A stretch of DNA of 64,000 nucleotides from Asparagopsis taxiformis (Eukaryota > Rhodophyta > Florideophyceae > Bonnemaisoniales > Bonnemaisoniaceae). The notes below the pieces were generated by a model, which saw only the letters and a list, made by a program, of their open reading frames with translations, had not been told where the DNA came from and searched no databases. Made by a program: the position numbers and the translations under genes. Position 1 is the first letter of the stretch. Each line of letters begins with the position of its first letter. Below are positions 1-64,000 of the stretch, one piece after another. The DNA lies in assembly GCA_030407315.1 (NCBI GenBank), contig JALQPE010000164.1, positions 1 to 64,000 of the forward strand, in the 5' to 3' direction.

Positions 1-1119
1 GTCACCTTTCCAGTGGCCGAGGTCACCGCAAGCGTGGCACGAGTGTTCTTCTTATCGCGCGGAGGTCCATTGTATCGTCTTCGTTTCCAGTTATGTTGGT
101 TCCTAAAAGTGGGTGGTGATCTCGGGGTTGACATGAGGGCATTTCTCGGCGGCTGGGTATCTGGTACTGTGATCGATTTCTTTTTCCGCCACAGGAGTAA
201 CTTCGTGTTCGATCTGGCTTATTGCTGCGATAGCGTCTTCCAATCGGATATAGTTCTGCACGCGATCTGTAGAGGCGATGCGCTTCGTTGACTCGTCGAT
301 TGATGTTAGTATGGAATTGAGCTGCGATACGTACCTTTCTATATTTCCAGGATTATTTAGGGTGGCGTTGCTTTCGATGTTCTTGACTTGTTCTTGGATG
401 GATGCAAACGTGTCGCGTGGTATGGACATCTTGGAAGGGGCATCGAGATCGCTGGTGTTCTGTGCACATGTGGTAAGGTGGAGTATGAGATTGTCTTGAC
501 GCTTTGTGGTAGGGCTGAATTTTCGAGAAGGACCATGACGAAAACCTGATTGTCTTGGTCTGATGACGTTTTGTGGCAGTGGTTCAGATACTGAGAGAAA
601 CGAGGCATTCGAACCTTTTGGCGTAGTCGTGTGGTGATTCGGAATTTTGACGGCGGCAAGTGTAAATATTTCGCATCATTTTTGAAATTGTTTTGACGGA
701 TTCGTGTGGGGAGATTTTTGCTAGGAGATTGACAATACAGGCAATGGCATCATCTTGTTCTTCGTCGGTAGTGGCATCATCCATTTTCAAGATTCCAGCA
801 TTGATTTGGTAATCTAGCTTGTGTTTGCTAGCGGCGTTGACCGATAGGTATAGAGCTTCAGCTAGAGCTTTCGATAAGGCGAGTGCTTTCATGTCTCCTC
901 CCCTTGCCAGTTTGCGAACGAGACGTACCCATAGCCGGACGTCATTGCGCCATTGATATATTTGTCGGACTGGTCATCGAATTTAGGTGGTTGCATGAGG
1001 TCCCTTGGAGTTTCACGCCCTCCTGGGCCCATAACTGTGAAAAGGTCCATGTGGAACGCAGTCGGAGGGTGGAATACTCTACAAGATGGATCGGCAAAAC
1101 AGATTTGGCACGTAGCCAC
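1..1119 (-). pseudogene. Ty1/copia gag, second decayed copy
   Basis: This stretch is a near-identical duplicate of the intact gag at 5190-6395, offset by 5276 bp. It starts at the equivalent ATG (1119) and runs off the left edge. Comparison with the intact copy shows five small frame-breaking indels: an extra AT near 957, an extra GA near 594, a missing G near 498, an extra T near 181 and a missing T near 38. The product would be the capsid/nucleocapsid precursor of a copia element. Its 5' LTR is the LTR at about 1163-1689, which also serves as the 3' LTR of the element to the right. It is therefore the front end of a neighbouring tandem element and not an independent gene. Confidence 0.85.
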
Positions 1120-1162
1120 TTCGCTCCCTTGCTTGTGCCTTTTTCTTTCTAGCTTTTCTAGA

Positions 1163-1689
1163 TGCTGCTATTTATAATAAACACCGCTGTGCTCCATGTG
1201 AGCTACCAGCATTGCTTCTGCGTTCCAGGTGAACTGCCAGATGTGCCTCCGCGCTCCAGGTGAGCTGCCGGATATTATTGCTGTCCCGCTCCATGTGAGC
1301 TACTGACTCAGCCGCAGTTAATATCTCTATACTAAGCTGCTGATAGTGCGTGGGGTAGCGGATGCTGATCGTAGCGTCGGGGAGCTAATGCTGTTGGTCG
1401 GCGCCAACTTCTGGTGCTGAGTATACAAGCTCCATTGACCTGCATATGCCAAGCTGCTGGTGATAGCGTCATTAATCGTATCTGCTAATATAAGCACACT
1501 GACAGAGCCCGTATGTCAGTCGTGCAATCGCGCGGCGGCGATTGGCTGCTCCTGTAATCTTTCGCTCGGCGGCGACAGGAATATAGTAATATAAGCTCTC
1601 ATGCGGCGATGAGTTCACACGTGTGATACAGCACACGTGTAACTGTGGAACTATTTCCACTTCGTATCATATTCATTGGATTTCTCACA
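1163..1689 (-). repeat. Copia LTR shared by two tandem elements
   Basis: The block matches 6439-6965 without indels. The outer (LTR 5') end is at 1689, where similarity between the copies stops; on the minus strand it reads TGTGAGAAATCC, giving the expected TG start. A G-rich tract (CTGGGGGTGTG) directly precedes it and fits a polypurine tract. The inner boundary cannot be fixed by comparison because the flanking gag is duplicated too; 1163 and 1189 are the TG/CA candidates. Inside, at about 1189-1300, a short motif (gctcca.gtgagctgcc) recurs four times, which may be promoter or enhancer repeats. Confidence 0.7.
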
Positions 1690-1757
1690 CACACCCCCAG
1701 TTGGTGTAGTTTCACAACGAAACCAACTTCGCAGCAAGCACTTGATTTCTAGAGATA

Positions 1758-3234
1758 TCAAGTGAAGCCATGGCAGCTCTGCTTATTTCCATGTAATGCT
1801 GTCGAGCTCTTTCCGACGTTAAAATCAATGCTAAACTCACCGCTCGTGCAGATGTTATTCAGCTGTTCATATAGGTGTAAGTTGCGTTTGGTGAGCGCGT
1901 CTGCCACATTCAAGTGTCCTGGTATCCATCGCAACGTGTCCAGGTCTCCAGACTCAAAGCTGTTTCTTATACGCTCGACAGTTTGCCTGAGCCTGAAATC
2001 TCTGCCTTCGTGCAAAGAGGTAATTGTATCATATAAAGCGTGCGAGTCAACTTGTAACTTATGCTTCAGGCGTGTAGAGGAAAAGATGGAGTTGTAAGCG
2101 GACTTCAGATAATAACCGCGGTCATCTGCGTCAGCAGCGGCAAGGATCTCGGCCCCATAAGAGGAGTAGCATACCCTTCTCTGTTTGTTGCTTGTCCAGT
2201 CGATGGGATGAAATATAGTCTCGTTGCTTCCTACGTGGATCAAAAGTCCGGTTAGTAATCCGGTCTGTCCATATGAGCGATGTCGTGATATGTTGAAGGC
2301 TGCATCTGCGAATGTGCAAATGTATGCGGTAATCACCTGGTGTCCGCACACTCGTTTGAATGTGATCACTGGTTTCAGCTTCATTAGTTCTTTTACGCAG
2401 TTGTTAGCTTCAACGAGGTGTCCGACCGTTAGTTGGGATGTACTCTGCTGCATCCACGACGCCACGGATGATGCTTGTGGTAATGCACCACCTCCAAGAA
2501 AGTTGATGATGCCGGCCAAGCTTTTTAGCATTGTTACTTCGTTATCGATAGCCTTGTCTCCCTGCTCTTTCTTACGTGTCCTCGATAGTTCAATGGGTTT
2601 GATTCTTGCGAAGTAATTTTCCATGGATAAAGTGATGGTGCCCAGCGAAGTTTGTGAAAGGTCGCATCCGTTGAATGTGAAGGGTTTATCGACAACATAC
2701 TTTCCAATCTCGAATCGGTTGCCCAGCTCTTTCGCAAAGTGGTTTATGCTTTCAATTTCGCCAGCAATTAGGAAGTCGTCAGTAACTTTAGCAACAATTA
2801 GGCTTAGCGTACCTTGGTGGTCTTTCACAATATATATTTGGCTTATCCCGAATACTTTTTGCATCCCGTACGCATCGATCATCCATTGTTCGATTGTGGT
2901 CGCCCATTGTCTTCCAGCTTCGGCAATACCATAAGGGAGTAGTGTTAGTTTCCATAGGAGGCCGCGGTCTCCGTTCCATTCTTTCGGTGGGCGAACAAAT
3001 ATGTCGCGCTTGATGGGTCCGCTCTGGAGGTAAGCTCCTTTGAGGTCCGCAAGAGCGAGTCGAAAGTTGAAGATGGCAGCGATGGAAAGCACGAGTCTGA
3101 TGCAATCGAATTGTGCAGTCGAAGAGTCCTTCCGTATGTCGTTCTTTTCCTTGTCTCTATTCCCGTGGGGGACAATACGCGCTTTCAGTTTCCGCTCACC
3201 TGATTCCGATGTTTTGATCTTGTTAAACTACATG
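1758..3234 (-). pseudogene. Copia pol: reverse transcriptase and RNase H
   Basis: The frame reads the copia RT entry region (KARIVPHGNRD), then LADLKGAYLQ. The catalytic box appears as VTDDFLIAG where copia elements usually have YVDDF. The C-terminal RNase H carries the FADAAF and DSHALYD motifs and ends with RWIPGHLNVADALTKR, typical of Ty1/copia. It ends 69 bp before the LTR, as expected. Its N-terminal part lies in another frame at 3223-3540, so one frame change is needed near 3225. It would copy the element RNA into DNA in cytoplasmic particles. The missing Y and the frame break suggest an inactive or very diverged copy. Confidence 0.85.
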
Positions 3235-3540
3235 TGATGATATCACATTTGATTCTGCTGGTACTTCTTTTTCAGGTACGATTGTATATGCTTCTTTCCA
3301 ATTTCCGTCGTGCTCTTCCTCAAATGCTGTCTCTAGAATCCATGGGGGCGCAAATTCGAGGCCTTTTCGATTGACCTGGGACATTCCTATTTCATCGAAT
3401 ATCTGTTGCAAAACAAGTTGTTTTCTTGATTGGAGCTCTGTATATAGTTGTGGTGGTTCTCTTGGTGTTGACGTGCTTCCAATGTCTTTCTGTGCGTCTC
3501 TGGTGTGGCTTGGTTTTGGGGTGTTATCATTGTTGCTCAT
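3223..3540 (-). pseudogene. Copia pol: N-terminal leader of the RT frame
   Basis: A 105-codon frame with its own ATG at 3540. Its second half (FEEEHDGNWKEAYTIVPEKEVP) matches the region just before the copia RT fingers, and it passes into the RT frame by a single frame change at about 3225. The stop codon of the integrase frame lies 105 nt upstream (3646), so integrase and RT are not in one continuous frame here. The gap holds a second G-rich, LTR-junction-like tract (3588-3603). Whether the break is decay or a real two-cistron layout cannot be decided from one copy. Confidence 0.6.
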
Positions 3541-3645
3541 TTTGTTGAGGCAGAGGTGACGCTTCTGGGATGCTTGTAGCGATCTTACTCACACACCCCC
3601 ACCTCTGTCTCACATTTTATGTAGGTCATTCGGGTATGTTTTTGC

Positions 3646-4566
3646 TTATTGTGTGAGTGTGGTGTCGGTTCCATGTTGTAGGGCTTCTTCTAGGGTGTAG
3701 GTTGCGAGATCTTCTGTTAGTTGTCCTTGAGGGACGAGTCGGATGTCTTCGTAAGCCACTTTCATAGGGGGTCCGTGTGTAGCTGTTATTCCTTTTGCAA
3801 TAAGGAAGTGTGGGTGACATGATATTACTCTGGCTTTTTCCCATTGATTCGGCTCGTTATGTTTGGTGGATTTGTGATATACCCATATCAGTCTGTTGAC
3901 AGGCAACATGTTGGTAGGGACAGTGTTAGGTGCGCGTGTATGCAAGAGTTTGTGTAATGCGCGGGTGGCAGTCTGCGATTTGTATGCTTCGAGGAGATCT
4001 TGAGGGATGGTGCTTGTGGGTATGCCAAGGATGGACGGCGAGTATCCTCTGGCGAGTTGGAATGAGCTTAGGAGTTTTGAACCTGAGAACAGGTTTGATA
4101 GGAAGCAAGAGCGTGCGATGATGGACTCAGTTTTTGATGAGCAGCGTTCGGCTGAGATTCGGGCTATAATGTTCTTGATAATTGCGTTCTTTCGTTCGAC
4201 GATTCCAGATTTGTTGTGGCGTCTGGTGGGTCTTGGGCATATGGTGATATGATGTCTTGTGCATAGGGCGTGAATAGCGCTCTTGTCGAATTCCTGGTCT
4301 CCTGAGAGCTTACTGGGAGCTCCGTGTCTAAATATCCATTCATTTTCTATGGATGTTGCAATGAAGTCCTGGGAACGGGTTGGCGCGATTATGACTTCAG
4401 AGTAAGAGGAAAAAGTGTCCACTATATGGAGACACACTAATTGTCTCTTCCTTACATTAGTCCAGAAGAAGTCGAGTTGAATCTCTTCGTTAAACTGACT
4501 GTTAATTCGAGAGAAGAGATCTTCCGTGTGATGGATGGTCTTCCGTGGCCTGAGCAGATTTCGCAT
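3646..4566 (-). pseudogene. Copia pol: integrase core
   Basis: The frame contains the retroviral-type integrase core: first Asp in QLDFFW, second Asp in KLSGDQEF, and Glu in SGIVERKNAIIKNII, a DDE triad with copia-like spacing. The true domain begins about 55 residues into the frame, where it must join the zinc-finger part encoded in another frame (4452-5075) by a frame change near 4510. The region after the core (VNRLIWVYHKSTKHNEPNQWEKARVI) corresponds to the C-terminal DNA-binding region. It would insert the cDNA into the genome. The frame ends at a stop at 3646, ahead of the RT frame. Confidence 0.8.
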
Positions 4567-5189
4567 GCGCTGGCGACGGATTTGAGGCAGTGGTCCAGGG
4601 GCGGAGTCAGGCAGTTGGCGCGTTTGAGAAGCTCTTTCATATCTTCGTATCGGGCATGGGAGTAGCGATGGATTCGCTTTGCGATAGAAAGTGGGCTGGC
4701 GTGGGTAAGGAGATTATTGGAGGATACAATAGATCTGGCTGTGCTGGAGCGATGAGGTACAATATCCACGTGGATTCGTTCGTTTCCATTTGCATCTTTT
4801 GTCACATGTGTAAAAAATTTTCGGGGCTTTGAGTCGCAAGGACGTGAGATGATGACGAATGGTTTGGTGGTAAGGTTATATGTGTCGGAGAACTTCCGTG
4901 CGTCAAGGCCGATGATGACTGGTGCTGGACCATCGATAATGTCGAATTCGAAGGTGGTAGGGAGGCCATTAACGTCAAACGTAGTGAATGACCATGATCC
5001 GAGAAACCGGTTGTGCGGATGATGGAGAAGGCCCCCAGCTATGTGTGTAATGACGGGTGCATGAGGACATGACAAAGGATATCCCTAAGATGTTGCTGAG
5101 GAGGGTGGCTGCGTAAATACCGCCGACAGATATGGGTGCTCCTTCGTCGAGGATAGGGTTGGGATCCGAGGCGGGATGCTCGGATCCCG
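4452..5189 (-). pseudogene. Copia pol: protease and integrase zinc finger
   Basis: Two overlapping frames make up this part. One (about 5085-5160) reads ILDEGAPISVGG, a diverged D-x-G-A protease active site. A frame change near 5080 leads into FEFDIIDGPAPVIIGLD, the C-terminal half of a retropepsin, followed by an HHCC zinc finger (HRYSHARY ... CEIC) that opens copia integrases. The protease would cleave Gag-Pol inside particles. The stop codon and the frame change between the two protease halves mark it as broken unless recoding is used. It follows directly on the gag stop at 5190. Confidence 0.7.
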
Positions 5190-6395
5190 TTAATGAAAAA
5201 ATGGCTTATTCTCACGTTGATTGGGTTGGTTTCTACGTGATGGGTCTTGTTTTGTTGCGTCAAAGAAGCGACATTCCATGTCACCTTTCCAGTGGCCGAG
5301 GTCACCGCAAGCGTGGCATCGAGTGTTCTTCTTATCGCGCGGAGGTCCATTGTATCGTCTTCGTTTCCAGTTATGTTGGTTCCTAAAAGTGGGTGGTGAT
5401 CTCGGGGTTGACATGAGGGCATTTCTCGGCGGCTGGGTATCTGGTACTGTGATCGATTTCTTTTCCGCCACAGGAGTAACTTCGTGTTCGATCTGGCTTA
5501 TTGCTGCGATAGCGTCTTCCAATCGGATATAGTTCTGCACGCGATCTGTAGAGGCGATGCGCTTCGTTGACTCGTCGATTGATGTTAGTATGGAATTGAG
5601 CTGCGATACGTACCTTTCTATATTTCCAGGATTATTTAGGGTGGCGTTGCTTTCGATGTTCTTGACTTGTTCTTGGATGGATGCAAACGTGTCGCGTGGT
5701 ATGGACATCTTGGAAGGGGCATCGAGATCGCTGGTGTTCTGTGCACATGTGGTAAGGTGGAGTATGAGATTGTCTTGGACGCTTTGTGGTAGGGCTGAAT
5801 TTTCGAGAAGGACCATGACGAAAACCTGATTGTCTTGGTCTGATGACGTTTTGTGGCAGTGGTTCAGATACTGAGAAACGAGGCATTCGAACCTTTTGGC
5901 GTAGTCGTGTGGTGATTCGGAATTTTGACGGCGGCAAGTGTAAATATTTCGCATCATTTTTGAAATTGTTTTGACGGATTCGTGTGGGGAGATTTTTGCT
6001 AGGAGATTGACAATACAGGCAATGGCATCATCTTGTTCTTCGTCGGTAGTGGCATCATCCATTTTCAAGATTCCAGCATTGATTTGGTAATCTAGCTTGT
6101 GTTTGCTAGCGGCGTTGACCGATAGGTATAGAGCTTCAGCTAGAGCTTTCGATAAGGCGAGTGCTTTCATGTCTCCTCCCCTTGCCAGTTTGCGAACGAG
6201 ACGTACCCATAGCCGGACGTCATTGCGCCATTGATATTTGTCGGACTGGTCATCGAATTTAGGTGGTTGCATGAGGTCCCTTGGAGTTTCACGCCCTCCT
6301 GGGCCCATAACTGTGAAAAGGTCCATGTGGAACGCAGTCGGAGGGTGGAATACTCTACAAGATGGATCGGCAAAACAGATTTGGCACGTAGCCAC
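5190..6395 (-). CDS. gag: Copia Gag polyprotein, intact
   Basis: A 401-residue frame starting with ATG at 6395, about 45 bp inside the LTR inner edge. The middle region is alpha-helical and gag-like (LVRKLARGGDMKALALSKAL; ARFECLVSQYLNHC equivalent). The C-terminus carries a CCHC zinc knuckle, CHACGDLGHWKGDMEC, at about residues 355-370, then a basic tail. It would form the particle and bind genomic RNA. It is the only intact frame of this element; the pol frames downstream all carry breaks. The track of the duplicated, broken version at 1-1119 gives a control for the correct frame. Sure of the family. Confidence 0.9.
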   Translation of the reverse strand: MATCQICFADPSCRVFHPPTAFHMDLFTVMGPGGRETPRDLMQPPKFDDQSDKYQWRNDVRLWVRLVRKLARGGDMKALALSKALAEALYLSVNAASKHKLDYQINAGILKMDDATTDEEQDDAIACIVNLLAKISPHESVKTISKMMRNIYTCRRQNSESPHDYAKRFECLVSQYLNHCHKTSSDQDNQVFVMVLLENSALPQSVQDNLILHLTTCAQNTSDLDAPSKMSIPRDTFASIQEQVKNIESNATLNNPGNIERYVSQLNSILTSIDESTKRIASTDRVQNYIRLEDAIAAISQIEHEVTPVAEKKSITVPDTQPPRNALMSTPRSPPTFRNQHNWKRRRYNGPPRDKKNTRCHACGDLGHWKGDMECRFFDATKQDPSRRNQPNQRENKPFFH

Positions 6396-6438
6396 TTCGC
6401 TCCCTTGCTTGTGCCTTTTTCTTTCTAGCTTTTCTAGA

Positions 6439-6965
6439 TGCTGCTATTTATAATAAACACCGCTGTGCTCCATGTGAGCTACCAGCATTGCTTCTGCGTT
6501 CCAGGTGAACTGCCAGATGTGCCTCCGCGCTCCAGGTGAGCTGCCGGATATTATTGCTGTCCCGCTCCATGTGAGCTACTGACTCAGCCGCAGTTAATAT
6601 CTCTATACTAAGCTGCTGATAGTGCGTGGGGTAGCGGATGCTGATCGTAGCGTCGGGGAGCTAATGCTGTTGGTCGGCGCCAACTTCTGGTGCTGAGTAT
6701 ACAAGCTCCATTGACCTGCATATGCCAAGCTGCTGGTGATAGCGTCATTAATCGTATCTGCTAATATAAGCACACTGACAGAGCCCGTATGTCAGTCGTG
6801 CAATCGCGCGGCGGCGATTGGCTGCTCCTGTAATCTTTCGCTCGGCGGCGACAGGAATATAGTAATATAAGCTCTCATGCGGCGATGAGTTCACACGTGT
6901 GATACAGCACACGTGTAACTGTGGAACTATTTCCACTTCGTATCATATTCATTGGATTTCTCACA
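6439..6965 (-). repeat. Copia 5' LTR
   Basis: Matches the LTR at 1163-1689 base for base as far as I could follow it, which suggests recent insertion or gene conversion. The outer end at 6965 is where similarity stops (plus strand ...GATTTCTCACA then unique sequence). A TATAAATAG box lies near 6447 on the minus strand close to the inner edge. No target-site duplication can be tested, because the other end of the element abuts a second copia copy instead of host DNA. Confidence 0.75.
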
Positions 6966-7554
6966 GCAGTACAATATGAAAGGTCCGTGCTGGACTTGGT
7001 TGAGGAGATTCCTATGGTCGTATGGTTGGAGATAGTTGTGATATGGCGGGTAAAGCGCACTTTCTTTGTGTCCCGTCTCAGGACGTTGCCAGGCTGAGAT
7101 TTGCACTAGAAATTTGTATGCACGTGCACGAAACTATGGAATAGAGACTGTTGATAAGTCCCCACATGTTGATAAGTCAAACACTTTTTATTGAACCATT
7201 AGAGCTTCAGTTAGTTATTGAAAATATGCTAAATTGCATTAGTTTATTCATAAGAACAGGGAAAACTGTTAACAGTAGCAAGTCGTCAACACCGCTGCGT
7301 ACAAAGAACACTGTACAGTGCGCGACACTTCTATAAATCACCCCCACATTTTGGGATTGCTCACTCAACATGAACAGCAACTCACATTCTGACTGCGTCC
7401 AATGAATGAGTAGGCCAAATCCATTACGACGCACGTTCTATTCCTCCAAAAAGAGCCGTTCAGGCGAGTGCAGCGGGACGTTAATTTATTGTCAGTGCGA
7501 CATTTCTATAATTCAGGAGCATTGAATACATTCCAAACTCCAGATGGAGTTATT
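6966..7554. other. Unique spacer with possible Tc1 end repeats
   Basis: No convincing gene. Two related short segments at about 7318-7345 and 7493-7515 share cagtgcg followed by ttctataa.tca and lie beside the Tc1/mariner transposase remnant, so they may be decayed terminal repeats. They are in the same orientation, which argues against a simple inverted-repeat pair. Nothing else is recognised. Confidence 0.3.
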
Positions 7555-7788
7555 TCAATACTTCGTCGTCTGTCCCCTTCCCTTCAGCACTTCTATCATG
7601 CGTTTTTGCATGGTACCAACCACCTTTTGAAACAAGCTTAGAGCCCAAAGCTCCCATTCGCGGAAAATACTCTCTTCAAGCGACATCAAGCCATCGAAAT
7701 GTCGTGCATCCTTGTACATGTTACTTGCCAGAGCGCCCCAAACGTTCTCAAAGGATTCAAGTCTGGGATTTGGCGGGAAAGGGTACAA
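7555..7788 (-). pseudogene. Tc1/mariner transposase, C-terminal remnant
   Basis: The 77-residue frame matches the C-terminal end of Tc1/mariner transposases: the PNPRLESFENVWGAL motif (usual form PDLNPIENLWG) with the last acidic catalytic residue. It then follows the family pattern of an aromatic Tyr, a Leu-rich helix, a Trp, the block LFQKVVGTMQKRM and the ending GRGQTTKY. Everything upstream, including the DNA-binding domain and the first two catalytic residues, is absent. It is therefore a dead fragment. The neighbouring left end of the giant transposon begins 120 bp further right. Confidence 0.75.
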
Positions 7789-8038
7789 CGGGGATATTAT
7801 TGTAGTGCAATGCCCGGGCTGTCGATTCGATTTAGGGTAGTGAGTCGATTCGGCTAAGCACTGCGAGGTGTTCGATCCCTCCTGTCTCGATAGTCAGGCT
7901 CAGGGTACGTCTGTGTTTTCGGAAGTGGACGCGGACGTCCAGTCTCTCTAGTACGGGTCCTAGTCGGCCCCGAGATTTACTAGAACAAATGAACGTCCGC
8001 GTCCAAAAAAAAATAAAAATTTTTTGGATGCGGACGTC

Positions 8039-8252
8039 CACTTCTCTAGTACATATGGCGGAATACTAGGACCGACATCACTTTCTCTAGTACGTTCGGC
8101 GGAATACTAGGACCCGACATCCAATTTCTCTAGTACATTCAGCGGGATCCTAGGACCCGACATCCACTTTCTCTAGTACGTTTGGCGGAGTACTAGGGCC
8201 CGACATCCAGTTTCTCTAGTACGTTTGGCGGGATACTAGGACCCGACATCCA
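8039..8252 (+). repeat. 43-bp subterminal tandem array
   Basis: About five imperfect units, each holding TCTCTAGTAC, a GGCGGAATACTAGGACC core and CGACATCC. The same array, in cleaner form, is at 29915-30129 in the inner element. Its place directly inside the terminal repeat is typical of transposase-binding subterminal repeats. Confidence 0.85.
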
Positions 8253-8375
8253 GTATACAATATATCAGCAAAAACCCGGAGGGAAGAAATTACAGCGGAT
8301 GGTAAATTAAGGGCCCATATCGGACCGTATTTTATTCTCTCATTTACGAAACTGCTCGTATACAATACGTCTCTC

Positions 8376-8517
8376 TAGAATAGGAAATACATATCTGGTC
8401 AGAATAGGAAATAAATACCCGGTTAGAATAGGAAATACGTATCAAGCCAGGATACGGAATATGTATCCAGCTAGAATATGGAATACGTATCCAGCCAGAA
8501 TACAAAATACCTGTCAG
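8376..8517 (+). repeat. 24-bp minisatellite
   Basis: Roughly six units of an AGAATAGGAAATA.....CC type repeat. The counterpart in the inner element is at about 30252-30368. No reading frame through it looks real. Confidence 0.75.
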
Positions 8518-8559
8518 CATACCGTCGATCACCCATCTCCCTCACTATCGCGTTCTCCC

Positions 8560-10260
8560 TACCATCCGAACGCCATGCACCACCATCCGCACATACTTCA
8601 AGAACCCTCACGACCTAGATTACAAAAAATCTGCTCCTTCCCAATACCATCCCCGCTTTCCTCGACACCACCCCAGCCCATTAAATCATCAAGACATGAA
8701 ACACGAACATGGTCAGCAAAATCTTACACGACTTGAAACCCACTCTTACTTCTATCGTATGCCCGAAAATATACACATACCAGAAACACCTCACAGCTTC
8801 ATTCCCCATCTTCCTAGATCCCTTCTTCACTCTCCCTGAGTCCTGCCGTTCCTGCTTCACCACTCCTGCATCACATACACAACATCAACCCCAACAGTCA
8901 GATTCAAAAGCAACGCTTACCACGCCAGATATCTTAGAAAATCCCTTACTTACCTCTCATCCATCCTACACACAATACAAACCATGATGCAAAAACCTTG
9001 CAATGAATAATCAAAGTCAGCAGTCCATATCTTCGCAAAACAAGTCTTGGCGCTCAATGAAACTTACCTTCTGTCATCACCATTCCAGCATCACCTGCAT
9101 AAAATCGAAATCAACAACAACAGTCGGACTCAAAACCCACATGTCCCTCTCAGCATACTCTCAAAACTTCCGCACTTTCCTTCGCTCGACACAATACGCA
9201 CCATGACTGGATAAGCTTCCAATGAATAAATATAGCATTAACTGCAATAGTCAGATTCGAAACAAACACTTCCCTCGATGCATACCCTCAGAACTCACTT
9301 ACTCTCGTTTCATTCTACACACAATACAGACCAAAAGTCGAAAATCTCACAACCAACAAATGAAGTCAACATTCCGCATCTTCGCACCACCGGACTGCGC
9401 GCTAAATGCAACTTACCTTCCGTCATCACCATTCCTGCATCACCTACAAAAAATCGAAATCAACAACAACAGTCGGACTGAAAACCATGCTTCCCTCGCT
9501 GCATACCCTCAGAACTCACTTACCCTCGTTGTATCCTGCACACAATAGAAACCATAAGTCAAAAATTGTACAAAAAAATGTAGTCAGCATTCCATATCTT
9601 CGCGCAACTTAACTAGGCGCTCAATGTAACTTACCTTCCGTCATCACCATTCCAGAATCACCTACACAAAATCAACATCAACCACAGCAGTCAGACTCAA
9701 AACCCACATTCCACTCACTGCACCCCTCAAATGCTCACCTACCTCCTTTCCACCCTTCAGCAAATATGCACCATGACTCACTAAGCTCCCAATAAATAAA
9801 TATTGCATAAAAGACGACAGTCAAATTTAAAACAAACACTTCCCTCGCTTCATACCCTCAGGACGCACTTAACCTCTTCATCTCGTTGCATCATACAAAC
9901 AATACAACCAATAATTCACAAATCGTGCAAACGAAAAAATGTAGTCAGCATTCCATTTCATCGCGAAACCCGTCTTTCAGCTCAATGAAACTTACCTTAC
10001 TTCATCACTATTCCTGCACCACTATAACAACATCAAAATGAACCAGAACAGTCAGACTAAAAACCCATGCATCCCTTATTGCACACCCGCGAGACTCACT
10101 TACTTACCTGCCTCCCATGGTTCACAACATGCAAACCATGACTCACGAAGCTTCTAATGAATCAATATCGCATCAACGACAACAGTACGACTCAAAACAC
10201 ACGCTTCCCTCGCTGCATACTCTCCAAACTGGCATACTCACCGTCGTTCTATCCTCTACA
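8560..10260 (+). repeat. Long degenerate repeat array, non-coding
   Basis: C/A-rich sequence in which the same modules recur at 220-350 bp spacing, for example CTTACCTTC.GTCATCA (9064, 9412, 9632, 9992) and the TCAGACTCAAAACCCAC type. It is collinear with 30380-31740 of the inner element. The many short reading frames across it are low-complexity and not conserved between copies, so I do not call genes. Confidence 0.7.
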
Positions 10261-10856
10261 CCAAACAAAGGAAACACGACCAAAGAACCTCAGCCAGTGA
10301 CGGCGGAGAAGTGGAATTCCACAGGTTAACCTGCGGCGTCGACTGGACAGCTTTCAACGTCAGCTTAAGTCCTGCTGTGCATACTCCATATCATCGCCGG
10401 TATTGAGATTAATAATGGCCCAAGCCATGGTCTCTGAACTCCCGAATGATGAGATCCGGATCGAGAACATCGGAATGGTATAATCATATATATCACAATC
10501 CATTTGCTTCCCTTAAATGATCCCTGTAATATCCACTGTAAAGCACAAACTTATTCCATGAAGTTCGCAATTAATATAATTTTATTATTTCAAATGAATT
10601 AATTGAAAATCCATCTCCCACGGCGGTCATTCATCCTTCCAAGCGCACGTTGCCAGCAAAATGTGTGACCTAGCGGTGATGATTATCGCTCAGGCACATT
10701 CCACCATTGGGCTGCCAGAAGTGAGCACAAAACTGATACCATAAAACCACGAGAACATTACAAACGAGGTCTCGAACGCACATTTGGAATACAATATAAA
10801 TACTATACAACAAACTCTACTCGCTATCTCAGACGACGCGGCTCACAAGTGGCGTA

Positions 10857-11150
10857 CGTCTGTGTTCTCGGAAATGGACGCGGACGTCCACAACCTCTAG
10901 TACACCTAGTATACTAGGCGGACGTCCATGTTCTCCAGTATTTTGGATGTCCGCCTAGAGCCGGACGTCCATGTGGTCCAGTACGTCTAGTATTACTAGG
11001 ACGACATTCATTTTTTCTAGTACCACGGATGTCCCCCTCGGGATGGACTTCCGCCATGTCTAGGTCCACCTAGGACGGGCGCCGGTTCAGAAATTCAAAA
11101 ATTTCGAGCCCAGAAATTTCTGCCGCCGTGCTCGACATGGATGTCCGCAT
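10857..11150. repeat. Outer element terminal repeat and subterminal motifs
   Basis: Begins CGTCTGTGTTCTCGG and matches 50762-51055 in reverse complement. Within 200 bp it holds several GGACGTCC or GGATGTCC octamers alternating with CTAGTAC and CTAGTAT motifs. It then has a short GCCCAGAAATTTCT segment that reappears inside the R repeats. The first 47 bp resemble the opposite element end at 29783 with a handful of mismatches, so this is the terminal inverted repeat. Confidence 0.8.
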
Positions 11151-11169
11151 CCATCACGGCGACCACTCT

Positions 11170-12330
11170 ATTTTCCCTGTCGGTCGACTCCAATTTCGTC
11201 TTTAATTTTTTCATCCTCTCGCTCACACCCCCTTCCTGTTGGTGCTCACCTCCCCCGTACTGTACCTCAAACACCCCAATACCACTCTAGCACGCATTTT
11301 CAGCTACCTATCCCCGTTCCACGGTGCACACCTCCATTCCATACCTACTTTTCTGCTCTACCGTACAGATTTCGTATAACCAGTCCTCATACTACCTCAG
11401 AATAGGGAAAAACACCCCCTATATCCTCGACCATGCTCTCCCCCATCACCTTTGCAACGTATTGTTCTTCAATACCCTCTCTCCTCTACCTTCAACCCCT
11501 CTCCTTCGCCCTCTCCACAAACTTCCCCTGCAGCTTACTCTTCGAAAACCTCTCACTCCCCATCCCGTACCCAACCTGCTCCACCCCTCCCTCCCTCAGC
11601 TGCTCCATGCCCCCCACGCCATCCACATCTTCGATACCGTATACAGCACCACCACCGGCCCACGCTCCCGCTCCCCCGCCGTCTCCCCAGAAACCCCCCC
11701 CGCTCTGAACCACATATGAACCCCCCACTTCGCACCCATCCTCTCACTCCCCTCCCTCCCCAAATACAATAACCCCTTCTTCTCCATCACATCCCCACTC
11801 ACCATAGCCAGAACAGACGCCACCCCCCTTCCCGCTCTTTTCCTCACTTTCCTAAAAAACCCTTCCTCTCGGCGCTTCAACCGCACCCTCCTACGGCCCC
11901 ACCTAAACACCTCCTCCACTCTCACTACCCCAACACCCCGCAGCGTCTCCCCAATCCCCATAATATGCTCGTCGGCACTCCTCTCCGAATCACATTCAAT
12001 CTAAACCCGCACTCCGTACATTTCCACCTCCCCCTGTACCATCCATAGATTCCATCCCCCCACAGAACACATCCTCATACCACAGAACAATTTTCTTCCT
12101 CTCATACCTCATCCTTAAAACCTCCATCTGCTCCATGTAAATTTCGATGTAAATATTTTCTCCACTATGCAATCTCAAACATGTACGAGCCTATGACTTT
12201 CCGCTTTGTCAACCCTGAATATTGGTACTCATGTATTCATAAAATAGGGCCACCCACATCCCTACCCCGTTCTGCAAGCTTTACAACCACCAGACGCATA
12301 CTCCACAACTATAAACAAACACTACTCGCT
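11170..12330. other. Strand-skewed (C-rich on plus) conserved tract
   Basis: A stretch of about 700 bp (11420-12080) that is strongly pyrimidine-rich on the plus strand and corresponds to the purine-rich 49600-50740 in the inner copy. Frames exist on both strands, but neither is preserved between the copies without indels. A short minus-strand segment encodes WKCTECGF (near 12030), also seen in the inner copy. I call no gene here. Confidence 0.5.
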
Positions 12331-12489
12331 ATTTCAGACGACGCGGTACGCAAGTAGCGTAGTCTCAACCTTCCGTGCAGCCTTCCCTGATGCGTACAAG
12401 TGCGAAACACGTCTAGACTACTACTACTACTACGATATAGTATATCAGAAGTGACTGCGGGAATTTTCGGCACAGGAGATGGTGGGCCA

Positions 12490-12590
12490 CCAAATTGATT
12501 TTTCGGAAATTTTAGAATTTCTGGGCTGGCCAGCAGTGCAATCGAGCTGGACATCCACCGGACGTCCATTTCAGGTTGGTCGTGAGAGAG
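12490..12590 (+). repeat. Truncated R repeat
   Basis: Only the distal half of R is present (AGAATTTCTGGGCTGGCCAG, then the two GGACATCC/GGACGTCC octamers). The hairpin half is missing. The equivalent in the inner copy is 49312-49390. Confidence 0.7.
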
Positions 12591-12769
12591 TGGGGCGGGA
12601 CCATGAGGAACAAGGACCAAGACCTGTCCCTGACGTGTTGAGCCTGAAATCGACCCGTCGTTAGGCGCGATTTAGCCTTACAGTTAGTGTTTACAGAAGC
12701 CAGTGACAACCCCACTCGGGGCGGCGGCCGGTGCCTGGGGCCGTTGTGGCCAAATTAGACACCTTGATT
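12591..12769 (+). repeat. Spacer repeat N (about 180 bp)
   Basis: A block joining two R repeats, holding ACAGGTCTTGG, a GACCCGTCG-type motif and a GC-rich GGGGCGGCGGCCGG segment. Other copies: 19160-19337, 43444-43627 (reverse), 43833-44030 (reverse, diverged) and 49127-49311 (reverse). No coding potential is seen. Confidence 0.65.
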
Positions 12770-12935
12770 AGAATTAAAATTTGGGCTATTCTCAAAAACA
12801 TGCACATGTGAACATGTTTTTGAGATGGGGGTGTGCCGTACGGCACAATCGACCGCACAAATCAAGGTTTTTTACAATATTTTTGCTGCCCGAAATTCTA
12901 CAATTTCTGGGCTGGCCAGTAATGCATTAGCTATC
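12770..12935 (+). repeat. R repeat 1
   Basis: Contains the 13-bp-stem hairpin at 12790-12825 (TCTCAAAAACATG paired with CATGTTTTTGAGA) and the 14-bp palindrome GTGCCGTACGGCAC at 12833-12846, then AATTTCTGGGCTGGCCAG. It lacks the terminal GGACGTCC part. Left border of module M1. Confidence 0.85.
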
Positions 12936-14182
12936 TGCTCTAAACCGATTCTAACAAGCAGAAAGAATCCCTCTCCTTCATGACGATGCTCTCGAATTGA
13001 GTGCAATGCAACGGACTCCCTCCAGGAGAACGACAAAGCATCGTCTTTTGCAAGGCATTCCGTACGAAAAATAATCGAAAAACATATTTGACTTTAACCT
13101 AACAGCTATCGCGAGCACCGTACTCAGCTATATTTCCTCTGTAATTTCCTTCCTCCAACCAATCAATAGCCGCTTGGTCACAGGCTTAAAAGCCTTCCAC
13201 TATCTGTCCTATCCATCGAAGACCCTCGGAGGGTTCGATCCAGGCCTTCATCACCCATGATGGGTGTGCAACCCGAGAAATTGAAAATGGAACATATTGC
13301 GACAGGGACGAGATATCATTCAATGAAAGAGAAGTTCTCTTTCGTTTACTTTTTCTAACAAGATTCTAAACGTCTACAAACCCTATGTCGTCCGTCCGTT
13401 TTCATCCCGGAGAGATGTGGATGTGAGGTAAGACGCAGTGGTGATGTCGCGTTGATTCCCACAGACAGAGGTGGAGGAGGTGGCTACGGAGGAAGCCTGG
13501 AGAACTTGTCCGGTACTGACATCTCACATGTTGAGAACATGTGAGATGTCAGTACCCATGGATGAGAAGAAACACATGTTCAGGTCCGGTTCGGATATTC
13601 TTTCCATTAACGGAGGTGGAGGAGGCTAGTGGAAGCCTGGAGAACATGTGAGATGTCAGTACCCATGGATGAGAAGAAAAGCATGTTGAGGTGCGCTTCG
13701 GATATTCGATCCATTAACGGAGGTGGTGGAGGAGGCTATGGTGGAAGCCTGGAGAACATGTGAGATGTCAGTACCCATGGATGAGAAGAAAAGCATGTTG
13801 AGGTGCGCTTCGGATATTCGATCCATTAACGGAGGTGGTGGAGGAGGCTATGGTGGAAGCCTGGAGAAGAATAGAGTAGTCCTATACCCATGGATCACAA
13901 GAAGACGTTGTTGGGCTCCTTTTCGAAGCCCATTCGTCTCTTGAATAAATTTAGCACCCAAATCATATACGATTGCCGAGTTGACACCCCGTATGTCTCG
14001 TTGGTAGAAATAGCAGGGGTTCCACCACTCAGCTGGCGGGAAGTAGTTACTGATTATATGAGATATGGCTTAGCTCCCGCCAAAACCGATAGCTCTGGGC
14101 TCAGGTTCTCCCAAATGTGGTTATACGAATGTGTTCTGACAATGCTAGAAGACGAATATCTGCATCCTGATTTGAATTAAAA
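12780..14182 (+). repeat. Module M1 (1.4 kb, R-bounded)
   Basis: A roughly 1.3-kb module found also at 19351-20640, 20641-21932 and 42170-43430 (reverse). M1 is longer because it holds an extra 105-bp unit. It contains a hairpin with 21-bp arms (13512-13556) and a 105-bp minisatellite encoding Gly-rich GGGGGYGGSLEN in one frame (about 13471-13870). It also has an 82-96 residue plus-strand frame starting at 13890 (MDHKKTLLGSFSKPIR). The frame's last codons differ from the other copies owing to an inserted C near 14112. The protein matches nothing I recognise. Confidence 0.7.
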
Positions 14183-14372
14183 TTTGGGCTATTCTCAAAA
14201 ACATGCACATGTGAACATGTTTTTGAGATGGGGGTGTGCCGTACGGCACAATGGACCGCCCAAATCGATGATTTTTTGCAATTTTTTTGTGCCCGAAATT
14301 TTAGAATTTCTGGGCTGGCCAGCAATGCATCTGAGCTGGACATCCACCGGACGTCCATTTCAGGTTGATCGT
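14171..14372 (+). repeat. R repeat 2
   Basis: Full-length copy: hairpin, GTGCCGTACGGCAC palindrome, TTAGAATTTCTGGGCTGGCC, then GGACATCC and GGACGTCC. It lies downstream of the 3' end of the dioxygenase fusion gene (stop at 14642). Confidence 0.85.
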
Positions 14373-14641
14373 GTATCGTGCACGTCCACACATTACCGGA
14401 AGCATGTAGGCGATGAAGCACGTACAAACCCAATTGTTCTGCTATTTCTACCATAGACCATCGAGTCTAGAGATGTGAGGGAATCGTCCTGGAAATCATG
14501 CTCCAACCCACGAGGAAATGGACAATCTAGTTTGAAAGCATGGAACGGAAGTACATTATACTAGGTTCATAGATTGAAAGTGATAAAGGAGATGATTATA
14601 TTCTCGATAATTGTTTACCAAAGTAGTAGTTGTTAAGCTAT

Positions 14642-17600
14642 CTAGCCGTCGGAAAATTGTTCTTCGTCTTCGTCCTCATCATATTCAGGATCTCCCGGCA
14701 GAATAGGCGTTATCGGCAACCGTGGAGTTGATCTGCTCAAGATGAATTCTTCACCCGGTGTGAGGGTTCTCTTCTTGGGAGCTTCTGTCGTCTTCATCCG
14801 CATGATTCCGAGCTGCCCTGTCTTCGGCCTACGATCTTTCTTGACCGGGATGGGAACAACTGTCTTGTGGCGAACATTGACAGGTGCCGGTTGACTTTGC
14901 CTGGCAGACCGGCGCGGAGCATTGGCGATTACTTCTTCTTCGAATCCCAACCGCCTGATGAAACCAAACGAAACATTGTCGGGAATCGGATACGACGCAT
15001 TCCTGAAATACGTGTGATACCTCGTTGTCGTGTGTGACACAACTCTGTCGACATGCCCTGCCCCGGCATGTTGTACATGGCTGTGACCGATGAAGACTGA
15101 ACGTGGCGGAACGATTAACTTCTTCAGCTTCATCGTCTTGGCGTACATATCTAATTCCAGCGCTTTGGAAAAGACGTACTTGTGGGACCCTGGACACACC
15201 CAGATAGGGAATGGGTCATCTCCGTTGGCAATAACAAAGTAACCCGGAAGTTGATCTTTGCGGTCGCGAGGAGGAACAGGGAAATCATTGTGTGGGACCT
15301 GCCGAGGACACCCCTTTCCCGTTATCAAAAACCGTCCCCCAGATGCCGGCATGACAAGTTTTTCTCCCGGTAAACCGCACTCCTCCAGCCCTATCAGCCG
15401 GACAAGGATTCCCAACCACACATCCAGCAGGGCTCGCCGCGTCACAAACTTGAACCGGTCGATATGCGTCTCATCGTTCTCGGCATAGTCAACCAGGCAG
15501 TGGCGCGTAGACGTGAAGCGAGCCCTCCCCTCATTCCGGTTCTTCTCATCTGTTTCATCGTCCCCCGTATTGACAATGGGACTCCACAGCTGCCGGTTCC
15601 CAGGGTCCTTGTGCACCTCCTCCCCCTCCCATGTTCCCAAGAAGTACCGAAACAATTCCTGGTTAGGAATTTCTTCCATGAGACCCAAGTCAAATGGGAA
15701 CTTGTCCGACGCATCGAGGTAGCTTACATCCGCGAAATTGTGCATCACCGTATACCCTCGCTCGTTGATTTCCGTTCGGCAATTGTGGAAGTACGCCATA
15801 CCAGTGCCGGCCTCATACGAATCCTTCCAGCTTGTAGACATTCGCGCAACCTGAGCGAAGTCCAGCCTCGAGGGTAGAAACGTCGATGTAGGCTCACACA
15901 TCGCCTTGGCAGCCATCTTCCACGCTGCGAAAAACATCGGATAGATGGTCTCGATCTCGAAAACAAGATGACGAGCCCGATGTTGTTCCGGAATATGCAG
16001 CCCCTCAAACACAGGGTCCATCGCCACTTGCTTCAAATACCTCACCTCTCTGCCCTCCTCATCGATTTCCACACTCTCCAATAACAACCTGAGCTCAATC
16101 GGGGGCAGACAGCCAACCCTCACCGATGCGATGACGTCCGCGGGACGCTGCGCCAGATGATGCCCTTCGGCTCGGTCTTTGACTTCGAAATCGTCAGGAA
16201 GAGATGGCATACGGTCGTCGAACAGGAGGTCGTGTTCAGATGGAGAGTCACGAACGATGTAACCGTCTTCATCGACTTCCACTCCTTCCGGAACAGTGAA
16301 TGTAATTGTCACTTCGCGGACCCCCTTGCTTTCGACTTGGCCCTTGTCTGCACCCTGTTTGTCTTCCTCGTCCGAAGCGGTATGGACAGATTCTTGGTTG
16401 GAGGGAGTCGCACCAGCACGTTGGTTATCTTGGGGGACAATCTCAACGGCAGAATCGGGGGAACGGGCGGAGTCTTCGTCACCCTCATCACCGGAACAGT
16501 GGCTTGTTGTTGATCGGTGGGTTTATCAACAACGGCCTGCTCTTCTTCCCCGGCGGATTGTTGTACCACAACCGGCTCTTCTTCCTCGAGGCGTGTGCTC
16601 CCCGTCGAGCGAAGTCGCTGTGAACGGCGGCGGATGCCATGCGAAGCAGGCTCATGTTCGACATTCCGCTGCTTCTTGTGAGTGAGTCTCACATTGGCAG
16701 CGGAAGGGCGGCGTTTGCGTCGAGCCTTAGTCTTCTTCTTCAATGTCGGATTGAAAAACTCTTTCAAGTTCGTTTCCAAATCCTGTAAACGCGTGGTTCT
16801 CCGTCGCATTCGAACCTCACTGCTCCGGTCGTCCCCTCTATACATTGCAATGGCATTGGTGAGATGCCATTGCAACTCCTTCGGCTGCTTAACCGACCCA
16901 ATTGCCATCTCTGTGCTCAGAAATGACTTGCGCATAATACTCTTTGGGCGCCCATACGCAGCGTACAGAGAATTTGCTATTGCAGTCACGCGACGGACGT
17001 ATGTATAGAAGTCGTTCACGTCAAAGCGTCCATCCGGACGTCCACCATGAGCAGGGTTCAAGTACTCCGAAAGACCACGCAAGACGAAGACAAAGTTTTC
17101 TTCCAGCAACTCGCGCACTATCTTGTGGTCCAGGTGCGTTATCCCAATCTCGTTGCGGCGCTCGGAATTGTTCAGCTCACGCAACACTTCGTCGAGAACA
17201 GGATGCTTCAGCGTTGCTATAGCCAAACGCGTCCACCGCCGGGCCGTGTTCGTTGAATTCATCATCCCCATGAACTGCGCCTCGAACAATGTTCGGATGA
17301 CATCAGACTCACGCAAGTCGCCAGCGTTTTCCACGTTATTTGCAACAGCAATCGTACGGATGAACTGCTGGATGGACGACAAGATTCGAACCAGGGAGCG
17401 CTCCGTCAGTTGCGTCCCAGTCGTATGGTTCGACTCTGCACTCTTGTGGATGATCTCATGAGGCTGAAGATCACTGTTGTCCTTGCGGCGAAGGTAGTAC
17501 ACATCCAGAGGCTGAGTAACCCAGCGCAAGCGGTTTGCGTCCTGTGGCAGCTTGGTTCTGTGCATACGGGTGAGGCGCGTGAAGTCATCGGCAATGCTAT

Positions 17601-18597
17601 GCATAGCATTGAGACGATGCAGTCCGTCGATCACGGTCACGTTCGCATTGGCATGGAATTTGCCATTCTGGAACAGACGCGTGTCGGCGGGCAGATGCGT
17701 GTTCTGCGACCTCAGCACCGTCACAGTGATACGCGAAGAGCTCACATACCCCACAGCCAACATATTGTTGCGCAGGTCCTCCACGTGGTCTTCTTTCACA
17801 TCCCGAAGGGTCACGGCCGGTTCCACTAGCTGCCTCACCAACACAGTCGCTCCTTCTCCGACGTAATCCGACGTCACAAACTTGGGCACCGTAATTTGCG
17901 TCCCCTGCTGCTCACGAATGCTTTCCGCCACCTCCGGTTCGTCGTCCACCTCGGTTACGTCCTGCGTAGTAGCTTCGGTGACGTTGGAGCGAGCAGGGTG
18001 CTTCGTGCCTCCACTGGAGGCTCTAGCAGAGCGAGCAGGGCGCTTCGTGCCTCCCGAAACCGGGACGGAGCGTGCTGGATGCTTCGTACCCCCCGAACCA
18101 GTGATTTCGCCTGCCGGACCGGTACTGGGCATCCGTCCCGAGCTGGCCTGGTTCGTCGCTGCGTTGAAGTTTGACGCTGCAGCAGGGGTACGAATGTCGC
18201 TAGGGCCATCCTCCGCAGCGGGGCGCATCATCCGAGTATCCCAAGGGTAAAACGCCGCGGCGTATGCTCCACCCATCGTCTCCGGCGGTCCCTCGGCGCC
18301 ATCAAACATGTACGGGAACGGGAGGTCCTTGAACTTGTCCTTAGTCGCAATGTTGCGCACGACGATGTAGTCCGCCTCGTCGGTTTCCGGCAGCTTGTGG
18401 TTGTGCAGCGTGCGCGGAAGGCCAACATCGCCACCAGCAGTGCTCACCGAAGCCGTCCCAATATGCACAGCCGCACCGTCCACGTCCGCAAACAAATTGA
18501 CATCGACGCCGCGCTTGAGTCCGCGCGACTCCGCTGACGCGCTCACTTGATCGCCGCAAACCGTTGAAAACAAACTGCTGAAATGCGTATCCGCCAT
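14642..18597 (-). pseudogene. ParB-like / 2OG-Fe(II) dioxygenase fusion, outer copy
   Basis: Start chosen at the ATG in ACCATGGCGG (18597), conserved in the inner copy; upstream codons in the same frame have no ATG. The N-terminal 200 residues are low-complexity with GGTKHPARS repeats. A ParB/sulfiredoxin-type domain follows (VTVIDGLHRLNAM is the GxHR-like motif), then a basic region and an acidic linker. The C-terminal domain has the 2-oxoglutarate oxygenase pattern: VPHNDFP (His-x-Asp), VCPGSH, and HVQHAGAGH with the third iron ligand. A missing C near 16495 breaks the frame between the two domains. 3956 nt plus that base gives 1319 codons, consistent with one continuous ancestral gene. Substrate unknown; DNA, histone or tRNA oxidation are all possible. 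Confidence 0.8.
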
Positions 18598-18950
18598 GGT
18601 TGTTGAGTTGGAAAGGAAAAGAGATGGTTGACGTTGACGTATTGGAGTGATGTGGATGGTAGGTTTCACGTTGCGTTGAAGAACGGTCGTGAACGCCAAT
18701 CGCTGGAAATAATAACACAATAGAACCGAAATTTTGTTAGGTACAGACCTATCGTGACCGCTGGAATGCAAGAGAGGCAATCGAGATGTGAGTGTCCGTT
18801 CGGAACGGGCCCGAGTCGGGCTCTCGAAACCTGACGAGGTGGCGTGAAGCAGGCAGTGTCCTTGATGTGTAATGTGTTAAAATTACAGCTGTCAAGCTAG
18901 GCGGCTTTTGGGGCGGCTGCGAGCACCCCTTTATCCGGGGAACACCCTGA

Positions 18951-19160
18951 TTTGAGTTAAAAATTGGGGTATTCTCAAAAACATGCACATGTGAACATGT
19001 TTTTGAGATGGGGGTGTGCCGTACGGCACAATCGACCCGCCCAAATCGATGTTTTTGCAATATTTTTTTGTGCCCGAAATTTTAGAATTTCTGGGCTGGC
19101 CAGCAGTGCAATCGAGCTGGACATCCACCGGACGTCCATTTCAGGTTGGTCGTGAGAGAG
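18951..19160 (+). repeat. R repeat 3
   Basis: Full-length copy lying about 350 bp upstream of the ATG of the minus-strand dioxygenase fusion. The equivalent in the inner element is 44128-44337. Confidence 0.85.
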
Positions 19161-19337
19161 TGAGGCGGGACCATGATGGAACAAGGACCAAGACCTGTCC
19201 CTGACGTGTTGAGCCTGAAATCGACCCGTCGTTAGGCGCGATTTAGCTTTACAGTTAGTGTTTACAGAAGCCAGTGACAACCCCACTCGGGGCGGCGGCC
19301 GGTGCCTGGGGCCGTTGTGGCCAAATTAGACACCTTG
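19160..19337 (+). repeat. Spacer repeat N, second copy
   Basis: Nearly identical to 12591-12769 and, like it, sits between an R distal end and the next R hairpin. Confidence 0.65.
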
Positions 19338-19500
19338 ATTAGAATTAAAATTTGGGCTATTCTCAAAAACATGCACATGTGAACATGTTTTTGAGATGGG
19401 GGTGTGCCGTACGGCACAATCGACCGCACAAATCAAGGTTTTTTACAATATTTTTGCTGCCCGAAATTCTACAATTTCTGGGCTGGCCAGTAATGCATTA
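19338..19500 (+). repeat. R repeat 4
   Basis: The same short form as R1 without the GGACGTCC end; it opens module M2. Confidence 0.8.
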
Positions 19501-20640
19501 GCTATCTGCTCTAAACCGATTCTAACAAGCAGAAAGAATCCTCTCCTTCATGACGATGCTCTCGAATTGAGTGCAATGCAACGGACTCCCTCCAGGAGAA
19601 CGACAAAGCATCGTCTTTTGCAGGCATTTCCGTACGAAAAATAATCGAAAAACATATTTGACTTTAACCTAACAGCTATCGCGAGCACCGTACTCAGCTA
19701 TATTTCCTCTGTAATTTCCTTCCTCCAACCAATCAATAGCCGCTTGGTCACAGGCTTAAAAGCCTTCCACTATCTGTCCTATCCATCGAAGACCCTCGGA
19801 GGGTTCGATCCAGGCTTCATCACCCATGATGGGTGTGCAACCCGAGAAATTGAAAATGGAACATATTGCGACAGGGACGAGATATCATTCAATGAAAGAG
19901 AAGTTCTCTTTCGTTTACTTTTTTCTAACAAGATTCTAAACGTCTACAACCCTATGTCGTCCGTCCGTTTTCATCCCGGAGAGATGTGGATGTGAGGTAA
20001 GACGCAGTGGTGATGTCGCGTTGATTCCCACAGACGGAGGTGGAGGAGGTGGCTACGGAGGAAGCCTGGAGAACTTGTCCGGTACTGACATCTCACATGT
20101 TGAGAACATGTGAGATGTCAGTACCCATGGATGAGAAGAAACACATGTTCAGGTCCGGTTCGGATATTCTTTCCATTAACGGAGGTGGAGGAGGCTATGG
20201 TGGAAGCCTGGAGAACATGTGAGATGTCAGTACCCATGGATGAGAAGAAAAGCATGTTGAGGTGCGCTTCGGATATTCGATCCATTAACGGAGGTGGTGG
20301 AGGAGGCTATGGTGGAAGCCTGGAGAAGAATAGAGTAGTCCTATACCCATGGATCACAAGAAGACGTTGTTGGGCTCCTTTTCGAAGCCCATTCGTCTCT
20401 TGAATAAATTTAGCACCCAAATCATATACGATTGCCGAGTTGACACCCCGTATGTCTCGTTGGTAGAAATAGCAGGGGTTCCACCACTCAGCTGGCGGGA
20501 AGTAGTTACTGATTATATGAGATATGGCTTAGCTCCCGCCAAAACCGATAGCTCTGGGCTCAGGTTCTCCAAATGTGGTTATACGAATGTGTTCTGACAA
20601 TGCTAGAAGACGAATATCTGCATCCTGATTTGAATTAAAA
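19351..20640 (+). repeat. Module M2, first of a tandem pair
   Basis: 1290-bp module, directly repeated as M3. It holds the 21-bp-arm hairpin at 20081-20125 and two units of the 105-bp minisatellite. A small frame at 20349-20597 encodes the 82-residue MDHKKTLLGS protein, ending KCGYTNVF. Another frame at 19744-19995 is interrupted in sister copies and is probably not a gene. Confidence 0.75.
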
Positions 20641-20792
20641 TTTGGGCTATTCTCAAAAACATGCACATGTGAACATGTTTTTGAGATGGGGGTGTGGCGT
20701 ACGGCACAATCGACCGCACAAATCAAGGTTTTTTACAATATTTTTGCTGCCCGAAATTCTACAATTTCTGGGCTGGCCAGTAATGCATTAGC
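20629..20792 (+). repeat. R repeat 5
   Basis: Short-form R at the joint between M2 and M3; its palindrome is altered by one base (GTGGCGTACGGCAC). Confidence 0.8.
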
Positions 20793-21932
20793 TATCTGCT
20801 CTAAACCGATTCTAACAAGCAGAAAGAATCCTCTCCTTCATGACGATGCTCTCGAATTGAGTGCAATGCAACGGACTCCCTCCAGGAGAACGACAAAGCA
20901 TCGTCTTTTGCAAGGCATTTCCGTACGAAAAATAATCGAAAAACATATTTGACTTTAACCTAACAGCTATCGCGAGCACCGTACTCAGCTATATTTCCTC
21001 TGTAATTTCCTTCCTCCAACCAATCAATAGCCGCTTGGTCACAGGCTTAAAAGCCTTCCACTATCTGTCCTATCCATCGAAGACCCTCGGAGGGTTCGAT
21101 CCAGGCCTTCATCACCCATGATGGGTGTGCAACCCGAGAAATTGAAAATGGAACATATTGCGACAGGGACGAGATATCATTCAATGAAAGAGAAGTTCTC
21201 TTTCGTTTACTTTTTTCTAACAAGATTCTAAACGTCTACAAACCCTATGTCGTCCGTCCGTTTTCATCCCGGAGAGATGTGGATGTGAGGTAAGACGCAG
21301 TGGTGATGTCGCGTTGATTCCCACAGACGGAGGTGGAGGAGGTGGCTACGGAGGAAGCCTGGAGAACTTGTCCGTACTGACATCTCACATGTTGAGAACA
21401 TGTGAGATGTCAGTACCCATGGATGAGAAGAAACACATGTTCAGGTCCGGTTCGGATATTCTTTCCATTAACGGAGGTGGAGGAGGCTATGGTGGAAGCC
21501 TGGAGAACATGTGAGATGTCAGTACCCATGGATGAGAAGAAAAGCATGTTGAGGTGCGCTTCGGATATTCGATCCATTAACGGAGGTGGTGGAGGAGGCT
21601 ATGGTGGAAGCCTGGAGAAGAATAGAGTAGTCCTATACCCATGGATCACAAGAAGACGTTGTTGGGCTCCTTTTCGAAGCCCATTCGTCTCTTGAATAAA
21701 TTTAGCACCCAAATCATATACGATTGCCGAGTTGACACCCCGTATGTCTCGTTGGTAGAAATAGCAGGGGTTCCACCACTCAGCTGGCGGGAAGTAGTTA
21801 CTGATTATATGAGATATGGCTTAGCTCCCGCCAAAACCGATAGCTCTGGGCTCAGGTTCTCCAAATGTGGTTATACGAATGTGTTCTGACAATGCTAGAA
21901 GACGAATATCTGCATCCTGATTTGAATTAAAA
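20641..21932 (+). repeat. Module M3, second of a tandem pair
   Basis: Near-identical to M2 (period about 1291 bp). The hairpin is at 21374-21416, and the 82-residue frame is repeated at 21641-21889 without visible change in the protein. The inner element carries only one module here (42170-43430), so the pair arose by local duplication or was lost by one in the inner copy. Confidence 0.75.
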
Positions 21933-22096
21933 TTTGGGCTATTCTCAAAAACATGCACATGTGAACATGTTTTTGAGATGGGGGTGTGCCGTACGGCACA
22001 ATCGACCGCCCAAATCGTTGATTTTTGCAAGATTTTTTGTGCCCGAAATTTTAGAATTTCTGGGCTGGCCAGCAATGCATCTGAGCTGGACATCCC
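21920..22096 (+). repeat. R repeat 6
   Basis: R copy just upstream of the methylase-SET gene, in opposite orientation to R7 on the other side of that gene, so the gene is bracketed by inverted R repeats with their GGAC..CC ends facing inward. This copy ends at GGACATCCCC and lacks the GGACGTCC octamer. Confidence 0.8.
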
Positions 22097-22158
22097 CATG
22101 TCCAGTGGCCGTCCGGATGTCGCTCACCTGGTAAGCGTGATGCACCTGTGACAACCTA

Positions 22159-22188
22159 TGTGACTGCAGTCACAGCCGCCATGGCGGC
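22159..22188. promoter_or_regulatory. Two adjoining palindromes upstream of methylase-SET
   Basis: A perfect 16-bp palindrome (TGTGACTGCAGTCACA, 22159-22174) directly abuts a perfect 14-bp palindrome (GCCGCCATGGCGGC, 22175-22188), 258 bp before the ATG. Both are present unchanged in the inner copy at 41908-41937. They could be operator sites for a dimeric regulator or methylation targets; the function is inferred only from position. Confidence 0.5.
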
Positions 22189-22445
22189 CGTGCAGTACAA
22201 CACTCAAAGACAGGGAATCACAATCTTTTTAAACTTTTTCTCTACCACGTATCCGTCACAACTTATTACCTACACCGGTTACGGGTTTCAAGACCTTTCC
22301 ATTGCTGTGTACCCGTATACTCTGTTCCGTTCGATATCAACCAGTGTTCCTCACGAAAGAGTGCAAACGTCACGAGATACGTCGTCAAATTTGACTGTCT
22401 CGCCGAGCGGTCGCCATCCTGTACCGAATTTCCACTCATTCCATT

Positions 22446-25400
22446 ATGACGAATAAGCGCAGGCGCAACAGCAATCCGATCGTTGACGACGCAACCGTGC
22501 CAATTCTGCGCGAACCCGCTAGCCCTTGGGAGGATTCTAGTGACATGGGTACACGTCGAAACGTAGGTCGCGCCGCCCGCGAAACTACTCTCGCTGGCAA
22601 AGACTTCCTCCGCCTCTTGCTGGATTTGTTCGCCCACTCAAGTTTCGCAGACTTGACGGACAAGCCGGGAGGTTTCACATACGCGGACCTTGGCGCTTGG
22701 GTTGCGCAGGGCACGGAAGAACAATTTCTGGCGCTGCAAGGTCGACTCAGCATGGCCTTCAGCGGTCGTTCGAAGAATGCTGGAGTCGAGGCGGATGTTG
22801 CCGAAATCGTCATGGCAGAGATGAACGTTGAGCGAGCCAAGCAGATTGTTCGTCTGGCATTACCGATTGCCGAGTTTTCAAGACAGGATGAGCGTATCGG
22901 GCAATGGGTTGAGCACTGCATCCTTTCTGGGATCGTGCCGCAGACCTTCCTTATTGGATGTAACATGCTTCCTTCGCCACTACAGGCGCCGCAGCGCGGG
23001 GAACCAAGCGCCTTCGTTCTTGCTCCACCGGAAACGTTCGAGGTATTGATGTATTTCCAAGCGTTGTCTATCATCCGAAATCACAACAAGAACCTGCCGC
23101 GTCGCCGAATAGGCGACGCGGCCGAGGAGGGGAACGAAGCCGCACGCGTCCCAGCCCATCGGAAAAGCACTAATCGAGCTTGTTACGTGGTTCAAGTTTT
23201 ATACCATGCTTGGACCGATGTGGCCTTCGCCGCAAAGTTTTCCAGCTTCGAAGAGTTGATGGCGCCGTACATCATTTTCGACAGCAGTGAGCATTGGTTT
23301 GACGTGCTCGATGAAGGTCTATTCGCACCGATGGAGCAGAAGCTAGATCTCTACCACGACAAAGCTCCCCTATCTCATCCTGATGGATATGGTGGAAAAG
23401 TAGAGACAAGAACCAGTGCGCAGCACAGTGCATTTAGGGACCTTGTGAGGAAGTTCTTCGACCGGTTGCAGTTTCTTATCGTCAACCCGGACCTGTACAC
23501 CTGGCCGGAGTCCGACCGCTGGGGGGCGCTGGAAATATACTTGTCAAGCGGAAATCCGGACAAGCTGCCAGCGTACTTTGACACCCTCGCCGAAGACGTT
23601 ATGGCTGTCCTCCGCCCGGCACCACAAGCCGCGGACGCAGAAAAGGTCCCCAAGCCGGTTGATGACACTCCCACTCGTCGCAACACAGGAGGGAGAGGTT
23701 TGGTTCCGTCGACAAGACACACAACCAGCTTGAACTTGGGCCTGGGAGGACCAGTCTTACTGCCCAAGGGCCGTCTCCCCCGTCACCGTCACCCCATGCG
23801 ACAGAAGAGCAGGAAAGTGAAGGGCAGGCTCTCGCAAAGGACTTTCTTTCGGAAATGAGTCAGTATTGCCGGGTGTACGACGTCCCTTTCGAAGATTTGG
23901 TCAGTGCCGACGAGAGCCGAGAACACGTGCCCATCACGGGCAACGTTCAGCTCATTCTGACTGATCCGCCCTACAATGTTCGTCGTAAGAGGAACGATTC
24001 CAACTCTTCGTACGACAGGCTAACTGCAGAAGATATGCAGGCTAGCATCGAAGTGTTTGACGAGCTGTTGCGCCCCGGTGGCCACGGCATCGTGTTCTGC
24101 TCCGTTTTGCAGTTCTACGAATGGTTCCATTACTTGGAAACGTACAAAGGACCGCAGTCAGAAGGCCCAACCGATGCTGCTGCCAGTGATGACGGGTCGG
24201 ATGAAGAAGAGGTTACGTCCATGAATTCGGACTCCGAAGCATCGCAGCACAGTGGCGAAGAAAGTGCGGATGAGGAGGAGGAGGAGGACGAGGAGGAGGA
24301 GGATGTCGTTCGGAATTCAGTTTTCTTCGTTGACGAGGTACCTCTGTTGTTTGTCCGACTACCTGGGCACCTCTATCAAATGCCGGGGCGGAAGAGGTAC
24401 CAACGCATGAACATGGCAGAGGTCGCTATCCACTTCTGGAAGCGAGGTGTTCCGTTCAAGACTGGAAGCGAGATGGTGGCCTATAGGAACCACGGATACA
24501 TGGACGGCACGTACCCGGCGTGGTGCAACGTCACCATCAATATGCCCGCCATCGATTCGAATGAGATGGTGTGGCGAACAAGGAGCACAACCGGTGCTAC
24601 GGTCAGAGTTCGTGCAGAGCAGAAGAGCGTCGCTCTCATGATGGAGTTGATCAGCCAGCATTCACAGCCTGGTGATATTGTTGTCGATCCATTCTCTGGC
24701 ACTTTCGCAACGGGAAAAGCAGCTATGAGCTTGCCTGAGCACCGTGTTTTCGTCGGCAGTGACATGGACAAATTGTGTGTGGCACGATCGCTTCCAAAGC
24801 TGTGTGCAGTCATGTCACGTGTAATTCTTTCAAACAACACTGACATGAGGGTCACGACAGAAGCGAAACAGAGTGCTGAGAAGTTCTTGGCGTCCCCCTC
24901 TGTCACGATGCGTACACAGAGGGAACGGAGGATCATCGAACCCCCACCTGGCCTTCCCCTGTACCAGAGGTTCCCGAAATATATTCGGCAGTACCTCTGG
25001 CAGCTGTGCCCAGAGTCGATTGCGTCGCACGAGCACATGGAAAAACCGGTACATTATTGGCCACCTTCCCTGCGCCGCTGGTTGCAAACTGAAAACCCTC
25101 GCGTGATGCGGGCACACGATTGTGTTGCGAAAAAATGAGCGTTCGACCATCGCTGATTAAGCATCCAAATGCAGGAAGAGGGCTCTTCGCTGAACAGACA
25201 TTTAATGTTGGCGACGAAGTATGTGCATACTACGGAACTGTTGTGTACTCTGATATGAGCAAGGAGTCGATGAGGTTCGCGTACGGAGAGGGTCACATGG
25301 CGATAACGAAGGAAACATTCTTGATGTATGCCATCAAGCTGTATGCAACAGCGGAGGACGACGAAAACATCGAGCATCCAATTTGGATTGTTCCGGCTCC

Positions 25401-25647
25401 GTTCTGTTCGGCGCAGTTCATCAACGACCCGCGGTATTTGCGAGGTGAGGACACTCCGGCGGAAGACACCAGGCGGATGGCCAACGTCGAGTTTGTCGAG
25501 AACTACAGCAGCGGTTCGACGGGGAAGAAGCTCAAGGCGAAGGACCTAGAAAATCCGAAGATCATTGTAGTACGTGCAATCCGCGATATCTGTCCGGGGC
25601 AGGAGCTCTACGTTCATTATGGGACAGCGTTTAGAGCATGGAATTAG
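22446..25647 (+). pseudogene. DNA methyltransferase-SET fusion, outer copy
   Basis: ATG at 22446. The first 430 residues are mostly helical and unrecognised. From 23855 comes a beta-class DNA amino-methyltransferase: LILTDPPYNV (catalytic DPPY) precedes the AdoMet motif VVDPFSGTFATGKAA, with a glutamate-rich insert between them. From 25134 comes a SET domain: GRGLFAEQ, AQFINDPRY, NVEFVEN and GQELYVHYG. There is no pre-SET cysteine cluster. This copy is split into three frames. A G is missing near 23732 and a T near 25137, so each downstream part begins at an ATGA overlap that mimics an operon. Adding two bases gives 3204 nt, or 1067 residues. Predicted activities: adenine-N6 or cytosine-N4 DNA methylation, and lysine methylation. 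Confidence 0.85.
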
Positions 25648-25872
25648 GGTCACGAAAGATGTTTTCATTTCGACTACAAATAAAGCTACGTTCCAGAGTT
25701 GAAGTATATCATATAATGCAGCATGTCCAGCCACCATTAGTCCAGGGTGAAACCTATTGAGCAGTACTCGCCTGTCAAAAACCAATCGTTCACACTCTAG
25801 GTGCACTTCGTCCGAGCAGTGAACCTGACTGCTTGGTTGCTGTTATGCGTGCAGATGCAAAATACAAGACCA

Positions 25873-26070
25873 AGTTGAAATGGACGCCCGGTGGATGTCC
25901 AGCTCAGTTGCATTGCTGTCCAGCCCAGAAATTCTACAATTCAGGGCAAAAAAATATTGCAAAAAACATCGATTTCAGCGGTCGATTGTGCCGTACGGCA
26001 CACCCCCATCTCAAAAACATGTTCACATGTGCATGTTTTTGAGAATAGCCCAAATTTTAATTCAAATCAG
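25873..26070 (-). repeat. R repeat 7
   Basis: Full-length R in reverse orientation, downstream of the SET end and upstream of the coiled-coil gene. Octamers at this copy read GGACGCCC and GGATGTCC. Counterpart of R8. Confidence 0.85.
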
Positions 26071-26304
26071 GACGTCTTCCGGACATAGGGGTGCTCGCGG
26101 CCTAGCTCGACAGCTGTAATTGTACCTCATTAAATACTGTTGATGACTGCCTACCGTATACAATCTGGGCTGTTGGCGTATTCTCCGGTACTTGACCTGA
26201 CCTGAACGTTCATCGCAGACCGTTGTGGTTACCGACACTATACAGCAATCTTTTTTGTATCTCGTGCAACTCAATCCTTCCATCGCTTCCGGGAAGGCTT
26301 CATT

Positions 26305-28588
26305 ATGCCGCCGCGTATTGCGAAGAAAGCTCCAAAGCCTCCGGGCCTCCAGAAAAACCGGTCAGCAGCTGCTGTATCGAGTGCCCGACAATCCCGTGCG
26401 AAGAAGCGGTGTGGGCCTACCGGCAGCATTGAACCGCGGTCCGGTAGTCGCAAGACGGACCGGCGCAGAACTGGGGATCCGCAGCGAGAAAGTGAGGAAG
26501 GAGGAACGGCGCGGAGAGAGATGGGGCTTGACCGAGGCAAGCGTGCTCGCAGGGACAGTGAACATCATGATGATGACATGATAGTGGCTCAAAACATGTT
26601 GGAATTGCGGCAGAGTGCTATGGCAAAGGTAGTTCCTCCCGGGTTGGCAGATGCGGAGGTGCTGCAGACGGAGTCCCAGCCGGGGGTTCGCGAGACACTG
26701 GAGGCTGTGACCCCCACTGCGCCAACTATGCAGAGTACATCAGCCCCAGCAGGTAATGCAGTCAGGGACCCGAGGATAGCGGCAAGGGATGTTGTTTCTG
26801 AGCAACGTTCACAGGATGCCAACTATCATCGGCGGTCAGGTGGTACTGAGGGGAGAGAGCAGCCGGAGTGCGGGCCTCGTCACAACAGACTGTCATTGGT
26901 GCCAAATATGCGCGTAACGCCCCCGCGACGTCAGGCTATTGCCGATGGAGGACATCATAATCCCGATAGCGTGGGAGATGGGGGGACGGTGAGGGCAGAG
27001 AGGTTGCATCCGCCGGAATCCATCGATTTAATGGCGAGTCGCATCAATGCGCAGAAGAAGAAGATCGCGGAGCTGGAAAAAAAGTGTTTAGCCAGGACAT
27101 AGCAAACAAGGCGCTCACCACGGAGATAGTTGCGTTGGAGGCTAAGGTGAAGACTCTGCAGGCGGAAAATGCCAGCCTTACTGCAATTGCGAGAACAGGT
27201 AGAATCAGTGATCACGGTGGCGGTAAGTCGAAAATACAGAAAGCCATTCCTGTGAAATACCTTGGAGTTCTTAGGGCGGTTGAGGAAAACCTGACAAAGT
27301 GGTGCAAGAACGAGACTATGGAGCTGGACCCTATAGCGGAACAAACGCAGAGACGTTGGACTGGACGTACCATCGAGGTAGAGCCGGTAGAAGGGACACT
27401 TTGGAGCGAAAACGGTGTAGGATATATTGCTACCCCTCCGGGCTATATCATCAAGAATCTGCAGTGGTATACACCTTCGTACAGAGACGAGAGTGATCTG
27501 CTGAATGACTTGGTGCGACACGTACTGCGTCAAAGTCCGTGGTGTGATGTGTTTTCCGATGAGGAGCAGCGTGTGTGCTGTCAAGAGGCTGTGGCGGGGA
27601 GCAAGGAATTGAAAGTGAAGGTGACGCAGAAACTGTCCGACGTGATGAGTGCACGGAAGCGTAATGCGAGGGACAGATTGTTCGGTTCGCTGGGGTACAC
27701 GAAATTAATGTCTAGATGCACGATGCTGACGACGCGAGCTGAGATGGACGAGCGAGAGGAACAAAAGCGCGAAGCGTCTGAGAAGCTTTTGAAACGGGAA
27801 AGTAACGGTGATTTGGATATGGGGAGGTGGCGAACGGCACCGTTCTCAGAGCTGCGATACAGCAAAGGCTTGGTTCCTGACAGCTTCGAAATGGAAGTGA
27901 ATGGTGATGCATGGTTTAACAACCGAGTAGCTGTGAATGTGCTGGACATCTTCAGGGGTTATTCGATACGACCAGAACAAGTAATGGACATAGAGACGAG
28001 CATACTAACGCTGGCGCGCCTGGATGCTTGGCTAGTGACTACTGTGGAGTGTTTGGATGAACCGAAGGGGAAAGGAGGTGCACGGCAGAAGGAGTTTACA
28101 AGGCGGTACAGTCAATATGTGGGGGTAGCTTTTCAGCAATTAGTTGGTATGGTGGTGTACTGCATGTCTTGTCTCCAAGGCTCGCAAGCAAGGGAAGAAA
28201 CGGACGTTGTCGAGAGCGAACAGCGGACTAGTGCACAGTCACGGCATGTGTTTGCAAGCCGTACTGTGACGAGAGAGGCTGTTGAAGTGTGGCAAAGCGG
28301 AGAGGGGTCTGGAATTGTTCATGTCGTTGATGATGTAAACCGCTGCTCATCACTTGTTCTAGTGTCCGAGGATTGGATTCAATCGCATATTACGTCAAAC
28401 CTCGGTGCTGTAATGGATTGTGTGATTGCGCAAGGACTAATTGGCGCAGAACTTTTCGTCGTTGACCCATATGCTGGACACCTGAGTGCAAACCTGAATG
28501 TCGAAATCAATGCCCCACAGTATGGGGGCATGGAGCGGCGCCATGCAGCCACTGCTGATAACGTTTTGGCGTAATGGAGGATGGTTGA
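26305..28588 (+). pseudogene. Coiled-coil protein, outer copy (frameshifted)
   Basis: Start ATG at 26305 in TTCATTATGCCGCCGCG. The frame is broken at 27081, where a run of seven A replaces the eight A of the inner copy, and again near 28562, where one G is missing from the final codons. Adding both bases gives 2286 nt, the same as the intact inner copy at 35503-37788, where the domains are described. The gene is read toward the transposase remnant (tail to tail). Confidence 0.75.
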
Positions 28589-28665
28589 AATTAGTGCAGT
28601 AAATGTGACGTTGACTAGAAGGCTTATCATGTAGTACATTATCAATAGAGTGCTGCGATTTAGAT

Positions 28666-29782
28666 TTATTCTTCTTCATTATCATCTGTGAACTGGTAAT
28701 CAGTGTTGGTGTAGAAGCGGTTGAGATAGAAACGGTGGTCCGACCAGTGCATTTGTTTCGTAAATGGCTTGACTGGAAAGTTACTTCGTACGATGTGCAC
28801 GGTGCCAGATATAGTAGATGCAGGAATGAGGTCAAACCAAGGACCACCTGCACTGTGGGATGCAGTGTCATTGCTGTCAACGGATCCGTTGTCCGGGTCC
28901 CATGTGGACCACTTTAAACAAATGCACCCAAGTGATTTTTCCACAGCGGTTTTTGGGGCAAAGCAGGTCATATACTGAACGAAAGCGAGTTCTACAGGTT
29001 GAAACAGGTTTGGAGACTGCAGGCGTACCAGTGCCAGGACGCGCCCTACCCATATGGTTCTGTAGTCATCGGCAGTTCCGGAGATGACGACAAAGGAGTA
29101 CTGCGATCTCTTTGCGGGGCCGAATGATGAAGTTGCAAAGACGCGCTGCTGCTTGTGCCTCGACACGTTTGTGGGGCGAAGCATGCCACTGTGCGGGTCA
29201 AAGTCGTCGGCATCTGGGACGTACCCTCCCATGACGTAGGCGGACTTTACCGCGGTGACGGAAATGTCCATGTCATGTATTGGAGGGCCTTCTGCCGTGG
29301 CGCGCAGTCTAGCGAGGGTGAGGAACGCTTGTGCAGCTGTGTCACCGAGTTGCTGGAATAGCGTTATGGTGCCAGACGGGAACGAGGAGTTGTGCAGAGG
29401 CAAAAGAGTGGCAGGATCGGGCTGTCCGTCGATATCTGCAATGAGGAGGGTTGCATCGGGCAGCAGGGAGGCAAAGTCGTGCAGTGCAACGGTGAATCCG
29501 TCGCGAACGAGTACTGCACCGTCTGTGGGCGATATCATGCGTGCGTTTCCCAATGTGTTCGATGGGGTATGACCAGTTGGAGTGGCCAAGGAGAATTCCA
29601 TGTGGCGAATAGTCTCTTCCATGGCTGTGGAGCGCCTTCGAGAGGTTTTCCTATAACTCTGTTTGAACAGAAGATGCGAGTGTTCGTAGGGGCCTGCATC
29701 AATGTGTTCCAGGGCGCCATATCTCTGCAAGTCACCGGGAAGATGGTCTAGAAGATGGAACTTGAAAGTTTTGAGACCTGTG
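28666..29782 (-). pseudogene. Outer transposase, C-terminal part
   Basis: Encodes the last about 370 residues of the transposase, nearly identical to the intact inner protein, starting at LKTFKFHLLDHLPGDLQRYG. It therefore contains the final catalytic Glu region (GPYEHSHLLFK). The N-terminal remainder of the same gene is at 51056-53001. The break at 29782/51056 is exactly where the inner element is inserted. Confidence 0.9.
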
Positions 29783-30129
29783 CGTCTGTGTTTTCGGAAG
29801 TGGACGCGGACGTCCAGTCTCTCTAGTACGGGTCCTAGTCGGCCCCGAGATTTACTAGAACAAATGAACGTCCGCGTCCAAAAAAAAATAAAAATTTTTT
29901 GGATGCGGACGTCCACTTTCTCTAGTACATATGGCGGAATACTAGGGCCCGACATCCACTTTCTCTAGTACATATGGCGGAATACTAGGGCCCGACATCC
30001 ACTTTCTCTAGTACATATGGCGGAATACTAGGACCCGACATCCACTTTCTCTAGTACATATGGCGGAATACTAGGACCCGACATCCACTTTCTCTAGTAC
30101 ATATGGCGGAATACTAGGACCCGACATCC
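29783..30129 (+). repeat. Inner left end with 43-bp array
   Basis: Terminal repeat at 29783, then five near-perfect 43-bp units at 29915, 29958, 30001, 30044 and 30087, each with TCTAGTAC and CCGACATCC. The clean periodicity contrasts with the eroded version at 8039-8252, in line with the inner copy being young. Confidence 0.9.
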
Positions 30130-30251
30130 AGTATACAATATATCAGCGAAAACCGGGAGGGAAGAAATTACAGCGGATGGTAAATTCAGGGCCCATATCG
30201 GACCGTATTTTATTCTCTCATTTAGGAAACTGCTCGTATACAATACGTCTC

Positions 30252-30368
30252 TCTAGAATAGGGAATACATATCTGGTCAGAATAGGAAATAAATACCCGG
30301 TTAGAATAGGAAATAAATACCCGGTTAGAATAGGAAATACGTATCCAGCCAGAATACAAAATACCTGT
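30252..30368 (+). repeat. 24-bp minisatellite, inner copy
   Basis: About five units of AGAATAGGAAATA type. It follows the 43-bp array as in the left derivative. Confidence 0.75.
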
Positions 30369-30379
30369 CAGCATATCGT

Positions 30380-31740
30380 CGATCACCCATCTCCCTCACT
30401 ATCGCGTTCTCCCTACCATCCGAACGCCATGCACCACCATCCGCACATACTGCAAGAACCCTCACGACCTAGATTACAAAAATCGCTCCTTCCCAATACC
30501 ATCCCCGCTTTCCTCGACACCACCCCAGCCCATTAAATCATCAAGACATCAAACACGAACATGGTCAGCAAAATCTTACACCACTTGAAACGCACTCTCA
30601 CTTCTATCGTATGCCCCAAAATATACACATACCAGAAACACCTCACAGCTTCATTCCCCATCTTCCTACATCCCTTCTTCACTCTCCTTCAGTCCTGCCG
30701 TTCCTGCTTCACCACTCCTGCATCACATACACAACATCAACCCCAACAGTCAGATTCAAAAGCAACGCTTACCACGACAGATATCCTAGAAACTCCCTTA
30801 CTTACCTCTCATCCATCCTACACACAATACAAACCATGATCCAAAAACCTTGCAATGAATAATCAAAGTCAGCAGTCCATATCTTCGCAAAACAAGTCTT
30901 GGCGCTCAATGAAACTTACCTTCTGTCATCAACATTCCTGCATCATCTACACAACATCGGAATCAACCACAACAGTCAGACTCAAAACCAACCTTCCATC
31001 ACAGCATACTTTCAAAACTCGCACACTTACCTTCGCTCCACACAATACACACCATGACTCAATAGGCTTCCAATGAAAAATATCGCATCAACGGAAATAG
31101 TCAGACTCAAAACCAACCTTCCCTCGCTGCTTACTTTCAAAACTCGCACACTTACCTTACCCGTTCCATCCTGCACACAATAAAAACCATAAGTCACGTA
31201 ATCGTGTAGCCAAGAAAAGTAGTCAGCATTCCGCATCTTCGCACAACCGGTCTGGGCGCCCAATGTGACTTACCTTCCGTCATCACTATTCCTCCATCAC
31301 CTACGCAACATCGGATTCAATCGCAACAGTCAGATTGAAAACCAACGTTTCCCTCGCTACATACCCTGAGAACTCGCAAATGTACCTCTCATCCATCCTA
31401 CACACAATACAAACCATGATCCAAAAACCTTGCAATTAACAATAATCATAGTCAGCAGTCCATATCTTCGCAAAGCACATCTTGGCACTCAATGAAACTT
31501 ACCTTCCGTCATCAACATTCCTGCATCATCTACACAACATCGGAATCAACCACAACAGTCAGACTCAAAATCAACCTTCCCTCACAGCATACTTTCAAAA
31601 CTTCACGTACCTCTCTTCCATCCTCCGCTCAATACACACCATCAGTCAACAGGCTTCCCATGAAAATATCGCATCAACGGAAATAGTCAGACTCAAAACC
31701 CACGCTTCCCTCAACGCATACCCTCGAGGGTAGAGGATGG
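30380..31740 (+). repeat. Degenerate repeat array, inner copy
   Basis: Collinear with 8560-10260. Recurring modules (CTTACCTTC.GTCATCA at about 30917, 31270 and 31500). No supported gene. Confidence 0.7.
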
Positions 31741-31747
31741 AACGAAG

Positions 31748-31785
31748 GTACGTGCGCGAATCTTGATCAAGATTCGCGCACGTAC
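31748..31785. promoter_or_regulatory. Perfect 38-bp palindrome upstream of transposase
   Basis: A perfect palindrome with 19-base half-sites, beginning GTACGTGCGCG and centred on TTGATCAA, about 600 bp before the transposase ATG. The corresponding spot in the derivative at about 10260 lacks it, and in the outer copy the chromovirus begins about 12 bp before it would occur. Could be a cruciform-forming site, an operator or the scar of another insertion. Confidence 0.6.
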
Positions 31786-32386
31786 AAAGCAAAGTCGGTC
31801 AAAGAAGATCAGTCGGTGATGAGGGCGGAGTGGAGCCTGCGGCGTCGACCGGACAGCTTTCTGCGTCCGCTTAAGTCTTGCTGTGCATACTCGAAATCAT
31901 CGCCGGCAGTGAGATTGAGTATGGCCCAAGCCATGGTCTCTGATTCCCCGAACAAAGAGATCCGGATCGAGAACAACGAATATAAACATATAATCATATA
32001 TATGAGAATCCATTTGCTTTCCTTACATGATCTGTGGCATATCCGCTGTAAAGCACATTCAGATTCCACGAAGTTTGGAAATAAAAAAGTTTATTATTAC
32101 AAATGAATTAATTGAAAATTCATGTCCCAGGCAGTCGTTCGTCCTTCCATGCACACGTTGCCAGCACGCAATGTGATGTAACAGTTGGAAATGATTGAAC
32201 TCTCGGTTAAATTCCACCGTTGGGATGTCAGCTGGAGTGAGCACAAAACTACTACCCACAAAAACTACGAACGAACACGTTACATTCCAAGTCTCGAAAG
32301 CACCACAAAAATAAAATTGGTCGCATCTGGACGGCACAGTCTCCCCTGTTCAGCTCGCAATCCTCCCTTTTGCGTCAAAACTCGAC
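31786..32386 (+). promoter_or_regulatory. Transposase 5' region
   Basis: Non-coding sequence conserved in the outer copy (53002-53590, reverse) and in the derivative (about 10300-10800). It is the likely promoter and leader of the transposase. I see no confident TATA box; ATATATGAGAATCC-type AT-rich sequence lies near 32000. Confidence 0.45.
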
Positions 32387-35300
32387 ATGGAATGCAAGTA
32401 TGAAGGGTGCTTCTACTACTGCGTAGATGCTTATGCGCTCGCGCTGCATGAGCGAACGTGTCGCTACCGTTTCAACCCCTCTCCCCAACATTTCAACAAC
32501 GCTCGTGTCCCTGCCGTCACCCATGAGCCTGCTCGAAACGGCGACCATGATTCCCCGCAACCCAGCTCCCCAGACCCAGAATCTGGTCGTGCTTCCTCCA
32601 GCGACTCACCCTGTGACGCTTCACTGCCACCAACCTCAACCCCCTCCCGCGCAGACCTCCTCGTGCAATCCCTCGCCGCCAGTCTCACAACCCTCGAGTA
32701 CAAGGCCGGCGCTGGCCGCGTGAGCGAAGTCATCACCATCCTACAAGACCCCGCATTCTCCCTAGAAAAGTTCAACAGCGCCGTTCGCACCGTAGAAGAA
32801 TGTCGCCACGTTACCGCTTCCATGGTCGAAACACATTTCCGCACCGAAGGTTACAAGAGCCACATCATTCCAGACAAAACTGGTAAGTACTCGGCACAGC
32901 TGTACCTCCGCGACCCAGTCGACATGCTCCGCAGGCAGTTAGCACTGGCTAACGACCAAAATACTCTCTTCCACCCCTCCCCACAGACCGCCCCAGACGG
33001 CACCGCAATATTTTCTCATCCCCTACACACAGAATTCGCGAAAACGCTGCACCAGGTTACTAGACAGCGCGTGCAGCTCTCGGAAGATCCACAGGTCGTA
33101 TGGGCAGAGGAAACTGATCCCACACCTTCCTCCTTTGCCGGCCTCCTCCAAGTGTACTCCGACAAGAGCAGCACAAGCCTCAAGAGCTCCGCAATCGTCG
33201 CATACCCCATACACGTCACACTGCTCAACTTCTCCGCCCCCCTCCGTCGCCACTGCATCCGTACCGGCCTCACCATCGTCGGGTATCTTCCGTACATTGT
33301 TAACCCTTCGTCCAACGCCTTGTTCGGTGATGAAATGCCGACAACCTCTAGTTCTGCTAGTCGCGCTCGCAAAATTGATATTCTTCATAAAGCACTCGAA
33401 AAAGTGTTTTCGTCCCTATCCACCGCGTTCTCTTCCGGGTTCCCCTGCACAGACTCCACTGCAACTGCCCGCCAATGCTTTCCCATCCTAGCCAATTATT
33501 GCTGCGACTTTCCAGAGGCCAAAGAGCTGTCATGCACTCGCAACAGCACTACCACCACACATCCCTGCCACCGCTGCTACATCCCCGCCACTCAACTTGA
33601 ATCCACCGCGCCACACCAGCCCCGCTCCCTCGATGATACACGCTCTGCACGCCAAGAGAGCGCTCAGGAGCATACAACTGCTCCGCTCGAAGCTCTCTCC
33701 CTCCTCGAACAACACTCTGTCCTCGAATCGACCGCTCTTTTACCCACCAACAGTCCCCTAGACCCCTACAACATTTTCTCCTTCGAGCCTCTGCACAATC
33801 TCCACCTCGGCATCTCAAAGCTCATCAAACAGTGCATTGTCCACCGCCTCAGCTCCCCAGACCTCACCACCACTGCCTCCCATTCCGGGACACCTCGCAC
33901 CTTCAAGAAGGTGAAAAAATCCATCCTCGCCGGCTCAAACAGCATTCTGTCCGCTATCGAACGCGACTACTACATCACCGGTCTTCATGTCGACTTCTCC
34001 AAGGGTGAGAAGGGCACCAATTTGAACGGCCTCTTCACGGAGGACGGCATACGCGGCATGCTCGCAGCCAAAGACTATCACCATGTCGACATGGTGTTCC
34101 CTTTCATCGCAGCATTCATTGACACATGCTGTGACGAAGTAGATACAGCCCCCCTCACTTCCATCTGCACGCAATACTCTGACCTCGTCGCATGGGTCAT
34201 GAAACGCGGTCGCATCAAGCACTGGACTGCCGCCGAACTAGAAAGCCTCCAGAACTCCATTTCCTATTTCAAACAATCAATGCTCTCCACCCTCGGCCCA
34301 TTCCACACCACAGGTCTCAAAACTTTCAAGTTCCATCTTCTAGACCATCTTCCCGGTGACTTGCAGAGATATGGCGCCCTGGAACACATTGATGCAGGCC
34401 CCTACGAACACTCGCATCTTCTGTTCAAACAGAGTTATAGGAAAACCTCTCGAAGGCGCTCCACAGCCATGGAAGAGACTATTCGCCACATGGAATTCTC
34501 CTTGGCCACTCCAACTGGTCATACCCCATCGAACACATTGGGAAACGCACGCATGATATCGCCCACAGACGGTGCAGTACTCGTTCGCGACGGATTCACC
34601 GTTGCACTGCACGACTTTGCCTCCCTGCTGCCCGATGCAACCCTCCTCGTTGCAGATATCGACGGACAGCCCGATCCTGCCACTCTTTTGCCGCTGCACA
34701 ACTCCTCGTTCCCGTCTGGCACCATAACGCTATTCCAGCAACTCGGTGACACAGCTGCACAAGCGTTCCTCACCCTCGCTAGACTGCGCGCCACGGCAGA
34801 AGGCCCTCCAATACATGACATGGACATTTCCGTCACCGTGGTAAAGTCCGCCTACGTCATGGGAGGGTACGTCCCAGATGCCGACGACTTTGACCCGCAC
34901 AGTGGCATGCTTCGCCCCACAAACGTGTCGAGGCACAAGCAGCAGCGCGTCTTTGCAACTTCATCGTTCGGCCCCGCAAAGAGATCGCAGTACTCCTTTG
35001 TCGTCATCTCCGGAACTGCCGATGACTACAGAACCATATGGGTAGGGCGCGTCCTGGCACTGGTACGCCTGCAGTCTCCAAACCTGTTTCAACCTGTAGA
35101 ACTCGCTTTCGTTCAGTATATGACCTGCTTTGCCCCAAAAACCGCTGTGGAAAAATCACTTGGGTGCATTTGTTTAAAGTGGTCCACATGGGACCCGGAC
35201 AACGGATCCGTTGACAGCAATGACACTGCATCCCACAGTGCAGGTGGTCCTTGGTTTGACCTCATTCCTGCATCTACTATATCTGGCACCGTGCACATCG

Positions 35301-35425
35301 TACGAAGTAACTTTCCAGTCAAGCCATTTACGAAACAAATGCACTGGTCGGACCACCGTTTCTATCTCAACCGCTTCTACACCAACACTGATTACCAGTT
35401 CACAGATGATAATGAAGAAGAATAA
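32387..35425 (+). CDS. Plavaka/KDZ-like DDE transposase, intact
   Basis: 1012 residues, ATG at 32387. An N-terminal zinc finger (Cys3, Cys8, His21, Cys25) opens the protein, as in Plavaka and KDZ transposases. The catalytic core shows VYSDKSSTS (first Asp, about residue 259), then YPIHVTLLNF and VGYLPYIV. Next comes CCDFPEAKELSC (second Asp, about 374), followed by PCHRCYIP, a CxxC knuckle. FSFEPLHNLHLGISK matches the 'MH..LG..K' block. FKFHLLDHLPGDLQRYG and GPYEHSHLLFK supply the last acidic residue (Glu about 674). The C-terminal 300 residues are unassigned. It would cut and join the element ends. The only complete transposase in the window; the outer copy has a frameshift and a 21-kb insertion. 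Confidence 0.85.
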   Translation: MECKYEGCFYYCVDAYALALHERTCRYRFNPSPQHFNNARVPAVTHEPARNGDHDSPQPSSPDPESGRASSSDSPCDASLPPTSTPSRADLLVQSLAASLTTLEYKAGAGRVSEVITILQDPAFSLEKFNSAVRTVEECRHVTASMVETHFRTEGYKSHIIPDKTGKYSAQLYLRDPVDMLRRQLALANDQNTLFHPSPQTAPDGTAIFSHPLHTEFAKTLHQVTRQRVQLSEDPQVVWAEETDPTPSSFAGLLQVYSDKSSTSLKSSAIVAYPIHVTLLNFSAPLRRHCIRTGLTIVGYLPYIVNPSSNALFGDEMPTTSSSASRARKIDILHKALEKVFSSLSTAFSSGFPCTDSTATARQCFPILANYCCDFPEAKELSCTRNSTTTTHPCHRCYIPATQLESTAPHQPRSLDDTRSARQESAQEHTTAPLEALSLLEQHSVLESTALLPTNSPLDPYNIFSFEPLHNLHLGISKLIKQCIVHRLSSPDLTTTASHSGTPRTFKKVKKSILAGSNSILSAIERDYYITGLHVDFSKGEKGTNLNGLFTEDGIRGMLAAKDYHHVDMVFPFIAAFIDTCCDEVDTAPLTSICTQYSDLVAWVMKRGRIKHWTAAELESLQNSISYFKQSMLSTLGPFHTTGLKTFKFHLLDHLPGDLQRYGALEHIDAGPYEHSHLLFKQSYRKTSRRRSTAMEETIRHMEFSLATPTGHTPSNTLGNARMISPTDGAVLVRDGFTVALHDFASLLPDATLLVADIDGQPDPATLLPLHNSSFPSGTITLFQQLGDTAAQAFLTLARLRATAEGPPIHDMDISVTVVKSAYVMGGYVPDADDFDPHSGMLRPTNVSRHKQQRVFATSSFGPAKRSQYSFVVISGTADDYRTIWVGRVLALVRLQSPNLFQPVELAFVQYMTCFAPKTAVEKSLGCICLKWSTWDPDNGSVDSNDTASHSAGGPWFDLIPASTISGTVHIVRSNFPVKPFTKQMHWSDHRFYLNRFYTNTDYQFTDDNEEE

Positions 35426-35502
35426 ATCTAAATCGCAGCACTCTATTGATAATGTACTACATGATAAACCTTCTAGTCAACGTCACATTTACTGCACTAA
35501 TT

Positions 35503-37788
35503 TCAACCATCCTCCATTACGCCAAAACCGTTATCAGCAGTGGCTGCATGGCGCCGCTCCATGCCCCCATACTGTGGGGCATTGATTTCGACATTCAGGT
35601 TTGCACTCAGGTGTCCAGCATATGGGTCAACGACGAAAAGTTCTGCGCCAATTAGTCCTTGCGCAATCACACAATCCATTACAGCACCGAGGTTTGACGT
35701 AATATGCGATTGAATCCAATCCTCGGACACTAGAACAAGTGATGAGCAGCGGTTTACATCATCAACGACATGAACAATTCCAGACCCCTCTCCGCTTTGC
35801 CACACTTCAACAGCCTCTCTCGTCACAGTACGGCTTGCAAACACATGCCGTGACTGTGCACTAGTCCGCTGTTCGCTCTCGACAACGTCCGTTTCTTCCC
35901 TTGCTTGCGAGCCTTGGAGACAAGACATGCAGTACACCACCATACCAACTAATTGCTGAAAAGCTACCCCCACATATTGACTGTACCGCCTTGTAAACTC
36001 CTTCTGCCGTGCACCTCCTTTCCCCTTCGGTTCATCCAAACACTCCACAGTAGTCACTAGCCAAGCATCCAGGCGCGCCAGCGTTAGTATGCTCGTCTCT
36101 ATGTCCATTACTTGTTCTGGTCGTATCGAATAACCCCTGAAGATGTCCAGCACATTCACAGCTACTCGGTTGTTAAACCATGCATCACCATTCACTTCCA
36201 TTTCGAAGCTGTCAGGAACCAAGCCTTTGCTGTATCGCAGCTCTGAGAACGGTGCCGTTCGCCACCTCCCCATATCCAAATCACCGTTACTTTCCCGTTT
36301 CAAAAGCTTCTCAGACGCTTCGCGCTTTTGTTCCTCTCGCTCGTCCATCTCAGCTCGCGTCGTCAGCATCGTGCATCTAGACATTAATTTCGTGTACCCC
36401 AGCGAACCGAACAATCTGTCCCTCGCATTACGCTTCCGTGCACTCATCACGTCGGACAGTTTCTGCGTCACCTTCACTTTCAATTCCTTGCTCCCCGCCA
36501 CAGCCTCTTGACAGCACACACGCTGCTCCTCATCGGAAAACACATCACACCACGGACTTTGACGCAGTACGTGTCGCACCAAGTCATTCAGCAGATCACT
36601 CTCGTCCCTGTACGAAGGTGTATACCACTGCAGATTCTTGATGATATAGCCCGGAGGGGTAGCAATATATCCTACACCGTTTTCGCTCCAAAGTGTCCCT
36701 TCTACCGGCTCTACCTCGATGGTACGTCCAGTCCAACGTCTCTGCGTTTGTTCCGCTATAGGGTCCAGCTCCATAGTCTCGTTCTTGCACCACTTTGTCA
36801 GGTTTTCCTCAACCGCCCTAAGAACTCCAAGGTATTTCACAGGAATGGCTTTCTGTATTTTCGACTTACCGCCACCGTGATCACTGATTCTACCTGTTCT
36901 CGCAATTGCAGTAAGGCTGGCATTTTCCGCCTGCAGAGTCTTCACCTTAGCCTCCAACGCAACTATCTCCGTGGTGAGCGCCTTGTTTGCTATGTCCTGG
37001 CTAAACACTTTTTTTTCCAGCTCCGCGATCTTCTTCTTCTGCGCATTGATGCGACTCGCCATTAAATCGATGGATTCCGGCGGATGCAACCTCTCTGCCC
37101 TCACCGTCCCCCCATCTCCCACGCTATCGGGATTATGATGTCCTCCATCGGCAATAGCCTGACGTCGCGGGGGCGTTACGCGCATATTTGGCACCAATGA
37201 CAGTCTGTTGTGACGAGGCCCGCACTCCGGCTGCTCTCTCCCCTCAGTACCACCTGACCGCCGATGATAGTTGGCATCCTGTGAACGTTGCTCAGAAACA
37301 ACATCCCTTGCCGCTATCCTCGGGTCCCTGACTGCATTACCTGCTGGGGCTGATGTACTCGGCATAGTTGGCGCAGTGGGGGTCACAGCCTCCAGTGTCT
37401 CGCGAACCCCCGGCTGGGACTCCGTCTGCAGCACCTCCGCATCTGCCAACCCGGGAGGAACTACCTTTGCCATAGCACTCTGCCGCAATTCCAACATGTT
37501 TTGAGCCACTATCATGTCATCATCATGATGTTCACTGTCCCTGCGAGCACGCTTGCCTCGGTCAAGCCCCATCTCTCTCCGCGCCGTTCCTCCTTCCTCA
37601 CTTTCTCGCTGCGGATCCCCAGTTCTGCGCCGGTCCGTCTTGCGACTACCGGACCGCGGTTCAATGCTGCCGGTAGGCCCAGACCGCTTCTTCGCACGGG
37701 ATTGTCGGGCACTCGATACAGCAGCTGCTGACCGGGTTTTCTGGAGGCCCGGAGGCTTTGGAGCTTTCTTCGCAATACGCGGCGGCAT
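35503..37788 (-). CDS. Coiled-coil basic protein of unknown function, intact
   Basis: 761 residues, ATG at 37788 in the same CATTATGCC context as the outer copy. The N-terminal 250 residues are basic, Pro/Ser/Gly-rich and probably disordered, with likely nuclear-localisation clusters (RAKKR, RGKRARR). Around 245-300 a heptad-rich stretch (AELEKKVFSQDIANKAL ... LEAKVKTLQAENASL) predicts a coiled coil. The C-terminal 450 residues look globular and contain several Trp/Cys residues but no motif I recognise. It is convergent with the transposase (77 bp between stops) and upstream of methylase-SET on the same strand. A DNA-binding accessory or packaging factor for transposition is possible but unproven. 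Confidence 0.75.
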   Translation of the reverse strand: MPPRIAKKAPKPPGLQKTRSAAAVSSARQSRAKKRSGPTGSIEPRSGSRKTDRRRTGDPQRESEEGGTARREMGLDRGKRARRDSEHHDDDMIVAQNMLELRQSAMAKVVPPGLADAEVLQTESQPGVRETLEAVTPTAPTMPSTSAPAGNAVRDPRIAARDVVSEQRSQDANYHRRSGGTEGREQPECGPRHNRLSLVPNMRVTPPRRQAIADGGHHNPDSVGDGGTVRAERLHPPESIDLMASRINAQKKKIAELEKKVFSQDIANKALTTEIVALEAKVKTLQAENASLTAIARTGRISDHGGGKSKIQKAIPVKYLGVLRAVEENLTKWCKNETMELDPIAEQTQRRWTGRTIEVEPVEGTLWSENGVGYIATPPGYIIKNLQWYTPSYRDESDLLNDLVRHVLRQSPWCDVFSDEEQRVCCQEAVAGSKELKVKVTQKLSDVMSARKRNARDRLFGSLGYTKLMSRCTMLTTRAEMDEREEQKREASEKLLKRESNGDLDMGRWRTAPFSELRYSKGLVPDSFEMEVNGDAWFNNRVAVNVLDIFRGYSIRPEQVMDIETSILTLARLDAWLVTTVECLDEPKGKGGARQKEFTRRYSQYVGVAFQQLVGMVVYCMSCLQGSQAREETDVVESEQRTSAQSRHVFASRTVTREAVEVWQSGEGSGIVHVVDDVNRCSSLVLVSEDWIQSHITSNLGAVMDCVIAQGLIGAELFVVDPYAGHLSANLNVEINAPQYGGMERRHAATADNGFGVMEDG

Positions 37789-38020
37789 AATGAAGCTTTC
37801 CCGGAAGCGATGGAACGATTGAGTTGCACGAGATACAAAAAAGATTGCTGTATAGTGTCGGTAACCACAACGGTCTGCGATGAACGTTCAGGTCAGGTCA
37901 AGTACCGGAGAATACGCCAACAGCCCAGATTGTATACGGTAGGCAGTCATCAACAGTATTTAATGAGGTACAATTACAGCTGTCGAGCTAGGCCGCGAGC
38001 ACCCCTATGTCCGGAAGACG

Positions 38021-38230
38021 TCCTGATTTGAATTAAAATTTGGGCTATTCTCAAAAACATGCACATGTGAACATGTTTTTGAGATGGGGGTGTGCCGTAC
38101 GGCACAATCGACCCGCTGAAATCGATGTTTTTTGCAATATTTTTTTCTGCCCTGAATTGTAGAATTTCTGGGCTGGACAGCAATGCAACTGAGCTGGACA
38201 TCCACCGGGCGTCCATTTCAACTTGGTCGT
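38021..38230 (+). repeat. R repeat 8
   Basis: Counterpart of R7. Between the start of the coiled-coil gene and the stop of methylase-SET. Together with R9 (reverse) it brackets methylase-SET. Confidence 0.85.
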
Positions 38231-38448
38231 GTATTTTGCATCTGCACGCATAACAGCATCCAAGCAGTCAGGTTCACTGCTCGGACGAAGTGCACCTAGA
38301 GTGTGAACGATTGGTTTTTGACAGGCGAGTACTGCTCAATAGGTTTCACCCTGGACTAATGGTGGCTGGACATGCTGCATTATATGATATACTTCAACTC
38401 TGGAACGTAGCTTTATTTGTAGTCGAAATGAAAACATCTTTCGTGACC

Positions 38449-41400
38449 CTAATTCCATGCTCTAAACGCTGTCCCATAATGAACGTAGAGCTCCTGCCCC
38501 GGACGGATATCGCGGATTGCACGTACTACAATGATCTTCGGATTTTCTAGGTCCTTCGCCTTGAGCTTCTTCCCCGTCGAACCGCTGCTGTAGTTCTCGA
38601 CAAACTCGACGTTGGCCATCCGCCTGGTGTCTTCCGCCGGAGTGTCCTCACCTCGCAAATACCGCGGGTCGTTGATGAACTGCGCCGAACAGAACGGAGC
38701 CGGAACAATCCAAATTGGATGCTCGATGTTTTCGTCGTCCTCCGCTGTTGCATACAGCTTGATGGCATACATCAAGAATGTTTCCTTCGTTATCGCCATG
38801 TGACCCTCTCCGTACGCGAACCTCATCGACTCCTTGCTCATATCAGAGTACACAACAGTTCCGTAGTATGCACATACTTCGTCGCCAACATTAAATGTCT
38901 GTTCAGCGAAGAGCCCTCTTCCTGCATTTGGATGCTTAATCAGCGATGGTCGAACGCTCAATTTTTTCGCAACACAATCGTGTGCCCGCATCACGCGAGG
39001 GTTTTCAGTTTGCAACCAGCGGCGCAGGGAAGGTGGCCAATAATGTACCGGTTTTTCCATGTGCTCGTGCGACGCAATCGACTCTGGGCACAGCTGCCAG
39101 AGGTACTGCCGAATATATTTCGGGAACCTCTGGTACAGGGGAAGGCCAGGTGGGGGTTCGATGATCCTGCGTTCCCTCTGCGTACGCATCGTGACAGAGG
39201 GGGACGCCAAGAACTTCTCAGCACTCTGTTTCGCTTCTGTCGTGACCCTCATGTCAGTGTTGTTTGAAAGAATTACACGTGACATGACTGCACACAGCTT
39301 TGGAAGCGATCGTGCCACACACAATTTGTCCATGTCACTGCCGACGAAAACACGGTGCTCAGGCAAGCTCATAGCTGCTTTTCCCGTTGCGAAAGTGCCA
39401 GAGAATGGATCGACAACAATATCACCAGGCTGTGAATGCTGGCTGATCAACTCCATCATGAGAGCGACGCTCTTCTGCTCTGCACGAACTCTGACCGTAG
39501 CACCGGTTGTGCTCCTTGTTCGCCACACCATCTCATTCGAATCGATGGCGGGCATATTGATGGTGACGTTGCACCACGCCGGGTACGTGCCGTCCATGTA
39601 TCCGTGGTTCCTATAGGCCACCATCTCGCTTCCAGTCTTGAACGGAACACCTCGCTTCCAGAAGTGGATAGCGACCTCTGCCATGTTCATGCGTTGGTAC
39701 CTCTTCCGCCCCGGCATTTGATAGAGGTGCCCAGGTAGTCGGACAAACAACAGAGGTACCTCGTCAACGAAGAAAACTGAATTCCGAACGACGTCCCTCC
39801 TCCTCGTCCTCCTCCTCCTCCTCATCCGCACTTTCTTCGCCACTGTGCTGCGATGCTTCGGAGTCCGAATTCATGGACGTAACCTCTTCTTCATCCGACC
39901 CGTCATCACTGGCAGCAGCATCGGTTGGGCCTTCTGACTGCGGTCCTTTGTACGTTTCCAAGTAATGGAACCATTCGTAGAACTGCAAAACGGAGCAGAA
40001 CACGATGCCGTGGCCACCGGGGCGCAACAGCTCGTCAAACACTTCGATGCTAGCCTGCATATCTTCTGCAGTTAGCCTGTCGTACGAAGAGTTGGAATCG
40101 TTCCTCTTACGACGAACATTGTAGGGCGGATCTGTCAGAATGAGCTGAACGTTGCCCGTGATGGGCACGTGTTCTCGGCTCTCGTCGGCACTGACCAAAT
40201 CTTCGAAAGGGACGTCGTACACCCGGCAATACTGACTCATTTTCGAAAGAAAGTCCTTTGCGAGAGCCTGCCCTTCACTTTCCTGCTCTTCTGTCGCATG
40301 GGGTGACGGTGACGGGGGAGACGGCCCTTGGGCAGTAAGACTGGTCCTCCCAGGTCCAAGTTGAAGCCTGGTTGTGTGTCTTGTCGACGGAACCAAACCT
40401 CTCCCTCCTGTGTTGCGACGAGTGGGAGTGTCATCAACCGGCTTGGGGACCTTTTCTGCGTCCGCGGCTTGTGGTGCCGGGCGGAGGACAGCCATAACGT
40501 CTTCGTCGAGGGTGTCAAAGTACGCTGGCAGCTTGTCCGGATTTCCGCTTGACAAGTATATTTCCAGCGCCCCCCAGCGGTCGGACTCCGGCCAGGTGTA
40601 CAGGTCCGGGTTGACGATAAGAAACTGCAACCGGTCGAAGAACTTCCTCACAAGGTCCCTAAATGCACTGTGCTGCGCACTGGTTCTTGTCTCTACTTTT
40701 CCACCATATCCATCAGGATGAGATAGGGGAGCTTTGTCGTGGTAGAGATCTAGCTTCTGCTCCATCGGTGCGAATAGACCTTCATCGAGCACGTCAAACC
40801 AATGCTCACTGCTGTCGAAAATGATGTACGGCGCCATCAACTCTTCGAAGCTGGAAAACTTTGCGGCGAAGGCCACATCGGTCCAAGCATGGTATAAAAC
40901 TTGAACCACGTAACAAGCTCGATTAGTGCTTTTCCGATGGGCTGGGACGCGTGCGGCTTCGTTCCCCTCTTCGGCCGCGTCGCCTATTCGGCGACGCGGC
41001 AGGTTCTTGTTGTGATTTCGGATGATAGACAACGCTTGGAAATACATCAATACCTCGAACGTTTCCGGTGGAGCAAGAACGAAGGCGCTTGGTTCCCCGC
41101 GCTGCGGCGCCTGTAGTGGCGAAGGAAGCATGTTACATCCAATAAGGAAGGTCTGCGGCACGATCCCAGAAAGGATGCAGTGCTCAACCCATTGCCCGAT
41201 ACGCTCATCCTGTCTTGAAAACTCGGCAATCGGTAATGCCAGACGAACAATCTGCTTGGCTCGCTCAACGTTCATCTCTGCCATGACGATTTCGGCAACA
41301 TCCGCCTCGACTCCAGCATTCTTCGAACGACCGCTGAAGGCCATGCTGAGTCGACCTTGCAGCGCCAGAAATTGTTCTTCCGTGCCCTGCGCAACCCAAG

Positions 41401-41650
41401 CGCCAAGGTCCGCGTATGTGAAACCTCCCGGCTTGTCCGTCAAGTCTGCGAAACTTGAGTGGGCGAACAAATCCAGCAAGAGGCGGAGGAAGTCTTTGCC
41501 AGCGAGAGTAGTTTCGCGGGCGGCGCGACCTACGTTTCGACGTGTACCCATGTCACTAGAATCCTCCCAAGGGCTAGCGGGTTCGCGCAGAATTGGCACG
41601 GTTGCGTCGTCAACGATCGGATTGCTGTTGCGCCTGCGCTTATTCGTCAT
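38449..41650 (-). pseudogene. DNA methyltransferase-SET fusion, inner copy
   Basis: ATG at 41650. Here the unknown N-terminal region and the front half of the methylase (with DPPY) are one continuous 628-codon frame. The back half of the methylase (VVDPFSGTFATGKAA) and the SET domain are one 464-codon frame. The only break is a 2-base deletion in the glutamate-codon repeat near 39795. Thus both joints that look like gene boundaries in the outer copy are continuous here, showing that the gene is a single three-part fusion of 3204 nt. The DPPY, AdoMet and SET motifs are all retained. A GAG/GAC microsatellite is a likely slippage site, so reading-frame switching or sequencing error should be considered. 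Confidence 0.85.
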
Positions 41651-41907
41651 AATGGAATGAGTGGAAATTCGGTACAGGATGGCGACCGCTCGGCGAGACA
41701 GTCAAATTTGACGACGTATCTCGTGACGTTTGCACTCTTTCGTGAGGAACACTGGTTGATATCGAACGGAACAGAGTATACGGGTACACAGCACTGGAAA
41801 GGTCTTGAAACCCGTAACCGGTGTAGGTAATAAGTTGTGACGGATACGTGGTAGAGAAAAATTTTAAAAAGATTGTGATTCCCTGTCTTTGAGGGTTGTA
41901 CTGCACG

Positions 41908-41937
41908 GCCGCCATGGCGGCTGTGACTGCAGTCACA
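41908..41937. promoter_or_regulatory. Two adjoining palindromes, inner copy
   Basis: GCCGCCATGGCGGC (41908-41921) abuts TGTGACTGCAGTCACA (41922-41937), 258 bp upstream of the methylase-SET ATG, exactly as at 22159-22188. Confidence 0.5.
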
Positions 41938-41999
41938 TAGGTTGTCACAGGTGCATCACGCTTACCAGGTGAGCGACATCCGGACGGCCACTGGACATG

Positions 42000-42181
42000 G
42001 GGATGTCCAGCTCAGATGCATTGCTGGCCAGACCAGAAATTCTACAATTTCGGGCAGAAAAAATATTGCAAAAAACATCGATTTCGGCGGTCGATTGTGC
42101 CGTACGGCACATCCCCATCTCAAAAACATGTTCACATGTGCATGTTTTTGAGAATAGCCCAAATTTTAATTCAAATCAGGA
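42000..42181 (-). repeat. R repeat 9
   Basis: Reverse-orientation R upstream of methylase-SET. It is also the border of module M4. Counterpart of R6. One base of the usual GGCCAGCCC is changed to GGCCAGACC. Confidence 0.8.
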
Positions 42182-43430
42182 TGCAGATATTCGTCTTCTA
42201 GCATTGTCAGAACACATTCGTATAACCACATTTGGAGAACCTGAGCCCAGAGCTATCGGTTTTGGCGGGAGCTAAGCCATATCTCATATAATCAGTAACT
42301 ACTTCCCGCCAGCTGAGTGGTGGAACCCCTGCTATTTCTACCAACGAGACATACGGGGTGTCAACTCGGCAATCGTATATGATTTGGGTGCTAAATTTAT
42401 TCAAGAGACGAATGGGCTTCGAAAAGGAGCCCAACAACGTCTTCTTGTGATCCATGGGTATAGGACTACTCTATTCTTCTCCAGGCTTCCACCATAGCCT
42501 CCTCCACCACCTCCGTTAATGGATCGAATATCCGAACCGCACCTCAACATGCTTTTCTTCTCATCCATGGGTACTGACATCTGCGAGATGTGAGTCACAT
42601 GTTCTCCAGGCTTGCACCGTAGCCGCCTCCTCCGCCTCCGTTAATGGAAACAATATCCGAACCGGACCTGAACATGTTTTTCTTCTCATCCATGGGTATT
42701 GACATCTCACATGTTCAACATGTGAGATGTCAGTACCGGACAAGTTCTCCAGGCTTCCTCCGTAGCCACCTCCTCCACCTCCGTCTGTGGGAATCAACAC
42801 AACATCACCACTGCGTCTTACCTCACATCCACATCTCTCCGGGATGAAAACGGACGGACGACATAGGGTTTGTAGACGTTTAGAATCTTGTTAGAAAAAA
42901 GTAAACGAAAGAGAAGTTCTCTTTCATTGAATGATATCTCGTCCCTGTCGCAATATGTTCCATTTTCATTTTCTCGGGTTGCACACCCATCATGGGTGAT
43001 CAAGGCCTGGATCGAACCCTCCGAGGGTCTTCGATGGATAGGACAGATAGTGGAAGGCTTTTAAGCCTGTGACCAAGCGGCTATTGATTGGTTGGAGGAA
43101 GGAAATTACAGAGGAAATATAGCTGAGTACGGTGCTCGCGATAGCTGTTAGGTTAAAGTCAAATATGTTTTTCGATTATTTTTCGTACGGAAATGGCTTC
43201 GAAAAGACGATGGAGAGCATCGTCATGAAGGAGAGGATTCTTTCTGCTTGTTAGAATCGGTTTAGAGGAGATAGCTAATGCATTACTGGCCAGCCCAGAA
43301 CTTGTAGAATTTCGGGCAGGAAAAAAATTGCAAAATTTTATCGATTTAGGCGGTCGAAAGTGCCGTACGGCACACCCCCATCTCAAAAACATGTTCACAT
43401 GTGCATGTTTTTGAGAATAGCCCAAATTTT
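42170..43430 (-). repeat. Module M4 (single copy in the inner element)
   Basis: Reverse-orientation module equal to M1-M3. The hairpin is at 42695-42737, with one mismatch in the arms, and the 82-residue MDHKKTLLGS frame at 42207-42455 (minus) is kept intact. The Gly-rich minisatellite has its own set of point changes. The outer copy has two modules at this place and a third at 12780. Confidence 0.75.
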
Positions 43431-43443
43431 AATTCAAATCAAG
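43278..43443 (-). repeat. R repeat 10
   Basis: Short-form R closing M4, the counterpart of R4. Confidence 0.8.
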
Positions 43444-43627
43444 GTGTCTAATTTGGCCAGAACGGCCCCAGGCACCGGCCGCCGCCCCGAGTGGGGTTGT
43501 CACTGGCTTCTGTAAGCACCAACTGTAAGGCTAAATGGCGTCTGACGAAGGGTCAATTTCAGGCTCAATACGCCAGGGACAGGTCTTGGTCCTTGTTCCA
43601 TCATGGTCCCGCCTCACTCTCTCACGA
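43444..43627 (-). repeat. Spacer repeat N, inner copy 1
   Basis: Counterpart of 19160-19337 between R10 and R11. Confidence 0.65.
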
Positions 43628-43832
43628 CCAACCTGAAATGGACGTCCGGTGGATGTCCAGCTCGATTGCACTGCTGGCCAGCCCAGAAATTCTAAAATTT
43701 CGGGCACAAAAAAATTGTAAAAAATCAACGATTTGGGCGGGTCGACTGTGCCGTACGGCACACCCCCATCTCAAAAACATGTTCACATGTGCATGTTTTT
43801 GAGAATAGCCCAAATTTTAATTCAAATCAGGG
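43628..43832 (-). repeat. R repeat 11
   Basis: Full-length R with hairpin, GTGCCGTACGGCAC and both octamers. With R12 it shows a second R-N unit that the outer copy lacks. Confidence 0.8.
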
Positions 43833-44127
43833 CGTCTAATTTGGCCACAACGGCCCCAGGAACCGGAGCCGCCGCCCCGAGCGGGGTCATCACTGCCTTC
43901 TGTAAGCACTAACTGTGAGGCTAAATGGCGCCGAAAGATGGGTCGATTCCAGGCTTCAAGCCTAAGTTATGCTAGGTACGCATCTTCTTCCGTGTTTCAT
44001 AATGGTCCCGCCTTACTCCCTCAACACAAACACTACCCAACCATCACGTTACTCATATTCCGTGCACTTTATATTAGTAGTGATCCCGCCTGCTTAGTTG
44101 CTGCAATGCGTGGATGAAGGCAGCACA
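43833..44127 (-). repeat. Spacer repeat N, diverged, plus unique 90 bp
   Basis: A diverged N copy to about 44030, then sequence without a visible counterpart in the outer element. No gene. Confidence 0.5.
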
Positions 44128-44337
44128 CGATCAACCTGAAATGGACGTCCGGTGGATGTCCAGCTCAGATGCACTGCTGGCCAGCCCAGAAATTCTAAAA
44201 TTTCGGGCACAAAAAATCTTGCAAAAATCAACGATTTGGGCGGGTCGATTGTGCCGTACGGCACAACCCCATCTCAAAAACATGTTCACATGTGCATGTT
44301 TTTGAGAATAGCCCAAATCTTAACTCAAATCAGGGTG
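44128..44337 (-). repeat. R repeat 12
   Basis: Counterpart of R3, about 350 bp upstream of the ParB-dioxygenase ATG. Confidence 0.85.
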
Positions 44338-44681
44338 TTCCCCGGATAAAGGGGTGCTCGCAGCCGCCCCAAAAGCCGCCTAGCTTGACAGCTGTAATTT
44401 TAACACATTACACATCAAGGACACTGCCTGCTTCACGCCACCTCGTCAGGTTTCGAGAGCCCGACTCGGGCCCGTTCCGAACGGACACTCACATCTCGAT
44501 TGCCTGTCTTGCATTCCAGCGGTCACGATAGGTGTGTACCTAACAAAATTTCGGTTGTATTGTGTTATTATTTCCAGCGATTGGCGTTCACGACCATTCT
44601 TCAAGCAACGTGAAACCTACCATCCACATCACTCCAATACGTCAACGTCAACCATCTCTTTTACTTTCCAACTCAACAATC

Positions 44682-47600
44682 ATGGCGGATACGCATTTCA
44701 GCAGTTTGTTTTCAACGGTTTGCGGCGATCAAGTGAGCGCGTCAGCGGAGTCGCGCGGACTCAAGCGCGGCGTCGATGTCAATTTGTTTGCGGACGTGGA
44801 CGGTGCGGCTGTGCATATTGGGACGGCTTCGGTGAGCACTGCTGGTGGCGATGTTGGCCTTCCGCGCACGCTGCACAACCACCAGCTTCCGGAAACCGAC
44901 GAGGCGGACTATATCGTCGTGCGCAACATTGCGACTAAGGACAAGTTCAAGGACCTCCCGTTCCCGTACATGTTTGATGGCGCCGAGGGACCGCCGGAGA
45001 CGATGGGTGGAGCATACGCCGCGGCGTTTTACCCTTGGGATACTCGGATGATGCGCCCCGCTGCGGAGGATGGCCCTAGCGACATTCGTACCCCTGCTGC
45101 AGCGTCAAACTTCAACGCAGCGACGAACCAGGCCAGCTCGGGACGGATGCCCAGTACCGGTCCAGCAGGCGAAATCACTGGTTCGGGGGGTACGAAGCAT
45201 CCAGCACGCTCCATTCCGGTTTCGGGAGGCACGAAGCGCCCTGCTCGCTCTGCAAGACCCTCCAGTGGAGGCACGAAGCATCCAGCACGCTCCGTCCCGG
45301 TTCGGGAGGCACGAAGCACCCTGCTCGCTCCAACGTCACCGAAGCTACTACGCAGGACGTAACCGAAGTGGACGACGAACCGGAGGTGGCGGAAAGCATT
45401 CGTGAGCAGCAGGGGACGCAAATTACGGTGCCCAAGTTTGTGACGTCGGATTACGTCGGAGAAGGAGCGACTGTGCTGGTGAGGCAGCTAGTGGAACCGG
45501 CCGTGACCCTTCGGGATGTGAAAGAAGACCACGTGGAGGACCTGCGCAACAATATGTTGGCTGTGGGGTATGTGAGCTCTTCGCGTATCACTGTGACGGT
45601 GCTGAGGTCGCAGAACACGCATCTGCCCGCCGACACGCGTCTGTTCCAGAATGGCAAATTCCATGCCAATGCGAACGTGACCGTGATCGACGGACTGCAT
45701 CGTCTCAATGCTATGCATAGCATTGCCGATGACTTCACTCGCCTCACCCGTATGCACAGAACCAAGCTGCCACAGGACGCAAACCGCTTGCGCTGGGTTA
45801 CTCAGCCTCTGGATGTGTACTACCTTCGCCGCAAGGACAACAGTGATCTTCAGCCTCATGAGATCATCCACATGAGTGCAGAGTCGAACCATACGACTGG
45901 GACGCAACTGACGGAGCGCTCCCTGGTTCGAATCTTGTCGTCCATCCAGCAGTTCATCCGTACGATTGCTGTTGCAAATAACGTGGAAAACGCTGGCGAC
46001 TTGCGTGAGTCTGATGTCATCCGAACATTGTTCGAGGCGCAGTTCATGGGGATGATGAATTCAACGAACACGGCCCGGCGGTGGACGCGTTTGGCTATAG
46101 CAACGCTGAAGCATCCTGTTCTCGACGAAGTGTTGCGTGAGCTGAACAATTCCGAGCGCCGCAACGAGATTGGGATAACGCACCTGGACCACAAGATAGT
46201 GCGCGAGTTGCTGGAAGAAAACTTTGTCTTCGTCTTGCGTGGTCTTTCGGAGTACTTGAACCCTGCTCATGGTGGACGTCCGGATGGACGCTTTGACGTG
46301 AACGACTTCTATACATACGTCCGTCGCGTGACTGCAATAGCAAATTCTCTGTACGCTGCGTATGGGCGCCCAAAGAGTATTATGCGCAAGTCATTTCTGA
46401 GCACAGAGATGGCAATTGGGTCGGTTAAGCAGCCGAAGGAGTTGCAATGGCATCTCACCAATGCCATTGCAATGTATAGAGGGGACGACCGGAGCAGTGA
46501 GGTTCGAATGCGACGGAGAACCACGCGTTTACAGGATTTGGAAACGAACTTGAAAGAGTTTTTCAATCCGACATTGAAGAAGAAGACTAAGGCTCGACGC
46601 AAACGCCGCCCTTCTGCTGCCAATGTGAGACTCACTCACAAGAAGCAGCGGAATGTCGAACATGAGCCTGCTTCGCATGGCATCCGCCGCCGTTCACAGC
46701 GACTTCGCTCGACGGGGAGCACACGCCTCGAGGAAGAAGAGCCGGTTGTGGTACAACAATCCGCCGGGGAAGAAGAGCAGGCCGTTGTTGATAAACCCAC
46801 CGATCAACAACAAGCCACTGCTTCCGGTGATGAGGTTGACGAAGACTCCGCCCGTTCCCCCGATTCTGCCGTTGAGATTGTCCCCCAAGATAACCAACGT
46901 GCTGGTGCGACTCCCTCCAACCAAGAATCTGTCCATAACGTTTCGGACGAGGAAGAAAACAACAGTGCAGATGAGGGCCATGTCAAAAGCAAGGGGGTCC
47001 GCGAAGTGACAATTACACTCACTGTTCCGGAAGGAGTCGAAGTCGATGAAGACGGTTACATCGTTCGTGACTCTCCTTCTGAACACGACCTCCTGTTCGA
47101 CGACCGGATGCCATCTCTTCCCGACGATTTCGAAGTCAAAGACCGAGCCGAAGGGCATCATCTGGCGCAGCGTCCCGCGGACGTCATCGCATCGGTGAGG
47201 GTTGGCTGTCTGCCCCCGATTGAGCTCAGGTTGTTATTGGAGAGTGTGGAAATCGATGAGGAGGGCAGAGAGGTGAGGTATTTGAAGCAAGTGGCGATGG
47301 ACCCTGTGTTTGAGGGGCTGCATATTCCGGAACAACATCGGGCTCGTCATCTTGTTTTCGAGATCGACACCATCTATCCGATGTTTTTCGCAGCGTGGAA
47401 GATGGCTGCCAAGGCGATGTGTGAGCCTACATCGACGTTTCTACCCTCGAGGCTGGACTTCGCCCAGGTTGCGCGAATGTCTACAAGCTGGAAGGATTCG
47501 TATGAGGCCGGCACTGGTATGGCGTACTTCCACAATTGCCGAACGGAAATCAACGAGCGAGGGTATACGGTGATGCACAATTTCGCGGATGTAAGCTACC

Positions 47601-48650
47601 TCGATGCGTCGGACAAGTTCCCATTTGACTTGGGTCTCATGGAAGAAATTCCTATCCAGGAATTGTTTCGGTACTTCTTGGGAACATGGGAGGGGGAGGA
47701 GGTGCTCAAGGACCCTGGGAACCGGCAGCTGTGGAGTCCCATTGTCAATACAGGGGACGATGAAACCAGATGAGAAGAACCGGAATGAGGGGAGGGCTCG
47801 CTTCACGTCTACGCGCCACTGCCTGGTTGACTATGCCGAGAACGATGAGACGCATATCGACCGGTTCAAGTTTGTGACGCGGCGAGCCCTGCTGGATGTG
47901 TGGTTGGGAATCCTTGTCCGGCTGATAGGGCTGGAGGAGTGCGGTTTACCGGGAGAAAAACTTGTCATGCCGGCATCTGGGGGACGGTTTTTGATAACGG
48001 GAAAGGGGTGTCCTCGGCAGGTCCCACACAATGATTTCCCTGTTCCTCCTCGCGACCGCAAAGATCAACTTCCGGGTTACTTTGTTATTGCCAACGGAGA
48101 TGACCCATTCCCTATCTGGGTGTGTCCAGGGTCCCACAAGTACGTCTTTTCCAAAGCGCTGGAATTAGATATGTACGCCAAGACGATGAAGCTGAAGAAG
48201 GTAATCGTTCCGCCACGTTCAGTCTTCATCGGTCACGGCCATGTACAACATGCCGGGGCAGGGCATGTCGACAGAGTTGTGTCACACACGACAACGAGGT
48301 ATCACACGTATTTCAGGAATGCGTCGTATCCGATTCCCGACAATGTTTCGTTTGGTTTCATCAGGCGGTTGGGATTCGAAGAAGAAGTAATCGCCAATGC
48401 TCCGCGCCGATCTGCCAGGCAAAGTCAACCGGCACCTGTCAATGTTCGCCACAAGACAGTTGTTCCCATCCCGGTCAAGAAAGATCGTAGGCCGAAGACA
48501 GGGCAGCTCGGAATGATGCGGATGAAGACGGCAGAACGCAAGCCAGAACGCAAGCCTATATCCTACACAATTACTGATGTCCCGTTCATGCCTATTCTGC
48601 CGGGAGATCCTGATTATGATGAGGAAGAAGAACAATTTTCCGACGGCTAG
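44682..48650 (+). pseudogene. ParB-like / 2OG-Fe(II) dioxygenase fusion, inner copy
   Basis: ATG at 44682. The frame breaks near 45301 (one T lost in an extra GGTKHPARS-type repeat) and near 47767 (one extra C in GAAACCAGATG). Between them a single 801-codon frame runs from the ParB-like domain (VIDGLHRLNAM) through the acidic linker into the dioxygenase. This proves that both domains belong to one gene; the outer copy is broken exactly in that linker. The iron ligands HND and HVQHAG and the VCPGSH block lie in the last part (47767-48650). The net length of 3969 nt is a multiple of three. The last 40 codons differ more from the outer copy than the rest. Confidence 0.8.
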
Positions 48651-48923
48651 ACAGCTTAACAACAACTACTTTAGGAAACAATTATCGAGAATATAATCAT
48701 CTCCTTTATCACTTTCAATCTATGAACCTACTATAATGTACTTCCGTTCCATGCTTTCAAACTAGATTGTCCATTCCCTCGTGGGTTGGAGCATGATTTC
48801 CAGGACGATTCCCTCACATCTCTAGACTCGATGGTCTATGCTAGAAATAGCAGAACAATTGGGTTTGTACGTGCTTCATCGCCTACTTGCTTCCGGTAAT
48901 GTGTGCACGTGCACGATACACGA

Positions 48924-49126
48924 TCAACCTGAAATGGACGTCCGGTGGATGTCCAGCTCAGATGCATTGCTGGCCAGCCCAGAAATTGTAATATTTCGGG
49001 CAGAAAAAATATTGCAAAAAACATCGATTTCGGCGGTCGATTGTGCCGTACGGCACACCCCCATCTCAAAAACATGTTCACATGTGCATGTTTTTGAGAA
49101 TAGCCCAAATTTTAATTCAAATTAAG
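48924..49126 (-). repeat. R repeat 13
   Basis: Counterpart of R2, downstream of the dioxygenase stop. In the outer copy module M1 follows at this point; here spacer N follows directly. Confidence 0.85.
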
Positions 49127-49390
49127 GTGTCTAATTTGGCCACAACGGCCCCAGGAACCGACCGCCGGCCCCGATCGGGGCTATCACTGGCTTCTATAAG
49201 CACCAACTGTAAGGCAAAACCACGTCTCACGACGGGTCGATTTCAGGCTCAATACGCCAGGGACAGGTCTTGGTCCTTGTTTCATCATGGTCCCGCCTCA
49301 CTCTCTCACGACCAACCTGAAATGGACGTCCGGTGGATGTCCAGCTCGATTGCACTGCTGGCCAGCCCAGAAATTCTAAAATTTCCGAAA
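49127..49390 (-). repeat. Spacer N and truncated R, inner copy
   Basis: Counterpart of 12490-12769. The R part (49312-49390) has only the octamer half. Confidence 0.65.
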
Positions 49391-50760
49391 AATCAATTTG
49401 GTGGCCCAGCATCTGCTGTGCCGAAAATTCCCGCAGTCACTTCTGATATACTATATCGTAGTAGTAGTAGTCTAGACGTGTTTCGCACTTGTACGCATCA
49501 GGGAAGGCGTCATGGAAGGTTGAGACTACGCTACTTGTGTACCGCGTCGTCTGAAATAGCGAGTAGTGTTTGTTGTATAGTTGTGGAGTATGCGTCTAGT
49601 GGTTTGTAAAGCTTGCAGAACGGGATAGGGATGTGGGTGGCCCTATTTTATGAATACATGAATACCAATATTCAAGGGTGACAAAGCGGAAAGTCATAGG
49701 CTCGTACATGTTTGAGATTGCATAGTAGAGAAAATATTTACATCGAAATTTACATGGAGCTGATGGAGGTATTAAGGATGAGGTATGAGAGGAATAAAAT
49801 TCTTCTGTGGTATGAAGATGTGTTCTGTGGGGGGATGGAATCTTGGGATGGTACAGGGGGAGGTGGAAATGTACGGAGTGCGGGTTTAGAATGGAGTGTG
49901 ATTCGGAGAGGAGTGCCGACAAGCATATTATGGGGATTGGGGAGACGCTGCGGGGTGTTGGGGTAGTGAGGGCGGAGGAGGTGTTTAGGTGGGACCGTAG
50001 GAGGGTGCGGTTGAAGTCGCCGAGAGGAGGGGGTTTTAGGAAAGTGAGGAGAAAGAAGGGGAGGGGGTGGCGTCTGTTCTGGCTGTGGTGAGTGGGGATG
50101 TGATGGAGAAGAAGGGGGTTATTGTACTTGGGGAGGGAGGGGAGTGGGAGGAAGGGTGCGAAGTGGGGGGTTGATATGTGTTTCAGAGCGGGGAGGTTTC
50201 TGGGGAGACGGCGGGGGAGCGGGAGCGTGGGCCGGTGGGGGTGGTGTATACGGTATCGAAGATGCGGATGGCGTGGGGGCATGGAGCAGCTGAGGGAGGG
50301 AGGGGTGTAGCAGGTCGGGTACGGGATGGGGAGTGAGAGGTTTTGGAAGAGTAAGCTGCAGGGGAAGTTTGTGGAGAGGGCGAAGGAGAGGGGTTGAAGG
50401 TAGAGGAGAGAGGGTATTGAAGAACAATACGTTTCAAAGGTGATGGGGAAGACCATGGTCGAGGAGATAGGGGTTTTTTTGCCCTATTCTGAGGTATTAT
50501 GAGGACTGGTTATACGAAATCTGTACGGTAGAGCAGAAAAGTAGGTATCATACCTCATTCCATGATGGAATGGAGGTGTGCACCGTGGAAGCGGGGATAG
50601 GTAGCTGAAAATGCGTGCTAGAGTGGTATTGGGGGTGTTTGAGGTACAGTACGGGGGAGGTGAGCACCAACTGGAAGGGGGTGTGAGCGAGAGGATGAAA
50701 AAATTAAAGACGAAATTGGAGTCGACCGACAAGGAAAAATAGAGTGGTCGCCGTGATGGA
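49391..50760. other. Strand-skewed (G/A-rich on plus) tract near the right end
   Basis: No supported gene. About 49800-50450 is extremely purine-rich on the plus strand, with many G-runs. A 286-codon minus-strand frame (49596-50456) is low-complexity and is not open in the outer copy. A plus-strand segment near 49850 reads WKCTECGFRMECDSERSADKH, a Cys/His cluster, in an 82-codon frame whose outer counterpart is shifted. Candidate small zinc-binding protein, weak. Confidence 0.45.
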
Positions 50761-50761
50761 T

Positions 50762-51055
50762 GCGGACATCCATGTCGAGCACGGCGGCAGAAATTTCTGG
50801 GCTCGAAATTTTTGAATTTCTGAACCGGCGCCCGTCCTAGGTGGACATAGACATGGCGGAAGTCCTTCCCGAGGGGGACATCCGTGGTACTAGAAACAAT
50901 GGATGTCGCCCTACTAATACTAGACGTACTAGACCGCATGGACGTCCGGTTCTAGGCGGACATCCAAAAATACTGGAGAACATGGACGTCCGCCTAGTAA
51001 TACTAGGTGTACTAGAGGTTGTGGACGTCCGCGTCCATTTCCGAGAACACAGACG
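50762..51055. repeat. Inner right terminal repeat and subterminal motifs
   Basis: Reverse complement of 10857-11150: terminal CGTCTGTGTTCTCGG, octamers GGACGTCC/GGATGTCC alternating with CTAGTAC. Ends abruptly at 51055 next to transposase coding sequence of the outer copy. Confidence 0.85.
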
Positions 51056-53001
51056 CGCCATCCCGGCTGGTCCTACAGTGTGTAATGGGCCGAAGGTGGA
51101 GAGCATTGATTGTTTGAAATAGGAAATGGAGTTCTGGAGGCTTTCTAGTTCGGCGGCAGTCCAGTGCTTGATGCGACCGCGTTTCATGACCCATGCGACG
51201 AGGTCAGAGTATTGCGTGCAGATGGAAGTGAGGGGGGCTGTCTCTACTTCGTCACAGCATGTGTCAATGAATGCTGCGATGAAAGGGAACACCATGTCGA
51301 CATGGTGATAGTCTTTGGCTGCGAGCATGCCGCGTATGCCGTCCTCCGTGAAGAGGCCGTTCAAATTGGTGCCCTTCTCACCCTTGGAGAAGTCGACATG
51401 AAGACCGGTGATGTAGTAGTCGCGTTCGATAGCGGACAAAATGCTGTTTGAGCCGGCGAGGATGGATTTTTTCAGCTTCTTGAAGGTGTGAGGTGTCCCG
51501 GAATGGGAGGCAGTGGTGGTGGTGAGGTCTGGGGAGCTGAGGCGGTGGACAATGCACTGTTTGATGAGCTTTGAGATGCCGAGGTGGAGATTGTGCAGAG
51601 GCTCGAAGGAGAAAATGTTGTAGGGGTCTAGGGGACTGTTGGTGGGTAAAAGAGCGGTCGATTCGAGGACAGAGTGTTGTTCGAGGAGGGAGAGAGCTTC
51701 GAGCGGAGCAGTTGTATGCTCCTGAGCGCTCTCTTGGCGTGCAGAGCGTGTATCATCGAGGGAGCGGGGCTGGTGTGGCGCGGTGGATTCAAGTTGAGTG
51801 GCGGGGATGTAGCAGCGGTGGCAGGGATGTGTGGTGGTAGTGCTGTTGCGAGTGCATGACAGCTCTTTGGCCTCTGGAAAGTCGCAGCAATAATTGGCTA
51901 GGATGGGAAAGCATTGGCGGGCAGTTGCAGTGGAGTCTGTGCAGGGGAACCCGGAAGAGAACGCGGTGGATAGGGACGAAAACACTTTTTCGAGTGCTTT
52001 ATGAAGAATATCAATTTTGCGAGCGCGACTAGCAGAACTAGAGGTTGTCGGCATTTCATCACCGAACAAGGCGTTGGACGAAGGGTTAACAATGTACGGA
52101 AGATACCCGACGATGGTGAGGCCGGTACGGATGCAGTGGCGACGGAGGGGGGCGGAGAAGTTGAGCAGTGTGACGTGTATGGGGTATGCGACGATTGCGG
52201 AGCTCTTGAGGCTTGTGCTGCTCTTGTCGGAGTACACTTGGAGGAGGCCGGCAAAGGAGGAAGGTGTGGGATCAGTTTCCTCTGCCCATACGACCTGTGG
52301 ATCTTCCGAGAGCTGCACGCGCTGTCTAGTAACCTGGTGCAGCGTTTTCGCGAATTCTGTGTGTAGGGGATGAGAAAATATTGCGGTGCCGTCTGGGGCG
52401 GTCTGTGGGGAGGGGTGGAAGAGAGTATTTTGGTCGTTAGCCAGTGCTAACTGCCTGCGGAGCATGTCGACTGGGTCGCGGAGGTACAGCTGTGCCGAGT
52501 ACTTACCAGTTTTGTCTGGAATGATGTGGCTCTTGTAACCTTCGGTGCGGAAATGTGTTTCGACCATGGAAGCGGTAACGTGGCGACATTCTTCTACGGT
52601 GCGAACGGCGCTGCTGAACTTTTCTAGGGAGAATGCGGGGTCTTGTAGGATGGTGATGACTTCGCTCACGCGGCCAGCGCCGGCCTTGTACTCGAGGGTT
52701 GTGAGACTGGCGGCGAGGGATTGCACGAGGAGGTCTGCGCGGGAGGGGTTGAGGTTGGTGGCAGTGAAGCGTCACAGGGTGAGTCGCTGGAGGAAGCACG
52801 ACCAGATTCTGGGTCTGGGGAGCTGGGTTGCGGGGAATCATGGTCGCCGTTTCGAGCAGGCTCATGGGTGACGGCAGGGACACGAGCGTTGTTGAAATGT
52901 TGGGGAGAGGGGTTGAAACGGTAGCGACACGTTCGCTCATGCAGCGCGAGCGCATAAGCATCTACGCAGTAGTAGAAGCATCCTTCATACTTGCATTCCA
53001 T
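51056..53001 (-). pseudogene. Outer transposase, N-terminal part
   Basis: Starts at ATG 53001 with the same zinc finger (CKYEGC...HERTC) and continues to MLSTFGPLHTVG, where the inner element begins. A run of four C near 52746 replaces five C in the intact gene and shifts the frame early, so the outer transposase was dead independently of the insertion. The catalytic SDKSSTS and CCDFPEAKE motifs remain visible in the downstream frame (52726-51072). Confidence 0.9.
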
Positions 53002-53590
53002 GTCGAGTTTTGACGCAAAAGGGAGGATTGCGAGCTGAACAGGGGAGACTGTGCCGTCCAGATGCGACCAATTTTATTTTGTGGTGCTTCGAGACTTGGA
53101 ATGTAACGTGTTCGTTCGTAGTTTTGTGGGTAGTAGTTTTGTGCTCACTCCAGCTGACATCCCAACGGTGGAATTTAACCGAGAGTTCAATCATTTCCAA
53201 CTGTTACATCACATTGCGTGCTGGCAACGTGTGCATGGAAGGACGAACGACTGCCCTGGGACATGAATTTTCAATTAATTCATTTGTAATAATAAACTTT
53301 TTTATTTCCAAACTTCGTGGAATCTGAATGTGCTTTACAGCGGATATGCCACGGATCATGTAAGGAAAGCAAATGGATTCTCATATATATGATTATATGT
53401 TTATATTCGTTGTTCTCGATCCGGATCTCATTGTTCGGGATTCAGAGACCATGGTTTGGGCCATACTCAATCTCACTGCCGGCGATGATTTCGAGTATGC
53501 ACAGCAAGACTTAAGCGGACGCTGAAAGCTGTCCGGTCGACGCCGCAGGCACCACTCCGCCCTCATCACCGACTGAGATTCTTTGACCGC
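53002..53590 (-). promoter_or_regulatory. Outer transposase 5' region, truncated
   Basis: Matches 31797-32386 in reverse, up to TTTGACCG at 53589. The rest of the outer element's left end is displaced by the chromovirus. Confidence 0.7.
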
Positions 53591-54349
53591 TGTAGTATAC
53601 GTGGCAATTCCGAAATTGCAAATATTTACGTTTTTCCGCGGAATTCGAATTTCGCCGGATACGACCGGCGACAGCAATGAACGAACATTGCTGGCGCATG
53701 CGCGCGCGCAACCTGCACACGTGTGCAACGAACGTATTGGCAACGGCCAACGGACCAACGGGTCCCTACGTGTGACCCACAAGGTCCCTTCCCATTCGGG
53801 GACGTTACGAGCAGTGTTTACACTGTAAAGCGATGCCATCGTGGCTATATAGGTATTGGCATCGTGCCGGGAGGGAAAGGGGACAAGACAACGATCGAGC
53901 AACGGCTCTAGTCTACGACTGACTTCTACGTTTTACGTTTACGTTCTGCCTAACGAGGCTTCGTCTCCGTCGAGCTGCGTACTCCCTACCCATCGCCGCA
54001 CGTAAGGCTGATTGCGTGTAGTGCCTCCGGGCTTGGTTGAGAGCGCCTCCGGTGACGTACCACCTCGTTTGCTAACGTAATCCTCGCGTGGATTGTTGCG
54101 TCGTGACGCTCGTGTCTACTCGCTAACCACTCTACCTTCTACCGTTCTAACAATACAGTCAAACACCAGCGGGTGGACTGCTCGTTTCGTTTCGTAAGGA
54201 CAGCGTGTCCGTAGCTCGTACCAGCTATCTAGAACTAACGTGGTTCCACACTGGTCTCTCGACCTAGAAGTTGCTACGAGCATAACGACAACCAACGAGG
54301 TTGAGCTCTTTTACGTTAACGAAAAGCTACGTGCTACAGACGACGGTCT
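53591..54349 (+). promoter_or_regulatory. Chromovirus 5' LTR and leader
   Basis: Begins TG as an LTR should. A TATATAGG box lies at 53846-53853, about 500 bp before the gag ATG. The LTR 3' border and primer-binding site cannot be placed without the second LTR. No frame of interest inside. Confidence 0.6.
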
Positions 54350-56752
54350 ATGAATTACGCTGTGTCGAATTCCAGCGCGTCGCCCAGGCAACCGTTGCCA
54401 ACGTCAGCGGACGCCGAAGCCGACGTGGCCTTGTCAGCAGAAGCGATCTTCGCGACTGATCGATCTATCCCGCCGGATATCGAGGCGATCGGCCAGCTAC
54501 CACGTACGGTAAGCCCGTTTGAGTCCGTGAGTATGGACCCCGCAACGCGCGGTCAGCTCAACGAAGGGAACGTGACTCCCACGGCACTACGTGTAGTGTA
54601 CGAAGACCTTCGAGGTCACATCGAAAGGGCGAGCGACGCGGCCGTCGACGAAGCCGTAAGGCAGAGACTCGGAGTCTCGGAGCGCGAAGCTCGTGCGTTA
54701 CGTGAACGCTCAGCGACCCTCGAACGGGAAAACGAAGGTTTACGAAACCGCCTCTCCGCCGTGGAGGGAAGACTCGACTCGTTTGTCGTAGTATTCAACG
54801 AAATCGTCGCCGGACGTTCCGCTCCGCCGAGCGGAAGCGATCCGAATTACGAAGGCTCGCGCGCCTATAACTCGCAATCCTCCCCGGCCGTTCCGGGAGG
54901 ATACCCACCAACACCCGGTCCGACGACCCCGACAACGTACGGAAGGGGGGCGACAGTGCAACGAGCCATCGCCCACCCCGACGAGACGCCACGAAGGCAA
55001 TTACGTTTTAACGATACGCCAGACCACGCGCGGTCGGCGGACGCAGCACGTGCTGCGCAATTCGATACGAGAGCTCCCCCGCCACGTGAGACGTACATTC
55101 CGTGGCTGGGTACGTTCGGCACGACGGACACGCGAGTCCACGAAAACGAACGTGCCGACGCGGTACGCTTACCAGGGAACGCCCTCGGACCCGTTTGCCA
55201 CGCGTTGGCAGAGCACACGACAATGCTCGACGCATTTGCGAACGTGGTGTCGTACCGCATGTACCGACTTAACGATGTACGTGAACATCTCTACGTGAAC
55301 GAGAGTCAAAGCGTACATAAGCTCAAACGTGAGCTGGAGGGACTTTTCCCTACGTTAAAGCCGTTCTCCGGCCGGAATCCGATTACGTTACTCGGATTCC
55401 TCGCCCAAATACGTGATGGGTTCAGCACACTCGGAGTGTGCGAGGGAGTGGCAGTACGTGCGCTGCACTTCTTCCTCGACGGGGACGCCCGACGGTTCTA
55501 CGATTCCCAGTGTACGACTGGTGTGATCACGACTGATCCGACGAAGAGGTTCTCGTGGCCTCACGTAATCAACGCGTTGATCAAACGATACCTGCAAGAC
55601 GACGTGCTGCAGGAGGCCTACGAAAAGGTCACGATGATCACGCAGAGTCCTAACGAGGACGAGAATCAGTACGCTGATAGACTCGACACCGCCACGCGGG
55701 CGTGTAACTACGTGTTTACGGATCGACTCCTCGTTCACCACTACGTACGTGGTTTGCTGCCCTCGACGCGGGCAGCAGTGACGGAACGACTCCGGTCACT
55801 CCCCGAACGAGAGAGGAACGACCTCACCGTTGTGAGACGATTGGCGACGGCCGAAGGAACGACCTTCCGTGCACGTACGGCAGCTGTCGCGTCAGCCGCG
55901 AAACCGAAAGTGCGGTTTCCGGTGAAGCCTACGTTGGCTATTTCCGACCACGAGTCGAGGAAGTTCGCGGACTACGATGAGTCCGCGTACTTACGTAATG
56001 AACGGGCTAACGAGCCCAGTTACCACGATGGTAACCTGAACATCCCCGCGAGGGACGACGACGACGTGTCGCTCGCTGCGGTTCACGTTGCCGAGAATTT
56101 GGAGGCGATCCTCTTCACGAACGGGCCGCCGCCCAACGATACGAAAACGGCAAACGAAAAGCCGGACGAGCTCGAAGCTCGATTGAACCGTCCATGCGAG
56201 GACGTGCCGAAGCTCACGAGCGAGCAGACGCAATTGGCGCACTCCGTAATCCCGAATGATTACTGGACGCTGTCGTGTTGGTCATGCCGCGAAGATGGCC
56301 ACTCGACGTTTACGTGTCCGCGTCTGACGCCAGATCAACGGATCTTTTTCGCGTACAAGTACTACCTCTTCCACGTGAAGAGCAACCCACGTCAGGCTGA
56401 GTACTTCCGCCAACGAATGGCTAAACGTAACCAGGAACGACCTGGCGAGCGAGGGAACGTGACCCCGCGGAGGTACGGCACGCCGCCTACGATACTCCGA
56501 AACCCCAATCGTGACGGGGGAAGGCCCTTCGACAGGCGCCGCGGCGATTTTCGTAATGACCGACGTGACCCCCGCCCGTGGGCGAACGAACGGAATGGCC
56601 AGCGTAATGGCCGCAGCGGAGTCTACGTGACGACCTCCGCTGACGAAACGCCACTCGAGGCGGAAACGAGTCACGATGACGAACGAGCTTCGTGGGCTCA
56701 CGACGACAACGTGTCGAACGGCCCCGCGCCGGGAAACGACCAGGCGATGTAG
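54350..56752 (+). CDS. gag: Chromovirus Gag, intact
   Basis: 800 residues from ATG 54350. Residues about 85-145 form a predicted coiled coil (SEREARALRERSATLEREN). Residues about 365-505 match the retrotransposon Gag fold (LHFFLDGDARRFYDS, RYLQDDVLQEAYEKV, LLVHHYVRGLLPSTRAAV). A CCHC zinc knuckle, CWSCREDGHSTFTC, lies at about 642-655. The tail is basic (RNQERPGERG...RRGDFRNDRRD). It would form the particle shell and bind RNA. The stop (56750-56752) is inside a stem-loop that follows a -1 slippery heptamer leading to Pol, which overlaps by 61 bp. Confidence 0.92.
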   Translation: MNYAVSNSSASPRQPLPTSADAEADVALSAEAIFATDRSIPPDIEAIGQLPRTVSPFESVSMDPATRGQLNEGNVTPTALRVVYEDLRGHIERASDAAVDEAVRQRLGVSEREARALRERSATLERENEGLRNRLSAVEGRLDSFVVVFNEIVAGRSAPPSGSDPNYEGSRAYNSQSSPAVPGGYPPTPGPTTPTTYGRGATVQRAIAHPDETPRRQLRFNDTPDHARSADAARAAQFDTRAPPPRETYIPWLGTFGTTDTRVHENERADAVRLPGNALGPVCHALAEHTTMLDAFANVVSYRMYRLNDVREHLYVNESQSVHKLKRELEGLFPTLKPFSGRNPITLLGFLAQIRDGFSTLGVCEGVAVRALHFFLDGDARRFYDSQCTTGVITTDPTKRFSWPHVINALIKRYLQDDVLQEAYEKVTMITQSPNEDENQYADRLDTATRACNYVFTDRLLVHHYVRGLLPSTRAAVTERLRSLPERERNDLTVVRRLATAEGTTFRARTAAVASAAKPKVRFPVKPTLAISDHESRKFADYDESAYLRNERANEPSYHDGNLNIPARDDDDVSLAAVHVAENLEAILFTNGPPPNDTKTANEKPDELEARLNRPCEDVPKLTSEQTQLAHSVIPNDYWTLSCWSCREDGHSTFTCPRLTPDQRIFFAYKYYLFHVKSNPRQAEYFRQRMAKRNQERPGERGNVTPRRYGTPPTILRNPNRDGGRPFDRRRGDFRNDRRDPRPWANERNGQRNGRSGVYVTTSADETPLEAETSHDDERASWAHDDNVSNGPAPGNDQAM

Positions 56753-59700
56753 GTCACGAGCCACCCACATCGCCTGAACCCTTACGTAAAAGGGGGACGA
56801 CCGACGTCGATGATTGGTCCTCCGCAGGCTCACCGATGAACGAGAGCTACGTAAAGCTCACGGCCGCGAAGGCCAACTCGAGTCACACGACACCCGACGT
56901 GGGGGAAGAAACGAAGTCCGACGGGACGAACGAACCTCACACGAAGAGGAAGCCTCGCAGACGAGCGAGACGCGCTACCCGGAAGCACGACGCTTCCGAG
57001 CGCGAGAAAGCCAAACACGCGGCTTATACGAAGCGTGTCGACGCAAAAGAAGCCATACGGGCTCACACGATGAAGCGACGAACCGCTAGCGAAGACGTAG
57101 ACCGCGCGCCGGTCAGGACCGAACCGTTGGTCCTCGACGGGCATACGTGCCTACTTGCGTCGAAGCATTATATCGTATCCGGAACGATCGGACTAGACCT
57201 CAACGTGATGAGGGCGATTACCATCGCGATGGATACGTGCAGCGGCTACAACTTGATACGAACAAGTTTACTACCCTACGACTGGGTCGACCGCTGTCTA
57301 CGTGACGAAGAGCTGCCGAAGCTCGGAGACGCCAACGGGCGACGTTTGCCTATCGAAGGCGCCATCCTGCTTCGTGTCAGGCTGGGGAACTCGCTGTTCC
57401 GCGTAAAATTCTTCGTAGCCAACACGCTGGCTGTCCCCGTTATAATGGGCACGTCGTTCATGTCGAAGCATGTCGATGCTATACGCTGTCGAGCGCAGAC
57501 AATCGACCTCCATCGGGGGGATACGATACCCATTATCGCGGAGGGCGATACGACGACTCCGTACGAGGAGGGGGAGGAGACGAATCCAAACGTGGAGCCC
57601 CCGAAACGCCGCGAGCGTAACGCGGCCTCGAATAGGCCGAGCCGAACGTTCTCGGTTCGCCTGACGAAGTACACGCGTGTACCGGCGATGTCGCAACGGA
57701 CCGTCAACGTGACGACGGATGCGACCGGACTCGTGTTCCTCGAACCGAAAGCGTCGGTGCAATTCCGGCATGGGCTGCGCATAGCCAACGGAGTGGTCGA
57801 CGTAGGACCGAGAGAGACGTTCTCTATCATCGTGTCGAACTTCACGAAGAAGGACCGCGAATTGCCGAAAGGCGCAACGATTGCGTACGCGGTACGCTCC
57901 CCGCTGGGAATCGTCCCACTCAAGCGTGAGGGCGGCGAAGCCCTCGCGAAGGTCTTGAACCTACCGCTAGTCGACGCGACGACACGGACGAATACGAACG
58001 GGTTGGGCGACGAAACGCCAGACCCGTTGGTCAACGAAAAGGGGAACGACCCCGCCACGGATTGGCAGTCGACAATCGATTTGTCGCACCTCGACGACGA
58101 GGATTTACGAAAGCGCATCAACGAGATGCTAGCTACACATTCGTCAATGTGGACGAGCGGACGCCTCGGCGAAATCAATGCTACGGAGCATCGAATCGAA
58201 CTCGAACCGGGCACGCGGCCCATACGTTCAATGCCCTATCGTCAGGGTCCGGCTTTACGTACGATAGCCGAGGAGCAGATCACGAAGATGCTCAACGAAG
58301 GGGTTATCGAACCCGCGTCCAGCGAATGGGCGTCACCAATCGTGTTGGTGCCGAAGAAGGACGGATCCTTACGTTTCTGTGTCGATTACAGGCGTTTGAA
58401 CGCGAAAACGATCGCTGATTCGTACCCGCTTCCTCGTATGGAAGACTGCCTTGATTCGTTGGGCGACGCCGCCATCTTCACGACACTCGATTGTAACGCC
58501 GGTTACTGGCAAGTGCCCGTCTCCGCCGAGGACCGTGATAAGACAACGTTTACGTCTTTCATGGGAACGTATCGCTACGTGCGAATGCCATTCGGGCTAC
58601 GAAATGCCCCCGCTACGTTTCAGCGGACGTTGGACATCATCCTCTCCGGAGTACGCTGGCAATCGTGCCTGGTCTACTTAGACGACGTAATCGTCTTTTC
58701 GAAAGACCTCGAGTCTCACCTGGGTCACGTTGACCAGGTGCTTTCCCTGCTACGCGCAGCGGGAGTAACGTTAAAGCTCACGAAGTGCTCGTTCTTTCAA
58801 CCACGAGTTGACTACCTGGGGCACGTGATTACCCCAGGGAAGCTGCACGTCGCAGCTCGGAACAAGGAAGCCTTTCGTACGGCTACGTTCCCACGCGACA
58901 AGACGCAATGTCGATCGTTTTTGGGCGCGGCCAACGTTTACCGCCGTTTCGTAAAGGCGTATGCCGAGATCGCTCGGCCACTCAACACGATGTTGAAGAA
59001 GGACGCTTCCCCCGATTGGACGAACCCAACAAACGCGCAAACGAATGCGTTCGAAACGTTGAAGACAATACTGGTGTCGCCACCAGTATTGCACCTTCCG
59101 AAGGCGGGACGTCCGTTCATGATCGATACCGACGCGTCGGCGTATCAGCTGGGAGCTACGTTGCTCCAGCAGCAAAACGAAGATAAGCCCAACGAATGGG
59201 TGCCGATTGGGTACTGGTCGAAGACCCTTAACGAAACCGAACGCGGTTACTCGGCAACGGAGCGCGAGTGCTACTCCGTCGTTTGGGCGATAACGTCGCT
59301 CCGACCCTACGTAGAGGGTCAACGATTTACCGTACGTACGGACCACGAAGCCTTACGTTGGCTGATGACGTTAACGGACGCGTCCGGACGACTACTACGA
59401 TGGAGGCTACGCGTTGCCGAATTCGATTTCGAAGTCACGTACAGGCCTGGGCGCGTGCACCAGGTACCTGACGCTTTATCACGTGTGATATCTACGTACG
59501 ACGACGGTCGACCCGTCGACGATGACGTACCATCGTACGGGGACGCGGTACTCGTGACGACTCGCAGTCGGCGACAACCCACACGAAATGGGCAAGGACG
59601 AACGACGTCCGTGCGTAAAAAGGCAACGAATGCCAGGGGTCACGACGACCCGTCGAACGAGACTCGTGATGAACGAACATCAGCCACGACGGCTGGCCAC

Positions 59701-61281
59701 GATGGCCTCGAGTTCAACCGCGACGCGTCGCTCGATGACGTTCTTGACGAGGAACCGGATTTCCTCGACGAACAGCGCGCTGCTGAAGACGATTCGGCAC
59801 GCGTGCCACCCGCTGACGTTCAGCTTCCCATTACGAGGGACGAGCTTATCGAAGCTCAACGCGAGGACGCGTTCTGTCAAACGATACTGACACGACAGTC
59901 CGAGACGCAGGACGCTGCATTCTTCGAAGGCCACGATGGCCTACTCCGACGCCGGAACCCTCACGATGAGGAACGTACGCAAATCGTTGTGCCGGCTTCG
60001 TTACGGCCGCGGCTGCTGGAGTTAACGCACCACCACGTCCTCGCTGGACATCCCGGGCAAACGCGTATGTACTATACCCTACGGAGGACGTACTACTGGC
60101 CCGCGATGGCCGCCGACATCCACGCAACGGTACGAAACTGCGTTGGATGTGCGAAGAACCGCGTGAAGCTTCGCAAACGGACGAACCCGTTACGTTTATT
60201 CCCGGCCACGGAGCCGCTGCGAGACCTATGTATCGACATACTAGGTCCGCTGACGAAGACCACGCGTGGCAACCGATTTATTCTCGTGATAACGGACCGC
60301 TTCACGAAGCTAACCAGAGTCGTACCTCTACGTAATATCGATTCCGCCAACGTGGCGAGCGCGTTCGTCAACGCATGGGTCTTCTCGTATGGACCCCCAC
60401 GGACGCTCATAAGCGATAACGGAAAGCAGTTCGCTGCTAAGTTCTTCCAGCGCGTCTGCAACGAGATTGGCGTAACGAACGTCTTCACGTCGACGTACCA
60501 CCCCCAAACGAACGGGCAGGTGGAGCGCTACAACAGGACGATCCTGGCGATGCTGCGCAATTACGTGAACGAAAACCAGAACGACTGGGATCGATACGCA
60601 TCGGCGTTAACGTTTGCGTACAACACGCATGTGCATTCGAGCACGGGCACGACGCCCTTCGACTTGATTCTCACGAATCCACCGCCACCGTTGGCGCTAC
60701 ACACGTCGGTAACGAACCGCGAACTACCCGACGGGGGAGGACGAGCCACTTACGTTCGTGAGCTCGCCACAACGATGGATAACGCGTATCGAACGCTGAA
60801 GGCCGCGCAGGCACGTTATAAACGAAATTTCGACAAACGAGTCCGTGTCTCGAATCGAAACATCCGCGCGGGAGAATACGTATTCATCGACCCGACGGAC
60901 GGGACCACGAAGGGCACGAAGCTCGGCAACCACGCGTTGGGACCGTTCCGCGTACTACGTAACGACGTACGAACGTTCGTCATCCAACGAGGAGACGTAG
61001 TTGAACGTGTCAACTCGGACCGCGTTGCGTACGCGCCAACGCCGGCGAACGCGCCCCCGCCGGAGCCATACGATGCCACCGAGGCAGACCTCGACAAGAA
61101 CCGCGACGGTCCGGCGTATGTAGTAGACGACCTACTGAACCATCGCGTAAACGATGACGGCACCCTAGACTTCCTCGTGAAGTGGGTCGGGTATCGTAAC
61201 CCTACGTGGGAGCCCCGCCGGAACGTATCTGAAGAGAGCGTCTCTCGATACTTCGCACGCGTGCGACGAGCAACAACGTGA
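56692..61281 (+). CDS. pol: Chromovirus Pol: protease, RT, RNase H, integrase, chromodomain
   Basis: The open frame spans 56692-61281; translation probably enters by -1 frameshifting at 56737, so residues before that are not used. Protease: AMDTCSGYNLI (about 180-190), where the usual DTG is DTC. RT: LPRMEDCLDSLGDAA, then CLVYLDDVIVF (about 660). RNase H: MIDTDASAYQLGA (about 808), ATERECYSVVW and RTDHEALRW. Integrase: HHCC finger (HHHVLAGHPGQ...CVGCAKN), Asp in CIDILGPL (about 1180), SDNGKQF (about 1240), GQVERYN (about 1277). The end (about 1475-1529) is a chromodomain: DFLVKWVGYRNPTWEPRRNV. The chromodomain would steer insertion to marked chromatin. The frame is uninterrupted, so it may be recent or active. 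Confidence 0.93.
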   Translation: MGSRRQRVERPRAGKRPGDVGHEPPTSPEPLRKRGTTDVDDWSSAGSPMNESYVKLTAAKANSSHTTPDVGEETKSDGTNEPHTKRKPRRRARRATRKHDASEREKAKHAAYTKRVDAKEAIRAHTMKRRTASEDVDRAPVRTEPLVLDGHTCLLASKHYIVSGTIGLDLNVMRAITIAMDTCSGYNLIRTSLLPYDWVDRCLRDEELPKLGDANGRRLPIEGAILLRVRLGNSLFRVKFFVANTLAVPVIMGTSFMSKHVDAIRCRAQTIDLHRGDTIPIIAEGDTTTPYEEGEETNPNVEPPKRRERNAASNRPSRTFSVRLTKYTRVPAMSQRTVNVTTDATGLVFLEPKASVQFRHGLRIANGVVDVGPRETFSIIVSNFTKKDRELPKGATIAYAVRSPLGIVPLKREGGEALAKVLNLPLVDATTRTNTNGLGDETPDPLVNEKGNDPATDWQSTIDLSHLDDEDLRKRINEMLATHSSMWTSGRLGEINATEHRIELEPGTRPIRSMPYRQGPALRTIAEEQITKMLNEGVIEPASSEWASPIVLVPKKDGSLRFCVDYRRLNAKTIADSYPLPRMEDCLDSLGDAAIFTTLDCNAGYWQVPVSAEDRDKTTFTSFMGTYRYVRMPFGLRNAPATFQRTLDIILSGVRWQSCLVYLDDVIVFSKDLESHLGHVDQVLSLLRAAGVTLKLTKCSFFQPRVDYLGHVITPGKLHVAARNKEAFRTATFPRDKTQCRSFLGAANVYRRFVKAYAEIARPLNTMLKKDASPDWTNPTNAQTNAFETLKTILVSPPVLHLPKAGRPFMIDTDASAYQLGATLLQQQNEDKPNEWVPIGYWSKTLNETERGYSATERECYSVVWAITSLRPYVEGQRFTVRTDHEALRWLMTLTDASGRLLRWRLRVAEFDFEVTYRPGRVHQVPDALSRVISTYDDGRPVDDDVPSYGDAVLVTTRSRRQPTRNGQGRTTSVRKKATNARGHDDPSNETRDERTSATTAGHDGLEFNRDASLDDVLDEEPDFLDEQRAAEDDSARVPPADVQLPITRDELIEAQREDAFCQTILTRQSETQDAAFFEGHDGLLRRRNPHDEERTQIVVPASLRPRLLELTHHHVLAGHPGQTRMYYTLRRTYYWPAMAADIHATVRNCVGCAKNRVKLRKRTNPLRLFPATEPLRDLCIDILGPLTKTTRGNRFILVITDRFTKLTRVVPLRNIDSANVASAFVNAWVFSYGPPRTLISDNGKQFAAKFFQRVCNEIGVTNVFTSTYHPQTNGQVERYNRTILAMLRNYVNENQNDWDRYASALTFAYNTHVHSSTGTTPFDLILTNPPPPLALHTSVTNRELPDGGGRATYVRELATTMDNAYRTLKAAQARYKRNFDKRVRVSNRNIRAGEYVFIDPTDGTTKGTKLGNHALGPFRVLRNDVRTFVIQRGDVVERVNSDRVAYAPTPANAPPPEPYDATEADLDKNRDGPAYVVDDLLNHRVNDDGTLDFLVKWVGYRNPTWEPRRNVSEESVSRYFARVRRATT
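56731..56776 (+). promoter_or_regulatory. -1 ribosomal frameshift signal (gag to pol)
   Basis: The heptamer GGGAAAC (56731-56737) is in the gag frame as G GGA AAC, the canonical X XXY YYZ form. Three bases later begins a perfect 10-bp stem, CAGGCGATGT (56741-56750) with ACATCGCCTG (56767-56776). One mismatch and three more pairs (GGT/ACC) extend it, and the loop is 8 nt. The gag stop codon lies in the 5' arm. Pol is in the -1 frame, as this signal predicts. Confidence 0.85.
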
Positions 61282-62530
61282 AAGGCCACGACGGCCCCCG
61301 AAAACGCACGCGAGCGTCGGGTTAAGCGCACGCGTGCGCGACGTTGCACGATGCAACAAAGGCGACGAGCCGCACGAACGAGAAGCGAAGGCACAACGAG
61401 TGGCCGGGACGTCCACCCTTGCGTTGGGGGGGCGCGGTGCGTGCTAGAGCCGTCGCTCTTTTCGTTTTCGACACCATACGTTGGTGGAGGCACGAGCGCC
61501 AACGAAAGATTGGACGACGAGTCCACGCGCGGACGATTCACACGATGTGAAGAGCCACGACTGGCTCAACAGTGTTGAGCCAGTCGTGCGGGCAAAGGTG
61601 ACGACACCACGGGCCACGGACGGACAACACGTCAGATTTTTCGCGCGAAAAAATTATACGTGGGCCAGCGGGCCATGGACGCACGGTACGAAAAATCGGG
61701 CCGATTACAGTGCGTTAATCCGGCCAAATCTCGGGACACGCGTGCCCCGAAAATTTCGTAATTTCGGCATATCACGTGAGCCATCGTGCGTCCCCGTGGA
61801 CAACCGCTGACAACGAGTCGCATCGACCAACGAGGTCAACGCCAAACAGCTCGCGAGCTAACGGCTACGTGACGCCGGAAGGCGGAGAAACGACGTAGGA
61901 CGGACGCGTCCCTGGCGAAGATGGCAACGGCCTCATTACGAAACATCCCGCACGAAGCGGAACGAAGCTATACGTTAGCTGACGAATTAGACCAACGGGT
62001 CTCAGCGCACGAAGCGCGCGAGTAAAGCGTGCGAACGACGAGCCAACGAGGCCGCGACGAAGGACGGCGAACCGTATCGCCATCGTGAGGCACGACGCCG
62101 AACGCGGTAGCCACGTACGGCAACCACGGAATGACACAGCGGTGTCCTGCCACGCGGGCATAACGAACGACGCGCGGAAGCGAAAAGCCCGCCGGCCAGT
62201 CGAACGCACGTAACGAAACACGAATACGCAACGGCGTACAAGCTGGTAGCCAACGTAAACGGCACAGCTGAAGGCAACAAGCCGACGAAAAGTTGGCTCA
62301 CGTAACAGCCTCAAACGCCCGCGGGCATGCGAAACGACTTCGTCAATCGCGTCCCCGTCGGGTTCGCAAGTCGAATGAACGAATACGCAACGGCGTAAAG
62401 GTCGAGCATTACGTATGCCCAGGTGCACGTCGCACCACATAACGAACGAGCTAACGAAACGCTCCTCGGACGCCGCGGCGAACGACGCCGCCACGCGAAA
62501 CGGACTAGCGCAGCGATTGCGCCACCGGCT
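61282..62530 (+). other. Non-coding region after pol
   Basis: No supported gene; open frames here (for example the long minus-strand frame at 61865-62803) mirror the low stop density of this CG-rich sequence and show no motif. It holds the 16-bp-stem palindrome at 61556-61588. Confidence 0.5.
61556..61588. terminator. Perfect 16-bp-stem palindrome downstream of pol
   Basis: Arms CACGACTGGCTCAACA and its exact complement are separated by a single G, 275 bp after the pol stop. Such a structure could mark RNA 3'-end processing or be a protein-binding site; the terminator label is only positional. Confidence 0.35.
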
Positions 62531-63230
62531 AACGTGAAGCCGCGGGAACGTGAAGCGCGACGGCGCTAACGGTGTTAAAGGCCATACGAAAAGCCAAGCC
62601 CGCCGGCAAAAACGTTGTCTACGGAACTGCGACGCACCACGACGCACTGCCGCGTACACGCAACGGCGTGAAACGTCAAGCCAACTCACGCGCGAGTCAG
62701 CCTGACGCTTAGCGAATTTTCCGTCCAGCTCTTCGGAGCAAATTAAAATTGGCACCGACGTGCTACGTGCCAGAGAGCTCGAATGCTCAACGAAATTCGA
62801 CACCCGACGGGGTTATCCGCACGAGGAACGACGGCGGAAACGAATTCCGAGATAGTTACAAAATGATAACGCCACTGGCCAACGTGAAGCCGCGGCAACG
62901 CGAAGCGCGACGGCGCTAATGACGTCAACGGCTATACGAAAAGCCAAGCCCGCCGGCCACCACGTCGTCAACGAAACCGCAACGTACTGCGACGAATTAC
63001 TGCGTACACGCCGCGGCGTAGAACGTCAAACCGACTCACGCGCACGTCGGTCTGACGTTCGACGAATTTTCCGCCAAGCTCATCGGAGCAAAATTAAAAT
63101 TGGCACCGATGTGCTACGCGCTTAGGAGCTCGAATGCTCAACGAAATGCGACACCCGACGGGGTTATTCGAACGAGAAACGACGGCGAAAACGATTCCTG
63201 AGTTAGTTACTAAATGATACGCGCGCCAAC
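62531..63230 (+). repeat. 350-bp direct duplication
   Basis: Unit one starts at 62531 (AACGTGAAGCCGCGG) and unit two at 62881 with the same words. Both hold GCCAAGCCCGCCGGC, GAATTTTCCG and CGACACCCGACGGGGTTAT in the same order. They are diverged by scattered substitutions and small indels. The CGACACCCGACGGGGT word occurs again at about 63377. Confidence 0.8.
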
Positions 63231-63578
63231 GGGCTCTAAGACCGAGGTTAACGTACCACTCGCAGTGAAAAGCCGCCGCTACGCGCCGCCGCTTTGCCGA
63301 ATAATTGCGTGTGATACGAACCTGCCAACGGGCACGCGCCGCCGCGAACTCGAACCACGGGCTACGTAAGCCATACGACACCCGACGGGGTAGACGCCAC
63401 AACAAAAAAATTGTGGGGAGGGGCTTAACGCTAAACCCCTCCTCTCCTGCAGACGACCTGCCAAACGCAAATTACGAAGCTCAACGGAGCCATGCGATTA
63501 CGCAAAGAAACAAGACGAAGTTTACGAAGCAATACGATGCTAGAGCCGACGTGGCCTACGAACTAACCTAGGAACGAC
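63231..63578 (+). other. Non-coding stretch
   Basis: No gene recognised. Contains the AAAAAAATTGTGGGGAGGGGCTTAACG segment near 63405-63430, whose G-rich part could be a polypurine tract, but no LTR start can be shown after it. Confidence 0.3.
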
Positions 63579-64000
63579 CTAGTAGCGACGAGAACGCTTG
63601 CCCGCAGGGTCATACGGACCAGGGCCTTCGCCGCGGCTATCGTGGCTGCGGCTGCGAGTGGGCTGAACGAAGCCCGGCGCGTACGGATCGACGGTCTGCG
63701 TGACCACGGGGGCTCGCTCGCGACGAGACGCGGGATCCCTAGCGTAAGGATCCGCAGTCCCGTGACTGCGCGTATCCGAAGGGCGCGCCGGAGCGGGGTC
63801 GCGTGGCAGGTACGCCGCTGCGTGACCATACCCGACGGGGTCGCCGAAGCCGCCGCCACTCGCGTAACCGTACGGTTCATTACGAACGCCAACGGGCGGC
63901 GCGTAACTACGAGTCGCCGCGGCGAGACGCTCCGAAATCGCGCGTTCCGTTGCCAAGCGGGCAGTCAGGTCCAACGTCTGGGCCCTGAACTCTTCGGCTG
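63579..64000 (-). CDS. C-terminal part of an unknown antisense protein
   Basis: Minus-strand frame open from the window edge to a stop at 63579. It begins with a helical, heptad-like stretch (RAQTLDLTARLATERAISERL). A Gly/Tyr/Pro/Arg-rich tail follows (PYGYASGGGFGDPVGYGH ... RRERAPVVTQTVDPYAPGF), ending KRSRRY. No family recognised. It is antisense to the chromovirus and inside or next to its 3' part. It could be the Gag tail of another, opposed retroelement, an accessory antisense gene, or a chance frame in CG-rich DNA. Confidence 0.45.
   Translation of the reverse strand, partial: AEEFRAQTLDLTARLATERAISERLAAATRSYAPPVGVRNEPYGYASGGGFGDPVGYGHAAAYLPRDPAPARPSDTRSHGTADPYARDPASRRERAPVVTQTVDPYAPGFVQPTRSRSHDSRGEGPGPYDPAGKRSRRY

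Follow-up and report, generated by a model that had tools for sequence, protein, structure and literature searches.

The window analysed here, a 64,000-nucleotide stretch of contig C164 of the red alga Asparagopsis taxiformis, contains one complete copy of a large element (copy C, 29783..51055, +), lying within a second and interrupted copy. Copy C is 21,273 bp long, with the transposase side at the left and exact ends on both sides that fit the genome-wide end patterns. The ends of the element are 33-bp inverted repeats, CGTCTGTG...CACAGACG. In copy C the left repeat (CGTCTGTGTTTTCGGAAGTGGACGCGGACGTCC; 29783..29815, +) and the right repeat (51023..51055, -) are identical at 31 of 33 positions, and the suggestion in a first-pass annotation of a complete inner copy of about 21.3 kb with matching terminal repeats, differing here at 2 of 33 positions, therefore holds. 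The flanking sequence outside the left repeat differs between copies. The termini read CGTCTG..CAGACG, the boundary being the point at which flanks diverge, fixed by an empty site (described below); the copies compared for the termini were chosen by that same end pattern. Subterminal tandem arrays (29908..30364, +; a 43-bp unit repeated 5.2 times and a 24-bp unit repeated 4.6 times) form part of a CTAGTA-rich end region and are a candidate region for transposase binding. Of the 19 CTAGTA in the element, 18 lie within 600 bp of one of its two ends, 12 of them at the left and 6 at the right.

Copy C encodes four proteins: a Plavaka-type transposase, a 761-residue coiled-coil protein, an N6_N4-methylase/SET fusion, and a 2OG-oxygenase-like protein with an HxD...H motif. 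The transposase (32387..35425, +; 1012 aa) is intact in this copy. It matches the Pfam profile PF18759 with E 3.8e-24 (86 bits against a cut-off of 26.3, over profile positions 35-318 of 325), and by eye the frame shows SDK, DFPE, CHRC and LHNLHLG, candidates for some of the catalytic D, D, E residues and for the C(2)C and H motifs that characterise Plavaka. The 761-residue protein (35503..37788, -) has a coiled coil and gives weak matches alone, at about residues 240-310.

The methylase-SET gene (38449..41650, -) has its frame broken in copy C near a GGA-type repeat (39796-39827), and an intact frame of 1067 residues is found in the copy on contig C52 (L086:67-3270). The intact protein matches N6_N4_Mtase in Pfam with E 3e-15 over residues 501-776, and SET (PF00856) with E 9.8e-7 (29.6 bits against a cut-off of 22.4). 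In structural searches with predicted models, the best match of the methylase was CcrM, and the whole protein matched SUV4-20 SET structures in Foldseek with E 1.3e-5, at a target TM of only 0.38. Judged by its sequence, the DNA half belongs to the bacterial beta-class amino-methylases of the CcrM kind, with a DPPY motif ahead of the SAM-binding motif, which makes N6-adenine the likeliest mark. The catalytic residues are retained in most distant methylase homologues, and altered catalytic motifs occur in two homologues (P0004, DPPQ; P0005, DGPY). In a viral collection all four matching loci match the methylase region alone, as do 15 of 16 loci in a prokaryote collection; the remaining one, a full-length methylase-SET match, comes from a cyanobacterial bin and probably represents contamination from an alga.

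The long oxygenase-like protein (44562..48650, +; two frame breaks) has an N-terminal VIDGLHRL motif and a C-terminal HxD...H domain. By eye we take the former to resemble ParB, but the label "ParB-like" given to it earlier finds no profile support, with no match at the thresholds applied to Pfam and PHROGs and no meaningful match among PDB sequences. The HxD...H motif, which resembles that of the 2OG oxygenases named in the earlier reading, is invariant in four homologues of the oxygenase part (one of them 98% identical). Membership in TET/JBP finds no support: the three frames of the gene gave no Pfam match at E 10. A homologue search with the joined ParB-motif/oxygenase protein was empty, which carries little weight given that the oxygenase part alone gave four. 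The single-sequence model of the protein has a pLDDT of 33, too low to be of use. The oxygenase-like gene is also broken in the C52 copy, as is the transposase frame there, and several cargo frames are broken in the copies of the window. These breaks represent either decay of the copies or assembly error.

The outer copy (copy B, -) extends from 10857 to the end of the window at 64000, and on to 68395 of contig C164, interrupted by copy C and by a Ty3 element. Its right end (10857..10889) is an end-pattern match reading on the + strand. It is followed by the ParB-motif/oxygenase-like gene (14642..18780, -; frames 16309-18780 and 14642-16312), the methylase-SET gene (22446..25644, +; three frames), the 761-residue gene (26305..28574, +; one frame break) and the transposase gene, which is split between 29782 and 51078 into a 3' half (28666..29782, -) and a 5' half with leader (51078..53080, -). 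As had been noticed at first reading, the four genes and their order are shared by the two copies, which face in opposite directions. Their coding blocks are 98-100% alike, and they are close sisters, not "unrelated" as they had been called. Copy C and the C52 copy are likewise colinear, at 99.2% over 12.2 kb, 96.1% over 5.2 kb and 94.6% over the last 1.9 kb, with differences in the repeat blocks. The outer boundary had been placed at 53590. This position marks instead the start of a Ty3/gypsy LTR retrotransposon, foreign to the element (53591..64000, continuing to 67062, +; 660-bp LTRs 100% identical, target duplication ACCGC), and the left end of the outer copy is at 68395, outside the window. 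On the other side, at 7908..10856 (+), a third copy (copy A) is represented by its left part; it belongs to the gene-less 11-kb class and is 97.4% identical to a copy on contig C14 over 2953 columns.

The first-pass annotation had the inner copy inserted directly into its sister. The junction does not bear this out, having no duplication and containing a piece of a third element, X: a 22-bp tip (CGCCATCCCGGCTGGTCCTACA; 51056..51077, +) lies between copy C and the outer transposase. A 27-base pattern of this tip has 59 matches in the genome, and the sequence beyond it varies. It is quite possible, if somewhat short of probable, that the arrangement is an assembly chimera or a product of ectopic recombination, with no nested insertion: copy C is flanked by TG/CG with no 2-bp duplication, the flanks of the outer copy (...GTA/TTG...) likewise show none, and the right flank of the outer copy is not a continuation of the copy at its left. 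On the other hand, the right junction is present again in contig C1622 (L071), and in L080 element X is found at the identical position in the transposase, suggesting a true succession of events.

A search of the whole genome with the two end patterns gave 2586 and 1333 matches, far above chance, since reversed controls gave 0. Patterns for the four genes, read from the window's DNA, gave 983, 994, 980 and 899 matches (980 for the methylase), and sit at fixed distances from the element ends. The copy number is several hundred to about a thousand, and the near-identity of the copies indicates a recent spread. By rough arithmetic, 980 copies of 20 kb would be some 14% of the assembly, an upper figure in which every methylase match is taken as a whole element. 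Further copies of 20.0-21.4 kb have identical ends, and so does a gene-less class of 10-12 kb, which accounts for 14 of 25 complete end pairs, such pairs favouring short elements in short contigs. A 2-bp target duplication is seen in 15 of 23 end pairs and is missing from the other eight, copy C included; a 3-bp match at the flanks is seen in one of the 23, and a 4-bp duplication in none. One empty site was found, matching at 58 of 58 bases. For the C12 end pair at 302749-318378 an empty site was sought and none obtained, the best match being 37/58. Thus the genome does contain the further copies with the same two ends, the target duplications and an empty site that the first reading had anticipated. 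That reading had also named cargo lying mostly outside the ends as evidence against the unit. This is not what is seen: counting exact listed matches only, the transposase is at a fixed place relative to the 761-residue gene in 42 of 47 cases, and the right end at a fixed place relative to the oxygenase-like gene in 56 of 72. No listed exact end was at the expected place for 29 of 74 transposase matches and 16 of 72 oxygenase-like matches.

A fungal host and a holozoan one (Amoebidium) were both considered and rejected on the same evidence. The host EF1A lacks the insertion that is a character of opisthokonts, and contig C469 carries phycobilisome genes. The best PDB eEF1A chains, presumably of animal and yeast kind, are 12 residues longer over the match than the host EF1A; that these are the best matches may reflect the content of the PDB alone. 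For uL3 the top three PDB chains, which we take to be plant, lead the next by about 3-6 bits, and uL3 does not decide the lineage.

We identify the element, with high confidence, as an autonomous DNA transposon of the Plavaka type in A. taxiformis, 20-21 kb long and moving by cut and paste; this confidence refers to the identity of the element and not to the role of its cargo. The initial proposal of a DDE-type transposon of about 21 kb carrying a DNA methylase and SET is supported. It had been called Plavaka/KDZ-like: the PF18759 match bears out Plavaka, while KDZ (Kyakuja, Dileera, Zisupton) is rejected, the duplication being of 2 bp, with a 4-bp duplication in 0 of 23 pairs against the 7-8 bp that available passages of PMC12730594 give for KDZ, to which they report no sequence similarity of Plavaka. 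CACTA/EnSpm (5'-CAC termini, 3-bp duplication) does not fit termini of CGT and a 3-bp match in 1 of 23, and a Starship giant element does not fit nine Pfam-scanned frames with a Plavaka transposase and no tyrosine-recombinase captain. The fungal PlavakaA and PlavakaB share with the seaweed element the PF18759 domain and a 2-bp target duplication (2 bp for PlavakaA and 2-3 bp for PlavakaB in the same passages). Their termini are TGT..ACA or CATCA..TGATG, so that CGTCTG..CAGACG fits neither subgroup, and the seaweed element further differs in its 20-kb size, its red-algal host and the lack of a TET/JBP gene by Pfam. The large size and bacterial-like methylase could also suggest an endogenous virus or virophage, and in Amoebidium giant repeats flanked by Plavaka lie beside viral insertions (PMC11244446, in the part available). 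This is nevertheless extremely unlikely, given the transposase and the 2-bp duplication, nine Pfam-scanned frames with no capsid, polymerase or packaging domain, and six transposase peptide patterns, able to find close relatives only, with no match in viral contigs.

What, then, might the cargo do? The transposase would bind the CTAGTA-rich end regions and move both the full and the gene-less classes. Less certainly, the methylase-SET protein may act on the DNA and chromatin of the element itself, its SET half methylating a histone, and together with the oxygenase-like protein it may keep copies out of, or under the control of, host silencing. Some self-marking role of the cargo is plausible, if not quite probable. 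More doubtful is a specific two-layer form, in which one protein would place both DNA adenine methylation and a histone methyl mark and the oxygenase-like partner would remove or tune a competing mark. It is rather unlikely that the genes for methylase-SET, the 761-residue protein and the oxygenase-like protein are passengers only, acquired in a single capture and then copied along without influencing transposition or silencing. In favour of this reading, several copies have broken frames, the 761-residue gene appears unconstrained (1 silent and 3 replacement changes in one comparison, 1 and 9 in another, with rows L003-L006 left out of these counts), and the gene-less class transposes too, at 14 of 25 complete pairs, with the bias to short elements given above. 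However, the short class could move in trans, the four genes are nearly equal in number, methylase-SET substitutions between copies are biased to silent (P 0.005), and catalytic residues are kept in most distant methylase homologues and in the four oxygenase-like ones. The transposase 5' half of copy B has 2 silent and 6 replacement changes, with no constraint apparent. It is very unlikely that the cargo serves the host, as a restriction-like or chromatin system that has been domesticated or is otherwise beneficial and is located in the element by chance. The gene family is present in other genomes, and three further red algae are reported to have 4-6 N6_N4_Mtase genes (PMC12115072, in the part available), but near-identical copies that number about a thousand and are linked to transposon ends indicate transposition and not duplication of a host gene.

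Transposon-borne epigenetic enzymes are already known, namely fungal TET/JBP and oomycete SET. The fungal TET/JBP transposons (Kyakuja, Dileera, Zisupton, Plavaka and others) also carry a DNA-modification enzyme thought to counter silencing, but theirs is an oxidase of methylated bases, whereas the seaweed element has methylase-SET and an oxygenase-like domain not assigned to a family. SET histone methyltransferase genes are likewise carried by HarbingerS and MuDR of Phytophthora, which have a different transposase, and available passages of PMC12730594 do not mention a DNA methylase fusion. Many cargo genes of the giant Plavaka repeats of Amoebidium are tyrosine recombinases, and the available part of PMC11244446 does not describe complete ends. 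The N4CMT of bdelloid rotifers (PMC8885841) is also a eukaryotic, bacterial beta-class N6_N4 methylase fused to a chromatin domain. It has SPPY and a chromodomain and is a host gene (an allelic pair), in contrast to DPPY, SET and about a thousand transposon copies here. Searches of the open full-text literature, judged by titles, starts of abstracts and passages and with subscription papers and Repbase outside their scope, gave no transposon with a DNA amino-methylase/SET fusion, nor a name for this element.

In the available part of PMC12115072, 66 N6_N4_Mtase genes are reported for A. taxiformis, where three other red algae have 6, 5 and 4, and their number is rated as potentially the most striking among duplicated genes. 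The element probably explains these 66 genes, which would then be the cargo of a transposon, in about a thousand copies. The legend of a figure in the same source places DNA-methyltransferase genes on the contig that carries the bromoform gene cluster, and the element may therefore adjoin a trait of commercial interest. If the two-layer mark is true, it would have enabled about a thousand giant copies to persist in a small seaweed genome, and would be the first known transposon-encoded DNA amino-methylase/histone methylase, and red algae would have a natural 6mA system. As an element that is complete, has defined ends and seems recent, it makes it possible to ask whether a transposon can set the state of its own DNA and chromatin. 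It offers a clean test case for functional adenine methylation in a non-model eukaryote, to which PacBio reads of the species could hold the answer.

The inner copy (29783-51055, plus strand, 21,273 bp) is bounded by 33-base inverted repeats that differ from each other at two positions, in agreement with the unit of about 21.3 kb proposed in the first-pass annotation. It carries, in order, a Plavaka-type transposase (plus strand), a gene for a 761-residue coiled-coil protein (minus), an N6_N4-methylase/SET fusion (minus) and, on the plus strand again, a long gene whose end is oxygenase-like. The same four genes in the same order are seen in the frames of the outer copy, in the opposite orientation, as that annotation had claimed. 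Of the 19 CTAGTA sites of the element, 18 fall within 600 bases of one or other of its termini.

The 141.5-Mb assembly (3156 contigs, the window being contig C164) was searched with patterns for the ends and genes. The left-end pattern gave 2586 matches at up to two mismatches, a number that includes right ends, which depart from it at two positions. For the right-end pattern there were 1333 at up to one mismatch, and for the reversed end patterns none in the same genome. Allowing three mismatches, there were 983 matches for the transposase, 994 for the 761-residue gene, 980 for the methylase and 899 for the oxygenase-like region, counts that take in copies truncated where a contig stops, and in which some loci may appear once per haplotype.

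Co-location was analysed using exact matches among the first 100 listed for each pattern, on contigs up to C198. Among these, 45 of 74 transposase matches have a left end 3-6 kb ahead of them (against 1 in the wrong-orientation control), 42 of 47 matches of the 761-residue gene are preceded by the transposase at a distance of 2736-2840 bases (control, 0), and 56 of 72 oxygenase-like matches are followed by a right end at 1.5-6 kb (control, 2). The misses may reflect mismatched ends, contig ends or a true absence of ends. Cargo genes lying mostly outside the ends would have argued against the unit; the fixed spacing in 42/47 and 56/72 of the matches listed is the contrary.

Further copies with the same two ends were also found. 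The matches listed contain 25 end pairs 1-30 kb apart, of which 14 span 10.0-12.0 kb, six 20.0-22.5 kb and five other lengths. All six of the 20.0-22.5 kb class contain a transposase, while the 14 short pairs contain no exact gene match among the matches listed. Complete pairs are biased to short elements because the contigs are short, and the comparison of about 980 gene copies with 1333 right ends suggests that gene-bearing copies account for the majority of ends. One short copy, at C14:6193-17321 (L084-L085), is representative of a gene-less 11.1-kb class; it shares its ends with the inner copy (left end about 85% similar, right end 91%), and its interior is an inverted repeat. This class is apparently a non-autonomous partner. 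The copy on contig C52, 20,044 bp long, aligns with the inner copy in the same order throughout, apart from gains and losses of repeat blocks. Identity between the two is 99.2% across 12.2 kb, falls to 96.1% in the next 5.2 kb and is 94.6% in the final 1.9 kb.

Flanks were examined for 23 of the 25 pairs, omitting one with its right end at contig base 1 and one with its left end at contig base 17. Of the checks that had been proposed, target duplications are present at many copies and an empty site at one. A 2-bp duplication is found in 15 of the 23 (chance about 3e-13; 0 to 4 with the left flank shifted). Among the 23, the 20.0-21.4 kb class has five members, of which three carry the duplication and two, the C88 copy and the window's inner copy, lack it. 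One short copy interrupts a Ty3 gag gene, whose uninterrupted counterpart is in the window at 55291. Joining its flanks minus exactly 2 bp restores 58/58 bases of that gag, compared with 40/60, 39/59 and 38/57 on removing 0, 1 or 3 bp.

The nesting is less simple than first described. The outer copy has its right end at 10857, but does not stop at 53590 as annotated: a Ty3 element (53591-67062, window plus L087) lies within it, and it runs on to its own left end at 68395. The Ty3 element has two identical 660-bp LTRs and the target duplication ACCGC, and its insertion is therefore very recent. The outer transposase is indeed split around the inner copy and breaks at 29782, but resumes at 51078 rather than 51056. 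The intervening bases, 51056-51077, are the 22-bp tip of a third repeat family, element X (end TGTAGGACCAGCCGGGATGGCG; seen in L080, L069 and L072-L079). A 27-base pattern across the tip has 59 genome matches, most of which diverge past the 22 bases. With its TGT..ACA-type end, element X would seem to resemble PlavakaA as described in PMC12730594. The window's junction of inner end, tip and transposase is seen again on contig C1622, and element X occupies the same transposase site in L080. A possible order is that X entered the outer transposase, the inner copy then entered the tip of X, and the rest of X was lost. With no duplication and the tip intervening, the junction may instead derive from recombination or misassembly. 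At the other side, the outer copy adjoins a gene-less copy of which the left part is present (7908-10856, 97.4% identical to that on C14); the other flank of the outer copy is unrelated to this, and so here too there is no clean insertion. Further left, window 1-6965 holds Copia-like frames on the minus strand, assigned by eye (RT 1758-3092, integrase 3646-4566, gag-like 5190-6395), and a 1.69-kb direct repeat (1-1689 / 5280-6965, 99.6% identical).

Silent and replacement changes were counted between copies, all the counts being small. The methylase-SET gene has 8 silent and 6 replacement changes between the outer copy and C52 (by simple counting of sites, a replacement number this low has P = 0.005 in the absence of constraint), and 2 and 2 between the inner copy and C52. 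The 761-residue gene, with 1 silent/3 replacement and 1 silent/9 replacement, shows no constraint. The transposase has 3 and 3 between the inner copy and C52; in the broken outer copy the 5' half has 2 silent/6 replacement and the 3' half 2/2.

The host EF1A is without the insertion characteristic of opisthokonts. Of 13 phycobilisome matches, 11 are on contig C469, where one gene is present twice, 177,170 bases apart. For A. taxiformis lineage 6, PMC12115072 gives a plastid of 176,936 bp and an assembly that totals 142.47 Mb and comprises 3308 contigs, made from PacBio reads with short-read polishing; single-base frame breaks in repeats may therefore be errors. The same source states 33.48% DNA transposons for A. 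taxiformis, and treats its 66 N6_N4_Mtase genes as gene duplication.

Related systems are known. Transposons with TET/JBP are described in PMC12730594, and the same paper notes that in Phytophthora HarbingerS and MuDR elements have SET genes; Amoebidium has Plavaka-flanked giant repeats with tyrosine recombinases (PMC11244446). EnSpm-Plavaka elements are mentioned in the green alga Auxenochlorella (PMC12636532), and thus the occurrence of Plavaka beyond the fungi has a precedent. What the present element has in common with known systems is its transposase family and the principle of carrying epigenetic genes; it differs in its cargo, termini and host. It is Plavaka-type by its transposase, and neither PlavakaA nor PlavakaB. 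A full-length methylase-SET relative (L094:125-3151, 25% over 52-1067) lies on a 3.5-kb contig in a bin of the cyanobacterium Moorena, probably an algal contig binned with it. In alignment A1, two distant relatives of methylase-SET type, P0004 (DPPQ) and P0005 (DGPY), have an altered catalytic motif, which suggests that methylase activity has been lost in some lineages.

We propose that the inverted ends, and probably the CTAGTA-rich end regions as well, serve as recognition sites for the transposase, which would excise the element and reinsert it with a 2-bp stagger. The gene-less class would be moved by it in trans. The methylase-SET protein and its partners would most likely determine how the DNA and chromatin of the element are modified, which may be protective, regulatory or without effect.
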